Assembly: GCF_000247645.1 (NCBI RefSeq)
Contig: NZ_AHWA01000002.1
Location: 496,001-560,000 of the forward strand
DNA from: Salinibacterium sp. PAMC 21357
Lineage (GTDB): Bacteria > Actinomycetota > Actinomycetes > Actinomycetales > Microbacteriaceae
Length of the DNA: 64,000 nt
Reading direction: 5' to 3'
Made by a program: the position numbers and the translations under genes. The notes beneath the pieces were generated by a model, which saw only the letters and a program-made list of their open reading frames with translations, was not told the origin of the DNA and did not search any database. Position 1 is the stretch's first letter, and each line of letters starts with the position of its first letter. Below, piece after piece: positions 1 through 64,000 of this stretch.

Positions 1-1889
1 CTCGCGATCCATGCGTTGCAACACTCCAAGGAGCTCTCTTTTTTGGCGCAAAAGATCGCGTTCGACCAAATCAGTAGTCACCTGAACGCAGTAGACCGGG
101 ATGCGTTCTTCACGCTCCGGAATCGGCGCGACGCTCAGCTGCTTCACGAAAGTAGAGAACGACTGCGGCACCTCGTCGGCTACGGCAGAGGCCCACCCCG
201 GCAACAGCGCACGCTCAACAAGCGAAGCGACAGCATCCCGCACTACAGCGAGAGTGTTGTCGGCAAAGGAAATTGCGTGAGCTTGCGGATGAGCTCATCC
301 CCGACGACATCCGGATGCTGCAGCACAGCCATGAGAGCATCTCTCTCTAGGCGCGTCGAGGCGTCGGTCTTCAAGTCCATGATCGACGGACCCTGCTCGG
401 GCGCGCGATCCGGTGCGGCGTTCGCCCCGCCGTTGTCACGGGTACGGTTGCCGTCGACGTCAGAAGTCGAACGCGACCCTGCTAATCCTCGCGCAGAGTC
501 AGCGCCTGCGCCTGCGCCTGAAGATGCTGCGCCTGATGCCGGTGCAGCACTGGGAGCTTGGCGCTTTGCCGCGGTCACCGCGCTCTGCACCTCATTCGGC
601 TCCATCCCGAGCCACCCGGCGACACTGCGCACATAGCCGATCCCCAACGCCTGATCCCGGATGCCCGCAACGACAGGTGCCGCAGCGCGAAGCGCCGCCA
701 CCCGGCCTTCAACAGTTTCTAGATCATGCACCGCCAACTCACGGCGAATCTTGAACTCAAACATGGGCTTGCGAGTGCTCACAAGACGACGAACCGCGCC
801 ATCACCCTTCTTCAAACGCAAGTCACACGGGTCGAGACCGTCAGATGCGACCGCAACGAAGGTTTGCGCAGCGAAACGATGCTCCTCGGCGAACGCACGG
901 TTCGCGGCTTTCTGACCCGCGTCATCCGGATCGAAGGTGAAGATCACTTCGCCAGTAGCCGTCGTGTCAGCGTTGTCGTAGTCGCCGATCATCCGACGAA
1001 CAATCTTGATGTGGTCGACACCGAACGCGGTGCCACACGTTGCAACAGCGGTCGTGACGCCGGCAAGGTGGCAGGCCATGACATCCGTGTAGCCCTCGAC
1101 AACGACGATCTGCTTGCCGCGCGAAATGTCCTTCTTGGCAAGATCAAGGCCATAGAGAACTTGGCTCTTGTGATAAACCGGCGTCTCGGGAGTATTCAGG
1201 TATTTGGGGCCCTTGTCGTCGTCAAGCAGGCGACGAGCACCGAAGCCCAAAGTTTGACCCGTAACATCGCGGATCGGCCACACCAGACGCCCACGGAAGC
1301 GATCGTAATAGTCGCCACGTTCGCCCTTGCCAATGAGGCCAGCAATCACCAGCTCATCGGACGTGAAACCTAAAGTATTGAGGTGCTTCGTGAGCACACC
1401 ACCGCGCGGTGCGAAACCAATGCCAAAGCGCTCGGCCGCCGACTGATCGAAACCGCGCTCCCCCAAGAAACTGCGACCGGGAGCCGCCTCGGGAGTCGAA
1501 AGTTGCGCAACAAAAAACTCGGCTGCAGCCTGATTAGCCGCGAGAATGCGGGCGCGATTGCCGTGATCGGTTGCCGCACCGCCGTCCTCATAATGCAGTT
1601 CGTAGCTGATGCGGCCCGCGAGGCGCTCAACGGCTTCGGAAAACGAGACGTGGTCCATTCGCTGCAGGAACGTGAAGACGTCGCCACCTTCACCGCATCC
1701 GAAGCAGTGGTAGAAACCGACCTGCGGGCGCACGTGAAAGCTGGGACTGCGCTCTTCATGAAACGGGCACAAGCCCTTCATCGAGCCGGAACCTGCGCTC
1801 TTGAGAGTGACGTAGTCGCCCACAATGTCAGCGAGGTTCGTGCGCGAACGCACCTCGTCGATATCGCTTCGTTTGATCAGGCCAGCCAC
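1..1889 (-). CDS. dnaG: DNA primase DnaG, frameshifted and cut by the window edge
   Basis: DnaG makes the RNA primers for replication. From the GTG at 1889 the protein shows the CHC2 zinc finger (C41, H44, C62, C65), the primase core, and a TOPRIM domain with VVVEGYTDV near residue 265 and DPDDAG further on. The first frame stops at 243 after an abnormal tail (FPLPTTLSL). The next frame, from about 276 to base 1, encodes the expected continuation (AISFADNTLAVVRDAV onwards, reaching LLGVLQRMDRE at the edge), which is the helicase-binding C-terminal region. One base is therefore missing near 274-278; adding a G to give ACG-GCA restores one frame. The gene starts 32 nt after dgt. A GTG at 1946 is possible, but it adds an uncharacteristic N-terminus overlapping dgt. 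Because the gene is essential, a sequence error is more likely than a real lesion. Confidence 0.9.
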
Positions 1890-1921
1890 AATCGTAATTG
1901 TAGGCTCACCGGGGTGAGACT

Positions 1922-3166
1922 CTAGCCAACCAGACGTGAATGCCACGCCATTGCGGACTGATCGGTGAGGCTAGCCACCTGATCTACTACTGCCCGCTTG
2001 CGTTGGTGATCGTTCTCAGCGCAATTCCAATCGGCCGTGAACCCAGAATCAAGGTTGCTGGGGCCAGTCCACAGCAGCACATCGGCAAGCTCAGTGAGCA
2101 CATCGCGCTGCTGCTGGTAGATGGGGCGGCGCGCGTTCGTCGACATGACGAAGGCAGCAACGATGCCTTTGAGCACGGCGATCTCGGCCTGGATTTCAGC
2201 CGGAATTACGAGGCTTCCGCCAAAGCGCGCGAGAGCATCAGTGGGGTGAGCTTCGCGCGTGGCCTGCACCGCTGCTCCCGCAAAGCGACCAATGAGTTGG
2301 CTGGTGAGGTTCTTGAGGCGACCGTGGGCGGCACGACTGCCATCCCACTGATCAATCCACGGGTCGAGAAGGTCAAGGCGGTCAAAGGCCGCAATGAGTT
2401 CGTCGTGCGTGAACTCGCCGCCGATCCACTCAAACATCGACTTCACGAGATCATCGTGGTTGACGCGGGCGCCGAGCGCGGTGACATCAATAAAGTCACC
2501 GACGATCGCGTCTTCGAAATCGTGCACCGAATAGGCGATGTCGTCAGAGAGATCCATCACTTGCGCTTCGATGCAGCGCTGGCGGTCAGGAGCACCAGCG
2601 CGAAGCCACTCAAAAGCTGCCGTGTCATCGTCGAAGAAGCCATACTTGCTGCGACCGCTCGGGTCCGGAATGCCTTGGGCGCTCGGCCACGGGTACTTGG
2701 TACTGGCGTCCAAGCTCGCGCGGGTGAGGTTGAGACCGTAGCTCTTACCGTCAGGCCCGAAAACCTTCGGCTCGATTCGAGTCAGCAGACGCAACGTCTG
2801 GGCATTGCCCTCGAAGCCGCCAATGTCATCCGCCCACTCATTCAGCGCCCGCTCACCATTGTGCCCAAAAGGCGGATGCCCTAGATCGTGCGAAAGACAT
2901 GCGGTGTCGACAACATCCGGGTCGAGCCCGAGGCTGTCAGCGAGCTCGCGGCCCACCTGAGCGACCTCGAGCGAATGAGTGAGACGGTTGCGGGCAAAAT
3001 CAGTGCCCATCGTGGGACTCAAGACTTGAGTCTTGGCGGCTAGGCGACGCAGGGCGCTCGAGTGAAGCACCCGTGCCCGGTCGCGCGCAAAATCGCTACG
3101 GCGACTCGAGTGCTGCTCGGGGAACCAACGCTCAGCGTCAGCCTCGGTATAGCCCTTAACCGCCAC
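1922..3166 (-). CDS. dgt: Deoxyguanosinetriphosphate triphosphohydrolase-like protein
   Basis: An HD-superfamily dNTP triphosphohydrolase that cleaves dNTPs to nucleoside and tripolyphosphate. The protein has 414 residues from a GTG start. The metal-binding HD signature is visible: the RLTHSLEVAQ helix with H64, then H93-D94 in SHDLGHPPFGHNGE. The N-terminal SDFARDRARVLHSSALRRL segment is typical of the family. The start overlaps the end of dusB by 11 nt, and dnaG follows 32 nt downstream, so dusB-dgt-dnaG look co-transcribed, an arrangement common in Micrococcales. Substrate preference (dGTP or general dNTP) cannot be read from the sequence. Confidence 0.93.
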   Translation of the reverse strand: MAVKGYTEADAERWFPEQHSSRRSDFARDRARVLHSSALRRLAAKTQVLSPTMGTDFARNRLTHSLEVAQVGRELADSLGLDPDVVDTACLSHDLGHPPFGHNGERALNEWADDIGGFEGNAQTLRLLTRIEPKVFGPDGKSYGLNLTRASLDASTKYPWPSAQGIPDPSGRSKYGFFDDDTAAFEWLRAGAPDRQRCIEAQVMDLSDDIAYSVHDFEDAIVGDFIDVTALGARVNHDDLVKSMFEWIGGEFTHDELIAAFDRLDLLDPWIDQWDGSRAAHGRLKNLTSQLIGRFAGAAVQATREAHPTDALARFGGSLVIPAEIQAEIAVLKGIVAAFVMSTNARRPIYQQQRDVLTELADVLLWTGPSNLDSGFTADWNCAENDHQRKRAVVDQVASLTDQSAMAWHSRLVG

Positions 3167-4322
3167 TGGTGCTCAATTCTGCTTGGTTGAGTTCGCTTCG
3201 GTGAGTCTCGTGCAGTTCGCGGCTATCGAGCCAGCCCTGCGGAAGTGATGGCTTCTTGGGGGTACCCGCGCGACCGCGCTGGCCCTCAGCATCGGCACCC
3301 GGGTACTGCTGCGCCCAATCAAGCTGCGCCAGCAATTCGTCGAGCTGCGCCAGATCGTGCACCGTCGCCATCGCCGCACGCAATTCGCCACCCACCGAAT
3401 AGCCCTTGAAGTACCAGGCAACATGCTTGCGGATGTCTCGGCACGCACGATCTTCATCGCCGAAGAATTCCACCAGGAGTTCAGCATGACGCTTAAACGC
3501 GATCGCGACTTCGCCGAGTGTCGGCTCTGCCTTGAGTGTCTCACCACGGAAAGCGGCAGCGAGGTCACCGAAAAGCCACGGGCGACCGAGGCAACCACGC
3601 CCAACAACGACGCCATCGCATCCGGTCTCATCGACCATGCGCAGCGCATCGGCGGCACTCCAAATATCACCATTGCCGAGAATCGGGGTGTCAGTGATGG
3701 TGTTCTTAAGCTTTTCGATGGCGGACCAGTCTGCGTGCCCCGAGTAGAACTCGGCAGCCGTGCGGGCGTGCAGCGCGATGCTCGCAACACCGGCACCCGC
3801 ACCGACGCGGGCAGCCTCGAGGTAGGTCAAATGATCGGAATCGATACCCTTGCGCATTTTGATCGTCAGCGGAACATCGCCGGCAGCCTTCACCGCGCCC
3901 TCAACGATGTCGCGGAACAAATCGATCTTCCACGGGAGCGCCGCTCCCCCACCCTTGCGAGTGACCTTAGGAACGGGGCATCCGAAATTCAAGTCAATGT
4001 GGTCGGCACGATCCTCAGCCACCAACATCGTGACCGCTTCACGCACCGTCTTCGGGTCAACGCCATAAAGCTGGATGCTGCGCGTCGTCTCCGACTCATG
4101 ATGCGTAATGAGGCGCATGCTCTCGGGCGTGCGCTCCACCAGAGCGCGGCTCGTGATCATCTCACTGACGTACAGCCCCGCACCGTATTCGCGGCAGAGC
4201 CGGCGAAAAGCAGTGTTCGTGATGCCAGCCATCGGCGCCAAAACAACCGGAACATCGAGGTCGAGGTTGCCGATTGAGAGCTGTGGCGCGACACGCGGGT
4301 CGGCAGGGGCAAGAATAGTCAC
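3156..4322 (-). CDS. dusB: tRNA-dihydrouridine synthase DusB family
   Basis: A flavoenzyme that reduces uridine to dihydrouridine in the tRNA D-loop. The FMN TIM-barrel motifs are in order: LAPMAGITNTAFRRLCREYG near the N-terminus, DLNFGCPVPKVTRKGGGAAL with the catalytic cysteine, TIKMRKGID, LHARTAAEFYSGHADW, GNGDIWSA, and VVVGRGCLGRPWLF for phosphate binding. I chose the GTG at 4322, which gives VTILAPADPRVAPQL; a further upstream start adds a non-conserved leader. The end overlaps the dgt start by 11 nt. A divergent ybaK-like gene begins 58 nt upstream, so both promoters must lie in a short shared region. Confidence 0.93.
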   Translation of the reverse strand: MTILAPADPRVAPQLSIGNLDLDVPVVLAPMAGITNTAFRRLCREYGAGLYVSEMITSRALVERTPESMRLITHHESETTRSIQLYGVDPKTVREAVTMLVAEDRADHIDLNFGCPVPKVTRKGGGAALPWKIDLFRDIVEGAVKAAGDVPLTIKMRKGIDSDHLTYLEAARVGAGAGVASIALHARTAAEFYSGHADWSAIEKLKNTITDTPILGNGDIWSAADALRMVDETGCDGVVVGRGCLGRPWLFGDLAAAFRGETLKAEPTLGEVAIAFKRHAELLVEFFGDEDRACRDIRKHVAWYFKGYSVGGELRAAMATVHDLAQLDELLAQLDWAQQYPGADAEGQRGRAGTPKKPSLPQGWLDSRELHETHRSELNQAELSTSGG

Positions 4323-4379
4323 AGAGCAATTGTCCCACGGCGCGCCTGAACCGGTGCCGCACACCCCGGAAGGCCGCGA

Positions 4380-4859
4380 ATGACGTCAGGAACCAACCGT
4401 GTGCGCGACGATGCCGAACGCCGCGGCATCCCGATCGAAATCGTCGAACGCGCACCAGCGACCTCGCTCGAACACGCCGCCGAACTGCTCGGCATCACCC
4501 CCGCCGAGATCGTGAAATCACTCGTCGTCAAGCGCAGCGATGGCAACTACCTCTTTGCCCTCGTGCCCGGCGACCGCCAAATCTCGTGGCCCAAACTGCG
4601 CGCCGTCGTCGGCGTCAATAAGTTGCGGATGCCCGAAGCCGGCCTAGCCCTCGACGCCACCGGCTTTGCGCGCGGCACCATCACCCCCCTTGGCAGCAGC
4701 ACCGCCTGGCCCGTCTTTGCCGACGAACGCATCGCCGGCAAGCGTGTCTCGATGGGCTCAGGAGACCACGGCTACACCGCGTGGGTTCACACCGACGACC
4801 TCATCCGCGGACTCGACGCAACCGTCGCCGACATCACCACCGAAACAGGAACCGACTAA
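4380..4859 (+). CDS. YbaK/EbsC-family aminoacyl-tRNA deacylase
   Basis: A 159-residue single-domain YbaK/ProX-type protein, a family that hydrolyses mischarged tRNAs such as Cys-tRNA(Pro). Family hallmarks are visible: TSLEHAAELLGITPAEIVKSLVVK, the ALVPGDRQISWPKLRAVVG strand-helix with the family lysine position, and a C-terminal GSGDHGYTAWVHTDDLIRGLDA. The ATG at 4380 is the first in-frame start. The stop overlaps the next gene's ATG (TAATG), so the two are translationally coupled. Exact tRNA specificity cannot be decided. Confidence 0.88.
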   Translation: MTSGTNRVRDDAERRGIPIEIVERAPATSLEHAAELLGITPAEIVKSLVVKRSDGNYLFALVPGDRQISWPKLRAVVGVNKLRMPEAGLALDATGFARGTITPLGSSTAWPVFADERIAGKRVSMGSGDHGYTAWVHTDDLIRGLDATVADITTETGTD

Positions 4860-5299
4860 TGGCACTCGACGAACACCCCAACGTGTTTCGCTTCGAAGGC
4901 CGAAGCTGGGTAAGTCAATCGCCGCGCGACGAAGCACTCGAGCAGCTACGCGCCCAGCGAGCCTGGGATGCCGCGAATGCAAAACTCCAGCGCTGGTGGG
5001 TCGCCATCACCATCGGCGCCATCGCAGGCGTCGCCGTCACGCTGGCACTCGGCACGGCAGCAGACGCAGATCCGACCGGATACCTCCTGCTGCTTCCCCT
5101 CGGATTCGGCGCAGGAGCCATTCTGGGCGCGTTGATCAATAAACGATTCAATGCCCGCGACGGCCAACACGAATCGTTGCCCGAACGACCAACAACGGTC
5201 GCGCTAACTCAAGTGCCATCGCGAGTAGCCAAAGCAGCCCCGCCCTACGCGACCGCGACAGAAATCATCGAATGGTCAAACCGCGGATTCGTCGGCTAA
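4859..5299 (+). CDS. Small membrane protein of unknown function
   Basis: A 146-residue protein whose ATG overlaps the stop of the YbaK-like gene. The N-terminal ~45 residues are soluble and charged (ALDEHPNVFRFEGRSWVSQSPRDEALEQLRAQ). Two hydrophobic segments follow, WWVAITIGAIAGVAVTLALG and YLLLLPLGFGAGAILGALI. A polar tail follows that ends IEWSNRGFVG. I do not recognise a named family. The likely topology is a two-pass inner-membrane protein. Co-expression with the deacylase is inferred from the TAATG overlap. Confidence 0.75.
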   Translation: MALDEHPNVFRFEGRSWVSQSPRDEALEQLRAQRAWDAANAKLQRWWVAITIGAIAGVAVTLALGTAADADPTGYLLLLPLGFGAGAILGALINKRFNARDGQHESLPERPTTVALTQVPSRVAKAAPPYATATEIIEWSNRGFVG

Positions 5300-5314
5300 C
5301 GAGCATTTGTTTAG

Positions 5315-5464
5315 CTAAACGAGTCCCTCGTCGATTTGACGATTAACTAGTGCTTGCGAACGGTGATCGTCGACGATGCACGCATCGCCTTCACACGCTA
5401 CTGCGTTCGGGTCGCCGAGCTGCTGAAGGGCAAAAGTCGGGAGGGGCTTCGTTGCGGCATCCAT
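5315..5464 (-). other. In-frame tail downstream of the frnE stop codon
   Basis: Directly after the TAA of the FrnE-type gene, and in the same frame, an open stretch begins CCC-ATG and encodes about 49 residues, ending at TAG (5315-5317). It contains ALQQLGDPNAVACEGDAC followed by IVDDH. A short C-terminal tail with a Cys-x(n)-Cys pair is what I expect at the end of many actinobacterial FrnE proteins. It is therefore either the original C-terminus cut off by a stop codon, a readthrough extension, or a small separate ORF starting at the ATG at 5464. No ribosome binding site is visible for the last option. Confidence 0.45.
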
Positions 5465-5467
5465 GGG

Positions 5468-6163
5468 TTAGACGTCTCTTTCGGTAAGTACTTGTGTGAG
5501 TACGTTAGCGAACGTTTCGCTTTCCTGCGCGCCCGAAACCCCATACTTGCCATCAATCACGAAGAATGGCACACCCTGGATGCCGTATTGCATGGCTTGT
5601 TCCATGTCAGCCTTCACAGCGGGGAGATACTCACTCGACTCAAGAACGCGCACCACTTCGGCGCGGTCGAAGCCAATAGAGGCCGCGATATCAGCGAGAT
5701 CCTCGATGCGACCAACATGCTCAGTCTTAATGAAATAGGCGTCGAGAAGACGCTCCTTCATCTCAAGCTGACGACCGTGAGCCTTCGCGAAATGCAACAA
5801 TTCGTGCGCCTTCACCGTGTTCGTCTGGTGGATGTGCTCGTAGTCGTAGTCAAGACCGAGAGTCGTCGCGATGTCCGTCACCCGAGTTAGCATCTCTTCG
5901 ACCTGCGGCAACGGCAAGCCCTTACTCTCGCTCAAAAATTGAATAGGCGTGCCCTCGTATTCGACCGGAGTATCGGGAGCCAGCTCAAACGAGTGATACT
6001 CGATCTCCACCGGAATTCCAGAGGTCTCCACCGCGGCCTCAAAACGTCGCTTTCCGATGTAGCACCAGGGGCACTGAACATCAGACCAGATGTCGACTTT
6101 TACGGGCTCGGGCGCGGAAATTGCTGCTGCGTTATTCACCTCAAGGTCAACGCTCTGCAGCAC
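5468..6163 (-). CDS. DsbA-family oxidoreductase, FrnE type
   Basis: A thioredoxin-fold protein of the FrnE/2-hydroxychromene-2-carboxylate isomerase-like DsbA group. The active-site motif is in VDIWSDVQCPWCYIGKRRFE (CPWC). The helical insertion and the cis-proline loop GIQGVPFFVIDGKYGVSGAQ are present. No signal peptide is seen, so it is probably cytoplasmic. The start is uncertain: GTG at 6163, or GTG at 6139 giving VNNAAAISAPEPVKV; neither has a good ribosome binding site. Immediately upstream is a long CCTC/CCTT array. The coding frame continues past the TAA at 5468-5470 with a Cys-containing tail. Confidence 0.88.
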   Translation of the reverse strand: MLQSVDLEVNNAAAISAPEPVKVDIWSDVQCPWCYIGKRRFEAAVETSGIPVEIEYHSFELAPDTPVEYEGTPIQFLSESKGLPLPQVEEMLTRVTDIATTLGLDYDYEHIHQTNTVKAHELLHFAKAHGRQLEMKERLLDAYFIKTEHVGRIEDLADIAASIGFDRAEVVRVLESSEYLPAVKADMEQAMQYGIQGVPFFVIDGKYGVSGAQESETFANVLTQVLTERDV

Positions 6164-6214
6164 GAGGTATTCCCGCTCTGCTCCTTTCCTCCTTCGTCGC
6201 TCTCGCTCTTAGCT

Positions 6215-6298
6215 CCTCCCTTCCTCCCTTCCTCCCTTCCTCCCTTCCTCCCTTCCTCCCTTCCTCCCTTCCTTCCTTCCTTCCTTCCTTCCTTCCTC
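6215..6298. repeat. Simple-sequence array, (CCTCCCTT)7 then (CCTT)6
   Basis: Seven exact copies of the octamer CCTCCCTT run from 6215 to 6270. Six copies of the tetramer CCTT follow from 6271 to 6294 and lead straight into CCTC-GGAAATTC, the left arm of the inverted-repeat element. On the minus strand it is a pure-purine tract just upstream of frnE. Arrays of this kind change copy number by slippage. The octamer may be a fusion of CCTC and CCTT tetramers. Confidence 0.95.
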
Positions 6299-6387
6299 GG
6301 AAATTCAGGAAATCTGGTTCGGATCGCGGACAGCACCCGACTATTCGGGCGAGTTGCAACTCATCCCGACGGATTTCCTGAATTTCC
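6295..6387. repeat. Inverted-repeat element, copy A
   Basis: The left arm GGAAATTCAGGAAATC (6299-6314), preceded by CCTC, and the right arm GATTTCCTGAATTTCC (6372-6387) form a perfect 16-bp inverted repeat around a 57-bp centre. The centre contains smaller palindromes (CCCGA-CTAT-TCGGG and AGTTGCAACT). The right arm overlaps the last codons of the AbiEi/DUF559 gene. The same arms recur at 7346-7439 and 19741-19835 with unrelated centres. The structure resembles a MITE or REP-type element, but I do not recognise a described family. Confidence 0.85.
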
Positions 6388-7251
6388 AGATGTAGGCGGC
6401 GCGTGAGATGCCAATGCCATCTCCAGTGCTTGCAGAAACAAGTCCCACTGCGCGAAGATCATTTTTGCGCTCACGCTCATTGCGTGAAAACCAGCAATCG
6501 TGATCTCGATGCCCTTCAGGTGGTCTTCCTCGAAAGTGTGGGCGTGAAACTGCTTGCCGTTGATTTCGAGCCCGATAACACTGTCAATAACCAGATCGAT
6601 CCGCTTCGCTCCAACGGGGATTTGAATTTCAACGCGGTGGCCGGCACTCCTCAATCGCGTGCGGGTAAGGCTTTCCGGAAGGCTTTCGCAAGTACCGTCC
6701 ACCCACGACCTGATCCACCGCTTGCGCCGAGGCAGGCTGAGTATTAACAGCTCGAAGTCGAATTGGTCAATCTGTCCCGTGTACAAGGCCCAGTCAATGG
6801 CGGCAACTGCCGTTTCGAGAGATTCGTCGATGACAACTCTCCGAAGCGCTTCCGCCAGGCCGACGTGCCAACCAGATCCGCTCTCGTTTCTCGGCAATGG
6901 ATCCCAGTGCAGGCGCACACCAAGGCGTTGCCCAATTGGCTCTCTTCGGTTCCACTGGCTGCGGAGCCGTGCCGCGTTCTGCGATACCGAAACGTGAAGC
7001 GGATGCTCCCCTAAAACCCAGCCGCCCAAGTCACTGATCGCGGATATCCCAGTTAGACGCCCGCCGACGCGAACCGCCCTGACGCGCGGCGTTGTAACGT
7101 TCTCCGTTGTGTACCAACCTTGGCGCGCTCTCGCGACCAGCCCGTCTCTCACTGCCCGAGTTAAGTCCTCGTCCCGTGCACCTCTCGCGACAAGCTGACG
7201 TTTTTGCGCGAGACCGCCCAACTCACTGACTAGTTCCTGAATATCCGCCAC
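6361..7251 (-). CDS. AbiEi-type N-terminal domain with DUF559/Vsr-like nuclease C-terminus
   Basis: A 296-residue protein from a GTG at 7251. Residues ~1-60 (ELGGLAQKRQLVARGARDEDLTRAVRDGLVARARQGWYTT) resemble the winged-helix AbiEi antitoxin domain. The C-terminal third has the PD-(D/E)xK-like layout of DUF559/Vsr proteins: LRSAGHRVEIQIPVGAKRIDLVID, then IGLEINGKQFHAHTFEEDHLKGIEITIAGFH. Such two-domain proteins are multi-copy in Actinobacteria; their role is not established. No AbiEii toxin partner lies nearby. The last residues (SGNSGNPSG) are encoded by the right arm of repeat copy A. Codons 2-6 contain GGATATTCAGGAA, one mismatch from the arm core. The gene is bracketed by repeat copies A and B. 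Confidence 0.75.
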   Translation of the reverse strand: MADIQELVSELGGLAQKRQLVARGARDEDLTRAVRDGLVARARQGWYTTENVTTPRVRAVRVGGRLTGISAISDLGGWVLGEHPLHVSVSQNAARLRSQWNRREPIGQRLGVRLHWDPLPRNESGSGWHVGLAEALRRVVIDESLETAVAAIDWALYTGQIDQFDFELLILSLPRRKRWIRSWVDGTCESLPESLTRTRLRSAGHRVEIQIPVGAKRIDLVIDSVIGLEINGKQFHAHTFEEDHLKGIEITIAGFHAMSVSAKMIFAQWDLFLQALEMALASHAPPTSGNSGNPSG

Positions 7252-7345
7252 AACGACAACCCTGAGGTGACGTTCCGTATTCGAAAGGACGCCGTAAGGA
7301 TCAGTGGGGTTTGGCCGCGGTTTAGGGATGTGGAGTATGTGACGT

Positions 7346-7439
7346 CCTCGGAATTTCAGGAAAACTGCCAGAACGCTTACACGCTTGCCAGCATTTACAT
7401 AGGTCAGGCAGGAGGAGCGCTCGTTTTTCCTGAATTTCC
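7346..7439. repeat. Inverted-repeat element, copy B
   Basis: The left arm GGAATTTCAGGAAAA (7350-7364, preceded by CCTC) pairs with the right arm TTTTCCTGAATTTCC (7425-7439), with one mismatch, around a 60-bp centre. The orientation, judged by the CCTC prefix, is the same as in copies A and C. It lies about 95 bp upstream of the AbiEi/DUF559 start and is followed 10 bp later by a 15-bp minisatellite. Confidence 0.82.
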
Positions 7440-7449
7440 GCGGGATGGC

Positions 7450-7539
7450 GCGGAGCTCCGGGGTGCGGAGCTGCAGGGTGCGGAGCTGCAGGGTGCGGAG
7501 CTGCAGGGTGCGGAGCTGCAGGGTGCGGAGCTACGGGGT
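7450..7539. repeat. 15-bp tandem repeat, six units
   Basis: Six head-to-tail units of GCGGAGCTGCAGGGT occupy 7450-7539. The four central units are identical, and the outer ones (…CTCCGGGGT and …CTACGGGGT) are diverged, as expected when an array grows from its middle. A degenerate seventh unit follows to 7554. It starts 10 bp after the right arm of repeat copy B. The 15-bp period keeps a reading frame, but I see no credible gene here. Confidence 0.93.
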
Positions 7540-7600
7540 GCAGGGGCGCAGGGCAACAGGACAGGAGGGCCGCAGGGGCGCCCTGCCGCGGAAACAGAAA

Positions 7601-7625
7601 CGGACCCGGAACATGTCCGGGTCCG
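7601..7625 (-). terminator. Probable rho-independent terminator of glyS
   Basis: CGGACCCGGA (7601-7610) and TCCGGGTCCG (7616-7625) form a perfect 10-bp stem with a 5-nt loop. Read on the minus strand, it is followed by TTTCTGTTTCC, a weak U-rich tract. It sits 68 nt after the glyS stop. Confidence 0.7.
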
Positions 7626-7692
7626 CTTGCACCGCCACGTGACCACCTTTCGGCAGCCCGTGGACGGGTTAGGTGTTTCTTGGCGCGTTGCG

Positions 7693-9078
7693 CTAGCAGC
7701 CGATGAGCTCCTGTGCGAGGTAGCCCCGCAGCTCTTCGATCGGCATGCGCTTCTGTTCCATCGAGTCGCGTTCGCGGATCGTCACCGCGTTGTCGTCGAG
7801 CGAGTCGAAGTCGATCGTGACACAGAACGGTGTGCCGATTTCGTCTTGACGACGGTAGCGACGACCGATGGCTCCGGCGTCATCGAAGTCAACGTTCCAG
7901 TACTTGCGGAGGTCAGCAGCGATTCCACGTGCCATCGGCGACAGGCGTTCGTTGCGCGACAGCGGCAGTACGGCAACCTTTACGGGCGAAAGGCGACGGT
8001 CAAGGCGCAGAACGGTGCGCTTGTCGACACCACCCTTAGCGTTGGGAGCCTCGTCCTCGGCGTAGGCGTCGATGAGGAACGCCATGAGTGCACGGGTGAG
8101 CCCGAACGCAGGCTCGATGACGTAGGGCGTCCAGCGCTCATCCTTGGCCTGGTCGAAGTACGACAGGTCTGAGCCAGACGCTTCGGAGTGCGTGCGAAGG
8201 TCGAAGTCGGTGCGGTTGGCGATACCCATGAGCTCGCCCCACTCGCCGCCAGCGAACCGGAAACGGTACTCAACATCCACGGTGCGCTTGGAATAGTGCG
8301 AGAGCTTCTCTTGAGCGTGCTCGTAGAAGCGCAGGTTTTCAGGCTTGATACCGAGGTCGGTGTACCACTTCATGGATTCGTCGATCCAGTACTGGTGCCA
8401 TTCTTCATCCGTGCCGGGTTCGACGAAGAATTCCATCTCCATCTGCTCGAATTCACGCGTGCGGAAAATGAAGTTTCCTGGCGTGATTTCGTTACGGAAT
8501 GACTTTCCCACCTGGCCGATACCGAAGGGCGGCTTCATGCGAGCAGCACCCATGACGTTGGCGAAGTTGGTGAAGATACCCTGAGCGGTTTCGGGGCGCA
8601 GGTAGTGCATGCCCTCTTCGTTGTCGACGGGGCCAAGGTAAGTCTTGAGCAAGCCGGAGAAGTTCTGCGGTTCGGTCCATGATCCGGGCTGTCCGGTGTC
8701 AGGGTCGCGGATGTCGGCAAGCCCGTTCACGGGAGGGTGACCGTGCTTCTCTTCATAGGCTTCAAGAAGGTGGTCGGCGCGGTAACGCTTGTGGGTGTGC
8801 AGCGATTCGACGAGCGGGTCAGAGAAGACGTCGACGTGACCGGATGCTTCCCAGACTTTGCGGGGAAGGATGACGGCGGAATCGATGCCAACAACATCTT
8901 CGCGACCCTGAACAATGGTTTGCCACCACTGCTTTTTGATGTTCTCTTTGAGGGCGGTTCCCAGTGGGCCATAGTCCCAAGCTGAGCGTGAACCGCCGTA
9001 AATCTCTCCCGATTGGAAGACGAAACCTCGGCGCTTGGCGAGGTTGATTACGGCGTCGAGGGGGTTAGGCGTAGCCAC
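7693..9078 (-). CDS. glyS: Glycyl-tRNA synthetase, homodimeric type
   Basis: Class II synthetase that charges tRNA-Gly; the 461-residue length fits the alpha2 eukaryote/actinobacterial form, not the bacterial alpha2beta2 form. Visible signatures are [27 protein letters not shown] at the N-terminus, [13 protein letters not shown], motif 2 [31 protein letters not shown], and motif 3 in [16 protein letters not shown]. The C-terminal anticodon-binding domain includes [18 protein letters not shown] and ends [14 protein letters not shown]. It starts with GTG at 9078. A hairpin terminator follows the gene. It appears monocistronic. Confidence 0.96.
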
Positions 9079-9134
9079 TTAAAACTCCAATAGTCTGCCG
9101 AGCTGGATGCACGGTCGGCGGACATCCAGTTTAG

Positions 9135-10180
9135 CTAGACGCGCAGCGCAGCGATAACCGCCGCAACGTCTTCTTCGGTGTTCCAGAGGTGAAAGGCGGC
9201 GCGCAGTCGGCCGGCTCGACCGGAGGCGGTGATTCCTGCGGCGGTGAGTTTGGCGAGATCGGTTCCTGTTTCGTCTGGCCAGGTGACGATCGCTTGATTC
9301 TGTCGCTCGATTCCGAGCTCGTCGCACAGCGCGTTGCCAAGGCCGATGCAGTGTTCCCACACCTCGGAGATGTCGAGGTCGGCGAACATGGCGATGGGAT
9401 GCTCGGCACCTACCCACGCTTGCCAGGCGGGCGAAACATCGAATTGGCGCGCATCCTTGGCAAGGTTCATTTCGGTGCCGTAGACGCTGCCCCACACATC
9501 ATCACCGGCGTACCAGCCAGCCTGAACGGGAGTGATGTGCCGGCCGAAGTCTTCAGAGATTGTGAGAACGCGACACCGCGGGGCGAACACAACCATTTGT
9601 AGGCGTGGCAGACGGTTGCATCGAACTGAGTGGCATCCACCGGGTACACGCCAGCGGCTTGGGTCACGTCGCACAGCGTTCGCGCTCCGTGCTGGGCAGC
9701 CGCCGCGACAATCGCCTCGGTGTCGGCGACTTTGCCGTTGCAGGATTGGATGAGCGAGAACACGACGAGCGCGGTGCTGTCAGTGATCGAGGCGGCGAGT
9801 TGCGCCAGCGGAACCGCCTGCACGACGAGGTCGCGGTGTTGAAGAAAGGGGAACACGATTGATGTGAAGTCCGATTCGACGACGAGCACGTGGGAGCCAG
9901 CGGGCAGCGAGCACGCAACGAGCGAGGCCATCACCGAGGTCTGCGAGCCAATGGCAACGCGAGTGGAGTCGATGCCGACGAGGCGCGCGTAGTGCCCGCG
10001 CGTGCGCTCGACAATGTCGCCGTAGTTCATGGGGTTGCAGGTTGCCGTGGCCCACTGTTGAAGTTTCTCGGTCATCTCGGCCACGGCAGCGCAGGTCGGC
10101 AGGCCCATGGTGGCGGCGGAGAGGTAGCCGTGCGTGTTGGCGAAGCTCCCCATCGCGTGGGTCAGGGCCGGTGATGTCAT
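9135..10180 (-). CDS. Class V PLP-dependent aminotransferase / selenocysteine lyase-like, frameshifted
   Basis: The ATG at 10180 opens MTSPALTHAMGSFANTHGYLSAATMGLP. The PLP-binding lysine lies in FDATVCHAYKWLCSPRGVAF, as in cysteine desulfurase-like class V enzymes. After VAF the frame degenerates. The next frame continues with TISEDFGRHITPVQAGWYAGDDVWGSVYG and runs to TAG at 9135. One base is missing at 9564-9565: TTC-TC-ACA should be TTC-CTC-ACA, giving F-L-T. In-frame length is then about 348 residues, normal for the family. It is divergent from a LysR gene 81 bp away, which probably controls it. The substrate is unknown. Confidence 0.82.
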
Positions 10181-10220
10181 GCCTCTATAGTGCTCCCGTC
10201 GCATTCATGCGACAAGAGCA

Positions 10221-10241
10221 TGATTGGGATAGGAACAATCA
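10221..10241. promoter_or_regulatory. Candidate LysR operator in the divergent intergenic region
   Basis: TGATTG-N9-CAATCA is a perfect inverted repeat lying between the divergent PLP-lyase gene and the lysR gene, 20 bp before the lysR ATG. It contains the ATTG-N9-CAAT core, close to the T-N11-A arrangement known for LysR-type sites. Function is inferred from position and symmetry only. Confidence 0.5.
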
Positions 10242-10261
10242 CGTTTTGTTATGATTTGTGT

Positions 10262-11224
10262 ATGGACACCACGCCAGACCTCCTCACGCTGCGCATCGTT
10301 CGCGCAATCTCCGAACACGGCACCATCAGCGAAGCAGCCAGCATCCTCGGTTATAGCCAACCCGCCCTGAGTCAACACCTCACCCGTGCCCAAACCCGCC
10401 TGGGGCTTGCGCTCATTGTTCGGGCCGGCCGCGGGGTTCGCCTCACCGAAGCCGGGCGAGCGCTCGCCAGTCACGCCGTCACCGTGCTCAATGCGGTGGA
10501 TGCGGCGAGCGCCGAACTCGCAGAACTGGCGGGCCTCTCGAGCGGAACGGTTCGTATCGCGGCATTCCCGACCGCGTCGTCGACGCTCGTGCCGCGGCTG
10601 ATCCGTCAATTGCGGCAGCAGCATCCGAATTTGACGGTGAACTATGTGGAGGCCGAGCCTCCCCAGGCGCTGCAGCTGTTGCGGGATGGCGCGGCCGATG
10701 TAGCGATCACGTTTTCTTACCCAGAGGACCGGGCTGACCCGCACCTGGCGCGTGATGGCGGTCATATGACGGTTCCCCTGTTTACGGAGCCCGTCGTGTT
10801 GGTCTTGCCCGATAGCCACTCTCTCGCGAAAGCGGATGATGTGCGCTTGGCCGAGCTCGCCAACGATCCCTGGATTGCGGGCTGCACTCTGTGCCGCGGC
10901 CACTTGCTCGCCCTCTGCAATCTCGAGGGTTTCGCTCCCGCGATCGGCCTCGAAACGGATAACGCACTGGCGGTACTGAACTTTGTGTCGCGAGGGCTTG
11001 GGGTTGCGTTGCTTCCCCAGCTGGCGCTGTCGTCGCTGACGTTGCCGGAGGGCGTGAGCATCCACGCCCCGCAGCCATCGAGCGAGCGCACGATTCAGTA
11101 CGTCATTCAGCCGGGGGCTACGCGGATCCCGAGTGTGGCGACAACGATTGCTACGTTGACTGCTCTGGATGGCGCGTCGTGGGGTTTGCGGGACTACCCC
11201 GAGAGTGAGCGCACCGCGCGATAG
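10262..11224 (+). CDS. LysR-family transcriptional regulator
   Basis: A 320-residue regulator. The N-terminal winged helix-turn-helix is LLTLRIVRAISEHGTISEAASILGYSQPALSQHLTRAQTRLGLALIVRAGRGVRLTEAGRAL. The substrate-binding domain starts at about residue 90 (SGTVRIAAFPTASSTLVPRLIRQLRQQHP) and includes FVSRGLGVALLPQLAL. The ATG at 10262 fits the family length, whereas a start 72 nt upstream adds a poor leader. It is divergent from the PLP-lyase gene with a symmetrical site between them. Its 3' end overlaps the convergent cysteine desulfurase gene by 31 nt. Confidence 0.9.
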   Translation: MDTTPDLLTLRIVRAISEHGTISEAASILGYSQPALSQHLTRAQTRLGLALIVRAGRGVRLTEAGRALASHAVTVLNAVDAASAELAELAGLSSGTVRIAAFPTASSTLVPRLIRQLRQQHPNLTVNYVEAEPPQALQLLRDGAADVAITFSYPEDRADPHLARDGGHMTVPLFTEPVVLVLPDSHSLAKADDVRLAELANDPWIAGCTLCRGHLLALCNLEGFAPAIGLETDNALAVLNFVSRGLGVALLPQLALSSLTLPEGVSIHAPQPSSERTIQYVIQPGATRIPSVATTIATLTALDGASWGLRDYPESERTAR

Positions 11225-12348
11225 GCGGTCTCGATCTCGGCGGCGACGGTGGCGAGCTCTTCGGCTGTGGTTTCCCCACTGAGGCTGAACCGCACCGCGG
11301 TTTGTGCGATTTCTTCGTCAATTCCCATGGCGGTGAGCACGTGGGAGGCGTCGTCGCTGCCTACGGCGCAGGCTGAGCCTGCTGAGCAGATGATGCCGGC
11401 GCGACCGAGTTCGAGCAGCAGTGACTCGCCACTGGTGCCGGGGAAACAGAACGACGCATTGTTGGGGAGGCGGTTTGCTGTCTCGCCGAGCTCGGGTCCG
11501 GTGAGGATCGCGGCCGGCACGCGAGCCTGCACGTCGGCCACGAAGTCATCTCGCAACCGCCTGATGCGCTCTGCGCGCTCAGCACGGTCGTTTTCTGCGA
11601 GCGCGAGGGCATGAGCGAAGCCCACCGCACCGGCAACGTTCTCCGTTCCGGAGCGTTTGCCACGTTCTTGGCCTCCCCCGTGCAGCACGGGCTCGAGGCT
11701 TCGGCGTCCCTTGGCAATAAGCACACCAATACCTTTCGGTGCCCCGAGTTTGTGACCCGAGAGGCTGAGCGCGTCGACGCCCAACACCGCAGGGTCGAGA
11801 GGAAGCCAGCCTGCTGCCTGCACCGCATCCGTGTGCAGCGGCACCCCGTGTACCTGGCACAGCTCGGCTATCGCCGCGATGGGCTGTACAACACCGACCT
11901 CGTTATTGGCGTACATGATCGTGCAAAGTGTCGTGTTGGGGCGCAGCGCGTCACGCACGTTGTCGAGATCGACGAGGCCTCGACTGTCTACCGGCAACAC
12001 TGTGACTTCAAAGCCATGGATCCGTGCCAGGTAGTCGACTGATTCGAGCACAGCTTCATGCTCTACGGCACTCGTGACGATGTGGCGCCCCCGAGGTTCG
12101 GCGAGCGCAAATCCTTTGATCGCTAAGTTGTCTGACTCTGTGCCACCCGAGGTGAAGATGACATCGGATGCGCGACACCCGATCGACGCCGCTACACTCT
12201 TGCGCGCACCATTAAGGGCGCGCTTCGCGGACTCCCCCAGCTCGTGATGACTTGAGGGGTTGCCAAAGTCTCCTGTCAGCAACGGCCACATCGCCTCAAG
12301 CACCTCACGGCGCACGGGGGTGGTTCCTGCTGAGTCGAGAAAAATCAT
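11194..12348 (-). CDS. Cysteine desulfurase, IscS/NifS family, in the NAD operon
   Basis: PLP enzyme that takes sulfur from cysteine for Fe-S cluster assembly. The 384-residue protein shows MIFLDSAGTTPVRREVLEAM, the PLP lysine in ALSLSGHKLGAPKGIGVLIAKG, and the mobile loop with the catalytic cysteine in ICSAGSACAVGSDDASHVLTAMGI. Its ATG overlaps the nadC stop (ATGA). Because NadA needs a 4Fe-4S cluster, a desulfurase co-transcribed with nadA-nadB-nadC probably serves NadA maturation; this is inference from context. The C-terminus overlaps the convergent lysR gene. Confidence 0.92.
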   Translation of the reverse strand: MIFLDSAGTTPVRREVLEAMWPLLTGDFGNPSSHHELGESAKRALNGARKSVAASIGCRASDVIFTSGGTESDNLAIKGFALAEPRGRHIVTSAVEHEAVLESVDYLARIHGFEVTVLPVDSRGLVDLDNVRDALRPNTTLCTIMYANNEVGVVQPIAAIAELCQVHGVPLHTDAVQAAGWLPLDPAVLGVDALSLSGHKLGAPKGIGVLIAKGRRSLEPVLHGGGQERGKRSGTENVAGAVGFAHALALAENDRAERAERIRRLRDDFVADVQARVPAAILTGPELGETANRLPNNASFCFPGTSGESLLLELGRAGIICSAGSACAVGSDDASHVLTAMGIDEEIAQTAVRFSLSGETTAEELATVAAEIETAYRAVRSLSG

Positions 12349-13205
12349 CGGGCGGTGGCCCTCACGGCAATGTCGAGACCGAGATCAAGCGAGCGCACGC
12401 TGTGAGTGAGTGCCCCTACGGAGATCACATCAACCCCTGTTGCAGCGATGGCGGCAATCGTGTCGAGGTTCACACCCCCGCTGGCTTCGACAATGGCGCG
12501 CCCGGCTACGAGTGCAACACCGGCCCGAAGGTCTTCGAGTGAGAAGTTATCGAGCATGATGGTGTCGACCCCAGCCGAAACCACTGTCTCTACTTGATCG
12601 AGACGATCGACCTCCACCTCGAGGTGGGTTGTGTGTCCAATGCGTTCTCGTGCCCGGCGGATCGCCTTCCCCAGGTCGATACCGGATGCCGCAAGCACCG
12701 CAAGGTGGTTGTCTTTCGCCATCACCGCATCCGAGAGACTGAAGCGGTGATTGTGGCCACCCCCTGATCGAACTGCATGACGTTCCAATGCGCGCAGGCC
12801 GGGGGTCGTCTTGCGTGTGTCAACTACCCGCGCGTGTGTGCCCGCCACTTGCGCAACGTACGCTGCCGTCTGGGTGGCGATTCCCGACATCCGTTGGCTG
12901 AGGTTCAAGGCAATGCGTTCCGCTCTGAGCACGGCACGGGCGTTGCCGGAGACGGAAGCGAGTTGCTGTCCGGCGGTGAAGGTGTCGCCGTCGCTAGCCT
13001 GAAGCGTGACCTCGGCCTGAGCATCCACCAGCATGAAGGTGCGGGCGAACACGTCGAGGCCGCTCGCGACCCCGGGCTCGCGCGCATTGAGGACGGCCGT
13101 GGCCACAGCATCGTCGGGCACAAAAGCCTCGCTCGTGACGTCTCCCCAGGGTGCGTCTTCCGCGAGCGCCATCAGGATGACGTTGTCAACGAGCTGCTGG
13201 TTCAT
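12345..13205 (-). CDS. nadC: Nicotinate-nucleotide pyrophosphorylase (carboxylating)
   Basis: Converts quinolinate and PRPP to nicotinate mononucleotide, the third step of de novo NAD synthesis. The 286-residue protein has WGDVTSEAFVPDD, ERIALNLSQRMSGIATQT, the substrate-binding VVDTRKTTPGLRALERHAVRSGGGHNHRFSLSDAVMAKDNH, EVEVDRLDQV, and the phosphate loop ASGGVNLDTIAAIAATGVDVISVGALTHSV. ATG at 13205 overlaps the nadB stop by 4 nt, and its own stop overlaps the desulfurase start in the same way, so the operon is tightly coupled. Confidence 0.95.
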   Translation of the reverse strand: MNQQLVDNVILMALAEDAPWGDVTSEAFVPDDAVATAVLNAREPGVASGLDVFARTFMLVDAQAEVTLQASDGDTFTAGQQLASVSGNARAVLRAERIALNLSQRMSGIATQTAAYVAQVAGTHARVVDTRKTTPGLRALERHAVRSGGGHNHRFSLSDAVMAKDNHLAVLAASGIDLGKAIRRARERIGHTTHLEVEVDRLDQVETVVSAGVDTIMLDNFSLEDLRAGVALVAGRAIVEASGGVNLDTIAAIAATGVDVISVGALTHSVRSLDLGLDIAVRATAR

Positions 13206-14785
13206 CGGGGCACCGTTTCTGCTTGGTCTTCAGCGGGGATGCGGTCTTCGGCTGGGATGAAGTCTCCCGCAACGTTGACGGCCGCCCACCGTGTGGAGAA
13301 GGCTAGTTCTTCGCGCGTCTCCGGGTAATCGGTGCGTTCGTGTGCTCCGCGGGATTCTTGGCGGCGAAGGGCCGCGACGACAACGAGGCGGGCGAGGTCG
13401 AGCAGGTTCACGTTCTCGGCACCCTCGACAGTGTTTGCCTCGGAGTGCCAGCTGGCCAAGATAGCCGCTGCTTCGTTGAGGCGTGTCGCATCCCGTTCAA
13501 GGCCAACATGGCTCCACATGAGTTCACGCAGCTGATCCCGAGTGAACGGCGCCTTGCCGGTGATCTCGAATTGGGGCTCGAGAGCATCAACCTCAATCGC
13601 TCGCTGGGGCTCGTTGAGGGCATCCGCGGCCCTCCAGGCAAACACCAACGATTCGAGCAGGGAGTTTGAGGCGAGACGGTTTGCTCCGTGCACACCGGTG
13701 CAGGATGCTTCGCCGACGGCATAGAGTCCCCGCACGCTCGTGCGGCCATCGATGTCGGTGCGGATGCCGCCCATCCAATAGTGGGCTGCCGGCGTGACCG
13801 GAATCGGTTCATTGCCCCAGTCGAAGCCATGCTGCTCGCACACTTCGGTAATGCCCGGGAATCGCTTCGCGAGAAACTCAGACCCGAGAGCCGTAGCGTC
13901 GAGCATGATCGGCCGACCGCCCTGCTTTTCCATGGCACGAGCAATGCCGCGAGCAACAATATCGCGCGGGGCTAGTTCGCCATCCGGGTGCACTTCGAAC
14001 ATGAAACGTTCGCCATGCTCATCCAGCAGGGTCGCCCCTTCTCCGCGCACCGCTTCAGAGACGAGCGGGTTGCCGGGAACGGCGAGCGATGTGGGATGAA
14101 ACTGGAAGAATTCAACATCGGCCAGAGCCGCTCCAGCACGGTAAGCGGCAGCAACACCATCCCCGGTCGTGACGAACGGGTTAGTGGTGTGCTTGTACAG
14201 CTGGCCAGCACCACCGCTAGCGATGATCACAATGTCGCCATCGATCACGCGAGAGTTTCCATCGGGAGCAATCACATCAATGCCGGTGACGCGCGGCTTT
14301 CCGTCGGCATCCGTCTCCGTAATGAGATCGCGCATAAACGTGTATGCGTACGTCTCCACGGCGAGCGCACGAACGGCGCGAAGCAATGCCACCTCGATGG
14401 CGAGGCCAGTGGCATCCCCACCGGCATGAATTACGCGGCGCGAAGAGTGTGCGGCTTCGTGACCACGAGCCAACTCTCCATTGTTGATGCGGTCGAATTC
14501 AACTCCCAAGGAGATGAGCTCCTGCACGCGCAACGGACCCTCGCTACAGAGCACCTCAACGGCATCGCGTTCGCACAGTCCGGCACCGGCACGCATTGTG
14601 TCAGCAACGTGACTAGCCACCGAGTCATCCGGGAACAACACCGCAGCGATACCACCCTGCGCGTACTTGGTGTTGCTCTCCGCCATCTCTGCCTTTGTCA
14701 CGAGAACCACATCGTGGTGGGCGCTCGCGCGGTACGCAGTGATGAGCCCGGCAATTCCCGTGCCGACAACGATGACCCGTGCCAC
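13202..14785 (-). CDS. nadB: L-aspartate oxidase
   Basis: FAD enzyme that oxidises L-aspartate to iminoaspartate, feeding NadA. The 527-residue protein begins with a Rossmann FAD motif VIVVGTGIAGLITAYRAS. It has KYAQGGIAAVLFPDDS, the covalent-type loop region HEAAHSSRRVIHAGGDATG, and active-site FQFHPTSLAVPGNPLVSEAVRGEGATLLDEHGERFM. The segment HYWMGGIRTDIDGRTSVRGLYAVGEASCTGVHGANRLASNSLLE and a C-terminal helical domain follow. It starts with GTG two bases after nadA. Length is normal. Confidence 0.95.
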   Translation of the reverse strand: MARVIVVGTGIAGLITAYRASAHHDVVLVTKAEMAESNTKYAQGGIAAVLFPDDSVASHVADTMRAGAGLCERDAVEVLCSEGPLRVQELISLGVEFDRINNGELARGHEAAHSSRRVIHAGGDATGLAIEVALLRAVRALAVETYAYTFMRDLITETDADGKPRVTGIDVIAPDGNSRVIDGDIVIIASGGAGQLYKHTTNPFVTTGDGVAAAYRAGAALADVEFFQFHPTSLAVPGNPLVSEAVRGEGATLLDEHGERFMFEVHPDGELAPRDIVARGIARAMEKQGGRPIMLDATALGSEFLAKRFPGITEVCEQHGFDWGNEPIPVTPAAHYWMGGIRTDIDGRTSVRGLYAVGEASCTGVHGANRLASNSLLESLVFAWRAADALNEPQRAIEVDALEPQFEITGKAPFTRDQLRELMWSHVGLERDATRLNEAAAILASWHSEANTVEGAENVNLLDLARLVVVAALRRQESRGAHERTDYPETREELAFSTRWAAVNVAGDFIPAEDRIPAEDQAETVPR

Positions 14786-14787
14786 AA

Positions 14788-16077
14788 TTACGCTTCTTTC
14801 GTCGCTACCGGCGGCTTCGCGGCGAGCATCCGCTCGAGGGCGATGCGGGCCGGTTCGGCGACATCATCAGACACGGTGATCTGGTTGAGCACTTCACCGC
14901 GAACGAGCCCCTCAAGCACCCACGCCAAGTAGCCGGGGTGGATGCGGTACATCGTCGAACACGGGCACACCACCGGGTCGAGGCAGAAAATCGTGTGCTG
15001 CGGGTACTCAGCAGCCAAACGGTTGACCATGTTGATTTCGGTGCCGATGGCGAACGTTGTTGGCTCGGTGGCGGCAGCGACAGCCTTCTGGATGTAGTCG
15101 GTCGACCCAGCTTCGTCGGCGGCATCCACAACAGGCATCGGGCACTCGGGGTGCACGATCACGCGAACACCGGGGTGCTCGGCACGGGCCTGCTCGATCT
15201 GGCCGACATTGAAGCGCTTGTGCACGCTGCAGAAGCCGTGCCAGAGCACGACCTTCGCCTCATTGAGCGTTTCAGCGTCGTTGCCGCCGAGAGGCTTATT
15301 CGGGTTCCACATCGGCATGAGATCGGTCGAAATGCCCATCTTCTTTGCCGTGTTGCGACCCAAGTGCTGGTCGGGAAAGAACAGCACGCGCTGGCCACGC
15401 TCGTAAGCCCACTCCAGCACGGTGGTGGCGTTAGAACTTGTGCAGACGATTCCGCCATTACGGCCGCAGAAGCCCTTGAGTGCGGCAGACGAGTTCATGT
15501 ACGTCACCGGTATGATCGGCACGCGGCCATCGGCATCCGGTTCGGTTCCGTACACCTCAGTGAGTTGCTCCCAGCACTCTTCCACGGAGTCGATGTCAGC
15601 CATGTCGGCCATCGAGCATCCGGCGGCCAGGTTCGGCAAAATCACGGCCTGATTCGGTTGAGCGAGGATATCGGCAGTCTCTGCCATGAAGTGCACACCA
15701 CAGAAGATGATTGCTTCCGCATTCGGCACCGTCTGAGCGGCGTTTGCCAATTGAAAAGAGTCGCCAAGGAAGTCTGCGTGCCGCACAACCTCATCGCGCT
15801 GGTAAAAGTGGCCGAGAATTACGGCGCGATCGCCCAGAGTTGCCTTGGCGGCAATGATGCGGGCGTGCAAATCTTCGTTGGAGGCCTTTTGATACTCGAC
15901 AGGCAGCTGCCCCTGTCTCGGGGCACCGGTCGGAATAACGTCGCCCATTGAGGCGCCGGGGCCGTAGCTCGGCACACCGAGGTCGAAAGTCCACGGCCCA
16001 TCGGCCAGCTCGGGAGCACAAGTTTCGCCGTCTCCGGTCTTGGTGATGCGCTGAATAGTCGAATCAATTGATGACAC
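14788..16077 (-). CDS. nadA: Quinolinate synthase
   Basis: 4Fe-4S enzyme that condenses iminoaspartate with dihydroxyacetone phosphate to quinolinate. Cluster cysteines appear in AIIFCGVHFMAE, VIVHPECPMPVV and LDPVVCPCSTMYRIH; other family blocks are LGHFYQRDEVVRHADFLGDSF and YMNSSAALKGFCG. The GTG at 16077 is chosen because CAGGGAGC lies 6 nt before it; this start overlaps the end of the upstream nrtR-like gene by 14 nt. The resulting 429-residue length is normal for actinobacterial NadA, which carries an N-terminal extension. Confidence 0.95.
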   Translation of the reverse strand: MSSIDSTIQRITKTGDGETCAPELADGPWTFDLGVPSYGPGASMGDVIPTGAPRQGQLPVEYQKASNEDLHARIIAAKATLGDRAVILGHFYQRDEVVRHADFLGDSFQLANAAQTVPNAEAIIFCGVHFMAETADILAQPNQAVILPNLAAGCSMADMADIDSVEECWEQLTEVYGTEPDADGRVPIIPVTYMNSSAALKGFCGRNGGIVCTSSNATTVLEWAYERGQRVLFFPDQHLGRNTAKKMGISTDLMPMWNPNKPLGGNDAETLNEAKVVLWHGFCSVHKRFNVGQIEQARAEHPGVRVIVHPECPMPVVDAADEAGSTDYIQKAVAAATEPTTFAIGTEINMVNRLAAEYPQHTIFCLDPVVCPCSTMYRIHPGYLAWVLEGLVRGEVLNQITVSDDVAEPARIALERMLAAKPPVATKEA

Positions 16078-16780
16078 GAGTGCTCCCTGTCTTGTTGTGA
16101 CCCAGTGGGCCGTTGTCGACGAGCTCAACGCCCTCGTCATAGCGGTATAGCCTCGGCGGCCGGTGACGCCCGCCCACGACCACATGATCTGTCGGCACCA
16201 GTGAGCCCGAATTTTCGATCTGGCGGCGAAAGTTAGCCGGGTCGAGTTGTCGCTGCAACACCGCTTCGTGCACGAGTCGCAACTCGCTCAATGTGAAGGT
16301 TCCCCCGAGGAACGCACGCGCTATCCGGGAGTACTCCATCTTGGTTCGCAAGCGCCAGAGCGCGTAGTCGACGATGACGTTGTGATCGAACGCGAGTTCA
16401 GGCAGGTCGTCGGCCGCAAACCAGCGCACGTTCTCGCTTTCCGCGGCACGGTCAGCTTCTTCTTGCCGCACCAGTGCCCAGTAGACGATCGAGACAACTC
16501 TGCTGCTCACCGAACGTTCTACATCACCGAAGGCGTAGAGCTGTTCGAGGTAGGCCGGCTCTAGCGCGGTAGTTTCGAGCAAATTACGAGCCGCAGCATC
16601 CGCAAGGCTTTCGTCGTTGCCTACCCACCCACCAGGCAGTGCCCACTGGCCAGCGAACGGTTCGCGGTTGCGACGAACCAAGGGAATCCAGAGTGCGCTG
16701 TGACCCGACTCGGGAATGGGGCGAAGTGCAAAAATTACGGTCGAAACCGCGAGCGATATTCGCTGCTCATTCTTCTGCAT
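16064..16780 (-). CDS. NrtR-like Nudix transcriptional regulator of NAD synthesis
   Basis: A Nudix fold occupies residues ~10-140, with a degenerate Nudix box in GQWALPGGWVGNDESLADAAARNLLETT where catalytic glutamates are missing (an intact box reads GX5EX7REUXEEXGU). A C-terminal winged helix (MEYSRIARAFLGGTFTLSELRLVHEAVLQRQLDPANFRRQIENSG) follows. This is the NrtR layout: ADP-ribose-sensing repressors that bind DNA. It is the first gene of an operon with nadA, nadB, nadC and a desulfurase, which supports the role. The ATG at 16780 has AAGGGAGG just upstream; a GTG lies one codon earlier. Two GTCA-type palindromes precede it. Confidence 0.88.
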   Translation of the reverse strand: MQKNEQRISLAVSTVIFALRPIPESGHSALWIPLVRRNREPFAGQWALPGGWVGNDESLADAAARNLLETTALEPAYLEQLYAFGDVERSVSSRVVSIVYWALVRQEEADRAAESENVRWFAADDLPELAFDHNVIVDYALWRLRTKMEYSRIARAFLGGTFTLSELRLVHEAVLQRQLDPANFRRQIENSGSLVPTDHVVVGGRHRPPRLYRYDEGVELVDNGPLGHNKTGSTRVIN

Positions 16781-16800
16781 CACCCCTCCCTTCAGTAAGA

Positions 16801-16848
16801 GTCATACTGACCCGAACACAGAATACACCTTAAAGTCAGCCTGACCAA
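16801..16848 (-). promoter_or_regulatory. Promoter of the NAD operon with two NrtR-box-like palindromes
   Basis: On the minus strand TTGGTC (16843-16848) and TATTCT (16820-16825) form a -35/-10 pair with a 17-bp spacer. A perfect palindrome GTCAG-C-CTGAC (16835-16845) overlaps the -35 and spacer. A second, imperfect copy GTCATACTGAC (16801-16811) lies just downstream of the -10. Occupation of both would block initiation. I infer that they are NrtR autoregulatory operators from symmetry and position. Confidence 0.68.
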
Positions 16849-16860
16849 AACGGTGCGAGG

Positions 16861-17673
16861 CTAGAGGGAAGGGGTGTCCGGAGCATCAACAGCTCCACCA
16901 AAACGACGCGTGCGACGAGCATAAATCTCGATCGCCTGCCACAACTGCTCACGCGTGAAATCAGGCCACAGCGTATCCAAAAACACCATCTCGGCATAAG
17001 CGCTCTGCCAGGGCATGAAGTTGCTCATCCGCTGCTCGCCCGACGACCGCACAAACAGGTCAACATCCGGAAGCTGCGGCTGATAAAGACGTTTCTGGAT
17101 GAGCTTCTCAGAGACAGCAGACGGCTTCAGCTTGCCCGCCGCAACATCATCAGCAATCGACCGCACGGCATCCGCAATCTCGGTACGACCGCCATAGTTC
17201 ACACACATCGTGAGCGTCAAAGTGCTGTTCTTCTCCGTGAGCTTCTCAGCGAATTGCAACTCCTTGATAACCGACGTCCACAGCCGCGGGCGCCGCCCAG
17301 CCCACCGCACACGCACACCCCACTCGTTGAGTTGATCGCGGCGACGGTGCAAAACGTCACGGTTGAAGCCCATAAGAAAGCGCACCTCTTCGGGTGAACG
17401 GCTCCAGTTCTCCGTCGAGAACGCATAGACGCTGACATGCTTCACACCGATTTGGATCGCGCCAGCCACAACATCAAGCAGGCTCGCCTCCCCCGCCTTG
17501 TGACCTTCGACCCGAGTCAGCCCGCGAGCATTAGCCCAGCGACCATTGCCGTCCATGACAATCGCGATGTGCTCAGGAACCGCGCCCTTAGGCAGCGTTG
17601 GCGGCTGAAGACCCGTCCAATCCAACGGACGAAACTCCACAGCATCTTTATGAGTTTTTGCTACGCGGCTCAT
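16861..17673 (-). CDS. uppS: Isoprenyl transferase (undecaprenyl diphosphate synthase family)
   Basis: Cis-prenyltransferase that makes the long-chain polyprenyl diphosphate carrier for cell-wall synthesis. The 270-residue protein has the P-loop-like [63 protein letters not shown], and [37 protein letters not shown]. Usual Z-type synthases have RTSGEQRLSNFL; here [12 protein letters not shown] is a conservative variant. ATG at 17673 overlaps the recO stop by 4 nt. recO-uppS is a standard actinobacterial pair. Confidence 0.94.
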
Positions 17674-18398
17674 GCGCTCCGATCTACATGCTGAATGGAA
17701 CGAAGACTACGCTCCAAATGAAATTGGGCATACGCGGCAACGACACCGCTGGCCTGAGAACGCGTGCGCTCATCAGAAGCTTCAGCCACATCCCACGAAC
17801 CCGCAAGCAAAGCACCCAAAAGCTCTAACGTCTCAGAACTCAGACGGGGCGAACCAGGCGGGGCAACCTCATCAGCAACCACACCACCCAGCTGAGCCAC
17901 AAAGACCGAATGCGGTCCGGGAGCACCGGTGACGGCACAATCAACGAAGCTCGGCGCCCAACCCGCAATCGACAGGCTCCGTAATAGGTACGAATCAAGC
18001 GTGAGACTCGGATTGTGCTCGCGCCGCGCGAGAGACCGCAACGCACCCACCAGCAGCAGGTACTGCTGAAGCGAGCCGTCGTCATCCGTGACTTTGTCTG
18101 CCGTCTCGACCATCACGCTAGCGGCCGTATAGCTCGCATAGTCAGCGGTGATCTCCGAGCCGTACGAACCCAACGTTTCTGCCTGCTGGATGATGTCGAG
18201 GCTGCGCCCGATATAGCACTGGATGTCGGCAACCATAAAAGGCTCCAGCCGTGCTCCGAACTTGGAGGCTGTGCGGCGCACTCCTTTGGCTACCGCGCGA
18301 ATCTTGCCATGCTCGCGCGACAGCATCGTGACAATTCGGTCAGCTTCACCCAGTTTGTGGGTGCGCAGCACGACGGCTTCATCACGATAGGTAGGCAC
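17670..18398 (-). CDS. recO: DNA repair protein RecO
   Basis: RecO helps load RecA during recombinational repair through RecF. The 242-residue protein has an N-terminal OB-fold ([72 protein letters not shown]) and a helical C-terminal domain ([27 protein letters not shown]). The zinc-cysteine cluster found in some RecO proteins is reduced here to a single cysteine. It starts with GTG at 18398, preceded by ACTTGAGG. The stop overlaps uppS. Confidence 0.93.
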
Positions 18399-18555
18399 CC
18401 CTCAAGTATCCCCCGGCATGTTGCGGTTTGCTGAGCGACGGCCCGCACGCCCCTCGTATTGGAATCCTCTCCAGCAAATGAGTCAGCGTCGGAGTAGGTT
18501 TTAGGCAGAACTGGGTACCTACGCTGGACTTGTCTTCGGCTTCTGGGAGAACACG

Positions 18556-19347
18556 ATGATTCTTGTTACCGGGGCAACGGGCGCGCTCGGTCGGCCGACC
18601 GTTTCGCTTCTCACCGCGGCCGGGCATGATGTGCGCGCGCTGAGCCGACAACCCGCCCCTGACCCTGCCCGCGTTGTTGCCGACCTCAGCACCGGAGCCG
18701 GCCTCGCGGCTGCACTCACCGGTGTGACGACGGTGGTGCACTTAGCGACCGGAGCGAATACTCACGATTCGCAGCAGACTCGACAGTTGCTGCGGGCAAT
18801 CGCCGGACATCCGATCGAACACCTGGTCTTTATGTCGATCGTCGGAGTCGACAAACACTCCCTTGGTTTCTATCGCGACAAGCACTTGAGCGAGCAATTC
18901 ATAGCGGCCTCGGGAGCCCCGTACACAATTCTTCGCGCCACCCAGTTCCACAGTTTCGTAGCGCGCCTTTTTACGGCTCAGCGCCGATTGCCCATCACCG
19001 TCGTTCCCTCGTTTCGGATGCAGCCGGTGGCGGTCGATGAAGTCGCCGCCCGGCTTGTCGAACTAGTGGATGCAGGGCCGAGCGGCCGGGTAGACGACTT
19101 CGGCGGCCCCGGACAGCTCAGCTTTCGCCAACTCGCCCAGCAGTGGAACGCCGCCCACTCGCTTCGTAAACCGGTGTGGTCATTGCCCATTCTTGGCGCT
19201 GTCGGCCGATCTTTTGCTCACGGAGTCCACCTCGCGTCACTGCCCGGCGGCGGCAATATACCGTTTTCGGCCTACGCCGAAGCCCACGCCCGCGCTGCGG
19301 GTGCTGCCGGTGCTGCCGGTTCGCTTCGCGGTTCTGGCACGAGTTAG
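18556..19347 (+). CDS. NmrA-like NAD(P)-binding protein (atypical SDR)
   Basis: A 263-residue Rossmann-fold protein starting MILVTGATGALGRPTVSLLTAAGHDVRALSR (glycine-rich TGxxGxxG). HLVFMSIVGVDKHSLGFYRDKHLSEQFIAASGAPYTILRATQFHSF is typical of extended/atypical SDRs of the NmrA type, which often lack the catalytic Tyr-x3-Lys of true dehydrogenases. A low-complexity alanine/glycine stretch (RAAGAAGAAGSL) near the C-terminus is encoded by short GCTGCCGGT repeats. It is likely a redox sensor or NAD(P)H-binding protein; substrate unknown. It converges with, and overlaps by 4 nt, a truncated acetyltransferase. Confidence 0.82.
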   Translation: MILVTGATGALGRPTVSLLTAAGHDVRALSRQPAPDPARVVADLSTGAGLAAALTGVTTVVHLATGANTHDSQQTRQLLRAIAGHPIEHLVFMSIVGVDKHSLGFYRDKHLSEQFIAASGAPYTILRATQFHSFVARLFTAQRRLPITVVPSFRMQPVAVDEVAARLVELVDAGPSGRVDDFGGPGQLSFRQLAQQWNAAHSLRKPVWSLPILGAVGRSFAHGVHLASLPGGGNIPFSAYAEAHARAAGAAGAAGSLRGSGTS

Positions 19348-19613
19348 TCGGCAGCGAGCGCCTCCAACGGGCGGATCATCACCACGCTGTCGTAGGTTTT
19401 ACCTGGCCACTGGATCGTGGCAATGCGCGCGTCACGCTCGACAACCCAGCACTGACCGCCACGCGCTCGAACGAGTGTTGTGTGCGAATCCTGATCGACG
19501 GCGGTGTAGTTCAAACCCCGAGCGCCAACCTCGGCATAGGCCGCGTGGAGCACGCCGGTGCCACTTTCGGCATCGGCATCGGCAAATTCACGAACGCTTA
19601 GTGACGAATCCAT
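19344..19613 (-). pseudogene. Truncated GNAT acetyltransferase (N-terminal part only)
   Basis: From the ATG at 19613, 89 residues read SLSVREFADADAESGTGVLHAAYAEVG, then RGLNYTAVDQDSHTT and CWVVERDARIATIQW. This matches the N-terminal half of a GNAT N-acetyltransferase. The acetyl-CoA-binding V/I-x-P-x-x-Q/R-x-x-G-x-G/A region and everything after it are missing; the frame runs 20 residues further and stops beside the NmrA-like gene. It probably lost its 3' half in a deletion that brought the convergent neighbour close. A functional small protein cannot be excluded. Confidence 0.5.
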
Positions 19614-19650
19614 AGAGATATCTCATCAGTTGCCACTATTCGCGATGCAC

Positions 19651-19689
19651 CTCCGTTCCGCAGCTCCGTTCTGCGCCTCCGTCCCGCAC
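19651..19689. repeat. Degenerate 13-bp tandem repeat, three units
   Basis: CTCCGTTCCGCAG, CTCCGTTCTGCGC and CTCCGTCCCGCAC lie head to tail, 52 bp left of inverted-repeat copy C. The region 19614-20048 has no gene; it holds this array, the inverted-repeat element and a 10-bp minisatellite. Confidence 0.7.
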
Positions 19690-19740
19690 CCCCATTCACC
19701 GTCACCGCAATGCACCAAACGAAGGCTGCTCGTCGCCCCT

Positions 19741-19835
19741 CCTCGGAAATTCAGGAAATCGGAGCGCGTGGGGAGAGGAGCGAGCCGCACTCAGGAGCAG
19801 CGGCGCCCTGGCAATGCCGAATCTCCTGAATTTCC
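19741..19835. repeat. Inverted-repeat element, copy C
   Basis: The left arm GGAAATTCAGGAAATC (19745-19760), again preceded by CCTC, is identical over 20 bp to copy A. The right arm AATCTCCTGAATTTCC (19820-19835) pairs with it with two mismatches. The 59-bp centre is unrelated to the other copies and contains its own small palindromes (GCCGC/GCGGC and GGC-AAT-GCC). A tandem array follows about 55 bp later. Confidence 0.85.
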
Positions 19836-19880
19836 CAGTGTCGTGCCACTGCAGGGGGGATCCGGGAACGTTTGTTGGCC

Positions 19881-19984
19881 CAGCTGCGCAGCGTTGTGCG
19901 CCGCTGTGCGCCGCTGTGCAGCGCTGTGCAGCGCTGTGCAGCGCTGTGCAGCGCTGTGCAGCGCTGTGCAGCGCTGTGCAGCGC
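19881..19984. repeat. 10-bp tandem repeat next to copy C
   Basis: Six identical units of GCGCTGTGCA fill 19921-19980. Four diverged units precede them (CAGCTGCGCA, GCGTTGTGCG, CCGCTGTGCG, CCGCTGTGCA) and a partial unit follows. The period is not a multiple of three, so no protein repeat is maintained. It ends 65 bp before the start of the TRIC-family gene. Confidence 0.93.
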
Positions 19985-20048
19985 AGCCATTACAGGCTTG
20001 CCTGCAACACAACCGAGTTCAGCGGGGCGGCCGTGGTACGAATAGTGC

Positions 20049-20705
20049 GTGAATGAGACTTTCGAGATCCCGCTGTGGGCTGGACTGTTGGCCGTCGGCG
20101 TCGGCGCAATGCAGGGTGCGATGTTTGCGTCCCAATTTCGTGATCGCCGGCTAGACCTGCTCGGAGTCGCCATTATCGGCATCTCTACGGGATTCGGCGG
20201 CGGCATGGTCCGCGACATCGTGCTCTCCGAAGTACCCGCTGTGTTGACCACCAACTGGTATCTGATCGTGGCAACGGGTGCTGCACTCTTCGGGATGCTG
20301 CTTGAGCGTCTCATTTCGCGCTTGGGGCCACTTATCACGGTGCTCGATGCGCTCACAATCGGACTCTTCGGCGCTATCGGAACCACAAAAGCGCTCTCGC
20401 TGGGGCTGCCAGAGGTTCCCGCAATCTTTGTGGGAGTAATCTCGGCGATCGGCGGATCGATCCTGCGCGACATGCTCCTGTCGATGCCGATCGCGCTCAT
20501 GCACGTCGGTTCGCTCTACGCCGTCGCTGCAACCGCTGGCGCCACCAGTCTCGTGATCATGCGAAGTTTCGACGTCCCAGTATTTCTCGCAGCCACTATT
20601 TGTGTCGGACTCACGGTAGGCGTGCGCGTCTTGGCTGTGCTCTTCAACTGGACTCTGCCAGAACAGCGCACAATCAGCGGCATGCCTAAATTCCGGCGGC
20701 CGTAG
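20049..20705 (+). CDS. TRIC/UPF0126-family membrane channel protein
   Basis: A 218-residue integral membrane protein with about seven hydrophobic helices and two internally related halves: GLLAVGVGAMQGAMFASQ…LDLLGVAIIGISTGFGGGMVRDIVL and LDALTIGLFGAIGTTKALSLGLPEVPAIFVGVISAIGGSILRDMLL. The duplicated GGGxxRD-type motif defines the prokaryotic trimeric intracellular cation channel family (YadS/YicG). It starts at the GTG at 20049 (VNETFEIPLWAG). Its upstream region is filled by inverted-repeat copy C and the 10-bp array, so its promoter must lie within or just after them. Confidence 0.88.
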   Translation: MNETFEIPLWAGLLAVGVGAMQGAMFASQFRDRRLDLLGVAIIGISTGFGGGMVRDIVLSEVPAVLTTNWYLIVATGAALFGMLLERLISRLGPLITVLDALTIGLFGAIGTTKALSLGLPEVPAIFVGVISAIGGSILRDMLLSMPIALMHVGSLYAVAATAGATSLVIMRSFDVPVFLAATICVGLTVGVRVLAVLFNWTLPEQRTISGMPKFRRP

Positions 20706-20778
20706 TGCTGCCAGAAAAATCAGTCCCACCCGCACGGTCTGTCTGACGTCACTGCGTGAGCGTCGTTAACGCAGTCAA

Positions 20779-20801
20779 CCCCGCAACACAGGGTTGCGGG
20801 G
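20779..20801. terminator. Hairpin between convergent TRIC gene and leuA
   Basis: CCCCGCAAC (20779-20787) and GTTGCGGGG (20793-20801) form a perfect 9-bp stem with a 5-nt loop between the two convergent genes. No clear T-run follows on either strand, so it may be an intrinsic terminator of the U-poor actinobacterial kind. The leuA stop is 20 nt away. Confidence 0.55.
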
Positions 20802-20820
20802 CTGATCCTGAGTTACAAAG

Positions 20821-22620
<1,800 letters not shown>

Positions 22621-22671
22621 TCAAGGCCTTGTGAGCCACTCGTTACGAATCTGGTCAGCCAATGACAAACT

Positions 22672-22708
22672 CCGCGACGAGTGAGGCCTGAATTAGGACT
22701 CGTCGCGG
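22672..22708 (-). promoter_or_regulatory. Attenuator hairpin of leuA
   Basis: CCGCGACGAGT (22672-22682) and ACTCGTCGCGG (22698-22708) are perfect 11-bp inverted complements with a 15-nt loop. On the minus strand the 5' arm overlaps the end of the leader peptide coding region (Cys-Arg-Asp-Glu-Ser codons), so a ribosome stalled at the leucine codons or released at the stop would change its folding. AGTTTGTC follows, a weak U-tract. Confidence 0.7.
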
Positions 22709-22740
22709 CAGCTAAGGAGGAGCAGACCGAACAACACCAT
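22693..22740 (-). CDS. Leucine-rich leader peptide of leuA
   Basis: A 15-codon ORF, MVLFGLLLLSCRDES then TAA, contains five leucines, four of them consecutive (CTG CTC CTC CTT). It ends about 90 nt before the leuA ATG and its 3' part forms one arm of a strong hairpin. This is the classical design of translational attenuation of leucine operons. A TATTCT -10-like hexamer directly precedes it, so the message may start at or next to the initiation codon (GTG at 22737 is an alternative leaderless start). Confidence 0.7.
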   Translation of the reverse strand: MVLFGLLLLSCRDES

Positions 22741-22808
22741 TTCAGAATAGCACTGCACGAGCCGGGGCGAACCAGTGGTTCCCGAACCGTTACCGCCAGC
22801 CGGAATCC

Positions 22809-24208
22809 TTAGTCGATTGCGAGTGCTTCTACCGGAGTGATCCTGATGACGCGACGGATGGGCGAAATTGACGCGACGAAAGCCAAGACCGCAGCGAGTG
22901 CGGCGACCACCACGAGAATCCACCACGGAACCATCGGTAGCACAAATCCAGGCTGACCAGACAGTGAACCGAGCAGCGACTGCGCTCCCGCCCAACCGTA
23001 GAACGTACCGAGTGCTAGCCCGACCACGCTCGCCGCGATCGTGAGTTGAGCACTCTCGAGGCGGATCATCGACCGTACCTGTGCTGCGGTAAAGCCCAGT
23101 GCGCGCAAGAGTCCCAACTCGCGAGTGCGCTGGACGATACTCAAAGACAGGCTGTTGACAAGCCCCACCGCGGCGATCACGGCGCTGAAACCGATGAGGA
23201 TCGAGAAGGTTGCGACGACAGCGGCTAGCGAGTCGTCAAGTGCCGCCGAATCTGCACTGTCAAAGCTCGGGGACAGCATTAGCATGTGCTTGAAAGTTTC
23301 TGTGGCCACGGCGAGCATGGTAACCAGAGTGATTCCGATGACTAGCCCCGTGGTGATCCGCGTGCTGCGCTCTGGGTACCGCACCGAATTTTCTGCAGCG
23401 AGCGTGCCGCTGAGCCGCGCCCGATTCGTGCTCCGATGAATCGAAGCACCTGAGGCATCACGAATTGTGCTCCGAGGACGAAGCCAGTGAACGAAATTAT
23501 GCCGCCGACGAGTGAGATCAATACTCCGGGCGCAAACGTCAGGCCCACGAGCATCCCCACGACGGTGAGCCCCAGACCGATCCCCACCATCACGGTTGAG
23601 AGTGCAAGCCGGCGGATGCTGTGCGTCGGTGAGTCATCGATTGAGTCGACGGAGGCGCCAAGCGCCTGCATTGGCGTCACGCTGAGCACTCGGCGGGAGC
23701 CCGCCCACGCCGCCGCCCAGGTGGTGACGATCACTCCGACGATGGGCGCCAAAGCAATCAGATCGAAGTAGCTGTAGTTTATGGCCGGCAAGGCATCCGC
23801 GCCTTGAGCAAACTGGAAGATTCCCGCGGCGGCGACTATTCCCGCTCCCGCGCCCACAAGAGAGCCGATCACACCGACCATTAGCCCTTCGCCGGCAATT
23901 TGTCTGCGTTGACTACGCGCGCTTCCACCAATGAGACGCACCAGCGCAATCGTGCGTGTTCGCCCAGCGATAATGGTCGAAAATGCGTTCGCTGTCACAA
24001 TTGCGCCGACGTAGACGGAAATGGCAATGAACACGACCGCGAGCATGTTCAGCATGAGGGCGAGTAGTGCGGCTTGCCCGAATTCGTCATCACGAGTGAG
24101 GGCAACCGCCATATTGTTCGTCAATTGGAGCAGTGCGACGCCGAATGCGCTACTGAGGGCGGCAACAACAATGCTCGACGTGTGTTCACGCAGACTCAAT
24201 AACCTCAT
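22809..24208 (-). CDS. FtsX-like ABC transporter permease, frameshifted
   Basis: Permease of a MacB/LolCE-type ABC system. The N-terminal part (MRLLSLREHTSSIVVAALSSAFGVALLQL) and four FtsX-type membrane segments are followed by LRFIGARIGRGSAAR. There the frame fails, and the next frame carries on with LAAENSVRYPERSTRITTGLVIGITLVTMLAVATETF, a second extracytoplasmic domain and three further helices, ending at TAA 22809. One base is missing at 23400-23401: CGC-TC-GCT should be CGC-CTC-GCT. The repaired protein is about 466 residues. ATG overlaps the ATPase stop by 4 nt. Confidence 0.85.
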
Positions 24209-24966
24209 GATGCGCTCTCCATCTCGAGCATGAGCTGACTGATCTCTGCAGCGCTTGATCGCCCACGGTCATCCACAATTTGACCATCAGCCAGGAAGAT
24301 GATGCGGTCTGCGTAACTGGCGGCAATAGGGTCGTGGGTCACCATGGCGATGCTCTGCCCGTACGTGGTGCTCGCTGCAGCCAGCAGCGAGAGAACTTCT
24401 CGCCCGGTTCGTGAGTCGAGGTTTCCCGTTGGCTCGTCAGCAAATACAAGCTCAGGCCGGGAGCCCAATGCTCGGGCTATCGCGACGCGCTGTTGTTGGC
24501 CGCCAGAAAGTTCGTGGGGGCGATGACGAAGTCGTTCAGTGAGTCCCAGCGATCCGATGAGTTCGTCGATCCACCCCCGTTCTGTGGTCGAAGGTGCACG
24601 CCCGTCGAGTTGGAACGGAAGCAGGATGTTCTGCTCGATATCGAGGGTGGGCACGAGATTGAATGATTGAAATACGAATCCCACGCGGCGGCGGCGAATC
24701 ATCGTCAGTGCGGTGTCATCCAGATGGGTGATCTCGGCCTCACGCAGCCACACCCGACCCGAGGTTGCGGTGTCGAGACCGGCCATTATGTGCATGAGGG
24801 TCGACTTGCCCGACCCACTTGGCCCCATGATCGCGGTAAATTCACCGGCACGAATGCCGACCGAGATTTCGCTGAGTGCGATAACGCTGGTGGAGGCCGA
24901 GCCGTAGGACTTAGAGAGGTTCTCGACCCGAGCGACAAGACCCGAGTTGTCTGGTGAAATGTTCAT
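24205..24966 (-). CDS. ABC transporter ATP-binding protein, MacB/LolD type
   Basis: A 253-residue ATPase with Walker A GPSGSGKST, Q-loop VGFVFQSFNLVPTLD, signature LSGGQQQRVAIARAL, Walker B LVFADEPTGNLD, and switch histidine in MVTHD. The YGSAST…VIALSEISVGIRAGE start is typical of exporters that pair with FtsX-like permeases. It is followed by the permease gene and lies next to a histidine kinase/response regulator pair on the same strand, suggesting an export or stress-defence module controlled by that system. Confidence 0.92.
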   Translation of the reverse strand: MNISPDNSGLVARVENLSKSYGSASTSVIALSEISVGIRAGEFTAIMGPSGSGKSTLMHIMAGLDTATSGRVWLREAEITHLDDTALTMIRRRRVGFVFQSFNLVPTLDIEQNILLPFQLDGRAPSTTERGWIDELIGSLGLTERLRHRPHELSGGQQQRVAIARALGSRPELVFADEPTGNLDSRTGREVLSLLAAASTTYGQSIAMVTHDPIAASYADRIIFLADGQIVDDRGRSSAAEISQLMLEMESAS

Positions 24967-25022
24967 GCTTCAACTCTGTCGCCAGCGCCCAGATGACGAA
25001 TCGGCCGGGCGGGTGCTTCACA

Positions 25023-25038
25023 TCATCCTCAAGGATGA
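25023..25038. promoter_or_regulatory. Inverted repeat upstream of the ABC exporter genes
   Basis: TCATCC-TCAA-GGATGA is a perfect inverted repeat between the response-regulator stop and the ABC operon, 57 nt before the ATPase ATG. It could be a binding site for the response regulator or a small terminator of the two-component operon; no T-run is present. Confidence 0.35.
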
Positions 25039-25039
25039 C

Positions 25040-25687
25040 TCACGTAAGTCCATTTTCATACGCAAAGACGACGAGCTGAACGCGATCACGTAGCGACAGC
25101 TTGGTAAGAATTCGGCTGACATGCGTTTTGACTGTTGCTTCACTCAGGAACTCGGTCCGCGCAATTTCGGCGTTGCTCAGACCGCGTACGGCAAGAAGAA
25201 AGATTTCATGCTCTCTAGCGGTGAGTGATTCAAACGACGCCGGACGTTTCTGTGGTGCTGAACCAAAGTGTTCAAACAGCTCTCTCGTGGCTGCGGCGGC
25301 GATCACGCTAGTGCCGGAGTGCACGGTGCGGATGGCCGCCAGCAAGAACTCAGGGTCGGCATCTTTAAGCACAAAACCGCTTGCTCCGGCGCGGATCGCT
25401 CTGGCGGCGGCTTCATCGAGGTCGAACGTCGTGAGCACAATTATTCGCGGCCGATTGTCGATGGCGGCAGAAAGGATCGACTTCGTCGATTCGATTCCAT
25501 CCATCACCGGCATGCGAATGTCCATCAAGACAACATCGGGTTGTGCGGCTTCGACCATGCCGATCGCTTCAGCGCCATTACTCGCCTCCCCCACACATTC
25601 GAGGTCCGGCTGCGAGGAGACAAGCATCCGGATGCCCGCTCTGAATAGTGACTGGTCATCGACCAGCGCCACCCGAATACGGTTCAC
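25040..25687 (-). CDS. NarL/LuxR-family response regulator
   Basis: A 215-residue two-domain regulator. The receiver starts NRIRVALVDDQSLFRAGIRMLV, with the phospho-acceptor D56 in DVVLMDIRMPVMDGIEST and lysine in SGFVLKDADPEF. The C-terminal LuxR helix-turn-helix is FESLTAREHEIFLLAVRGLSNAEIARTEFLSEATVKTHVSRILTKLSLRDRVQLVVFAYE. The GTG at 25687 overlaps the kinase stop by 4 nt (GTGA); longer upstream readings are antisense-like and arginine-rich. The adjacent ABC exporter is its likely target. Confidence 0.93.
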   Translation of the reverse strand: MNRIRVALVDDQSLFRAGIRMLVSSQPDLECVGEASNGAEAIGMVEAAQPDVVLMDIRMPVMDGIESTKSILSAAIDNRPRIIVLTTFDLDEAAARAIRAGASGFVLKDADPEFLLAAIRTVHSGTSVIAAAATRELFEHFGSAPQKRPASFESLTAREHEIFLLAVRGLSNAEIARTEFLSEATVKTHVSRILTKLSLRDRVQLVVFAYENGLT

Positions 25688-26844
25688 GCCGTCGCCGCCA
25701 TTCTGACGCGCACAACGAACTGATCGCCGTGACTGCCAGCGCTGAACTCGGCGCCAGCTAAATGAGCTCGCTCTCTCATTCCCACCAAACCGTGGCCAAC
25801 GTGGACCCCAGCGTCGGTGTCGTTCGTGGTGCAGTCGTTCGCTACTGACATGACTACCGCGTTCTGAGCCCACTGGATGCTGAGCTCCGTTGGCACCGCG
25901 TGCTCACCGTGCCGCAACGCATTGGTCAAAGCTTCTTGAGCAATTCGGTAGAGCGCAATCTGTTGCCCTGACGAAATGACCAAAGATTCTCCCTGCTGGT
26001 CTACCTCCAGAAGCAATCCAGCCGACCGCATTTGTTCGACCAATAGGGGGATGTCGGCGAGGCCGGGCTGCGGCCCAGCGCTCTGACGGTGCCGCAACTG
26101 CCCCAACAGGAGCCGCACATCGGCCAATGCCTCTCGTGCAGTACCAGAAATCGTGGAGAGCGCGTTGTCGACGGAACCAGGGTCGGCTGCGGCGGCGTAA
26201 CGAGCTCCATCGGCCTGCGCAATCACGACCGCGAGCGAATGGGCAACCACGTCGTGCATGTCGCGTGCGATCTGGTTGCGTTCAAGTTCCACCGTGGCGA
26301 CCTGCTCGGCGACCGCGCGCGCCTGCTTATTCTCACGCGCCACTGCCTGGGTTCGCGCCAGCAACCCCGCCGTCCAGCCAAGGCCAAGAAGCGCGAGCAT
26401 GGCGATAACAAAGACCACAAAGTCGAAGATCATCACTGAGCTCAGCGGCCATACAAATGGCTGCACATCGACAGTGCCGAGTGCGCTGCCCGTAGTGCCC
26501 GTGAGGTACACAGCGCCGATTGCTGCTCCGGCAAAGACTGAGGCAAGCGCCAGTCGTCGCACTCGCGAACTGCCATACCTAGCGGCCGCAAAAAGCACTG
26601 CCACAATCAAAAAGTTGATCGGGTCGACGGGTAACAGCCAGGCGATTTGAAGGAGAGCGCTCACCCACGCAACAGTCAACGCCAAACCTGGACTCAACCG
26701 ACGAAGGGCAAGAGCAACACCGAAGAGGAGAACGATCACCCACGATGACGCATGCTCGACACCAAGGAGAAAACGCAATACCACCACGACAAGCGCGATG
26801 CTCACATCACCGATGAGGGCGCCACGCGAGAGCTGTCGAATCAT
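25684..26844 (-). CDS. Two-component sensor histidine kinase, DesK/NarX-like (HisKA_3)
   Basis: About 386 residues from the ATG at 26844. The N-terminal ~150 residues are four to five membrane helices without a large external sensor loop. A dimerisation helix with the phospho-histidine follows in ELERNQIARDMHDVVAHSLAVVIAQADGARYAA. Next comes a compact HATPase domain (QIALYRIAQEALTNALRHG, then GHGLVGMRERAHLAGAEFSAG). The kinase overlaps its response regulator. Intramembrane-sensing kinases of this kind often pair with ABC exporters responding to membrane-active compounds; that is inference here. Confidence 0.9.
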   Translation of the reverse strand: MIRQLSRGALIGDVSIALVVVVLRFLLGVEHASSWVIVLLFGVALALRRLSPGLALTVAWVSALLQIAWLLPVDPINFLIVAVLFAAARYGSSRVRRLALASVFAGAAIGAVYLTGTTGSALGTVDVQPFVWPLSSVMIFDFVVFVIAMLALLGLGWTAGLLARTQAVARENKQARAVAEQVATVELERNQIARDMHDVVAHSLAVVIAQADGARYAAAADPGSVDNALSTISGTAREALADVRLLLGQLRHRQSAGPQPGLADIPLLVEQMRSAGLLLEVDQQGESLVISSGQQIALYRIAQEALTNALRHGEHAVPTELSIQWAQNAVVMSVANDCTTNDTDAGVHVGHGLVGMRERAHLAGAEFSAGSHGDQFVVRVRMAATA

Positions 26845-26941
26845 GATCACAACGCTACGCTGGCCACACTGTCTGAGACACAACGTGAGCCTGTCGGCCT
26901 AAGAAATCATCCTTCAGAGGTATGACAGGTGCTGCCGGATG

Positions 26942-27841
26942 TTAAAAGCCGAGACGACCCAACTGCTTCGAGTCTCGCTGCCACTCTTTGGCGACCTTCA
27001 CCCTCAACGACAAGAAAATCTGCTTACCGACAAGCTTCTCGATCTCCTTGCGCGCACGCGCGCCGACATCCTGCAGTCGTTCGCCGCCCTTGCCGATGAT
27101 GATGCCCTTTTGGCTGTCACGCTCAACAAAGATATTCGCAAATACTTCGAGGAGATCTTTGTCTTCGCGCTCGATCATGTCGTCGATAGTGACGGCAATG
27201 GAGTGCGGCAATTCATCCATAACTCCCTCGAGCGCGGCTTCGCGAATAAGCTCTGCCACGCGCGATTCGGTCGACTCGTCGGTGACGGCGTCATCCGGAT
27301 AGAGCGCCTGCGAAACCGGCATCAGCTTCACAAGTTCAGTAGACAAAATATCGAGCTGAATGCTGTCAAATGACGAGATCGGGATGATCTCATCCCAATC
27401 GCGCAGTTCACTCACCGCCCGCAGCTGCTCAGCAACGCCGGGGCGCGACGACGCGTCGATCTTGGTGACGATGGCCACCTTCTTGGCCCGCGGAAACGAG
27501 TCAAGCTGTTCGTTGATGTAACGGTCTCCTGGACCAATTTTTTCGTTCGCGGGAATGCAGAGGCCAATCACGTCAACTTCACCGAGGGTGTCTTGCACGA
27601 TCGAGTTGAGTCGTTCGCCGAGAAGGGTCCGCGGCCGGTGCATTCCGGGGGTGTCGACGATGATTAGTTGGCCATCGCTGCGGTGCACAATTCCGCGAAT
27701 TGCGCGCCGCGTTGTTTGGGGCTTCGACGAAGTGATCGCAACCTTTTCACCCACCAGCGCGTTGGTGAGGGTCGATTTTCCCACGTTGGGCCGACCTACA
27801 AAGGTCACAAATCCTGATCTGAACTCACTGGCGTCGGTCAC
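26942..27841 (-). CDS. era: GTPase Era
   Basis: Ribosome-assembly GTPase that binds the 3' end of 16S rRNA. G-domain motifs: GRPNVGKSTL (G1), TTRRAIRGIV (G2 region), DTPGMH (G3), TKID (G4). The C-terminal KH domain is QKGIIIGKGGERLQDVGARARKEIEKLVGKQIFLSLRVKVAKEWQRD, ending LGRLGF. 299 residues, normal. GTG at 27841 overlaps the stop of the CBS-domain gene by 4 nt; era is the last gene of the long run that begins with hrcA. Confidence 0.96.
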   Translation of the reverse strand: MTDASEFRSGFVTFVGRPNVGKSTLTNALVGEKVAITSSKPQTTRRAIRGIVHRSDGQLIIVDTPGMHRPRTLLGERLNSIVQDTLGEVDVIGLCIPANEKIGPGDRYINEQLDSFPRAKKVAIVTKIDASSRPGVAEQLRAVSELRDWDEIIPISSFDSIQLDILSTELVKLMPVSQALYPDDAVTDESTESRVAELIREAALEGVMDELPHSIAVTIDDMIEREDKDLLEVFANIFVERDSQKGIIIGKGGERLQDVGARARKEIEKLVGKQIFLSLRVKVAKEWQRDSKQLGRLGF

Positions 27842-29148
27842 TGTGATTCACCGTTCTCTCGTTCATTCGAGATTGATTCGTGCTGATTGTCTAGGGAAGG
27901 GTCTTTGGCAACGAGCACCGTGCTGATGCGTTTACGCCGCCCTTCGGTGCGTTCTGCGGTGAGAACAAGGCCGGAATAGTGCGCTACCGCACCGCTCTCG
28001 GGCAGCCGGCCTAGGGTCTTCATGATCAGACCGCCAACAGAGTCGACCTCGTCATCATCAAGCTCGAGCCCGAACAGGTCTCCCAGTTCGTCGATCGGCA
28101 ATCGAGCACTTACTCGGAACTTGCCATCGGCAAGTTCTTCGAATTCGGCGACTTCGCGATCGTACTCGTCAGAGATATCTCCGACGAGTTCTTCAATGAG
28201 GTCTTCCAATGAGACTAGCCCTGCGATGCCGCCGTACTCATCCACCACCATCGCGAGGTGGTTCGATTCGAGCTGCATTTGGCGCAACAAACTGTCGGCT
28301 CGCTGAGATTCCGGCACGAATAGGGCGGGCCGCGCCAGTTCTTGGGTCGTCAGCTTGTCGGCCTCAATGGGTTGTTCATACACGACACGAGCGACGTCGC
28401 GAAGGTAAAGCACCCCCATGACCTGGTCAATATCTTCACCGATTACCGGCACTCGTGAAACGCCACGACTGAGAAACAACCCCATCGCAGCGCTGGCCGT
28501 CACATCAGCATCCACGGTCACCATGTCCGTGCGCGGAATCATTACTTCACGCACAACAGTGTTGTTGAATTCGAAAATCGAGTGGATGAGGTCGCGATCG
28601 TCTTGATCCAGAACTTCATGTTCGGTCGCTTCATCCACCATGCTCAGCAATTGTTCTTCGCTGGAAAACGTTGCTGTTCGCGGTCGCCCCGGAGTCACAC
28701 GGTTGCCGAGAGCGACAAGCGCATCAGCGATCGGGCCCAAAATTACTCGGATGCCTCGCACCAGTGGCGCCGCAATTTGAACGACCTTGCGCGAGTGTGC
28801 GCGCCCAACGCTGCGGGGGCTCGATCCAACGAGAACGAAGGACGCTCCGGTCATGATCAGCGCGCTGACCAGTAGCGCCAGCCACCATTGCTCGAAGAGT
28901 GAAGCGAACACGAGTGTCACGAGCACGGCGGAGGTGGTTTCGAGCACAATTCGCATGAAGTTCAGCGCATTGAAGTGAGCGCCCAAATCATGCGAGATCG
29001 CCAAAATTTGTTTTTTGGCACGACTACGACCGGCAAGCTCAACGAGGTCGCTTCTACTGAGTACTGTGAGCGCAGAGTCGGCAGCAGCGAGCAAACCACC
29101 GAGCGAAACCAGCAAAATCGCCACGGTGATGAAGATGCCATTCACCAT
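27838..29148 (-). CDS. Hemolysin-C-like CNNM/CBS-domain membrane protein
   Basis: A 436-residue protein with a DUF21/CNNM membrane domain (residues ~1-160, three to four helices, starting MVNGIFITVAILLVSLGGLLAAADSALTVLS). Two CBS repeats follow (REVMIPRTDMVTVDADV and TQELARPALFVPESQRADSLLRQMQLESNHLAMVVDEYGGIAGLVSLEDLIEELVGDI). A C-terminal CorC/HlyC domain ends the protein (FRVSARLPIDELGDLFGLELDDDEVDSVGGLIMKTLGRLPESG). Family members act in divalent-cation homeostasis. It sits between ybeY and era, the usual position. Confidence 0.93.
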   Translation of the reverse strand: MVNGIFITVAILLVSLGGLLAAADSALTVLSRSDLVELAGRSRAKKQILAISHDLGAHFNALNFMRIVLETTSAVLVTLVFASLFEQWWLALLVSALIMTGASFVLVGSSPRSVGRAHSRKVVQIAAPLVRGIRVILGPIADALVALGNRVTPGRPRTATFSSEEQLLSMVDEATEHEVLDQDDRDLIHSIFEFNNTVVREVMIPRTDMVTVDADVTASAAMGLFLSRGVSRVPVIGEDIDQVMGVLYLRDVARVVYEQPIEADKLTTQELARPALFVPESQRADSLLRQMQLESNHLAMVVDEYGGIAGLVSLEDLIEELVGDISDEYDREVAEFEELADGKFRVSARLPIDELGDLFGLELDDDEVDSVGGLIMKTLGRLPESGAVAHYSGLVLTAERTEGRRKRISTVLVAKDPSLDNQHESISNERENGESQ

Positions 29149-29154
29149 GAGCGG

Positions 29155-29616
29155 CTACCTGCTTCGTTCAGCAAGGGCGAAGCCCGACAGAATTTCGCGC
29201 TGCAGGCCGAACATCTCTTTTTCCTCTTCTGGCTCAGCATGATCGAATCCGAGTAGGTGCAGCAACCCGTGGGTCGTCAGCAATAACATTTCTTCCAGTG
29301 GCGGATGTCCGGCCGTCTCGGCCTGCGCAATCGCAACCTGAGGGCACACCACGATGTCGCCGAGCAGCCCGGCTGGCGTCTGGTGAGCTTCGGTGCCGGG
29401 GCGCAGTTCATCCATGGGGAAACTCAGCACGTCGGTGGGGCCCGGTTCGTCCATCCATTGAACGTGGAGTTGTTCCATGGCGGCTTCGTCGACGAAAACT
29501 ATGCCAAGTTCGGCATCCGGGTGAACGTGAAGCTGGTCAAGAGCGAAGGTGCACAAACGCTGGAACGCGTGCTCGTCTACGTCAATCTCTGACTCGTTGT
29601 TGATTTCAATTGACAC
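29155..29616 (-). CDS. ybeY: Endoribonuclease YbeY
   Basis: Zinc endoribonuclease for 16S rRNA 3' maturation and ribosome quality control. The start is the GTG at 29616 (SIEINNESEIDVDEHAFQRL), one base after the phoH stop; the open frame further upstream lies inside phoH. Signatures: TDVLSFPMDE, LLGDIVVCPQVAIAQA, and the metal motif THGLLHLLGFDHAEPEEEKEMFGLQREIL (H-x3-H-x5-H). About 153 residues, normal. Confidence 0.93.
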   Translation of the reverse strand: MSIEINNESEIDVDEHAFQRLCTFALDQLHVHPDAELGIVFVDEAAMEQLHVQWMDEPGPTDVLSFPMDELRPGTEAHQTPAGLLGDIVVCPQVAIAQAETAGHPPLEEMLLLTTHGLLHLLGFDHAEPEEEKEMFGLQREILSGFALAERSR

Positions 29617-29617
29617 G

Positions 29618-30682
29618 CTATCGTCCCTCGTGATTGCGGCTGCGAGCTCGCGGTCGGTTCTTGCTGTTGTACTCATCGCGCTGTTTTTCCGCGTCATAGG
29701 TCGTGTAGGCGTCGACAATCTTGCCGACGAGCGTGTGACGCACGACGTCTGCGCTCGTGAGTTCGGCAAAGTGGATGTCGTCGATATCTCGCAGCACGTT
29801 CGAGACGAGCTTGAGCCCACTCGCTCCTTCGGGCAGGTCGACCTGCGTAACGTCGCCAGTGATGACCATCTTGGAGTCGAACCCCAAGCGGGTCAGAAAC
29901 ATCTTCATCTGCTCTGGCGTGGTGTTTTGGGCTTCATCGAGAACGACAAAGGACTTGTTGAGAGTGCGGCCACGCATGTAGGCGAGAGGCGCGACTTCAA
30001 CGGTGCCTGCCGCTAACAGTTTGGGAACCAGTTCGGGATCCATCATGTCGTTGAGCGCGTCGTAGAGCGGTCGAAGGTACGGATCGATCTTGTCGGTCAG
30101 CGAGCCAGGCAAGAACCCCAGTCGCTCCCCCGCTTCAATTGCCGGACGACTGAGGATAATGCGGTCAACTTCTTTGCGCTGCAAAGCCTGAACAGCTTTG
30201 GCCATTGCTAGATAGGTTTTACCCGTTCCGGCCGGACCGATTCCGAACACAATGGTGTTGTTGTCCATCGCTTCGACGTACTGCGACTGGCCCAAGGTTT
30301 TAGGCCGAATTGCTTTGCCTCGAGCGGTAAGAATTGTTTGGCCGAGCAGAGTCTTCGGGCTGCCCTGATTCTGGCGCAGAATGCTGGCCGACGACTCGAC
30401 ATCCTGGGTACCGAGGTCATGACCGTCGCGAACCATCGCGATTAGTTCATCGACGAGCTCTTCCGCTGCCGCAACCGAGTCGCGGTCACCAGTCAGAGTG
30501 ATCTCGTTTCCGCGAACATGTATTTCGACGTCGGGAAACTTGCTCTCCACGACGCGAAGCAATCGATCATGAGGGCCAAGCAGCCGCACCATCGCGACGC
30601 CATCCACTTCAATCGCAACGCTTTCGCGCTCGTCGGATAGTGCTTTTTCAGTGCGTGCGGACTCAGAGTCACTAGTGACCAA
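29618..30682 (-). CDS. phoH: PhoH family protein
   Basis: An ATPase of the PhoH-like RNA-binding family, functionally linked to YbeY. An N-terminal KH-like segment (VRLLGPHDRLLRVVESKFPDVEIHVRGNEITLTGD) is followed by the ATPase with GPAGTGKTYLAMAKAVQAL (Walker A), IILSRPAIEAGERLGFLPG, and SFVVLDEAQNTTPEQMKMFLTRLG (Walker B). I set the start at a TTG (30682) because GAGGAAGG lies 6-7 nt upstream and no ATG or GTG occurs until well into the conserved region. This start overlaps the HIT gene by 11 nt. The tail is arginine-rich. Confidence 0.9.
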   Translation of the reverse strand: MVTSDSESARTEKALSDERESVAIEVDGVAMVRLLGPHDRLLRVVESKFPDVEIHVRGNEITLTGDRDSVAAAEELVDELIAMVRDGHDLGTQDVESSASILRQNQGSPKTLLGQTILTARGKAIRPKTLGQSQYVEAMDNNTIVFGIGPAGTGKTYLAMAKAVQALQRKEVDRIILSRPAIEAGERLGFLPGSLTDKIDPYLRPLYDALNDMMDPELVPKLLAAGTVEVAPLAYMRGRTLNKSFVVLDEAQNTTPEQMKMFLTRLGFDSKMVITGDVTQVDLPEGASGLKLVSNVLRDIDDIHFAELTSADVVRHTLVGKIVDAYTTYDAEKQRDEYNSKNRPRARSRNHEGR

Positions 30683-31022
30683 GGGTGCCTTCCTCGAGGT
30701 GTCCACCGAGCACATGAGCATGAACGTGGAACACTGTTTGACCGGCGCTTTCACCGGTATTGAAAATCAAACGAAACTCGCTATTCGTGTGTTCATCAGC
30801 GAGTTGTTGCGCCACCGAGACAAGCTCGGCGAGCAGCTCAGGGTTGCCAGCGGCCAGTTGCGCAACATTCGCAAACTGCTCTGTTTTAGGAACTACGAGC
30901 AGGTGTACTGGCGCTTGGGGCGCGATGTCGCGAAAGGCGATGACGGAATCTGACTCGAAGACAATATCCGCGGGAATCTCGCGAGCGATGATCTTCGTGA
31001 AGATCGAGGGGGAATCAGACAT
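30672..31022 (-). CDS. HIT family protein (HinT-like)
   Basis: A 116-residue histidine-triad nucleotide hydrolase of the Hint branch, which cleaves purine nucleoside phosphoramidates. It starts SIFTKIIAREIPADIVFESDSVIAFRDIAPQAPVHLLVVPK and ends with the triad FHVHAHVLGG. It sits between rsmE and phoH; the end overlaps the phoH TTG start by 11 nt. Confidence 0.94.
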   Translation of the reverse strand: MSDSPSIFTKIIAREIPADIVFESDSVIAFRDIAPQAPVHLLVVPKTEQFANVAQLAAGNPELLAELVSVAQQLADEHTNSEFRLIFNTGESAGQTVFHVHAHVLGGHLEEGTLGH

Positions 31023-31039
31023 GGCTCTAGCCTAAACCT

Positions 31040-31771
31040 CTAGCTCCAACGGCCAAGTTTTACATTCAACACCGCAAGTGCGGCGGGGCCGGCAGTTGAC
31101 GTGCGCAGAACTTCACTGCCCAAGCGAACGGTGGATGCTCCTGCCGCCGTCAAGAGCTCCAACTCATGGTCAGCCACGCCGCCCTCTGGCCCGACAACGA
31201 GCACAATGTCGCGATCATCAACGACGAGGTCAGCCAGAGTTTCTGTTGCCGTGGGCTCAAGGACGAGCATCCGGGTGCTCGAAGCAAAGGCAGCAAGCTG
31301 CTTTGTCGTCACGAGATCCAGCACATCGGGTAGCCAAGTGCGCAGGGATTGTTTGCTCGCCTCACGCACAATTGCGGCCCAGCGGTCACGACCCTTAACA
31401 ACTTTTGTCCCTTGCCAACGCGAAATGCTGCGCGACGCTGACCACGGAATTACGCCATCGATGCCGAGTTCAGTGGCTACTTGCACTGCCAACTCATCCC
31501 GATCTGCCTTAGCGAGCGCTTGGGCAAGAAACACTGCCGGAGTGCGTCGCTCCGTGCGGCTAAGTTCGGCGACAACGATGCTGAGCTCGGTATGCTCCGC
31601 AACCGTGATTGGCCCAGAAACTGTGAGCCCGGCACCGTTGCTGATCGCGATAGTTTCGCCAACCGCGAGCCGCGACACCGTGACCGCATGGCGCGCCTCA
31701 GCTTTGGTCAGCGAGACGGTATCGCCGACCTTAGCGTCGTCGAGTTCTTCATCGATATAAAGATGAGCCAC
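31040..31771 (-). CDS. rsmE: 16S rRNA (uracil1498-N3)-methyltransferase
   Basis: SPOUT methyltransferase for m3U1498 of 16S rRNA. 243 residues: a PUA-like N-terminal domain (GDTVSLTKAEARHAVTVSRLAVGETIAISNGAG) and a knotted C-terminal domain with GIDGVIPWSASRSISRW, WAAIVREASKQSLRTWLPDV, and the SAM-binding VVGPEGGVADHELELLTAAGASTVRLGSEVLRTSTAGPAAL. It starts with GTG at 31771, 9 nt after dnaJ. Confidence 0.94.
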   Translation of the reverse strand: MAHLYIDEELDDAKVGDTVSLTKAEARHAVTVSRLAVGETIAISNGAGLTVSGPITVAEHTELSIVVAELSRTERRTPAVFLAQALAKADRDELAVQVATELGIDGVIPWSASRSISRWQGTKVVKGRDRWAAIVREASKQSLRTWLPDVLDLVTTKQLAAFASSTRMLVLEPTATETLADLVVDDRDIVLVVGPEGGVADHELELLTAAGASTVRLGSEVLRTSTAGPAALAVLNVKLGRWS

Positions 31772-31780
31772 AGCGTTTTC

Positions 31781-32881
31781 CTACAGGAACCGGTCGCGAA
31801 GCTTCGCGAACAGTCCTTGATGGAACTCGGCAAACTCTGGCGCCTTGGACTTGCGAATTGCGGCGAGCTGCTTGATCAAAGTCTGTTCGGCACCGCTCAA
31901 CTTGGTGGGGGTGACGACCTGAATGCCCAAGCGCAAATCGCCTCGACCGCCACCGCGCAGGCTCGTGATGCCCCGCTCCTTGACCGTCAGCACCTCGCCG
32001 GCTTGTGTACCCGGTTTGATACTGACCTCAACCTTGTCGTCCAACCCATCAAGAGTGACCGTGGTACCCAAGATCGCGTCGATCATCTGAACCTCAACGG
32101 TGGCAAGCAAGTCATCGTCTGAGCGGCTAAAGACGTCGTGATGACGCACCTTCATCTCCAGGAAGAGGTCGCCATTCGGCCCACCGGCCGGCCCAACTTC
32201 GCCTTGGCCAGGCATTTGCAGACGCAATCCAGTTTCGACGCCAGCGGGGATGTCGACCGAAATAGTGCGCTGCGCACGAACGCGACCCTGACCGGCGCAC
32301 GTGGCGCACGGGTTGACGATGATGTTGCCATAACCGCGGCAGGTGCCACACGGGCTCGACGTCATGACGTTGCCGAGAAGGCTGCGCACCTGGCGCTGAA
32401 TCTGGCCGCTGCCCTGACAAATGTCACAGCGAACCGGCGAGCTACCTGGCGCGGAACAGTTGCCCTCGCAGGTCTCACACAAGACCGCGGTGTTGACCTC
32501 GAGGTCGCGCGAAACGCCGAAAATGGTGTCTTTTAAACTAACCTCAACACGCAATAGAGCGTCTTGGCCGCGCTCACGACGCGAGCGGGGACCAACAGAT
32601 TGACCGCCGCCACCACCGCCGAAGAACGTTTCGAAGATGTCGCCGAACCCGCCGAAACCACCGCCAAAACTGCCGCCGCTGCCGCCCATGTCGTACTGCT
32701 GGCGCTGCTGGGGATCGCTCAAGACGTCATAGGCGTGTGTAACCGACTTGAAACGCTCTGACGCGTCGGCACTCGGGTTTACGTCGGGGTGCAACTCGCG
32801 AGCGAGCTTGCGGTACGCCTTCTTGATTTCTTCAGGCGTGGCCTCGCGGGCAACGCCGAGTGCTTCATAGTGATCTGCCAA
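31781..32881 (-). CDS. dnaJ: Chaperone DnaJ (HrcA-associated paralogue)
   Basis: DnaK co-chaperone. The J-domain is at residues ~3-70, with HPD in [16 protein letters not shown] Gly/Phe-rich linker follows, then a zinc-binding domain with four Cys repeats ([32 protein letters not shown]) and C-terminal beta domains ([17 protein letters not shown]). The first zinc repeat ends in Cys instead of the usual Gly. The start is a TTG at 32881, with AAGGAG about 10 nt upstream, 23 nt after hrcA. hrcA-dnaJ under a CIRCE-like site indicates heat-shock control. Confidence 0.94.
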
Positions 32882-32904
32882 AGTTCCGATTGCTCCTTAC
32901 GAGC

Positions 32905-33927
32905 TCAGTTTTCTTCTAAAAGTCGTGACAGGTAACGCGCTACCGCGCGAACCGCTGCCATATTGTTCGAGTAATCCATGCGAGTCGGGCCCAGCACACC
33001 CAGTCGCGCGACCCCGCCGCCCGACGAGGAATACCCACCCGTAACGACGGACGTCTCTTCAAGTCCAAATTCTGCGTTTTCACGCCCAATGCGAGTCGAA
33101 ACAGACCCACTGGTTACTTGCATCTCCCCAAAGAGGCGTAACAACGTTACTTGCTCTTCTATTGCCTCCAGCACCGGAAAAATGCTGCCTGAGAAGTCTT
33201 GCTCAGTTCGTGCAAGGTTTGCTGTGCCCGCTAAAACAAGTTTGTCATGGCGGTTTGCCAAAACTTGCTCCATGAGACTGGATGCCACCTGACTGACGAC
33301 CGCCTGGCGCTCAACAGTAAACAAATCAGCAAAAGTTGCGAGTCTCTCGGCTGCTTCGGGAAGGGATTGCCCGTTGAGCGCTGAGTTTAGCTTCGCGCGC
33401 ATCTCCCCGAGGAATGTGTCATCTAGTACCTCTGAAATTTCGATCTGCCGCTGCTCAACGAGGCCGGAGTCAGTAATAAACACCGTCATCACCCGGGAAG
33501 CGTTTAGCGGCACTAGCTCGATATGCCGCACGCGAGCAGTCGCGAGCGAGGGATATTGAACCAGCGCAACGCTGTTGGTCAACTGCGACAGCATCCGAAC
33601 GGTTCGGGCAAGAACGTCATCTAGATCGTCGGCCTGGCCCAGGAATGACTCAATTGCTTGGCGCTGTGCGCTCGTGAGAGGGCGCAGGTCAGCAAGGTGA
33701 TCCACGAACACCCGGTAGCCCTTATCGGTCGGCACACGCCCAGAGGAGGTATGAGGAGCGGCAATCAGCTCTTCATCCTCAAGCAAAACCATGTCGTTAC
33801 GAATTGTGGCCGCAGACACCCCGAAGGAGTGGCGTTCCACAATCGACTTCGATCCGACAGGCTCGCGCGTAGCAACGTAGTCCTGCACAATGACTCGAAG
33901 CACGTCAAGTCCGCGGGCGGAAACCAT
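32905..33927 (-). CDS. hrcA: Heat-inducible transcription repressor HrcA
   Basis: Repressor that binds CIRCE elements and is kept active by the GroE chaperonin. The ATG at 33927 (VSARGLDVLRVIVQDYVATREPVGSKSIVERHSFGVSAATIRNDMVLLEDEELIAAPHTSSGRVPTDKGYRVFVDHL) gives the complete N-terminal winged helix and is preceded by a purine-rich GAGGTGGGTGG. The dimerisation domain follows (TNSVALVQYPSL…VFITDSG). The C-terminus is LLRLFGEM…GVARLGVLGPTRMDYSNNMAAVRAVARYLSRLL. About 340 residues. Confidence 0.95.
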   Translation of the reverse strand: MVSARGLDVLRVIVQDYVATREPVGSKSIVERHSFGVSAATIRNDMVLLEDEELIAAPHTSSGRVPTDKGYRVFVDHLADLRPLTSAQRQAIESFLGQADDLDDVLARTVRMLSQLTNSVALVQYPSLATARVRHIELVPLNASRVMTVFITDSGLVEQRQIEISEVLDDTFLGEMRAKLNSALNGQSLPEAAERLATFADLFTVERQAVVSQVASSLMEQVLANRHDKLVLAGTANLARTEQDFSGSIFPVLEAIEEQVTLLRLFGEMQVTSGSVSTRIGRENAEFGLEETSVVTGGYSSSGGGVARLGVLGPTRMDYSNNMAAVRAVARYLSRLLEEN

Positions 33928-33948
33928 TCCACCACCCACCTCTCTTGA

Positions 33949-33975
33949 TTGGCACTCAATCCGTTCGACTGCCAA
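33949..33975. promoter_or_regulatory. CIRCE-like operator of hrcA-dnaJ
   Basis: TTGGCACTC-N9-GACTGCCAA lies 21 nt upstream of the hrcA ATG. Compared with the CIRCE consensus (TTAGCACTC-N9-GAGTGCTAA) the left half differs at one base and the right half at two, and the spacer is exactly nine. The changes partly preserve symmetry, since both outer ends read TTGGCA. It implies autoregulation of the hrcA operon. Confidence 0.82.
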
Positions 33976-34139
33976 TCTTACTCGACACTCTGTGACACAA
34001 CCGTTGCACCGCGCAACTCATTCGCGCTAGCGTGTCTTTGTACTTGAGCGCTACCTTTTTGTGGAAATGCTCAGGTGTGACACCGAGCACTTTGATGAAA
34101 CCCGGGAAGTTCCCTCGTTCACCTGAAAGGCACGAACTC

Positions 34140-34538
34140 ATGACTGACGCAAATCCGCAGCCCAACGCACCGCAGCCGGGAGCTCAATTGACCACGGTTG
34201 AGGACAACCAGTGGGCATCCTTCGCTCACCTGGGCGGAATCCTCTGGATCCTTCCCTCTCTCATCATCTGGCTGGTGTTCAAAGACCGCGGCGCATTCAC
34301 GAACACCGAAGCAAAAGAAGCCCTGAATTTTCAGATCACTCTGACCATTGCTCAGGTTGCACTCTTCATCGTCGGTCTTGTCCTCACCCCGCTGACACTC
34401 GGTCTCTTCGCGTTTGTCCAAACGTTCCTGAGCTTCGCGATTTGGGCAGTCGGCCTAATCTTCTCGATCATCGGCTTCACGAAGGCCAAGGACGGCAACC
34501 ACTACCGTTACCCCTTCGCAATCCGCCTCATCAAGTAA
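34140..34538 (+). CDS. DUF4870 (Tic20-like) membrane protein 1
   Basis: A 132-residue membrane protein: a proline/glutamine-rich N-terminus, then WASFAHLGGILWILPSLIIWLVFKDRGAFTNTEAKEALNFQITLTIAQVALFIVGLVLTPLTLGLFAFVQTFLSFAIWAVGLIFSIIGFTKAKDG, ending YRYPFAIRLIK. This is the DUF4870 pattern (HLGG, LVFKD, EALNFQIT, YRYPF) with three to four helices. ATG at 34140 follows GAAAGG. A close paralogue follows 91 bp downstream after a terminator. Function is not known. Confidence 0.87.
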   Translation: MTDANPQPNAPQPGAQLTTVEDNQWASFAHLGGILWILPSLIIWLVFKDRGAFTNTEAKEALNFQITLTIAQVALFIVGLVLTPLTLGLFAFVQTFLSFAIWAVGLIFSIIGFTKAKDGNHYRYPFAIRLIK

Positions 34539-34569
34539 CACAGCCCTTCGGCTAGGCCGATAGTGCGTT

Positions 34570-34606
34570 GCCCCGGGAGCTTTGGCTCTCGGGGCTTTCC
34601 TTTTAA
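34570..34606 (+). terminator. Rho-independent terminator after the first DUF4870 gene
   Basis: GCCCCGGGAGC (34570-34580) pairs with GCTCTCGGGGC (34585-34595) and is followed by TTTCCTTTTAA. It separates the two DUF4870 paralogues into independent transcription units. Confidence 0.85.
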
Positions 34607-34629
34607 GGAATGCAGGCTTTAATGGGGGC

Positions 34630-35016
34630 ATGTCAGATTCCACACCACCCACCTCGCCGTACGCGCAGATCCAACCCATGAGCCCGAGCGACGAGAAGCT
34701 CTGGTCGACGTTGATTCATATCGGCGGAATCGTGGCCGGATTTATCGCCCTCGGCTTTCTTCCCGCTCTGATCGGCTACCTAGTCTTCAAGGATCGCGGA
34801 CCATTCGTCCGCGCTCATGCGCGCACCGCGCTGAACTTTCAGATCACCATGCACATCGGTTATCTCCTTGGCGCACTTCTCACCGCGGCCGCAATCGGAT
34901 TCCTGATCATTCCCGCAATCGCCATCATCATCATTACGTTCAGCATCATCGCCGCAATCGCCGCAAACCGTGGGCAGGTCTACAACTACCCGCTCACGTT
35001 CTCGTTCGTCAAATAA
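34630..35016 (+). CDS. DUF4870 (Tic20-like) membrane protein 2
   Basis: A 128-residue paralogue of the preceding gene: MSDSTPPTSPYAQIQPMSPSDEKLWSTLIHIGGIVAGFIALGFLPALIGYLVFKDRGPFVRAHARTALNFQITMHIGYLLGALLTAAAIGFLIIPAIAIIIITFSIIAAIAANRGQVYNYPLTFSFVK. It keeps the LVFKDRG and ALNFQIT motifs and three to four helices but is otherwise diverged, so the duplication is old. ATG at 34630, 24 nt after the terminator, leaves little room for a separate promoter; it may use readthrough or a promoter inside the hairpin region. Confidence 0.87.
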   Translation: MSDSTPPTSPYAQIQPMSPSDEKLWSTLIHIGGIVAGFIALGFLPALIGYLVFKDRGPFVRAHARTALNFQITMHIGYLLGALLTAAAIGFLIIPAIAIIIITFSIIAAIAANRGQVYNYPLTFSFVK

Positions 35017-35045
35017 CTCGAACGAATCGCAACACAACGAATGCG

Positions 35046-36296
35046 CTAAATAGGGGCGTCCGCTAGCAATCGCCGCACTACGGCATCTGCGAGCAGGCGC
35101 CCTTTTACCGTGAGTTCAATAGTTCCACTCAGGGCAGAGCGGGCATCCACGAGTTCTTCAGCGATCAGCCCAGCGACGGCCTGGCGGCCATCCGCATCCA
35201 AAGTATTGATAAGCAGTCCGTTACGCACCCGTGTGCGCAACAAAACGTGCTCCAAATACTTGCTCGAATCGGCAAGCGTCTCCCGACCAGCCCCCGGCGA
35301 GTGTCCCGCGGCAATACGGTCGGCGTACGCCGCCGGGTGCTTCACATTCCACCAGCGCACACCGCCAACATGGCTGTGAGCGCCAGGGCCAACACCCCAC
35401 CAATCATTACCCAACCAGTAGCCCAGGTTATGCCGACTGGTATTGCTGACCTCAGGATCGTCACTGGCTTTGCCCCAGTTGCTCACCTCGTACCATTCAT
35501 ACCCCGCAGAGCTGAGTTTTTGTTCGGCCAACTCATACATATCGGCTTGAAGATCATCATCGACCGCAGCAACAACGCCGCGACGAATCTGAGCCGCCAG
35601 CTTAGTGCCGGTCTCGATAATGAGCGCGTACGCAGAAATATGATCAGGGTTTTGCGCAATGGCGTGATCGAGTGAACGTTCCCAATCGGCCAGACTTTCG
35701 CCCGGCGTGCCGTAGATCAGATCGAGGCTCACATCCAACCCAACCTCCCGCGCCCACCGCACGACGTGGGGCACGCGGTCGGGATCATGCGTGCGCTCCA
35801 GCGTTGCCAGCACGTGTGGCACCGCCGACTGCATCCCGAACGACACCCGGGTGAAGCCAGCGTCTTTGAGCGCGTGCAAATAATCCCGGTCAACAGAATC
35901 AGGATTCGCCTCGGTCGTGACCTCGACATCCGAAGTGAATCCCCACGTGTCGCGAGCAGCCGCAAGCATGCGGGTCAGATCAGTAACGGGCAAAAGAGTG
36001 GGGGTGCCGCCGCCAAAGAACACCGTCGAAGCTTGGCGCGGTGCAACCCCCGCCTGCGAGAGAACGGTGGATGCGAGTTCCATCTCTGCAACAGCCTCGG
36101 TGGCGTAGTCAGAACGCTTAGCTCCGCGCAGCTCTTCGCTCGTATAGGTATTGAAGTCGCAGTATCCGCAGCGCACCCGGCAGAACGGAACATGGATATA
36201 CACGCTCCACGGCCGGTCTTCGGACCCTACAGCGACACTCTCGGGTAGCGCTCCATCGAGGGGGGCAGGATCGGCAATGGGCAAAGCACCTGGCAC
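35046..36296 (-). CDS. hemW: Radical SAM heme chaperone HemW
   Basis: Radical-SAM protein related to coproporphyrinogen dehydrogenase that delivers heme. The cluster motif is VYIHVPFCRVRCGYCDFNTYT (C-x3-C-x2-C, C39, C43, C46 from the chosen start). GGGTPTLLP, EANPDSVDRDYLHALKDAGFTRVSFGMQS, DLIYGTPGES and the C-terminal HemW domain (EVSNWGKASDDPEVSNTSRHNLGYWLGNDWWGVGPGAHSHVGG) follow. The GTG at 36296 (PGALPIADPAPLDGALPE) is preceded by AGGGGATC. It usually lies just upstream of hrcA, as here on the same strand, though separated by two DUF4870 genes. Confidence 0.93.
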   Translation of the reverse strand: MPGALPIADPAPLDGALPESVAVGSEDRPWSVYIHVPFCRVRCGYCDFNTYTSEELRGAKRSDYATEAVAEMELASTVLSQAGVAPRQASTVFFGGGTPTLLPVTDLTRMLAAARDTWGFTSDVEVTTEANPDSVDRDYLHALKDAGFTRVSFGMQSAVPHVLATLERTHDPDRVPHVVRWAREVGLDVSLDLIYGTPGESLADWERSLDHAIAQNPDHISAYALIIETGTKLAAQIRRGVVAAVDDDLQADMYELAEQKLSSAGYEWYEVSNWGKASDDPEVSNTSRHNLGYWLGNDWWGVGPGAHSHVGGVRWWNVKHPAAYADRIAAGHSPGAGRETLADSSKYLEHVLLRTRVRNGLLINTLDADGRQAVAGLIAEELVDARSALSGTIELTVKGRLLADAVVRRLLADAPI

Positions 36297-36394
36297 GAAC
36301 GGATCCCCTAAACAGCTGTCGACACAAGTGCGCGGCAGCTGGTGCGTGCACGCGCCCCTCAATTGTCGCACCTCACGCGTGAGAGAATGTGACG

Positions 36395-37072
36395 GTGAAA
36401 ACGCACATTCTGTGGGACATCGACGGCACCCTTATCCGAAACTCCCGCGATGGTGCGGCCGTCTACCTCGACGCATTTACCCGAGTCACCGGCGCGCCAC
36501 CCCACCGACTCATTGCGACTCCGCACGGAAAGACAGAAGGGCAGCTGCTCGCCGAGATGCTCGAGCTCAACGGTCATCCGACCACGATGCTCGATGACGT
36601 ACTAACCGAGCTTGATCGACGAACGCAGGCTCTGCACGACACCGGATTCGTGCGAGAAGCCGTAGCCGGAGGGCCGAATGCACTTCACGAAGTTGCGCGC
36701 CGAGGCTGGAGCAATGCCCTCCTGACGGGCAACGGTCCGTTGCACTCCCGCATCAAACTGCTGGCCGCTGGGTACTCCGAGCAGGATTTCGACTGGCAAA
36801 GTTCCTTCTTTGGAGACCGGTCCCCCGACCGGCACCACCTCACCGCGCTCGTTGCTCCCGCCCTTGGCGAAGGGATTCACGTCATCGTCGGCGACACCCC
36901 GAACGACGGTCTCGCCGCTGACTCCGCAGCGCTTCCCTTCATCGCAGTGGCGACGGGAGCCTTCACAGTGGCAGACCTCCGCGACACAAATGCACTACTC
37001 GTCGTTGATGACCTCGTAAACGGACTCGACGACGTGCTCGGCACAATTGCCGAGCTCAGTACGCGCGGCTAG
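36395..37072 (+). CDS. HAD-superfamily hydrolase
   Basis: About 225 residues with the HAD catalytic motif ILWDIDGTLIRNSRDGA (DxDGT), a helical cap, motif II SNALLTGNG, and motif IV VIVGDTPNDGLAADSAALPFIAVATG. It resembles phosphoglycolate-phosphatase-like enzymes, but the substrate is unknown. Two GTG starts are possible (36389 and 36395); the second has better spacing from the GAGAGA purine tract. It is divergent from hemW. Confidence 0.86.
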   Translation: MKTHILWDIDGTLIRNSRDGAAVYLDAFTRVTGAPPHRLIATPHGKTEGQLLAEMLELNGHPTTMLDDVLTELDRRTQALHDTGFVREAVAGGPNALHEVARRGWSNALLTGNGPLHSRIKLLAAGYSEQDFDWQSSFFGDRSPDRHHLTALVAPALGEGIHVIVGDTPNDGLAADSAALPFIAVATGAFTVADLRDTNALLVVDDLVNGLDDVLGTIAELSTRG

Positions 37073-37084
37073 AAAACTGCAGCT

Positions 37085-37677
37085 CTAGGCCGCAGGAATA
37101 CTGCCAGAGAGGGCACGCAAGTAACGGCCAACCACGATGTACTGCATCAACCGCAGTGCCGGTGACAACAGCATCCACTTCGTTGACGATGGTCGCGAAA
37201 ACGAGCGAACCGTAATCCACACCGAATTGTCATCACGGCGTTCGATCATGAACGATTCTTCGCCGCGTAATGGATGCCCCTCAAGCGTTCCGTAGGCAAA
37301 GCCCGCAACCTTGGGCTGGTCACGACATAGACCACACGCACGGGTTCGTGAGCGGTAAAGCGCCCACGCCCCACCGAAAGAACGATCGTGTCACCGGGCC
37401 GAACCTCCGGATGAGCATCGTCATCGTGTGACAAGTCGAGCAAATTGCCAAGCGGATCACGGGGCAAAAGCGTCACCCCAAAACCGCTACGACGTTTCAC
37501 ACCCCACGTCAGAATTTGCTGATGCGCAAAGTTCCAACGCTCATCACCATGACCGATGCGAGCGCTTCGCTCAACGCGACGAAAGCCCACCGGAGGAAGA
37601 ACCGTAAAAGTGCTGCCGCGCGTGGCACCTACCGCGCCGTACGTAACAGGCGCATTGGGGTAGGTGCGAGCATCCAC
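37085..37677 (-). CDS. DUF1990 family protein, frameshifted
   Basis: Starts with GTG at 37677, 6 nt after lepA: DARTYPNAPVTYGAVGATRG, then FRRVERSARIGHGDERWNFAHQQILTWGVKRRSGF and PVRVVYVVTSP, which is the DUF1990 N-terminal pattern. The frame then ends in a short abnormal tail at 37246. In the next frame the expected C-terminus follows (KVAGFAYGTLEGHPLRGEESFMIERRDDNSVWITVRSFSRPSSTKWMLLSP, then LMQYIVVGRYLRALSG) to TAG at 37085. One base is missing at 37313-37314 (AGC-CC-AAG). The repaired length of about 197 residues is normal. Function of DUF1990 is unknown. Confidence 0.82.
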
Positions 37678-37683
37678 TTTCGT

Positions 37684-39551
37684 CTACTTCTTCTCTTTGC
37701 CGGCTTCGACTTCACCAGACAACGCTGCAATGAAAGCAGCCTGCGGAACCTCGACGCGCCCCACCATTTTCATGCGCTTCTTGCCCTCTTTTTGCTTCTC
37801 GAGGAGCTTGCGCTTGCGACTGATATCGCCGCCGTAACACTTAGCCAACACGTCTTTGCGCATCGCCCGAATCGATTCACGAGCGATGATCTTCGAGCCG
37901 ATCGCTGCCTGAATGGGAACCTCAAACTGCTGACGCGGAATCAGTTTCTTCAAGCGTTCGGTCATCAGCACGCCGTAGGCATACGAATTATCGCGGTGCA
38001 CGATCGCGCTGAAAGCATCAACAGCTTCACCCTGGAGAAGAATGTCGACCTTCACGAGGTCGGCTTCCTGATGTCCACTTGGCTCATAATCGAGGCTCGC
38101 ATAGCCCTGCGTTCGGCTCTTCAGGTGGTCAAAGAAGTCGAAGACGATCTCACCGAGCGGCATCGTGTAGTGAAGCTCCACACGGTCAGTACCCACATAT
38201 TCCATGCCCTGCATGGTGCCGCGGCGCGACTGGCAGAGTTCCATAACCGTGCCGACGAAATCCTTCGGTGTAAGAACGGATGCTTTCACCATCGGCTCGC
38301 TCACACTAGCGATCTTGCCGCCGGGGAACTCGCTCGGGTTCGTCACGGTGGTGAACTTCTTGTCGTCGCCCATCACTTCGTAAATAACCGACGGCGCCGT
38401 AGCGATCATGTCGAGATTGAACTCGCGTTCGAGCCGTTCGCGCACAATCTCCAAGTGCAGCAGCCCCAAGAATCCGCAACGGAAACCGAAGCCAAGAGCA
38501 ACAGACGTCTCAGGCTCGTAAACCAGCGCAGCATCCGAGAGTTTCAACTTGTCGAGAGCCTCGCGCAGCACCGGGTAGTCGGAACCATCAATCGGGTACA
38601 GACCCGAGAAGACCATCGGCTTCGGCTCGGAATAGCCCTTGAGCGCAACCGTAGACGGCTTGGCAAAGTTGGTGACGGTGTCGCCAACCTTGCTGAGGCG
38701 CACATCCTTCACACCGGTAATGAGATAACCAACCTCACCAACGCCGAGACCCTTTGTCGGTGTCGGTTCCGGTGCGCTCACGCCAATCTCGAGCAATTCG
38801 TGAGCCGACTTCGTCGACATCATCATGACCTTTTCGCGCGGCGTCATCTTGCCGTCAATCATGCGAACGTACGTAATAACGCCACGGTAAGCGTCATACA
38901 CCGAGTCGAAAATCATTGCGCGGGCCGGAGCATTCGGATCGCCGACGGGAGCAGGAATTAGCCGCGTCGCCTCGTCAAGCAACTCAGAAACACCAACACC
39001 CGTTTTGCCAGAGACCCGAAGAACTGTCGACGGATCGCAGCCAATCAGGCCAGCAATTTCATCGGCATACTTCTCAGGATCAGCAGCGGGCAAATCGATC
39101 TTGTTCAGCACCGGAATGATCGTGAGATCGTTTTCCATCGCCAAATAGAGGTTGGCCAGAGTCTGCGCCTCGATGCCCTGTGCCGCATCAACCAAAAGAA
39201 TTGCGCCCTCGCAGGCAGCCAACGATCGCGAGACCTCATAGGTGAAGTCAACGTGACCAGGCGTATCAATCATGTTCAGCGCATACGACTGCTCTTTGCC
39301 GTTCTCATCAGTGAGAGCCCACGGCATTCGAACAGCCTGGCTCTTGATAGTGATGCCGCGCTCACGCTCGATATCCATACGGTCGAGGTACTGGGCCCGC
39401 ATATCGCGGTCGCGACAACCCCCGTGACCGACAGCATGCGGTCAGCGAGGGTGGACTTGCCATGATCGATATGCGCAATGATGCAAAAGTTGCGGATAAA
39501 CGCAGGATCGGTCGAAGCAGGCTCAAGTGTGTAAGAGGCGCGAGGAGACAT
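37684..39551 (-). CDS. lepA: Elongation factor 4 (LepA), frameshifted
   Basis: Ribosome-associated GTPase. From ATG 39551: [27 protein letters not shown] (G1). The frame then fails at 39415-39416; the next frame continues [32 protein letters not shown] (G2), [16 protein letters not shown] (G3), NKIDLP (G4), domains II-III, and the LepA-specific C-terminal domain (ending [24 protein letters not shown], then a short Lys-rich tail). One base is missing: GTT-GT-CGC fits GTT-GTC-CGC. The repaired protein is about 622 residues, normal for LepA. The DUF1990 gene follows after 6 nt. Confidence 0.93.
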
Positions 39552-39640
39552 CCTCCCGATTCTCCCACGAGACCGACGATCCTGCGCGCACCCGAGCTAA
39601 ACGACAGGCCAAAGCAGGGCTCGCGGGCGCTCGCGCGCTA

Positions 39641-40045
39641 CTAAAACGCTCCAAGAAAAAGAAACGGCAACGAAATGAGTGCGCCAACAGCGACAATCGC
39701 GACCCAGCCGAAAGCGGCGATACACGCCAAAACAATGCCCCAGATGGAAAAATTGCGCCCCGCCGGTTCATCGCGCAGCCCGAACACACCCAAAATAACG
39801 GCCGCGAGGGGAACGACGACGGTCTGAGCAAATACCAACGAAGCAATCCCCAAGCTCAACGCAAGAATGCTCATTGTGCGCGACGAGCGAGGCGCCACAG
39901 TCGGAGTAGCGGAGCCAGCAGGCTCAGCGGATGGAGTTGCCCCGGCGGTCGGGGCTGGTTCCGCGCTTGAGTCGGTCTCATCGCTCGGAGCGAGCACCAC
40001 AGTGGAGGAAGCGGCCAGCGAATCAGAAACAGTTGAAGAAGTCAT
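39641..40045 (-). CDS. DUF4190-type two-helix membrane protein
   Basis: A 134-residue protein from ATG 40045. The N-terminal ~60 residues are low-complexity Ser/Ala/Pro/Glu (DETDSSAEPAPTAGATPSAEPAGSATPTV). SRTMSILALSLGIASLVFAQTVVVPLAAVILGVFGLRDEPAGRNFSIWGIVLACIAAFGWVAIVAVGALISLPFLFLGAF follows, with two to three helices and the LGxxGL-R-E-AGRxFSIWGI signature of DUF4190-like proteins. Function is unknown. Same strand as lepA, 89 nt upstream. Confidence 0.75.
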   Translation of the reverse strand: MTSSTVSDSLAASSTVVLAPSDETDSSAEPAPTAGATPSAEPAGSATPTVAPRSSRTMSILALSLGIASLVFAQTVVVPLAAVILGVFGLRDEPAGRNFSIWGIVLACIAAFGWVAIVAVGALISLPFLFLGAF

Positions 40046-40240
40046 ACCTAGAGCGTAGGAAAAGGTACCAACGCGAGGAATCGGGATAACCCCCGAACCC
40101 AGTAGCGGAAAACTAGCGCCCGGCCCGTCAGTGCCACTAGATCTCGCCGACATGCGGCGCTGCATGGCGTGGCACGAAATCAGAAAAGCCCCGCTGCCCT
40201 AAACTGCAGGAGCAGGACAACCGCAATCTGGGGATGCTCG

Positions 40241-40400
40241 GCAATTGCTATAGCTCCACCGGAACCGAACAAACGTAGTTTGCTCGGCGCTGGGGTCGCA
40301 CAATTGCTGCGCAATTGCTATAGCTCCACCGGAACCGAACAAACGCAGTTTGCTCGGCGCTGGGGTCGCACAATTGCTGCGCAATTGCTATAGCTCCACC
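40241..40400. repeat. 70-bp tandem repeat, 2.3 copies, upstream of rpsT
   Basis: Units at 40241-40310 and 40311-40380 differ at one base only (T versus C at unit position 36), and a 20-bp partial third copy follows at 40381-40400. Each unit contains a hairpin CCGAACAAAC-GNA-GTTTGCTCGG with one mismatch, and GCAATTGC palindromes near its ends. The near identity implies a recent duplication. Otherwise the interval 40046-40539 has no gene. Confidence 0.93.
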
Positions 40401-40413
40401 GCGCTGGTAATGT
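40385..40413 (+). promoter_or_regulatory. Putative rpsT promoter
   Basis: TTGCTA (40385-40390) and TAATGT (40408-40413) have an exact 17-bp spacer. The -35 hexamer lies inside the partial third copy of the 70-bp repeat and the -10 lies just outside it. The implied leader of about 120 nt contains a stem-loop CATATGGTTC/GAACGATATG around a TTCGTC loop, which could serve S20 autoregulation. Confidence 0.5.
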
Positions 40414-40539
40414 TGCCTGTTGGCTTATGCATATGGTTCTTCGTCGAACGATATGCGCTTCGCGGCCGGGAATCAGAACATCGATTCTCTTCCACGGCCG
40501 CCCACTATCTCTGATCCACAAACAAGAAAGCACATACAC

Positions 40540-40800
40540 GTGGCAAATATTAAGTCGCAGATCAAGCGCATTGGTACCAACAAGAAGGCTCAAGACCGCA
40601 ACCGCCAGGTCAAGAGCCAGGTCAAGACTGCTATCCGCGCAACGCGCGCAGCAATCAAGGCTGGCGACAAAGACACCGCACTCGCGAACCTGAAGGTCGC
40701 CGCGAAGTCGCTCGACAAGGCAGCCGGCAAGGGCATCCTGCACAAGAACCAGGCAGCGAACCGCAAGTCGTCCATCGCCAAGCAGGTCGCAGCACTCTAA
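40540..40800 (+). CDS. rpsT: 30S ribosomal protein S20
   Basis: An 86-residue basic protein starting at GTG 40540: [42 protein letters not shown]…[20 protein letters not shown], the classic S20 pattern. ACAAGAAAG precedes the start. It is the only plus-strand gene in a long minus-strand stretch and stands alone between the DUF4190 gene and holA, as is typical for actinobacteria. Confidence 0.97.
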
Positions 40801-40830
40801 ACATTTCTGATCGGCACACCGCCGAACACA

Positions 40831-40867
40831 ACAAACGCCCCCACCGTTCGCGGCTGGGGGCGTTTGT
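40831..40867. terminator. Terminator between convergent rpsT and holA
   Basis: ACAAACGCCCCCA (40831-40843) and TGGGGGCGTTTGT (40855-40867) form a perfect 13-bp stem with an 11-nt loop. CGTT follows on plus, and the stem's own A/T ends give TTTGT on both strands, so it can act in both directions. Confidence 0.85.
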
Positions 40868-40926
40868 CGTTAAGCCGTTCAGGTCACGCGAAGTGCCAAG
40901 TCAGCCGAGTCGGACGAAACGGCCGA

Positions 40927-41955
40927 CTAGTGGTTACCGCGAGCCGCAACGATAGAGATCATTCGTTCTAGAGCAAAGACGGGGTCGCGCCCCAAACCTT
41001 TGATTTGGGCATCGGTGTCGGCAATCGCCTCAATGGCAGTGCCAAGACCCGCGTCGTTCCAGCCCCTGAGATCTTTCATTGCCCGATCTGCCTGCCAGGG
41101 CGCCATCCCAAAGGTTTTCGCAGCCTGGCCAGAAGACATCGAGCCACCGGAAAGTTTTGCCATGGTGCGCAACTTTGACGCAAAGGCAGCAACGATCGGA
41201 ACCGGATCTGCGCCGGAGGCCAGAGCGTGACGAAGCAAGACAAGCGCTTCGCCAGAACGACCGGCGATTGCTGAGTCCGCAACCTTGAATGCGCTCGTTT
41301 CGACGCGCCCCGAGTAATACCGGGCGACTGTTGCTTCATTAATCTCATCCGCATCGTCGGCAATGAGCTGCTGGCAAGCGGCAGCAAGTTCCGCCAGATC
41401 GGCAGAAAAGGCAGACACGAGCGTGCGGAGCGCGCCCGGTGTCACTCGTCGACGCTTGGAGGCGAATTCTGCAGCCGCAAATTCGTACTTTTCTGTATCT
41501 TTTTTGAGATCGACACATATCACTTCGATACCGCCGCCGTTGCCCGCCCGGATGGCGTCGAGCAGCTTTTTGCCACGGACTCCCCCGGCGTGACGCAACA
41601 CCACATAGGTGTCCTCAGCAGGAGCATCCAAATACTTCACCGTCTCGGTGATGAAAGCGTCAGTGCACTTTTCGACGTTGGTGATGCGGATCATTCGCGG
41701 CTCGCTGAAGAGCGACGGGCTCGCCAAACTGATGAGCTCTCCCGGCGCATACTGATCTGCCTCGAGATCGCTCACTTCGAGACTGGGATCTTCTACTTTG
41801 AGGGTGTCGCGAAGCAACCGGATTGCCCGGTCGGCAAGAAAGCCTTCTGTGCCGCTAACCAACACAATGGGCGCCGGGCGCACGTTGTTCCACGTCAACT
41901 GGGGAATAGCGACTTTCGACTTTGCCGACGATCGTGCTGGGGGCTTACCGGCCAC
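40927..41955 (-). CDS. holA: DNA polymerase III subunit delta
   Basis: Clamp-loader delta subunit that opens the sliding clamp. About 342 residues: PIVLVSGTEGFLADRAIRLLRDTLK, LEADQYAPGELISLASPSLFSEPRMIRITNVEKC, and a C-terminal helical domain (YYSGRVETSAFKVADSAIAGRSGEALVLLRHALASGADPVPIVAAFASKLRTMAKLSG). The GTG at 41955 is chosen over the TTG at 41967 because TTGAGGAG itself is the ribosome binding site, 5 nt upstream. It follows comEC by 31 nt: comEA-comEC-holA is the conserved order. Confidence 0.94.
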   Translation of the reverse strand: MAGKPPARSSAKSKVAIPQLTWNNVRPAPIVLVSGTEGFLADRAIRLLRDTLKVEDPSLEVSDLEADQYAPGELISLASPSLFSEPRMIRITNVEKCTDAFITETVKYLDAPAEDTYVVLRHAGGVRGKKLLDAIRAGNGGGIEVICVDLKKDTEKYEFAAAEFASKRRRVTPGALRTLVSAFSADLAELAAACQQLIADDADEINEATVARYYSGRVETSAFKVADSAIAGRSGEALVLLRHALASGADPVPIVAAFASKLRTMAKLSGGSMSSGQAAKTFGMAPWQADRAMKDLRGWNDAGLGTAIEAIADTDAQIKGLGRDPVFALERMISIVAARGNH

Positions 41956-41986
41956 GAGACTCCTCAATTAGAACTGCCACCCCAGC

Positions 41987-44391
41987 CTATCCCTGCCCGC
42001 TGACGTGCCGTTCCGACCACACGCGAACCGCACCAGGCTCGCTTGCCGGCGACACCAATACAAGTCCATCGGTATCGCTTCGCACTGCCATGATTCCGGC
42101 ATCGTCGAGCATGCTCAACGCATCGGTGGTGGGATGACCGTAGCCGTTTTCGGCACCAACGCCCACCAAACCCACAGTCGCGTTGAGCGCGACGTAGAGG
42201 GGCGGAAACTGATCGGCAGAACCGTGGTGGCTGACTTTGACGACATCGACTTCTGGCAGCCGGTGTTCGCCAAGAAGTCTGCTTTGTGCACTCTCGCCAA
42301 GGTCACCCAGAAATACCGAGCTTAAGCATTGCCGCTCACAATCGGGGCGGGGCAGAAACTCCACAACAACGCTCGCGTCGTTGCCGGGGTCAATGCCGGC
42401 AAGGCGCTCCCCCGGCCACAGCACTCGCCACTGCAGCTCACCGAGCTCGCCCCGATCTCCCGTGCTCACCGGAAGAACCTCAGCGTCGGCAACCTCAAAC
42501 GACCTGAGCAGCTCGATATCGGAAGCTGAGCCCGTTGGCCCAACCAGCACAGTCTCCGCCCGCCCGATTACTGCTTCCGCCCCACCCACATGATCATGGT
42601 CAAAGTGTGTAAGCACCAGAAGATCGATGCGAACGATGCCTAAACGGCTGAGACACGACGCGAGGAGTTGCGGATCTGGCCCCGTGTCGATCAGTGCGAT
42701 TCGATCCCCGCTGCGCACCACCACCGCGTCTCCTTGGCCCACATCACATTGAGCAAATTGCCAATCCTTAGGCCACGAAAGTGCCGCGCTCAGGCCCAGG
42801 CCCGCCGATGCCGAGGCCACGACTGTGGTGACGACCAGAAGCGTGCCGAGAGCGCGACCACGCCACGGCTGTTTCATCACCAGAGCCGCCAGCAACAGCA
42901 CGGTAAGGATACTGAGGGCGGCAACCCCGAGCCAACCCTCCCACCACGGAATACGCGTTCCCGGAGCCTCAGCAAAGAAGGTTGCCACGGCAGCCACCCA
43001 CGCGGATGGCAACCATGCGATCCACATCAGCCCAATGCCTAGCCAAGGAAGCACAGTGAGCGCTACACAGGCCGCCAAACCGACCACTGTGGCCACCGGA
43101 GCTGCCGGAGCAGCGAGTACGTTCGCGACTACCCCGTAGGTGGGCAGGGTGGGCTGCAGCAGCAACAAGATCGGCTGGCAGGCAAGTTGTGCCGCCAGCG
43201 GCACGGCGATAACAAGCGCCAGCCAGCGCGGCACCCACCGCCCGAGTAGCTGAGCCAGCGGCTCGGCGAAGAGCAGCAGCCCCGCCGTTGCGAGACAGAC
43301 AACGCAAAAGCAAAATTTCGCGATAGCCATGGATCAAATACCAGCAAGCTAATCGCCGCCAGTGAGAGCACGGCCATTCCGCGCATCGGGCGCCCGCTTG
43401 CCAACGCGATGAGCACCAGCGTCGCCATCAGGGCCGCGCGCAGCACGCTGGGATCGGGAGTCACCACAACCACGAACGCGAGAAGCACCAGCACCGAGAG
43501 CCCGATTCTCAGCACTCGATGAGCGCCAAGCCTGCCGCCGAGAGCCATAATGAGGCCAACGACGATCGCGCAGTTTGCGCCAGACACGGCAGTCAGGTGG
43601 CTCAATGAGCTGGTCTTCATCGCAGCATCCAACTCCTCGCTAACAGCCGAAGTGTCGCCGATCGCGAGCCCGCCAAGAAGCTCGCCACCACCGCCGGGGA
43701 GCACCCGGACGGCCGAAGCAAAGGTGTGCCGTAACTGATTGGCCCACTCAATTGACGCGGAGGGATCGGCACGCCAGACCGGATCCTCCGACGCAAAAAC
43801 CAGCACCGCTCGCCCATCTCCCGGCCCTGTGGCCGTGAGCGTTGCCGCCACCGAGAACTCGACCCCGATTCCCCACTGCACGCTAGCGGCAGATTCGTTG
43901 GTGGTGGGTTCGTGAGCGGTCTGCTCGCTGGCTGTAGCATCACTGGCCGTCGAGTCGCCAGACGCATTGCCCCCGAAGCGGTCGCTGTCGCGAAATATCA
44001 GCGCGGGCGAACTCAGCGCCACTGACTGTCCGTCAACGATTAGCGACGACAGCTGAGCCTGAAAGTAGTCAGCATCGCCCGTCACCGCTGACGTAGTTGT
44101 GCCCCAGACCTCCACGGGAGCGTGACGAGCAGCCAACTCGCTCAACGCCGCAGGCTGGCGGGACTCCGTCTGAACAGCGACCGAGGTTGAACAAAGCGCC
44201 GCGAGAGCGCAGGCGAGGGCCACGCTGGCCATCAGTGGGCGGCGCGAAAGCACCGCGGTGGCGGACGCAGCACCAGCAGCAAGCCACAGCACAATGGTCG
44301 CTCCGATGGCCAGCGAGGGAACACCGATCAGGAAGACCGCGACTAACCACGCCATCGCCACTGGCAGGCTAAGTCTCAGATCAAGATTCAT
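41987..44391 (-). CDS. comEC: ComEC/Rec2 competence membrane protein, frameshifted
   Basis: DNA-uptake channel protein. The N-terminal part has membrane helices and the Competence domain (LGGLAIGDTSAVSEELDAAMKTSSLSHLTAVSGANCAIVVGLI) up to DPWLSRNFAFALSVS. The frame then breaks at 43292-43293, and the next frame continues ATAGLLLFAEPLAQLLGRWVPRWLALVIAVPLAAQLACQPILLLLQPTLPTYGVVANVLAAPAAPV and a metallo-beta-lactamase-like domain (DVGQGDAVVVRSGDRIALIDTGPD, LVLTHFDHDHVGGAEAV, KVSHHGSADQFPPLYVAL). One base is missing (GTC-TC-GCA fits GTC-TCG-GCA). Repaired length is about 801 residues. It overlaps comEA by 4 nt. Confidence 0.9.
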
Positions 44392-44987
44392 ACGGTGATC
44401 AACTCGCGGAGCCCCTCGAAGGTTTTGTCGCCGATGCCGGAAACACCGCGCAGGTCATCGATGCTGGCGAACCGACCATTGGCCTCACGCCATGCCAGAA
44501 TTCGAGCCGCCATCGCCGGGCCGACGCGAGGCAGAGTGTCGAGCTCAGCGGCGTCTGCCGTGTTCAGATTCACGCGCGGATCGGATGCCGCAGCATCCGC
44601 CGCCAACTCGCCCACTTCGGGCACCGAGAACTGTTCGCCATCGGTCAGCAGCCGCGCGAGGTTGAGTTCGTCGCGATTTGCGGATTCAGTGAAGCCGCCA
44701 GCCGCAGCAATCACGTCTATGACGCGAGAACCATCGGCCAGTTCGAATAGGCCAGGTCTGGCAACGGCCCCGGTAACGTGCACAAAAACCGAGGGTGAGC
44801 TGATCGAGAACCCATCAGCGGTCCCCGCGGACGTGGACTGGCTATCTCGGGCGATCTGCGCCGACTCCGGTCGCGCCGTGAGCGCTGCGGCCAGCACGGC
44901 ACAGCCGAGCGCGACCAAAACAAGCACAACGACGGCGCCAACGCGCAACCGTAATCGGGCACGCCTAGCCTGCTCAAACTCTTCCAC
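44388..44987 (-). CDS. comEA: ComEA-family DNA-binding competence protein
   Basis: A 199-residue protein: a single N-terminal membrane anchor (LRLRVGAVVVLVLVALGCAVLAAAL), an SLBB domain (VFVHVTGAVARPGLFELADGSRVIDVIAAAGGFTESANRDELNLARLLTDGEQFSVP), and a C-terminal double helix-hairpin-helix (RVNLNTADAAELDTLPRVGPAMAARILAWREANGRFASIDDLRGVSGIGDKTFEGLRELI) for DNA binding. Starts with GTG. With comEC it forms a DNA-uptake operon; no pilus genes are in the window. Confidence 0.93.
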   Translation of the reverse strand: MEEFEQARRARLRLRVGAVVVLVLVALGCAVLAAALTARPESAQIARDSQSTSAGTADGFSISSPSVFVHVTGAVARPGLFELADGSRVIDVIAAAGGFTESANRDELNLARLLTDGEQFSVPEVGELAADAAASDPRVNLNTADAAELDTLPRVGPAMAARILAWREANGRFASIDDLRGVSGIGDKTFEGLRELITV

Positions 44988-45048
44988 GCACAGAAACTAC
45001 GCGCGCCCTCGAGCCGACAGCGCACGTAGTTTCGAAGTGTGGAGTTCG

Positions 45049-47655
45049 TTAGCCTTCGGCGGGCTGTTGACGAGTCGCGATATTGACGAGCTTCGGTGCA
45101 CGCACGATGACCTTAACGATCTCGCGGTCGCCAACGCTACGCATGACGACCTCGGAGGCAAGCGCAAGCGCTTCGAGAGCTGCAGCATCAATTTTCGGCG
45201 AGACTTCGAGACGGTCACGAACCTTGCCATCTACCTGAATGACCGCCGTCACCGATTCTTCAACGAGAAGCGTCGGTTCTGCCTTGCGCCACCCAGCGAG
45301 AGCAACCGTTGGCTCGTAGCCGAGCTTCTCCCACATCTCTTCAGCGGTGTGCGGAGCAAATAGGCTCAGCGCGATCGTGATGACCTCTGCGGCTTCACGA
45401 ACGGCCGCATCTCCGCCACCAGCACCACTGTCGATAACCTTGCGTGTCGTGTTCACCAGGTCCATGATGCGAGCAACAAGCACATTGAACTTCAGTGATT
45501 CTGCGAGGCCCGGGCCATCGGCCAAGAATCGGTGAGTGGCACGACGCAACGCGATGTCGCCCGTCTTCCATTCAATCTCCGGCGCGCTCGTGACGTCACC
45601 GACGAGACGGAACGCACGGGCCAAGAACTTGTGCGAAGCGGGAGGTGAAACATCTTCCCAGTTGATGTTCTCCTCGGGTGGACCAGCGAACGCGAGCGTC
45701 AGACGCAGGGCATCGGCACCATGCTCGGCAATCTCGCCGGAGAAGGTGACGGCCTTGCGGCTGCGCTTGGACATCTTCTTGCCCTCGGACAGCACCATGC
45801 CCTGGTTGAGCAGTGCACTAAACGGCTCGGTGAAGCTCACATAGCCGAGGTCGAAAAGAACCTTCGTGATGAAGCGCGAGTAGAGCAGGTGCAGGATCGC
45901 GTGCTCAACACCACCCACGTACTGGTCGACGGGAGCCCACTTCTCAGCCTCTGCCGGGTCGAAGGCCTTATCGGGGTCGTTAGGCGACAGGAACCGCAAG
46001 AAGTACCAAGAGCTGTCAACAAAGGTGTCCATCGTGTCAGCGTCGCGCAGAGCTGGGCTGCCGTCGCGCGGGTCGGCGACATTAATCCAGTCTTCGGCTG
46101 CGGCGAGCGGTGACTTGCCCTTAGGTTTCAGATCGAGGCCATCCGTGGATGGTAGTTCTACGGGCAGCTGGTCAAAGGGAACGGGAATCAGTTCACCATC
46201 AGAACCGTGGATGATCGGGATCGGCGTTCCCCAGAAACGCTGACGGCTGATCAGCCAGTCACGCAAACGGTACGTCTTCGCAGCGCGGCCAGTACCGGCT
46301 GCCTCAAGCTGCTCAACAATCTTCTTGATGGCGTTGCTCTTACTGAATCCATCGAGCGGCCCTGAGTTGATCATGCGGCCGTCGCCCTGCAACGACTTGC
46401 CGGTGTCGCGGGGATTCAGCGGCGGCAGATCATCCGGAAGGATGGCCATGCCGTTTTCGTCGAGTTCAAGAATCGGGATCGTTCCCGTAATCGGCGCATT
46501 CGTGTCGAGCACAACACGCACCGGAAGGTCGAACTTGATAGCAAATTCGAGGTCTCGCTGGTCGTGGGCGGGCACAGCCATAACGGCACCGTGGCCATAA
46601 TCGGCCAGCACATAGTCGGCAGCCCAGATGGGGATGCGCTCCCCCGTTACCGGGTTGACGGCGAAACGATCGAGAGGGATTCCCGTCTTGGGGCGACCAG
46701 CATCCTTTCGTTCAATTTCGGTCTGCTTCTGAGTCTGCTCAAGGTAGCTCGTGAACGATGCCTTCACGTCGTCGCTTGCATTTTCGACGAGCTCAGCAGC
46801 GAGGTCGCCATCGGGAGCGACAACCATGAATGTGACGCCGTAGAGCGTGTCGGGGCGAGTCGTGAAGACCGTGACTTTCTCGTCGCGACCTTCGATTTCG
46901 AAGTCAACGTCGGCACCGATCGAACGACCGATCCAGTTGCGCTGCATCGAGAGAACTTTCGATGGCCATGCGCCTTCGAGCTGGTTGAGGTCATCAAGCA
47001 GGCGATCGGCATAGTCGGTGATCTTGAGGTACCACTGCGTGAGCTTCTTCTTGACGACGACGGCGCCCGAACGCTCCGAGGTGCCATCGGCCAGAACCTG
47101 CTCGTTGGCAAGAACAGTCTGGTCTACCGGGTCCCAGTTGACCCACGAGTCTTTACGATAGGCGAGGCCCTTTTCGTACATCTTGAGGAACAACCACTGG
47201 TTCCACTTGTAATACTCGGGGTCGCTCGTGTGAAGTACACGATCCCAGTCGAACGAGACACCGTAGAGCTTCATGCTCTTCTTCTGCTGCTCGATGTTGT
47301 CGTAAGTCCAGCCGCGAGGGTCAATTCCGCGCTCGATGGCCGCGTTCTCGGCGGGAAGACCGAAGGAGTCCCATCCAATGGGGTGCAGCACGTTGAAGCC
47401 ACGCTGACGCCAGTAGCGCGCTGCGATGTCGCCAAAGGCATAAGCCTCAGCGTGCCCCATGTGCAGGTCGCCCGAGGGATACGGGAACATATCGAGAATG
47501 TATTTGCGCGGGCGCTTGTCGTCCGGGTCACTCGTCGCGAACGGCTTTAGTTCGTCCCACTTGGCTTGCCACTTCGCGTGGATGGCCGCGACGTCATAGC
47601 CGGGGGTTGCATCGCGATCATCGTGTGCATCAGCAAAGTTGGGCTGCTCGGTCAC
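45049..47655 (-). CDS. leuS: Leucyl-tRNA synthetase
   Basis: Class I synthetase charging tRNA-Leu, 868 residues, normal. The HIGH motif is in [30 protein letters not shown]; the CP1 editing domain lies around residues 230-430 with [20 protein letters not shown]. The catalytic loop reads [42 protein letters not shown], i.e. KMSKR where KMSKS is canonical. The anticodon and C-terminal domains are complete. It starts with GTG at 47655. No T-box is visible in the 175-nt region upstream, which otherwise holds nothing I can name. Confidence 0.96.
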
Positions 47656-47830
47656 GTAAACACTCTCAATTCGTTACAGGGAAGATCCAAGATTACCCAA
47701 CTCACGGCCGCGCTCGCGGGGGCCACAAGGTGTCGGGTTATTCCATTGTCTATGAGTCGACGTCTCTCACAGTACACAGCCGCACGATAGACCGGTCGTT
47801 CGCTACAGCCGGGAACGGATGCGCGACCGC

Positions 47831-49231
47831 TTAGTCAGACTGAACACCAAGCACTCGCAGCAGTGCTGCCGCTTTCAACTTGACCTCAGCAAGCTCTTCG
47901 GTGGGCACCGAAAGAGCCGTGATTCCTCCGCCGGCACCAATCGTCGAGCCCTGAGCATCCAACACAATGGAGCGGATGACCATGGCCAAGTCAACAGCCC
48001 CATCGAGCCCCACGTACCCAAACACGCCAGAGTAGATTCCGCGCGGCCCAGTCTCGAGAGCGTCAAGAATGAGGGTCGCAGAGTGTTTTGGCGCCCCCGT
48101 CATCGATCCGGCCGGGAACGACGCCGCTATGGCATCCACAGCGCTAACCTCGGGCCGCAACTGACCGCGGATGGTGCTGACAAGCTGGTGCACCGTCGCA
48201 TAGCTTTCGACATCAAATAGTTTCGGCACTGTGACCGATCCCACCTCGCACACCCGCCCGAGGTCATTGCGCATGAGGTCGACGATCATCAGATTTTCGG
48301 CGCGCTCTTTGTCACTGGCGAGAAGCTCGTCTCGCAGTCGCGCATCTTCGAGCGGATCAGGATCGCGGCGACGAGTTCCCTTAATAGGCTTCGTTTCAAC
48401 CACCCCACTGGGGTCGATTGAGAGAAATTGCTCGGGAGTCGAGCTCAGGAGCGAGGTCTCACCAATACGCAGGAATCCACCATGGTGACTCGGATTCGCT
48501 GCGCGCAACGCGAGATACGCCGCTACGGGATCGACCACCCGATCGACGTGAACGCTCGTTGTGAGACACAGTTGATAGGCATCTCCTTCAACAATCGCGG
48601 CCTGGCACGCGGCAATCATCGCAAGGTAGTCGGCGTCAGAATCACGCCAGACCGCCGTCGGGGTGTCGGCCGCAGCGGCGATGTCACCGGCTGTGGTTCT
48701 CGAGCTTGAGACCGGCATACGCCGTGCGGCCGCGGTCGCCTCCGCGGCCGTTACGAGGGCGTGCATCTCGTCGCGCCACTGGGCGAGCTCCCCCGTCCAG
48801 CTCTCGCCGAGCGCCAGAAGGCTCAGCGATTGCAGATCATGATCGAACATCAGCACGCGGTCTACCCATAGCCAGGCCGCATCCGGAGTCGACGCCGGGG
48901 TCGTGATGTCGACACCGAGCGATTCGCCCCGAAGTTCGTAGCCCAGCCAACCGACCCAGCCCAACCGAAAACCCGAAGGAGCGTCGGAAACGTCTACGTC
49001 GAATTTTTGGAATTCGCGGCGCATCCAATCGAATACCGGCTCGGTGAGCTCGGTGCTGAGCACGGCACGCTCGGACACGGCGAGATAACTGCGCCCGCTT
49101 GAGGCTGTCACCCCACTATCGAGCCAGACCGCGCCAGCGTCATTACCACCGCGAATCCTCAGGAGTTCACCGAACACCGCCGCGGGGTCGACCCAGCGCG
49201 GCAGGGCAGCAGTAAGAACGCGAGAGCGCAT
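47831..49231 (-). CDS. pabB: Chorismate-binding protein, aminodeoxychorismate synthase component I-like
   Basis: A 466-residue member of the anthranilate/ADC/isochorismate synthase fold. The C-terminal half has YQLCLTTSVHVDRVVDPVAAYLALRAANPSHHGGFL, LLSSTPEQFLSIDPSGVVETKPIKGTRRR, DKERAENLMIVDLMRNDLGRVC, VHQLVSTIRGQLR, and ASFPAGSMTGAPKHSATLILDALETGPRGIYSGVFGYVGLDGAVDLAMVIRSIVL. The TKPIKGT variant and the pairing with a class-IV aminotransferase favour PabB over TrpE. It is divergent from its partner gene with only 11 bp between the two ATGs. Confidence 0.88.
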   Translation of the reverse strand: MRSRVLTAALPRWVDPAAVFGELLRIRGGNDAGAVWLDSGVTASSGRSYLAVSERAVLSTELTEPVFDWMRREFQKFDVDVSDAPSGFRLGWVGWLGYELRGESLGVDITTPASTPDAAWLWVDRVLMFDHDLQSLSLLALGESWTGELAQWRDEMHALVTAAEATAAARRMPVSSSRTTAGDIAAAADTPTAVWRDSDADYLAMIAACQAAIVEGDAYQLCLTTSVHVDRVVDPVAAYLALRAANPSHHGGFLRIGETSLLSSTPEQFLSIDPSGVVETKPIKGTRRRDPDPLEDARLRDELLASDKERAENLMIVDLMRNDLGRVCEVGSVTVPKLFDVESYATVHQLVSTIRGQLRPEVSAVDAIAASFPAGSMTGAPKHSATLILDALETGPRGIYSGVFGYVGLDGAVDLAMVIRSIVLDAQGSTIGAGGGITALSVPTEELAEVKLKAAALLRVLGVQSD

Positions 49232-49242
49232 ACCCTAAGACT

Positions 49243-50007
49243 ATGAGTGCGGACGCGATTTACCGGTGGCAGAACGATCAACTAATCGAAGTGTCTACCG
49301 AAGAGGTCCCCAAAACGCCGCTAACCGTTGCCGATTCTTGGCTCGTTGACTCCGGCAACGTGCTCGCACTCAATCTGCACCGCCAACGCTTTCTGGATGC
49401 CGTGCCCGCCGCCCTGCACGAAGATGCCGAAAAATTTTTCACTGCTGCCGTCGCAGCGCTCCCCCGCGCTGGCTCGTGGTTTCCGCGGGTTGAGCTTCGC
49501 GGAGACATCTTTCTTCTGCGCCTGCGCGCCAACCCTGAATTGCGCCGTTCGGCGAAGGTGATCAGTTTCACGGGCGATGATCCTCGCACTCAGCCGACAG
49601 TGAAGGGCCCAGATATTGATGCCCTGGGCCTGCTGAACGCGGGTGCCCGCACTCATGGTGCTGATGAGGCGATTCTGCTCACCGACGAGGGTTACATCAT
49701 CGAGGGTGCATACAGTGCGATTCTCTGGTGGCGCGGTGAGATCCTGTGCGGCCCACCAGCAGAGTTTGATCGCGTTGACAGCGTTACGGCGCGCAGTGTG
49801 CTCGCTGTGGCCCGCGCGTTGGGGCTCGACACTCACGAGGAAGCGGTGACGCCAGCCGAGTTGGCAGAAACCGAGGTGTGGGTCGTAAATGCGCTGCACG
49901 GTATCCGGATTGTCTCGGAGTGGGTCGATGGACCTGCGGTCGCAGAAAAGCCCGGCCGTCTCGAGCAGTGGCGCACGCGCCTCGGTGCTCTGGCTCGCAC
50001 CATTTAG
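49243..50007 (+). CDS. Class IV aminotransferase, aminodeoxychorismate lyase-like
   Basis: A 254-residue PLP fold-type IV protein. ADSWLVDSGNVLALNLHRQRFLDAV is the N-terminal signature, and ADEAILLTDEGYIIEGAYSAILWWRGE the cofactor-binding core. SVTARSVLAVARALGLDTHEEAVTPAELAETEVWVVNALHGIRIVSEWVDGP forms the C-terminus. Next to pabB it is probably PabC, releasing pyruvate from aminodeoxychorismate to give p-aminobenzoate for folate. The EGAYSAI motif differs from the usual EGxxSN(V/I)F, so activity on another substrate cannot be excluded. Confidence 0.82.
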   Translation: MSADAIYRWQNDQLIEVSTEEVPKTPLTVADSWLVDSGNVLALNLHRQRFLDAVPAALHEDAEKFFTAAVAALPRAGSWFPRVELRGDIFLLRLRANPELRRSAKVISFTGDDPRTQPTVKGPDIDALGLLNAGARTHGADEAILLTDEGYIIEGAYSAILWWRGEILCGPPAEFDRVDSVTARSVLAVARALGLDTHEEAVTPAELAETEVWVVNALHGIRIVSEWVDGPAVAEKPGRLEQWRTRLGALARTI

Positions 50008-50044
50008 CCAGTCTGTTTTCGGTTAGCCTCGCTAGGCTCGTTGT

Positions 50045-50761
50045 GTGAATCCCGTCGACTTTGTGCTGAGTGCTCAATCGAGCGCTGCGAGTGTCGACTT
50101 CGGCCAGTGGGTCAATGACTCTCTGAGCTACGTCCTCGACACCGTGCAGTCGGTTGATCCGGTGCTGCGAACACTTTTGGCTGGCATCGCCATCATGTTG
50201 GAAACGTCGATCTTGGTCGGGCTCCTTGTTCCCGGTGACACGGTGGTGTTGGTTGCCAGTAGCGCCGTCGGTAGTTTTTTCGAAGCAGCAATCTTGATCG
50301 CAGTAGTGGTGGTTGGCGCCCTGATAGGTGAAAGCGTCGGATTCGCGTTGGGCCGCTATTTTGGTCCGAAGATTCGCCATTCCCGTCTCGGCAAACGTAT
50401 TGGTGAGCAGCACTGGGTTCAAGCGGAGCGCTATCTCGGGCGCCGCGGTGGCATCGCGGTTTTCATTTCCCGCTTCCTGCCAGTGCTGCACTCGCTTATC
50501 CCCGTGACCGTCGGCATGAGCACGATGCGTTACCGCACGTTTATGGCGTGGACCGTTCCCGCCACGAGCATTTGGTCGATTGCCTATGTCTCGGTTGGTG
50601 CTCTGACGGCGGGCAGTTTTCGTGAACTTTTGGATCAGCTCCACTACGCCGGCTACGTTTTCGTTGCCGTCATTGCGGTTATTGCGGTAATCGCCCTCAT
50701 TGCTAAGAAACTTCTTCATCGCTCACAACTGCGCCATATGGAGCACCGCGAAGACGAATAG
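50045..50761 (+). CDS. DedA family membrane protein
   Basis: A 238-residue VTT/DedA-domain protein with GTG start. LLAGIAIMLETSILVGLLVPGDTVVLVASSAVG carries the E-x(n)-PG-D motif. GALIGESVGFALGRYFGPKIRHSRLGKRIGEQHWVQAERYLGRRGGIAVFISRFLPVLHSLIPVTVGMSTMRYRTFMAWTVPATSIWSIAYVSVGAL carries the family F-x-R-[FY]-x-P-x-x-R/H-x(n)-G-x-M pattern. Members move polyprenyl phosphates or phospholipids across the membrane. It follows the pabC-like gene by 37 bp and ends before a strong terminator. Confidence 0.92.
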   Translation: MNPVDFVLSAQSSAASVDFGQWVNDSLSYVLDTVQSVDPVLRTLLAGIAIMLETSILVGLLVPGDTVVLVASSAVGSFFEAAILIAVVVVGALIGESVGFALGRYFGPKIRHSRLGKRIGEQHWVQAERYLGRRGGIAVFISRFLPVLHSLIPVTVGMSTMRYRTFMAWTVPATSIWSIAYVSVGALTAGSFRELLDQLHYAGYVFVAVIAVIAVIALIAKKLLHRSQLRHMEHREDE

Positions 50762-50807
50762 TCGCCAACTCTCGAATGCCATCGTGCTGGGCCGAAGTAA
50801 CTTAACG

Positions 50808-50850
50808 AGAAGAGGGGCGGATGCACGCGCATCCGCCCCTCTTCTTTACT
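50808..50850. terminator. Strong hairpin terminator between dedA-type gene and the opuC operon
   Basis: AGAAGAGGGGCGGATGC (50808-50824) pairs perfectly over 17 bp with GCATCCGCCCCTCTTCT (50829-50845) around ACGC, followed by TTACT on plus. It lies between convergent genes and probably ends both transcripts. Confidence 0.88.
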
Positions 50851-50870
50851 GGACTAGCCAGTGATATTTG

Positions 50871-51782
50871 CTAGCTCAGGCCGTTTTCACTCAACCATGC
50901 GCTGGCAATGTCGTCTGAGGACATCTTGTCGACTGTGCTCTGCACGTTGAGACCAACAAGGCCCTCAGCGGTGAGCTTGGCGCTGACAGCGTTGATGACG
51001 TCGGCGATGGAGTCTGCAACATCGGCGTTCACGAGCGGAACAACGTTCGACGCCAAGAAGAGTCCCTCGGGGTCGTCTAGCGTGACCAGGTTCTCTGTTT
51101 GGATGCGCGGGTCAGCGCTGTAAACGTTGGCGATGTTGATGGTGCCAGCAACGAGAGCGTCGACGGTAGTGTCACCGGTTGCGGTGAAGCCGACGGTCGC
51201 GCCGTAAACATCCTGAAGTCCGGCAGGGCCGTAGGGGCGCTCTTCGAGCTCCGCGTTTCCCCCGAGCTTGAGGTCGCTGACGCCGGCAAGATCTGCAAGG
51301 CTCGTAAGCGAGTTAGCGGAGGCGAAGTCGGCAGTGACGTTGTACGAGTCCTGATCGCTAGCGTCTGCTTGGTCTAGGACGGTGAGGCCCTCAGGCAGTG
51401 CATCGGCGAGCTCGGCGTAGACATCTTCTGATGCGGTCGCCGTGGTGTCGGACTTGTAGAACTGAAGAAGATTTCCGGTGTATTCAGGGAAGAGATCTAC
51501 TTCGCCGCTCTCTAGCGCGGTAAGGTAGGCGTCGCGCTGACCGATTTGGAACTTGCGCTCCACATCGAACCCGGCGTTTTCGAGCGCCTGAGCATAGATC
51601 TCCGCGATGATTTCGTTGGAGTAATACGCCTGTGATCCAACAACGATGGTGTCGCTGTTGGTGTCGTCATTACTCGATCCAGCGTCCAGGGGATCACTAG
51701 TTGCACACCCTGACAGGGCGATGGCCACCCCGACCGCGGCTGCGCCAAGCGCGAGCCGGCCTTTGTATTTAGCTGTGAACAT
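50871..51782 (-). CDS. Glycine betaine/osmoprotectant ABC transporter substrate-binding lipoprotein
   Basis: A 303-residue OpuAC/OsmX-type binding protein. Lipoprotein signal peptide with lipobox LSGC (Cys26). The mature domain starts DTIVVGSQAYYSNEIIAEIYAQALENAGFDVERKFQIGQRDAYLTALESGEVDLFPEYTGNLLQFY and contains GLTVLDQADASDQDSYNVT. These are the quaternary-amine-binding family marks (GS(K/Q)xFxE, GxRxxYxxALxxGxIDLxPEYTG). It is the last gene of a four-gene importer operon, 2 nt after the permease. Confidence 0.93.
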   Translation of the reverse strand: MFTAKYKGRLALGAAAVGVAIALSGCATSDPLDAGSSNDDTNSDTIVVGSQAYYSNEIIAEIYAQALENAGFDVERKFQIGQRDAYLTALESGEVDLFPEYTGNLLQFYKSDTTATASEDVYAELADALPEGLTVLDQADASDQDSYNVTADFASANSLTSLADLAGVSDLKLGGNAELEERPYGPAGLQDVYGATVGFTATGDTTVDALVAGTINIANVYSADPRIQTENLVTLDDPEGLFLASNVVPLVNADVADSIADVINAVSAKLTAEGLVGLNVQSTVDKMSSDDIASAWLSENGLS

Positions 51783-51784
51783 TT

Positions 51785-52537
51785 TTATCCTCTTCTTTCT
51801 TGGACAGCTTTTGCTGTCTCCGGACGTCGTCGAGGTGACGACGTTCGGACATCTTTAGCACGCCCAGCCGAAACTCCGCGGGGAATCGCGAATTGTTGGA
51901 TGAGCGCAAATATTCCATCGAGAACTAGCGCCAGCGCGGCTATGAGGAGCGCACTACCTAACATCTCGTCATAGCGTTGAAGCGGTAGCCCACGGAATAT
52001 ATATATTCCGAGACCGCCAAGGCCCACGTACGCGGCAAGGGTCGCCGTTGCCACAACTTGAAGCGTTGCTGCCCGAAGCCCACCAATCAGCAAAGGCAAG
52101 CCAATTGGCATCTCGACTTTCCACAAAATTTGCCACTCGGTCATTCCGACGGCGCGCGCAGCATCGATGACGCGGCGATCAACCGCCTCGATTCCCGCAT
52201 AAGCGCCGGCGAGAATCGACGGAATCGCCAACAGTACAAACGCGGTGATCGCCGCCAATTGGAGCTGCACATCGACGACACCGATCAGGAGAACTAAAAA
52301 CAGGATGAGACCGAATGATGGCAGCGCTCGAGCCGCGCCTGAAAGGCCGACAGCAAGATCACGACCTTTGCCGGTGTGCCCAATATAGAAACCGAGAGGG
52401 ATCGCCACGAGCGCTGCTGCCGCAACCGACACGAAGGTGTAAAAGAGATGCTCTTCCAGTCGCAGCGGGATCGGGTTTGAGCCCTCAAGCCTCTCCGGCG
52501 AAAACAGCCATTGGATTGCTTCGAGAAGGAGATTCAT
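51785..52537 (-). CDS. Osmoprotectant ABC transporter permease 1
   Basis: A 250-residue BPD-type permease with five to six helices. The EAA loop region is IEAVDRRVIDAARAVGMTEWQILWKVEMPIGLPLLIGGLRAATLQVVATATLAAYVGLGGLG. The C-terminus is an arginine-rich cytoplasmic tail (SSPRRRPETAKAVQERRG). Its ATG overlaps the stop of permease 2 by 4 nt. Confidence 0.92.
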   Translation of the reverse strand: MNLLLEAIQWLFSPERLEGSNPIPLRLEEHLFYTFVSVAAAALVAIPLGFYIGHTGKGRDLAVGLSGAARALPSFGLILFLVLLIGVVDVQLQLAAITAFVLLAIPSILAGAYAGIEAVDRRVIDAARAVGMTEWQILWKVEMPIGLPLLIGGLRAATLQVVATATLAAYVGLGGLGIYIFRGLPLQRYDEMLGSALLIAALALVLDGIFALIQQFAIPRGVSAGRAKDVRTSSPRRRPETAKAVQERRG

Positions 52538-53217
52538 GCGATCGCCCCTTCAGCAATAGCATCACGTTGGCTGGTCTTAGGTTTCTTGACCGTTGTCCAC
52601 GGCATAAGAAATCGCCCCATAAGCACAAGGGCCCGGTCGATCAACAAAGCGACGATGACAGTCATCACGACGCCGGCAAAGATCTCCTCGATGATGCGAC
52701 GCTCGAATCCGTCGGTGAACAAGTAGCCCAAGCTAGAGACACCAATCAGGATGCCGACCGTGACCAGGCTCACGGTCGAGACCGCCGCGACCCTCAACCC
52801 GGCGAGAACGACCGGGCCTGCAAGAGGAAAGTCGACGGTCCAAAACCGACGCCAGCCGCCAAACCCGACCGCCGTTGCCGATTGACGGATCGCAGGATCG
52901 ACGGAGGCGAGAGCATCCGACACTGACCTAGCCATGATCGCCACGGCATACAGCGTGAGCGCGATGGTGATGTTGAGCTCACTAAGAAAGCTGATACCCA
53001 ACAGCGGCGGCAAGATCACAAAGAGCGCCAAAGAAGGAATCGTGTACAGCAAACCAGCAACGGTGAGCAGGATTCCGCGTGTGAGCTTGAAGCGGTAGGC
53101 GAACCACCCCAACGGAATCGAGATGAGAAAGCCAAGAACGATCGGGAGAATGCTCAGTCGAAGATGTTCAACCGTGAGGCCCCAGATCAGATCAAGATTA
53201 TTGATGATCCAATTCAC
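52534..53217 (-). CDS. Osmoprotectant ABC transporter permease 2
   Basis: A 227-residue BPD-type permease beginning WIINNLDLIWGLTVEHLRLSILPIVLGFLISIPLGWFAYR, with the EAA loop DALASVDPAIRQSATAVGFGGWRRFWTVDFPLAGPVVLAGLRVAAVSTVSLVTVGILIGVSSLGYLFTDGF. GTG start, 2 nt after the ATPase stop. Two permeases and one ATPase per operon is the OpuB/OpuC layout. Confidence 0.92.
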   Translation of the reverse strand: MNWIINNLDLIWGLTVEHLRLSILPIVLGFLISIPLGWFAYRFKLTRGILLTVAGLLYTIPSLALFVILPPLLGISFLSELNITIALTLYAVAIMARSVSDALASVDPAIRQSATAVGFGGWRRFWTVDFPLAGPVVLAGLRVAAVSTVSLVTVGILIGVSSLGYLFTDGFERRIIEEIFAGVVMTVIVALLIDRALVLMGRFLMPWTTVKKPKTSQRDAIAEGAIA

Positions 53218-53219
53218 TG

Positions 53220-54041
53220 CTACTCCGGTCCACCTACGAGAACGCCAGCGCCGCGGCCCTCGCTGTCGACCAGAATGGTTCCCGACTCAGTCTTCTTGAG
53301 CGAAAGCGCGCGCTTGCCGCGATCTGTGCCGATGAAATTTGCGACAAAGTCACTGGCCGGATTCGCCATGATCTCGTTGGGGCTGCCCACTTGCGCGATC
53401 TTGGCACTCTTTTCGAGAATGACGACTTGGTCGCCCAAAAGAAACGCTTCGTCAATGTCGTGAGTGACAAACACGATGGTCTTATCGAGTTCGCGTTGCA
53501 AACGAATGATCTCTTGCTGGAGCTCGGCCCTCACGATGGGGTCGACAGCACCAAAGGGCTCATCCATCAACAAAATGTTGGGATTAGCTGCTAAACCCCG
53601 GGCAACGCCCACGCGCTGTTGCTGGCCGCCCGAGAGCTGGCTCGGATAGCGGTCAGCAAGGCTGCGACTGAGACCAACGGTGTCGAGAAGCTCGAGAGCC
53701 TGATCGCGAGCCTGCTTTTTGGGGACGCCGTTGAGCGTCGGCACTGTCATCACATTGTCAATGACCTTGAAGTGCGGGAGCAGCCCCGAATTCTGCATCA
53801 CGTAACCGATGCTGCGCCGTAGCGCGACCGGCTCCTTGCGCATGATGCTGTCGCCGTCGATTTCGATATCGCCCTCGGTGAGATCGACCATGCGATTAAT
53901 CATTCTGAGCAGAGTTGTCTTGCCACTGCCAGAAGATCCAACGAACACGGTGATCTGACGTGAGGGAATCACGAGATCGAAATTGTCAACGGCAACGGTA
54001 CCGTCGCCAAAACGTTTGGTTACTGCGCGAAATTCAATCAT
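53220..54041 (-). CDS. Osmoprotectant ABC transporter ATP-binding protein
   Basis: A 273-residue ATPase: Walker A GSSGSGKTTLLRMINRMVDLTEGDIEIDG, Q-loop IGYVMQNSGLLPHF, signature LSGGQQQRVGVARGL, Walker B ILLMDEPFGAVDPIVR, H-loop VFVTHDIDEAF. The NRM and AVDPIVR patterns are typical of the OpuCA/ProV-type betaine-carnitine-choline branch. There is no C-terminal CBS pair, so osmosensing must differ from OpuCA proteins that carry one. First gene of the operon. Confidence 0.93.
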   Translation of the reverse strand: MIEFRAVTKRFGDGTVAVDNFDLVIPSRQITVFVGSSGSGKTTLLRMINRMVDLTEGDIEIDGDSIMRKEPVALRRSIGYVMQNSGLLPHFKVIDNVMTVPTLNGVPKKQARDQALELLDTVGLSRSLADRYPSQLSGGQQQRVGVARGLAANPNILLMDEPFGAVDPIVRAELQQEIIRLQRELDKTIVFVTHDIDEAFLLGDQVVILEKSAKIAQVGSPNEIMANPASDFVANFIGTDRGKRALSLKKTESGTILVDSEGRGAGVLVGGPE

Positions 54042-54169
54042 GATTTCGGCTCATTCCTCGCGCCTCTGCGCGGATCGACACTTGCCAGCATTAATAGCTA
54101 AACAGTATTCGAAGCCGCTGTCATTCCCGATGGGGGAAAACTAATCAGAATTGCTTTGAGCCGAAATTG

Positions 54170-54820
54170 TTACCAGCCGATGTTCTCCGCGATAAATCCG
54201 CGAACAGCCGAGGTACTCACCTTGATGAATTCTTCGTCACCCTGTGGATTTGTGAGGAACGCACGCGCAACGAGGGCATCGCTCATTTCGAGACCCGCCT
54301 CGAGCGTGAAGCGTGAAGCAGCTGAATTTTCAACACCGAAGCGAGTCGAAAGCGCCTCGACGATGCGTTCAGCTACGAGCGACTTATGGGTGCGGCCATT
54401 GGGCAGCGGACGAAGATCAAGCTGGTCGCCAACCCGAAGTCCACGGAAACCGGGCTCAGTGCGGTACGTGTCAATGACCGTTCCGAAGGCGGTCGACAAT
54501 GCGGCTCGCCACTCAGTGTGGGCTGGGTCGTTAATGGCTTCGGTGATGCCAGCCATCACGCGCTCGAAGTTGCGCGAGCCTAGAGCCTGAAGCAAAACGA
54601 TGCGGTCAGGAAAGTATCGGTAAACGGTGCCGATGGATGCTCCGGCGCGCTCTGCGACCATGGCGGTGGTTAGCCGCTCGATGCCGACCTCGTCGACGAT
54701 CGACGCTGCTGCATCGAGCAGAGCGGTAAGGCGAGCGGTGCTCCGTGCTTGTACGGGCTCGTTGCGAAGCGAGACTGCTGGTTCAGCCGCGAATTCAATT
54801 GTTGTCGTTGTTGCGGACAT
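54170..54820 (-). CDS. TetR-family transcriptional regulator
   Basis: A 216-residue regulator with N-terminal HTH (ARLTALLDAAASIVDEVGIERLTTAMVAERAGASIGTVYRYFPDRIVLLQALGSRNF) and a ligand-binding helical domain. It lies 128 nt upstream of the osmoprotectant importer on the same strand and may control it. Its own start region carries TAGAAC/GTTCTA repeats, suggesting autoregulation. The ligand is unknown. Confidence 0.9.
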   Translation of the reverse strand: MSATTTTIEFAAEPAVSLRNEPVQARSTARLTALLDAAASIVDEVGIERLTTAMVAERAGASIGTVYRYFPDRIVLLQALGSRNFERVMAGITEAINDPAHTEWRAALSTAFGTVIDTYRTEPGFRGLRVGDQLDLRPLPNGRTHKSLVAERIVEALSTRFGVENSAASRFTLEAGLEMSDALVARAFLTNPQGDEEFIKVSTSAVRGFIAENIGW

Positions 54821-54858
54821 TATGGCCCCCTTCTTGGTGTCTGATCAATCCTAACCTT

Positions 54859-54887
54859 TAGAACGCCTGTTCTACGCGGGGTAGAAC
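54859..54887. promoter_or_regulatory. Candidate TetR operator
   Basis: TAGAAC-GCCT-GTTCTA (54859-54874) is a perfect inverted repeat, followed 7 bp later by a third half-site TAGAAC (54882-54887). It lies between the tetR start (54820) and the divergent SRAP gene (54924) and could control both. Confidence 0.6.
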
Positions 54888-54923
54888 CCAATTTTTTCTC
54901 TGCAAAAGCCGTAAAGTTGCTAT

Positions 54924-55613
54924 ATGTGCGGTCGATTTGCGATGGATGACACGGTCAATCAGATGATTACTGAGTTCGTCACAGCCACGGGAAGAGCACC
55001 AGAAGAGTGGCAGGCAGACTGGTTGGCGACACCCATCGTTCGCCCAACCGATCAAGTGCCGATCATGCTGAAAACTCTCGAGGATCGCGCTGATCCGTCC
55101 TCTCCCCTGCTGCCACGCGCGGCTTTAGCCCAGTGGTGGCTCACTCCGCCATTCTCGCCAACGTTGCGTGGCAAGCACGCCACTTTCAACGCTCGAAGTG
55201 AGACTGTCACCCAGAAACCAACTTTTCGCGGGGCGGTAAAGCATCAACGCGCCGTGCTTCCGGCAATCGGCTATTTCGAGACGAAGAAGACGAGCACGAC
55301 TCCGGTACCTCACTACATAAATTCTCCAAGTGGTCTACTTTTTTTCGCAGGTTTGTACTCGTGGTGGCAGGACCCGTCGCTGTCCCAGGACGATCCAACG
55401 CGGTGGCACCTCACCACCACGATGCTCACTCAGGCCGCCACTGGAACTCTCGCCGACATCCACGACCGGATGCCCGTCATTGTCGCAAGCGATGCGATCG
55501 ACGACTGGCTCGACCCGCGCACGCTGGGAGACGAAAATTTCGTGCGCGCGACGGTTGCTGCATCCGCAATTTTGAGTGAACAATTGCACGCTGAACCGCA
55601 GCCTCGGCGGTAA
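54924..55613 (+). CDS. SOS-response-associated peptidase (SRAP, YedK/HMCES-like)
   Basis: A 229-residue protein that crosslinks to abasic sites in single-stranded DNA. Cys2 (MCGRF) is the catalytic residue once Met1 is removed; Asn89 in TFNARSE, Glu119 in AIGYFETKK and His180 in IHDRMPVI complete the site. GYFE replaces the common GYYEW. The ATG at 54924 must be the true start because Cys2 is catalytic. The gene begins 36 bp from the candidate TetR operator. Confidence 0.93.
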   Translation: MCGRFAMDDTVNQMITEFVTATGRAPEEWQADWLATPIVRPTDQVPIMLKTLEDRADPSSPLLPRAALAQWWLTPPFSPTLRGKHATFNARSETVTQKPTFRGAVKHQRAVLPAIGYFETKKTSTTPVPHYINSPSGLLFFAGLYSWWQDPSLSQDDPTRWHLTTTMLTQAATGTLADIHDRMPVIVASDAIDDWLDPRTLGDENFVRATVAASAILSEQLHAEPQPRR

Positions 55614-55665
55614 CGTCGAACGACTCGGTTCTGTCAGCAACGCGGTGTGACCCTAGGCTGGACAA

Positions 55666-56718
55666 ATGGCTCGACTCGGCAAAGCCCACACCCCCGCACA
55701 GACTGCGGGAGAAATTCTGCACCGTGCGGCCCGCATCGAAGACACCTTTCACCGCTGGAGGGAACGTCGCGGCCGCAAACGCGGACTCACCACGACGATC
55801 ATCCCGTACAGCAGCTACGGATCAACCGACTGGGCTCGAGTGCTGTGTCGCGTCGTTCTCACCAGAGGAACTGAGGCGTCGAAGAAGCGAGCCGAGAAGG
55901 TTCGCGGCTGGCGCAGTTTCTTCAGTATCCCGGTGAACGACGAAGTGGTCACCGTCACTATTGGCGGCACCGAAGTGCAACTATCCCCCGGTCGTGGCGG
56001 CGTTATTGACGAGCATGTCAAGGTTTCTCTCGCCCCTGGCTGGCAAACCGCCACTCTCGACTCTTCCGGCGCTGAGGCCACTCTGGCCTACATTTTCGTT
56101 GTCGATCCGAAGGCCCACTTCGGGATTGTGTCTGACGTTGATGACACGGTCATGGTCACCGCGCTCCCCCGCCCGCTACTGGCAGCATGGAACACTTTTG
56201 TTCTCGACGAACATGCCAGACGCCCGGTCGCCGGGATGGCTGTGCTGTATGACCGATTGGCGCGGGCAAACCCCATCGCCCCTGTTATCTACCTCTCTAC
56301 TGGCGCGTGGAATGTCGCCCCGACCCTGACACGGTTTTTGCGGCGCAACCTGTATCCGCGCGGCGCGATGCTGCTCACCGACTGGGGACCAACTCACGAC
56401 CGCTGGTTTCGCAGCGGTGCCGAACACAAGCGGGAAAGCCTCGCGAGACTTGCGTCGGAATTCCCCAACATCAAGTGGTTGCTCGTTGGCGATGACGGGC
56501 AACACGATGAAGAAATTTACGGCGAATTTGTTGCCAGTCACCCCAAGAATGTTGCCGCGGTAGCCATTCGACAGCTATCAACCGGAGAAGCAGTTCTTGC
56601 CGGTGGTCGCAGCAAGATGGAGTATCACGAACGTGAGTCACCAGTTCCGTGGCGCTTTGCCCCCGACGGCGCACGCTTGGCCATCGAGCTTCGCGAACTT
56701 GGGCTGATCAACGATTAA
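55666..56718 (+). CDS. App1-family phosphatase domain protein (DUF2183)
   Basis: A 350-residue protein with the HAD-like DxDxT motif in FGIVSDVDDTVMVTALPRPLLAAWNTF (Asp157, Asp159). IYLSTGAWNVAPTLTRFLRRNLYPRGAMLLTDWGP and WLLVGDDGQHDEEIYGEFVASHP follow as later HAD motifs. This is the App1/DUF2183 family, related to yeast actin-patch phosphatidate phosphatase. The N-terminal ~120 residues are a beta-rich extension common in bacterial members. It probably acts on phosphatidate or a related phospholipid in the cytoplasm. Confidence 0.88.
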   Translation: MARLGKAHTPAQTAGEILHRAARIEDTFHRWRERRGRKRGLTTTIIPYSSYGSTDWARVLCRVVLTRGTEASKKRAEKVRGWRSFFSIPVNDEVVTVTIGGTEVQLSPGRGGVIDEHVKVSLAPGWQTATLDSSGAEATLAYIFVVDPKAHFGIVSDVDDTVMVTALPRPLLAAWNTFVLDEHARRPVAGMAVLYDRLARANPIAPVIYLSTGAWNVAPTLTRFLRRNLYPRGAMLLTDWGPTHDRWFRSGAEHKRESLARLASEFPNIKWLLVGDDGQHDEEIYGEFVASHPKNVAAVAIRQLSTGEAVLAGGRSKMEYHERESPVPWRFAPDGARLAIELRELGLIND

Positions 56719-56806
56719 TCGCGACATCGCGTGTCGTTTGTTAAATTTCACGCACGATCGACCGGATGTGCAGGAAGCCGAGCGTCGACGCTGCAATGAT
56801 TGAGTC

Positions 56807-58603
56807 ATGGCGCTACCAATCGAAGACTATGCACTTATCGGCGACTGCCAGACAGCAGCCCTTGTTGGCCGCGATGGAAGCATCGACTGGCTGTGTTTTC
56901 CGCGATTCGACTCCGCATCGATGTTCGGAGCGTTGCTCGGCAATGAAGACCACGGTCGCTGGCTTGTAGCCCCGATTGCGAGCCTGTATGACTCAGCAAA
57001 TGTCACTGTCACTCGCAAGTATCGCGAAAACACGTTCATTCTCGTCACAACGTGGGTCACCGACGAAGGCGAAGTCGAAGTAATCGACTTCATGCCCTAC
57101 GGAAACCGTCGCGCGGATGTCGTGCGCCGTATCCGTGGAGTACGCGGAACCGTAGCGATGCACACTGAGCTTCTCATTCGCTTCGGCTATGCCACAGCCT
57201 TGCCATGGTTGCGCCAAGCACCCGAGGCCGGCGGTCACGCTGTTATCGGCGTAGCCGGACCGGACGCGATCGTGGCACGCGGCATCGAGCTCCACTCCGC
57301 AGACCACAAGCACACCGCAAACTTCATGATCAGCGCCGGTGAGACCCGCGACCTGACGATGACCTGGTACCCGGCGCATCGCAACCCTCCTGCCGCAGTG
57401 AACGTCGACGATGTGCTCGCTCACACCAGCGAATGGTGGAACAACTGGGCCTCGCATTGCGAACCTACGGAGCAGTATCCAGAAATCGTGAAGCGCTCTC
57501 TCTTGGTGCTTCGCGCGCTGACCCACGAAGACACTGGCGGCATCGTTGCCGCAGCAACAACAAGCCTGCCGGAATGGTTCGGCGGCAGCCGCAACTGGGA
57601 TTACCGTTACGTCTGGCTTCGCGACGCTGCGCTCACGCTTCACGTGCTGCTCGATCACGGCTACATCGCCGAAGCCGAAGCATGGCGCCGGTGGCTTTTG
57701 CGCGCTATTGCTGGCGACCCGGCCGACGTTCAAATCATGTACGGCCTCTCGGGGGAACGTTGGCTAGAAGAGCGCGAACTTGATTCGCTTCCCGGTTACG
57801 AAGGGGCCGGTCCGGTTCGAATCGGCAATGGAGCATTTAACCAGTTTCAGGGCGACGTATTCGGCGAAGTCATGGTCGCGCTGCAGGCCGCTCGCCGCTC
57901 CGGTGTGCACGAAAACGACTTCTCGTGGCCGCTTCAGCGCGCCCTCATGACTTTCGTGGAAGACAACTGGAATCGCCCAGATAATGGCATCTGGGAGATC
58001 CGTGGCCCCGAACGCCACTTCACCCACTCACGCGTAATGCTGTGGGCGGCCATGGACTGCGCAATCACCGCTGTGGAAGAGTTCGGCCTCGAAGGTCCGG
58101 TCGAAAACTGGATCAAGATTCGGGCAGAGATTCACGCGGAAATTGAACGCGACGGCTGGGATGCTGAACGCGGAACGTACACGCAGTACTACGGCGGGAC
58201 CGGCGTTGACGCCTCACTGCTGCAGCTTCCCCAAGTTGGCTACCTTGCCGCAGACGACCCCCGCATGTTGGGAACCGTTGCCGCCATCGAAGAAGAGCTT
58301 CTTGCCGACGGACTTGTGTTGCGATACCGCACGGAGTCTGGCGTGGATGGTCTGCCCGAAGGCGAAAACCCGTTTCTCGCCTGCTCCTTCTGGCTTGTCG
58401 AGCAGTACGCGGGCTCCGGTCGGGTAGCTGATGCAATCGTGCTGATGGACCGACTCGTTGGATTCGCCAACGATGTTGGGCTCATTAGCGAGGAATACGA
58501 CACCGTCAATGAACGCCAAGCGGGTAACACACCGCAAGCGCTCAGCCACCTTGCTCTCGTGCGCGCGGCCGATGCGATATCGAAAGTAAAGAGCGGTAAG
58601 TGA
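56807..58603 (+). CDS. Glycoside hydrolase family 15 protein (glucoamylase/trehalase-like)
   Basis: A 598-residue cytoplasmic protein. The N-terminal beta domain starts LPIEDYALIGDCQTAALVGRDGSIDWLCFPRFDSASMFGALLG. The (alpha/alpha)6 barrel has FGGSRNWDYRYVWLRDAALTLHVLL, ELDSLPGYEGAGPVRIGNGAFNQFQGDVFGEVM, NGIWEIRGPERHFTHSRVMLWAAMDCAI and GVDASLLQLPQVGYLAADDPRMLGTV. Actinobacterial members of this branch include trehalases and glucoamylases; which one this is cannot be decided. The stop overlaps the GTG of the FUSC gene. Confidence 0.9.
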   Translation: MALPIEDYALIGDCQTAALVGRDGSIDWLCFPRFDSASMFGALLGNEDHGRWLVAPIASLYDSANVTVTRKYRENTFILVTTWVTDEGEVEVIDFMPYGNRRADVVRRIRGVRGTVAMHTELLIRFGYATALPWLRQAPEAGGHAVIGVAGPDAIVARGIELHSADHKHTANFMISAGETRDLTMTWYPAHRNPPAAVNVDDVLAHTSEWWNNWASHCEPTEQYPEIVKRSLLVLRALTHEDTGGIVAAATTSLPEWFGGSRNWDYRYVWLRDAALTLHVLLDHGYIAEAEAWRRWLLRAIAGDPADVQIMYGLSGERWLEERELDSLPGYEGAGPVRIGNGAFNQFQGDVFGEVMVALQAARRSGVHENDFSWPLQRALMTFVEDNWNRPDNGIWEIRGPERHFTHSRVMLWAAMDCAITAVEEFGLEGPVENWIKIRAEIHAEIERDGWDAERGTYTQYYGGTGVDASLLQLPQVGYLAADDPRMLGTVAAIEEELLADGLVLRYRTESGVDGLPEGENPFLACSFWLVEQYAGSGRVADAIVLMDRLVGFANDVGLISEEYDTVNERQAGNTPQALSHLALVRAADAISKVKSGK

Positions 58604-59643
58604 AGCTAGTAACGACGCTCATTATTGCGCGTCGTTCGCCATTACTGCAGGTAGTTAAGACTTCGGTCGCCGCTGTCATTGCGTGGGTTGTCGCCAGCCT
58701 TGCACTTCAGCAGCCGTTGCCTATCTTTGCCGCGATTGCTGCGCTGTTGGTGGTTCAGCCCAGCGTCACTCAGTCGATTGAGAAGGGCATAGAACGCAGT
58801 ATTGGCGTCGTCGCCGGAGTCGTCATCGCCCTCGGAGCCGGACAGCTTTTTGGCGATCAGAGCTGGGTCATCCTGAGCGTCATCATCATCTCGGTGCTCG
58901 TGGCGTGGGCTTTGCGATTGAGCGCAGGTTCGGCAAACCAAATCCCCATCAGCGCGATGCTTGTCCTGGCCTTGGGCGGGCAGAACGCCGGCTATGCGGT
59001 CGAACGAATCGTCGAAACCATCATTGGTGCGCTGATCGGATTGATCGTCAACCTCGCAATTGTGGCCCCCGTTTTCGTGAGCCCGGCACGCGTCGCGGTA
59101 GCCTCCCTCACCAAGAAAACGGCCACCGTGTTGGAGTCCCTCGCCCGGGCGCTCACAACGCCGCAGTCAGACGCGGAACTGCGAAAACTGCTCGACGACG
59201 CTCGGCTGCTGCGTGATTTGCGCGATGCCGCATCGACAGCGCTTCGCCAAGGTGCCAACAGTCTCACTCTCAACCCTCGACGAAGCAAACATCATCGGAT
59301 GCTGCGCCGCGAGACAGAACTGTTCGATATCTTGACAGTGCTCGTCACCCGCACTCTCGGTATGGCGCGCGCCATTCACGACCGCTACGACACCAATCTC
59401 ATGGATGATCCCGTGGTGATCTCGATTGCACGCGAACTTGAGCGTGCCGCGCACGATTTGCGATTGCGTGGCCGCGCGCCCGACGAACGCGAGTCTGAGC
59501 GACCGACGCGGGAACTGCTCACGCTGACTGCTCCGTTGACCGTGCTGACGCCGCATCCGCAACACTGGATTCTCATCGGATCACTACTCGAAGACGCGCG
59601 CCGAGTGCACGAAGTGATCGTCGGGGACTCGGATAACGGCTAG
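58600..59643 (+). CDS. FUSC-family (aromatic acid exporter-like) membrane protein
   Basis: A 347-residue protein with six hydrophobic helices in residues ~15-160 (VVKTSVAAVIAWVVASLALQQPLPIFAAIAALLVVQPSVTQSIEKGIERSIGVVAGVVIALGAGQLFG…), the FUSC/ArAE half-domain, followed by a long helical cytoplasmic region. GTG at 58600 overlaps the GH15 stop by 4 nt, so they are translated together. Transport substrate is unknown. Confidence 0.85.
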   Translation: MKLVTTLIIARRSPLLQVVKTSVAAVIAWVVASLALQQPLPIFAAIAALLVVQPSVTQSIEKGIERSIGVVAGVVIALGAGQLFGDQSWVILSVIIISVLVAWALRLSAGSANQIPISAMLVLALGGQNAGYAVERIVETIIGALIGLIVNLAIVAPVFVSPARVAVASLTKKTATVLESLARALTTPQSDAELRKLLDDARLLRDLRDAASTALRQGANSLTLNPRRSKHHRMLRRETELFDILTVLVTRTLGMARAIHDRYDTNLMDDPVVISIARELERAAHDLRLRGRAPDERESERPTRELLTLTAPLTVLTPHPQHWILIGSLLEDARRVHEVIVGDSDNG

Positions 59644-59676
59644 CAGACACCGCTATGATCCACCAGAGTGGGGCGA

Positions 59677-60867
59677 CTACTGCGAGATCGCGGCACACTC
59701 CTCTGAACAGTGCACAAACCGCCCCGTCTCCCCCGACAAAGTGCGGCGAAGGGTCAGCAGTCTGAGCGTTGCCTCGTCGATCGCAGTCTCATCGATTTCA
59801 CCGTCGGTGATGGCCTGGGTTACCGCGGCTACGACTCCGGGCGCATCGACCTCGCCAACGTAGAGCAGCATCGTGTTGCCTGCCTCAATAGCACGCACCG
59901 CATTCTTCACCTGATCTGCATACTCTGGCACCCCGGAACGCTCCAGCATTCCCATGTCATCGGTAATGGCAATGCCGTCAAAACCAAGATCGTCACGCAG
60001 AATCTCGTGCCACCGCGGTGAAAATGTTGCCGGCTCAGGATCGACTGCGGTTAAAGCGAGATGCCCAAACATCACGAAAGGCGCGCCAGCATCGATTCCT
60101 GCTTCAAACGGCAGAGCATGGGTAGCGTTCCAGTCCGCCAACGAGATCGATGACGTCGGGATGCTTGAGTGCGAATCGCCGGGAGCAACTCCATGCCCCG
60201 GGAAGTGTTTCAGAGTGGAGAGGATCGGAAACTCTCCGGCAACAGCCTCGGTAACACGCGCTGCGGCATCCTCCCCCGTTGCACCGAGCGACCGTTCATA
60301 GATGAAGCTTGAGCGATCACTGGCGATATCGGCGACGATGCCAAAGTTCACCGACACCCCCACCGACTCGAGCAAGGCGCCGCGTTGAGCAAACGCATCG
60401 AAGCTTGCTTGCGGAGTTTCCAACCGTAGTTGGGAAGCAGACGGCCAGTCATCGCCAGGGACGCGCCTTACGATCCCACCCTCTTGATCGGTGGCGATGA
60501 GCGCCGGTAAACCTGTTTCGCCGCTCAGCGCCGCAGTCTGAGCGCTCAATTCCGCTAGAGAACCGGGAATATTGTCGCTCATCAAGATAAAGCCACCGAC
60601 GCCGTCATACGACGCCGGTACGGTCGCCGCGGGTTGAGTACCGGGAACGTGCACCATGAGCATGCTCATCACTTTTTGCGCAATCGTCATGGTGGCGAGG
60701 CGATCGTGGGCATAATCAACAGCCGGGTCGATAGTTCGCGGCTCAGACCGCGGCACAAAGGTTGGCGCCGGAACAACCGGGGGCGGGGAGCCACCGCTGC
60801 AGCCAAGCAATGCTGGCGAAAGCGCAACGACGACCGCAGCGGCAAGGGCCCGTCGCAAAATTGCCAT
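59677..60867 (-). CDS. Glycoside hydrolase family 3 lipoprotein, NagZ-like
   Basis: A 396-residue beta-N-acetylhexosaminidase-like protein. Lipoprotein signal MAILRRALAAAVVVALSPALLGC (Cys23), a Pro-rich linker, then the GH3 barrel: LIATDQEGGIVRRVPGDDWPSA, ESVGVSVNFGIVADIASD, the NagZ signature STLKHFPGHGVAPGDSHSSIP, and DDLGFDGIAITDDMGMLERSG with the nucleophile Asp. Unlike cytoplasmic NagZ it is anchored outside the cell, where it could trim peptidoglycan fragments. It converges with the FUSC gene. Confidence 0.91.
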   Translation of the reverse strand: MAILRRALAAAVVVALSPALLGCSGGSPPPVVPAPTFVPRSEPRTIDPAVDYAHDRLATMTIAQKVMSMLMVHVPGTQPAATVPASYDGVGGFILMSDNIPGSLAELSAQTAALSGETGLPALIATDQEGGIVRRVPGDDWPSASQLRLETPQASFDAFAQRGALLESVGVSVNFGIVADIASDRSSFIYERSLGATGEDAAARVTEAVAGEFPILSTLKHFPGHGVAPGDSHSSIPTSSISLADWNATHALPFEAGIDAGAPFVMFGHLALTAVDPEPATFSPRWHEILRDDLGFDGIAITDDMGMLERSGVPEYADQVKNAVRAIEAGNTMLLYVGEVDAPGVVAAVTQAITDGEIDETAIDEATLRLLTLRRTLSGETGRFVHCSEECAAISQ

Positions 60868-60899
60868 CTTGCGATCGTACCGGGCTGAAGAACGAGGGC

Positions 60900-61388
60900 T
60901 CAGAAAAGCCAGGTGAGAGAAGCGAAATCTTCGGCACTGATTCCGAACTGATCGGTAGCATGAGCGACTGTCGAGCGAACGGCGGGAACGTCAGCGTTTT
61001 TACGCACGATCACGTCAATTCCTGCTGGCGACAAACGAGAACGCGAGAAGCGGATGACGGCGATATCGAACGCATCGTCTGCACCGACCACTTGCCACCG
61101 ACTCTTGACAAGCTTGAGCAACCCCTGACCCCGCCACACGAATTCGTCCCCGCGCAAACGGTCCGTTCCCAGAATCGTTTTCGGTTCACCGTCGGCAGTC
61201 GTATAACTCACCGTGTCAGCGAACATCAACTCGTCGCCATCGATAGTCTCGTAGGCAAATTCCGGATTGTGGCGTCGACCATCAAGCCACATCGGAAAAT
61301 TGGTCGCCGCAACACTCCACGTGCCGGGCAGCCTGGCGGCAAGCACCGCGGCATCAAAAACTTCACTCACGTGATCAACATAGGACAC
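60900..61388 (-). CDS. Conserved hypothetical protein
   Basis: About 162 residues from the GTG at 61388: SYVDHVSEVFDAAVLAARLPGTWSVAATNFPMWLDGRRHNPEFAYETIDGDELMFADTVSYTTADGEPKTILGTDRLRGDEFVWRGQGLLKLVKSRWQVVGADDAFDIAVIRFSRSRLSPAGIDVIVRKNADVPAVRSTVAHATDQFGISAEDFASLTWLF. The alternating strands around LPGTW…F.Y suggest a lipocalin- or calycin-like beta barrel; no signal peptide. I do not recognise a named family. The start is chosen to avoid overlapping the divergent ubiA-like gene. Confidence 0.7.
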   Translation of the reverse strand: MSYVDHVSEVFDAAVLAARLPGTWSVAATNFPMWLDGRRHNPEFAYETIDGDELMFADTVSYTTADGEPKTILGTDRLRGDEFVWRGQGLLKLVKSRWQVVGADDAFDIAVIRFSRSRLSPAGIDVIVRKNADVPAVRSTVAHATDQFGISAEDFASLTWLF

Positions 61389-61438
61389 TGCGCCTGAGAG
61401 TCCGCGATTTGAGGGTCGTGGCGCGTTATTCTTACCGC

Positions 61439-62263
61439 ATGCTTCACGCCCTTCTGCGGTCATCCCATCCTGGGCCGAGCATTGCGGTGACCATTATTTC
61501 TGCGGCGCTGGCAGTCGGGGTCGGTCTCGGCCCGCTGAAAGTGGCCATCGTCACGGTGATGATTCTCTGCAATCAACTGTCGGTTGGGCTCTCGAATGAT
61601 TGGCTCGATGCCGAACGTGATCGACGCAATGGTCGCCGCGATAAGCCGATTGCCGGCGAAGAGATTAGCCCCGCGACCGTAGCTACCGTGGCAATTGTCG
61701 CGGCCGTCAGCGCCATCGCCCTGTCGCTCACCCTGGGGCCGCTCGCGGCGATCGCTCAGGCACTATTTCTGGCCAGCGGTTGGCTTTACAATCTGGGCCT
61801 CAAATCCACCGTCATCTCGGTAGTTCCGTACATCGTGGGTTTTGGTGCCCTTCCCGCCATCGTCACGCTGGCCGCCGATCCTCCACGATTGGCGCACGGC
61901 TGGGCCCTCGCTGCCGGTGCTCTACTGGGAATCGCCGCACACTTCAGCAATGTGCTTCCTGACCTTGACGATGACAGCGCTACCGGGGTGCGCGGGCTCC
62001 CCCACCGGCTGGGTGCGCTCACGTCGGGGATTATTATCGCGGTCAGTCTGGTCGCGGCATCCACGGCCATCGTATTTGGGCCACAAGCCGATGTCACTAT
62101 CGTCGGGCTCATTGGGCTCACGCTCGGGATTGTATTAGCACTCACCAGTGTGGTGCTGGTCATTCGCAACACAATGAAACGGATCCTGTTTCGGATAACC
62201 ATCGCCGCGGCATTGATCAACGTGGCCCTACTGCTGATCTCTGCTCCACGGTTATCCGCGTGA
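61439..62263 (+). CDS. UbiA-family prenyltransferase
   Basis: A 274-residue membrane prenyltransferase with eight to nine helices. The first Asp-rich motif is NQLSVGLSNDWLDAERDRRNGRRDKPIAGE; the second is NVLPDLDDDSATGVRGLPHRLG. These bind the prenyl diphosphate through magnesium. The pattern resembles menaquinone/chlorophyll-synthase-like members of unknown specificity. The ATG at 61439 is 50 bp from the divergent hypothetical gene; the 3' end lies 3 bp from the convergent MFS gene. Confidence 0.88.
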   Translation: MLHALLRSSHPGPSIAVTIISAALAVGVGLGPLKVAIVTVMILCNQLSVGLSNDWLDAERDRRNGRRDKPIAGEEISPATVATVAIVAAVSAIALSLTLGPLAAIAQALFLASGWLYNLGLKSTVISVVPYIVGFGALPAIVTLAADPPRLAHGWALAAGALLGIAAHFSNVLPDLDDDSATGVRGLPHRLGALTSGIIIAVSLVAASTAIVFGPQADVTIVGLIGLTLGIVLALTSVVLVIRNTMKRILFRITIAAALINVALLLISAPRLSA

Positions 62264-62266
62264 GCA

Positions 62267-63667
62267 CTACGCCAAGGGCGGAGTGCTCACTGCCGAGTCG
62301 TCGGACGCAGGTGTTGGATTGCGAATGCCTAGGAACGACACAACGCCTCCAGTGAAAAGCAGCGCTGCCGTGAGAATTATCACCCGGTGAAAGTTATCGA
62401 CGGTTAACGTGCCAACGACGATTACGCCGATAAGCGCGACCGAGATCAAACCGGCAATTCGAGATACAGCGTTGTTGACAGCGGACCCGATCCCGGCCTG
62501 CGGCGCCGAAATTGCGCCCAAAATTGCTGAGGTCAGCGGAGCGACCGTCATCGACATCCCGAGCGAAAACAGCAGCACCCCCGGCAAGACCTGCGTGAAG
62601 TAATTAACGCTCTCCTGCATCGAGAGGAAGGTCACATAGCCGATACTCGCCAACACCGGACCAAGCGTCATGAAAATGCGTGGACCGAACTTGCCGCTCA
62701 AGCCGCCGAAATAGGACGACAGCACAATGATGGCGATCGACGAAGGCAGGAAGGCCAACGCTGCCTGAGTCGCGCCAAAACCAGCAACCTCCTGCAGATA
62801 GACGACCACGATGAAGCCACCGAGCGCCAACCCACCATAGATAAACAGAGTGGCAATATTGCCCATGCTGAAGTTTCGTTGGCGGAATAGTTCAAGCGGC
62901 AACATCGGGTGGGGAGCACGCTTCTGCCACCAAATGAACGCCGCCAAGCTCAGAACGCCAACGACCAACGGCACAAATACGGCCGGGCTGTCCCAGCCAT
63001 AATTTCCCTGCTCAATGAGAGCGAAAACGGGGCCACCGAGACCAACAATTCCGAGAACCGCTCCGAGATAGTCAATGCGAGTATTTTTCTTGCGTTCGTC
63101 TTTGTGTCCGAGCACAACCAACAACCACATGGTTACCGCAATGGGCAACACGTTGATGGCAAAGACGAGCCGCCAGCTGATCAAGTCAACAAAAATGCCA
63201 CCCAAGAGTGGACCGATGATGAACGCGGCGCTCGTCCACGCCGTCCACTGGCCGATGGCGCGAGCTTGAGCCGACCCTCGAAACGTCGACATGATGAGAG
63301 CAAGAGAGCTCGGCACCAACAGCGCACCAGCGACGCCCTGAAATCCGCGCAACACAATCACGAGCTCCGCTGTTGGCGCTACCGCAATCAGCAGCGACAC
63401 CACCCCAAATGCGATCAGGCCGGTTCTGAGGATAACGATGCGACCGAAAACGTCAGACAACGATCCGGCAAGCAAGATGAGGGAGCCCAAAGTGATGAGG
63501 TAGGCGTCGACGACCCACTGCTGGGTACTCAGTCCACCGCCGAGTTCGTCGCGAATCGCGGGCAAAGCAACATTGATAACTGAGCCATCAAGAAAGGCCA
63601 CGAAAGACGCCAAAATCGCGATGGTCAGAATGAGTCGTTGGTCTCTAGTCACGTTCCTATACAACAC
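62267..63667 (-). CDS. MFS transporter, DHA2 (EmrB/QacA) family
   Basis: A 466-residue 14-helix drug:proton antiporter-type exporter. Motif D1 LASFVAFLDGSVINVALPAIRDELG, motif A-like GSLSDVFGRIVILRTGLIAFG, motif B VLRGFQGVAGALLVPSSLALI and motif C FIIGPLLGGIFVDLISWRLVFAINVLP are visible. The tail is polar (PTPASDDSAVSTPPLA). The start could be GTG 63667 or GTG 63652 (VTRDQRLILTIAI). Substrate unknown; no regulator lies next to it. Confidence 0.92.
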   Translation of the reverse strand: MLYRNVTRDQRLILTIAILASFVAFLDGSVINVALPAIRDELGGGLSTQQWVVDAYLITLGSLILLAGSLSDVFGRIVILRTGLIAFGVVSLLIAVAPTAELVIVLRGFQGVAGALLVPSSLALIMSTFRGSAQARAIGQWTAWTSAAFIIGPLLGGIFVDLISWRLVFAINVLPIAVTMWLLVVLGHKDERKKNTRIDYLGAVLGIVGLGGPVFALIEQGNYGWDSPAVFVPLVVGVLSLAAFIWWQKRAPHPMLPLELFRQRNFSMGNIATLFIYGGLALGGFIVVVYLQEVAGFGATQAALAFLPSSIAIIVLSSYFGGLSGKFGPRIFMTLGPVLASIGYVTFLSMQESVNYFTQVLPGVLLFSLGMSMTVAPLTSAILGAISAPQAGIGSAVNNAVSRIAGLISVALIGVIVVGTLTVDNFHRVIILTAALLFTGGVVSFLGIRNPTPASDDSAVSTPPLA

Positions 63668-63700
63668 CCCAGTAGCGACGTTTTATGTCCAGAAAGACCA

Positions 63701-64000
63701 TTAATCGAGGCGGTCAAACCCCGACACCCGCACAACAGCGATGCCTTCAGCGGCAGATTCCACGAGATCGACCGACGCCGTAATCGCCCAATCATGGTTT
63801 TCTGCCGGGTCAGCAATGATCTGCCGCACCTGCCATGAACCCGGCAGTTCGGTAATCGCAATCATCGACGGACCGCGAGCATCCCCCGCCGTCGACATAC
63901 TGTCGTGCTCTGCAAAGTAGCGATCGAGCGCCTCGCCCCACGCCTCCTCATCAAAGCCAGCTGCAGCATCCAACTCCCCCAGCGCCACCGCATCATCGCG
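63701..64000 (-). CDS. DUF3516-type DEAD/DEAH helicase, C-terminal end only
   Basis: The open frame enters from the right edge (RDDAVALGELDAAAGFDEEAWGEALDRYFAEHDSM) and ends SWQVRQIIADPAENHDWAITASVDLVESAAEGIAVVRVSGFDRLD at TAA 63701. The WQVRQI-DP--NHDW-I-A-VDL-ES pattern is the end of the DUF3516 domain found at the C-terminus of actinobacterial Ski2-like helicases. Helicase motifs would lie beyond the window, so this identification rests on the tail alone. Confidence 0.65.
   Translation of the reverse strand, partial: RDDAVALGELDAAAGFDEEAWGEALDRYFAEHDSMSTAGDARGPSMIAITELPGSWQVRQIIADPAENHDWAITASVDLVESAAEGIAVVRVSGFDRLD

Follow-up and report, generated by a model that had tools for sequence, protein, structure and literature searches.

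Phased inverted arm pairs beside an AbiEi-like, nuclease-like gene of Salinibacterium sp. PAMC 21357: candidate bipartite protein sites associated with tandem arrays

The DNA studied here (the window, 64,000 nucleotides of Salinibacterium sp. PAMC 21357) holds at three places a pair of inverted arms around a short centre with tandem repeats close by (Table 1), and the question raised by this locus is what reads the arms and how the repeats come to lie beside them. The inverted arms were confirmed at all three sites: with at most 3 mismatches the window yielded 7 arm matches, compared with 0.34 expected in shuffles. The arms of element A are exact, those of element B have 2 mismatches each and those of element C 0 and 2; the seventh match is an unpaired single at 7231-7246. 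The centres are 57-59 bp long. Described as a three-copy element in the initial annotation, the family is larger, with 8 inverted-arm pairs in the 3.1 Mb genome (the window's three included), and 12 of the 15 genome matches with at most 2 mismatches stood in inverted pairs (partner with at most 3), so that paired arms outnumber single ones. The common orientation claimed for the three copies rests on the window's left arms, which carry a CTC extension, but this extension turned out to be a general arm feature (152 elements, both arms pooled). The 3' end of the nuclease-like gene runs into element A, and element B lies upstream of the gene, with the arm starts of A and B 1051 bp apart; the A-B distance was 1051-1071 bp in eleven congeneric loci, and in 13 more loci the 3' end of the orthologue likewise has an arm pair. 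Element C stands between an NmrA-like gene and a glycine-transporter gene, and these two genes are also its neighbours in five congeners (L081, L086, L093, L102 and L108). No tRNA was found in the window.

Table 1. Positions of the arm pairs, the candidate gene and the tandem arrays in the window
Feature	Positions	Strand	Remarks
8-bp/4-bp tandem array	6214..6298	+	abuts outer edge of element A
Element A, inverted arm pair	6295..6387	.	arms 6299-6314 and 6372-6387; outer length 89 bp
Candidate recogniser gene, 296-aa protein	6361..7251	-	AbiEi-like N-terminal part and Vsr/EDxHD-like nuclease domain; between A and B
Element B, inverted arm pair	7346..7439	.	arms 7350-7365 and 7424-7439; outer length 90 bp
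15-bp tandem array	7450..7553	+	11 bp outside element B
13-bp tandem array	19647..19690	+	left of element C
Element C, solitary inverted arm pair	19741..19835	.	arms 19745-19760 and 19820-19835; outer length 91 bp
10-bp tandem array	19883..19984	+	right of element C

Outer lengths of 190 of the 193 distinct pairs clustered in five classes that are separated by one helical turn each (about 70, 80, 91, 101 and 112 bp; in a smaller set, 152 of 154 elements), and the phasing of the lengths gave a Rayleigh R of 0.845 at 10.5 bp (193 distinct elements). At the orthologous dgt-dnaG site the lengths in seven loci were 69, 80, 90, 92, 92, 113 and 114 bp. Other arm sequences likewise hold narrow lengths, with 79-81 bp for the two flanking and five remote pairs of genome G003 and 68, 69, 69, 70 and 80 bp for the pairs of G015. 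The centre, thought from the outset to be free, had an identity of 39-40% at orthologous elements, compared with 83-84% for the arms, which is in line with that view. Within elements, the variable arm positions 13-16, to which the test was limited as the core positions are fixed by the search pattern, showed no co-variation (0.587 vs 0.608 shuffled, 69 elements), which argues for protein half-sites on duplex DNA rather than for hairpin stems. Inverted arms around a free centre would also suit REPIN- or terminator-like elements that work as single-stranded DNA or RNA in hairpin or cruciform form, and the distant homologue L302 is flanked by near-perfect palindromes. Length phasing would, however, be useless to a hairpin, the variable positions do not co-vary, Rfam gave no match in window 1-24000, and a Y1 (HUH) REP-associated tyrosine transposase (PF01797) was found in 0 of 11 genomes (control positive in 5 of 14 known genomes). 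A hairpin, cruciform or RNA element was rejected on account of the length phasing and the lack of arm co-variation, and is regarded as highly improbable; the replication-stalling hairpin suggested in the initial annotation is not supported, the same evidence speaking for a protein on duplex DNA.

A candidate for this protein is the product of the gene between elements A and B. Pfam matched it to MTES_1575 and AbiEi_4, both below the Pfam cut-offs, and AbiEi_4 was detected in 14 of 22 sequences. In the fold comparison (Foldseek) the AbiEi fold (6y8q, E 1.9e-4) was matched by the N-terminal two-thirds, the whole-chain TM being low (0.30/0.41), and the I-Bth0305I domain 3r3p was matched with a target TM of 0.77; a profile match to 3hrl was obtained at 3.6e-10. 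The protein contains an EDxHD/Vsr-like catalytic core with conserved residues, and E193, Q210, D219, E229, H236 and D243 are invariant over 22 sequences (the name of the motif comes from PMC3943268; the residues were assigned to it in this analysis). NCBIfam gave no match for 5 proteins, and PADLOC gave weak matches only, mostly to AbiEi. The gene neighbours are of the DsbA-like and glycyl-tRNA-synthetase (glyRS) types, and no gene for an AbiEii nucleotidyltransferase toxin was found beside the candidate.

Of 52 homologues, 40 had matching arm pairs to the left and right of the gene, as had 4 of 150 control genes; the controls had been chosen without the GGAAATTC core in their flanks. Of the homologues, 31 score above the best control, 9 with a match do not exceed it and 12 lack a double-sided match; at L238 the matched word differs from the arm seen by eye. 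The exact-word test of both sides was positive in 13 of 20 homologues compared with 5 of 725 control genes, the five control words all being parts of the GGAAATTC arm, and in 12 of these 13 homologues, which have exact shared 9-mers, the left and right pairs were 0-1 bp apart in length. The arms vary from one gene clade to another and follow the protein: the more alike two proteins are, the more alike are their arms (Mantel r 0.59, 37 genes with an assigned arm, 0 of 2000 permutations as high). The p-values here and elsewhere are too small, since neither orthologous elements nor related proteins count as independent cases. The correlation was 0.61 for the N-terminal 100 aa and 0.43 for the nuclease part. 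In a comparison of 25 genomes of the same genus, all 12 with at least three arm matches had either the window gene itself or a close orthologue of 57-78% identity, and the 11 without an orthologue had 0-2 arm matches; G004 and G013, in which the orthologue is present, have one pair each beside the gene, with the changed arm GGCAACTCAGGAC. The gene of G003 lies outside the window's clade, and its own arm pairs are CGCAACTCATGG. The earlier supposition that something recognises the arms thus seems to have found its subject, a candidate protein flanked by two copies and co-varying with the arms.

Exact-core pairs were found in 37 of 398 Microbacteriaceae genomes, at 1-22 per positive genome. Element positions recur over genera; in some genomes the elements cluster near the gene (all 8 within 82 kb in G149). 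Convergent gaps are enriched (35 of 122 vs 61 of 428), divergent gaps are depleted, and some elements lie inside coding DNA, e.g. in frame in smc. Scattered copies are not universal in the samples from G019, with the two flanking pairs only in 400 kb around the gene, and G022, where 380 kb contained a single convincing remote pair, belonging to one of the two arms. The gene with its two flanking pairs might be, or have been, a transposon-like mobile unit, the scattered pairs being non-autonomous or leftover ends (MITE-like or solo-end-like) of slow turnover; this reading is a serious possibility, if somewhat short of an even one. It agrees with the elements in coding DNA, the enrichment of convergent gaps and the clustering near the gene, and with a tree that needs three changes to bring the gene into the glyRS-dsbA slot (at least two forced by supported branches), a slot which in G009 is empty and without a recognised pair. 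It agrees also with G003, whose own arms stand, at three of its five remote sites, in places that GGAAATTC elements occupy in other genomes (one inside smc, in frame) and whose remote elements have an inner CACGCC-like motif in common (by eye). Regarding the remaining two remote sites of G003, one is near a GGAAATTC site but different and one has no counterpart among the loci compared; the four remote sites of G015 had no convincing GGAAATTC counterpart in the loci compared. Recent copying, however, is not seen in the centres, which in G023 are only somewhat more similar than shuffles (0.41 vs 0.34) and in the genomes compared (four listed, equal-length pairs in three) are unrelated apart from one neighbouring couple of G023 (0.68). 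Copies that are nearly identical within one genome but sit at different loci, as for an IS/MITE transposon, were not found in the genomes compared, the units being mostly syntenic; both flanks were common to 38 and at least one flank to 41 of 48 locus pairs (those within the arm or protein groups compared), which argues for vertical descent, and a relative occurred in 1 of 72,556 plasmid records and in no phage record at the limits used.

Proteins of the AbiEi family bind to pairs of inverted repeats, and AbiEi itself bends the DNA; the gaps in the inverted repeats of AbiEi and of M. tuberculosis Rv2827c are 3 and 13 bp, and both proteins autoregulate through such pairs, as described in PMC7319586. 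By extension of this autoregulation to a regulon, the pairs could be operators of a DNA-looping repressor in which the nuclease domain is incidental, and the pair upstream of the gene as well as the helical phasing, typical of looping, would fit. This is nevertheless considered rather unlikely, given that the second pair is usually downstream, that the gap preference is for convergent and against divergent genes, that elements lie inside smc and an inverted arm pair lies inside a FAD-binding-protein gene, and that the catalytic residues are invariant. Chromosome-organising sites of an architectural kind (like REP/BIME or matS-type) would be expected to recur in position over genera and to gather in one chromosomal region, as is the case in several genomes; with only 8 pairs in the own genome, the exact-core pair absent from 361 of the 398 Microbacteriaceae genomes and arms that change with one protein gene, such a role is improbable.

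A tandem array (TRF score of at least 50, within 50 bp) was present at 46 of 193 elements; of other intergenic gaps 14 of 235 had one, and of random places 23 of 749. The odds ratio is 4.9 and p is about 1e-7, with orthology left uncorrected. The frequency is about four times that of other intergenic gaps, and the arrays pile up at 75 bp or less from the arms. The coupling of element and array reported initially holds for all three copies of the window, but not always, as had been stated: by this threshold, about three quarters of the elements lack an array. Array growth may follow the action of the protein, and nicking, one of the triggers proposed at first, is plausible in view of the intact EDxHD/Vsr-like signature of the candidate.

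The explanation regarded as probable is that every element serves the product of the gene at 6361-7251 (elsewhere, its relatives) as a bipartite site on duplex DNA; this protein is a candidate nicking or cutting enzyme whose action would give rise to repair-born arrays. Two monomers, one per arm, would grip the DNA through the AbiEi-like winged-helix part; with the arms whole turns apart they would sit on the same face of the DNA and touch across a looped or bent centre, the sequence of which would be irrelevant to this contact. The fused EDxHD/Vsr-like domain would thereby be placed on or beside the element and nick or cut there, and repair beside the element would occasionally produce short tandem duplications that become minisatellites. 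The gene would usually retain one cognate pair per side, and in some lineages further pairs would be scattered over the chromosome and long kept. As far as sequence can tell, double-sided cognate pairs at most family genes, the co-variation of arm and protein and the helical phasing point to such a site, as do the lack of arm co-variation, the conserved nuclease residues and the enrichment of arrays; from these we infer binding, looping or bending, cutting, and cutting as the cause of the arrays. Since the sites flank the nuclease's own gene and its own chromosome would be cut, the activity would have to be held back or confined to nicking.

Among known systems, REPIN/RAYT, i.e. REP doublets with a REP-associated Y1 tyrosine transposase, shares several features with the present family in the account of PMC3116915: inverted doublets with conserved ends and a freer spacer, cognate doublets beside the enzyme gene, distinct single-copy genes that are largely vertical at species level, and co-evolution of doublet and protein, as is thought for REPIN/RAYT. 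In contrast, the present protein is AbiEi-like and EDxHD/Vsr-like with no Y1/HUH enzyme found, positive genomes have 1-22 exact-core pairs whereas hundreds are reported for REPIN/RAYT (PMC3116915), and the spacing follows helical turns with arms that lack hairpin co-variation; REPIN/RAYT proper was ruled out by the Y1 result for the 11 genomes. With the AbiE type IV toxin-antitoxin system the family shares the AbiEi fold of the N-terminal two-thirds and, presumably, the AbiEi-type binding of inverted-repeat pairs (PMC7319586), but here the nuclease domain is fused, no toxin gene is adjacent, pairs occur on both sides of the gene and elsewhere, and the arm gap is tens of bp. The EDxHD homing endonuclease I-Bth0305I has a related nuclease fold and, according to PMC3943268, dimerises on a long target of nearly 60 bp; unlike such enzymes, the present gene was not seen in an intron or intein, its DNA-binding part is AbiEi-like, and intact sites flank the gene, apparently without being split by it. 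A P. gingivalis MITE with a minisatellite (PMC4596501) likewise combines short inverted repeats with tandem repeats, whereas here the copies have unrelated centres, and the arrays, which are placed outside the element, vary between copies.

A literature search limited to papers outside subscription gave no description of such pairs or of the gene family as a site-specific system, and DUF559 together with AbiEi was not found in the literature searched. It is proposed, tentatively and with slightly less than even confidence, that Actinomycetota AbiEi-EDxHD fusions form a new class together with the co-evolving phased half-site pairs which they spread and maintain around the chromosome and at which cutting would seed minisatellites, a counterpart of REPIN/RAYT with an unrelated, duplex-reading enzyme. 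Unnamed genes whose best models are AbiEi, MTES_1575 or DUF559 would each gain a defined DNA target that the sequence next to the gene reveals, which would make binding and cutting open to direct testing. The puzzle of single-copy enzyme genes with scattered cognate repeats would gain a second, unrelated enzyme type, and the birth of bacterial minisatellites a concrete candidate cause.

Arm singles in a solute-binding-protein gene (L067, L084) were set aside as they look coding. The G014 arm TCCAAWTCGACGG at 2 mismatches was uninformative, with 186 matches in G014 and 160-216 in the other four genomes. In, or at the place of, a FAD-binding-protein gene, inverted arm pairs of 309, 215 and 184 bp were seen whose centre distances come near whole turns; as this is a post hoc observation and five of the seven have one coding context in common, they were left out of the statistics.

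The inverted-repeat feature is real and unusual. At up to 3 mismatches, 7 matches to the arm 16-mer were found in the window (0.34 expected), and six of them form three inverted pairs with outer lengths (whole arm pair, end to end) of 89, 90 and 91 bp and centres of 57-59 bp. The arms that the initial annotation had placed at elements A, B and C are thus present, and the tandem arrays described next to them were seen adjoining all three pairs. Across the six contigs (3.1 Mb) of the own genome, the same threshold yielded 35 arm hits (reversed control, 3), which make 8 inverted pairs of 79-112 bp; regarding the choice between paired and single arms, 15 hits have no more than 2 mismatches, and 12 of these sit in pairs.

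The earlier idea that some factor recognises the arms and may nick DNA gains support from a concrete candidate, the predicted gene flanked by A and B. This minus-strand frame is absent from codon-based gene calling and matches Pfam MTES_1575 and AbiEi_4, both under Pfam's cut-offs. It or a close orthologue (57-78% identity) occurs in 14 of 25 same-genus genomes, including all 12 with at least 3 arm hits; the other two carriers (G004 and G013) have one GGCAACTCAGGAC pair each, adjoining the gene, and the 11 genomes without a close orthologue have 0-2 arm hits. One of the latter, G009, has two unpaired arms, GGAAATTCAGGAGTT, which might be left over from a system since lost.

Residues E193, Q210, D219, E229, H236 and D243 are invariant in 22 aligned sequences. 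An AlphaFold2 prediction from 18 sequences had a mean pLDDT of 85.8 in the best model and 67-74 in the other four. The top Foldseek hit was the AbiEi antitoxin 6y8q (E 1.9e-4, low whole-chain TM), followed by 3hrl and, with the C-terminal domain, by 3r3p, the catalytic domain of I-Bth0305I (target TM 0.77, E 0.05-0.06). The alignment profile matched 3hrl (3.6e-10) and 3r3p (0.0028). In a survey of HEPN proteins, MTES_1575 is classed as a REase domain of the Vsr fold that forms part of a large fusion protein (PMC3710099). AbiEi is reported to bend DNA and to bind a couple of 23-bp inverted repeats separated by 3 bp, and Rv2827c to have repeat pairs with 13-bp gaps (PMC7319586).

Coordinates of features in the window and at compared loci (L) and genomes (G); coordinates without prefix refer to the window
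Feature	Location	Remark
Element A	6295-6387	
Element B	7346-7439	
Element C	19741-19835	
Candidate gene	6361-7251	minus strand, 296 aa
Tandem repeat	40235-40401	70-bp unit, 2.3 copies, 98% matches
Arm pair within FAD-binding-protein gene	L065:2771-3079	309 bp; also L085, L088, L094, L113
Arm pairs at that place, no gene called	L119:2087-2301; L096:2173-2356	
Right pair of G003 gene	L246:3539-3652	
smc elements	L271:2297-2377 (G003); L138:1113-1193; L196:1595-1696	also L127
Palindromes around gene	L302:1297-1368; L302:2551-2622	72 bp each
Gordonia zhenghanii pairs	L167:7698-7768; L171:199-269	71 bp each
Element cluster	G149:C1:1151498-1233091	82 kb

Spacing was analysed for pairs with the exact core GGAAAYTCAGG...CCTGARTTTCC at 178 loci (window and L061-L237), within 64-115 bp, the span visible to the collection scan. 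After removal of identical pairs, 193 distinct pairs from 137 loci remained, many of them orthologous to one another, of which 190 measure 69-71, 79-81, 89-93, 100-103 or 111-115 bp (Rayleigh R 0.845 at 10.5 bp; in a first pass, 152 of 154 fell into the length classes). The centre-to-centre distances of the 16-bp arms correspond to about 5, 6, 7, 8 and 9 turns. At a single orthologous place, between dnaG (assigned by Pfam) and an HD-domain neighbour presumed from HD and HD_assoc to be dgt, seven loci have outer lengths of 69, 80, 90, 92, 92, 113 and 114 bp; the length therefore shifts by whole turns. The pooled arm reads approximately CYTC-GGAAAYTCAGG-ARAT, its core part being fixed by the search pattern. 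Separately, a 309-bp arm pair lies within a FAD-binding-protein gene in five genomes; in G012 and G005 the gene is not called at this place and both arms are still there (outer lengths 184 and 215 bp).

A hairpin, as initially proposed, is not supported, given this whole-turn phasing and arms that do not co-vary: compared over positions 13-16, partner arms of an element agree at 0.587, versus a mean of 0.608 for arms redealt within the genome, and 431 of 500 shuffles match or exceed what was observed. This comparison covers 69 of 71 congeneric elements, from genomes with at least 3. Because of both observations, a protein on duplex DNA is the natural reading of the elements.

Congeners supplied 20 homologues, the majority with an identity of about 30%, and on inspection most of the 20 are bracketed by inverted pairs, the arm being the same on both sides of the gene and different from clade to clade. 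With a fixed score, a double-sided match was found for 40 of 52 homologues versus 4 of 150 control genes, 31 of the 52 scoring above the best control; in other families of the order (L300-L304) 3 of 5 loci matched, and only L302 tops the best control. An exact-word version gave 13 of 20 homologues versus 5 of 725 control genes; in 12 of the 13, the pairs on the two sides of the gene match in length to within 1 bp (random expectation, 4.5%), and in one they differ by 12 bp. In a set of 37 genes (these 31 plus four weaker ones, the window gene and L238), arm similarity tracks protein identity with a Mantel r of 0.59, a value that 0 of 2000 permutations reached; residues 1-100 give the best correlation (0.61) and the nuclease part a lower one (0.43). 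This is strong evidence that the N-terminal part reads the arm, but the sequences are related and so not independent, which keeps it from being decisive. The gene at L302 lies between two near-perfect palindromes, and a single symmetric change distinguishes one from the other; the arms in Salinibacterium, by contrast, do not co-vary.

G003, whose gene occupies the glyRS-dsbA slot (chromosomal place of the window gene) yet lies outside the window's clade, has 13 exact CGCAACTCATGG sites, where four other genomes have 0-1. If one mismatch is tolerated, these give five remote and two flanking pairs, all of 79-81 bp; additional lengths of 95 and 111 bp stem from a tandemly repeated arm, the outer arm of the right pair repeating at 16-bp steps (79, 95, 111). 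Three of the five remote pairs occupy places of GGAAATTC elements in other genomes, one of them in frame inside smc (assigned by Pfam). The smc elements follow an EYGP motif in frame; that of G003 has other arms and an adjoining GEAA minisatellite, and the right arm at L127 is degenerate. G015 has four remote AACAACTCAGGC pairs (69, 70, 80 and 69 bp) and one 68-bp pair adjoining the gene. In G019, 400 kb yielded no pairs beyond the two flanking ones. Of two arms followed through 380 kb of G022, one has a single remote pair of 76 bp, as long as its two flanking pairs, and the other only a weak 52-bp candidate. Pairs beside the gene are therefore the rule, and scattering depends on the lineage.

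In its way of working the system most resembles REPIN/RAYT (inverted REP doublets with a cognate Y1 transposase). Of the known families compared with it, every one either fails on a defining feature that was tested or could not be demonstrated here.

A survey of one genome per prokaryote species found at least 117 stretches with arm pairs. Among the 80 listed, 70 bear Microbacteriaceae names (the family itself or its genera Salinibacterium, Rhodoglobus, Glaciihabitans, Lacisediminihabitans, Galbitalea and Schumannella), 3 'marine actinobacterium PHSC20C1', 4 an unplaced Actinomycetota bin, 2 Gordonia zhenghanii and 1 a Chitinophagaceae bin, whose 65-bp match may be chance. The two G. zhenghanii pairs, outside Microbacteriaceae, have the same core. 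Exact-core pairs occur in 37 of 398 Microbacteriaceae genomes and 16 of 85 genera, with a maximum of 22 per genome; the reversed pattern gave zero pairs in the 398. All 8 elements of G149 lie in one cluster, surrounding two pairs that are 1061 bp from each other and resemble A/B, and clustering was also seen among the listed places, at most ten per genome, of several other genomes.

The tree requires three changes of the glyRS-dsbA label, two or more of which are forced. The slot is empty in G009; in G007 (L258) about 1.1 kb, possibly a decayed unit, separate glyRS and dsbA, and a recognisable homologue was not found there. The units are mostly syntenic: of 48 locus pairs within seven arm or protein groups, 38 have both flanks in common, 41 at least one and 7 none. 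Among plasmid records, 1 of 72,556 has a relative at an E limit of 1e-6; among phage records the figure is 0 of 50,697 (E limit 1e-4). Elements acting as promoter operators are spoken against by their enrichment in convergent gaps (35/122 versus 61/428, p 4e-4) and depletion in divergent ones (21/122 versus 124/428, p 0.01), with gene calls made in this analysis and orthologous gaps counted repeatedly.

Between orthologous A copies (14 loci, 91 locus pairs) identity is 84% in arms, 40% in centres and 34% in outer flanks, and between B copies (17 loci, 136 locus pairs) 83%, 39% and 37%; arm values are inflated, the loci having been picked by recognisable arms, and centre values refer to equal-length pairs (31 each). 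Centres of different elements in G023 are 0.41 alike versus 0.34 when shuffled, a faint sign of shared ancestry at best.

The supposed coupling to minisatellites holds as an enrichment, not at every element: of 193 elements, 46 have an array of TRF score 50 or more no further than 50 bp away, while the count is 14 of 235 for other intergenic gaps and 23 of 749 for random places (score 70: 32/193, 9/235 and 8/719). Array rows concentrate close to the arms: counted outward in 25-bp steps, they number 58, 24 and 22 over the first 75 bp and 2-10 per step thereafter, with each row counted even where rows of the same array overlap. Repeat units at orthologous A and B elements vary between genomes, and the arrays there therefore arose repeatedly; a nuclease may be the cause, or the elements may merely be situated in loose DNA. 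The 70-bp tandem repeat in the window is unrelated to the elements.
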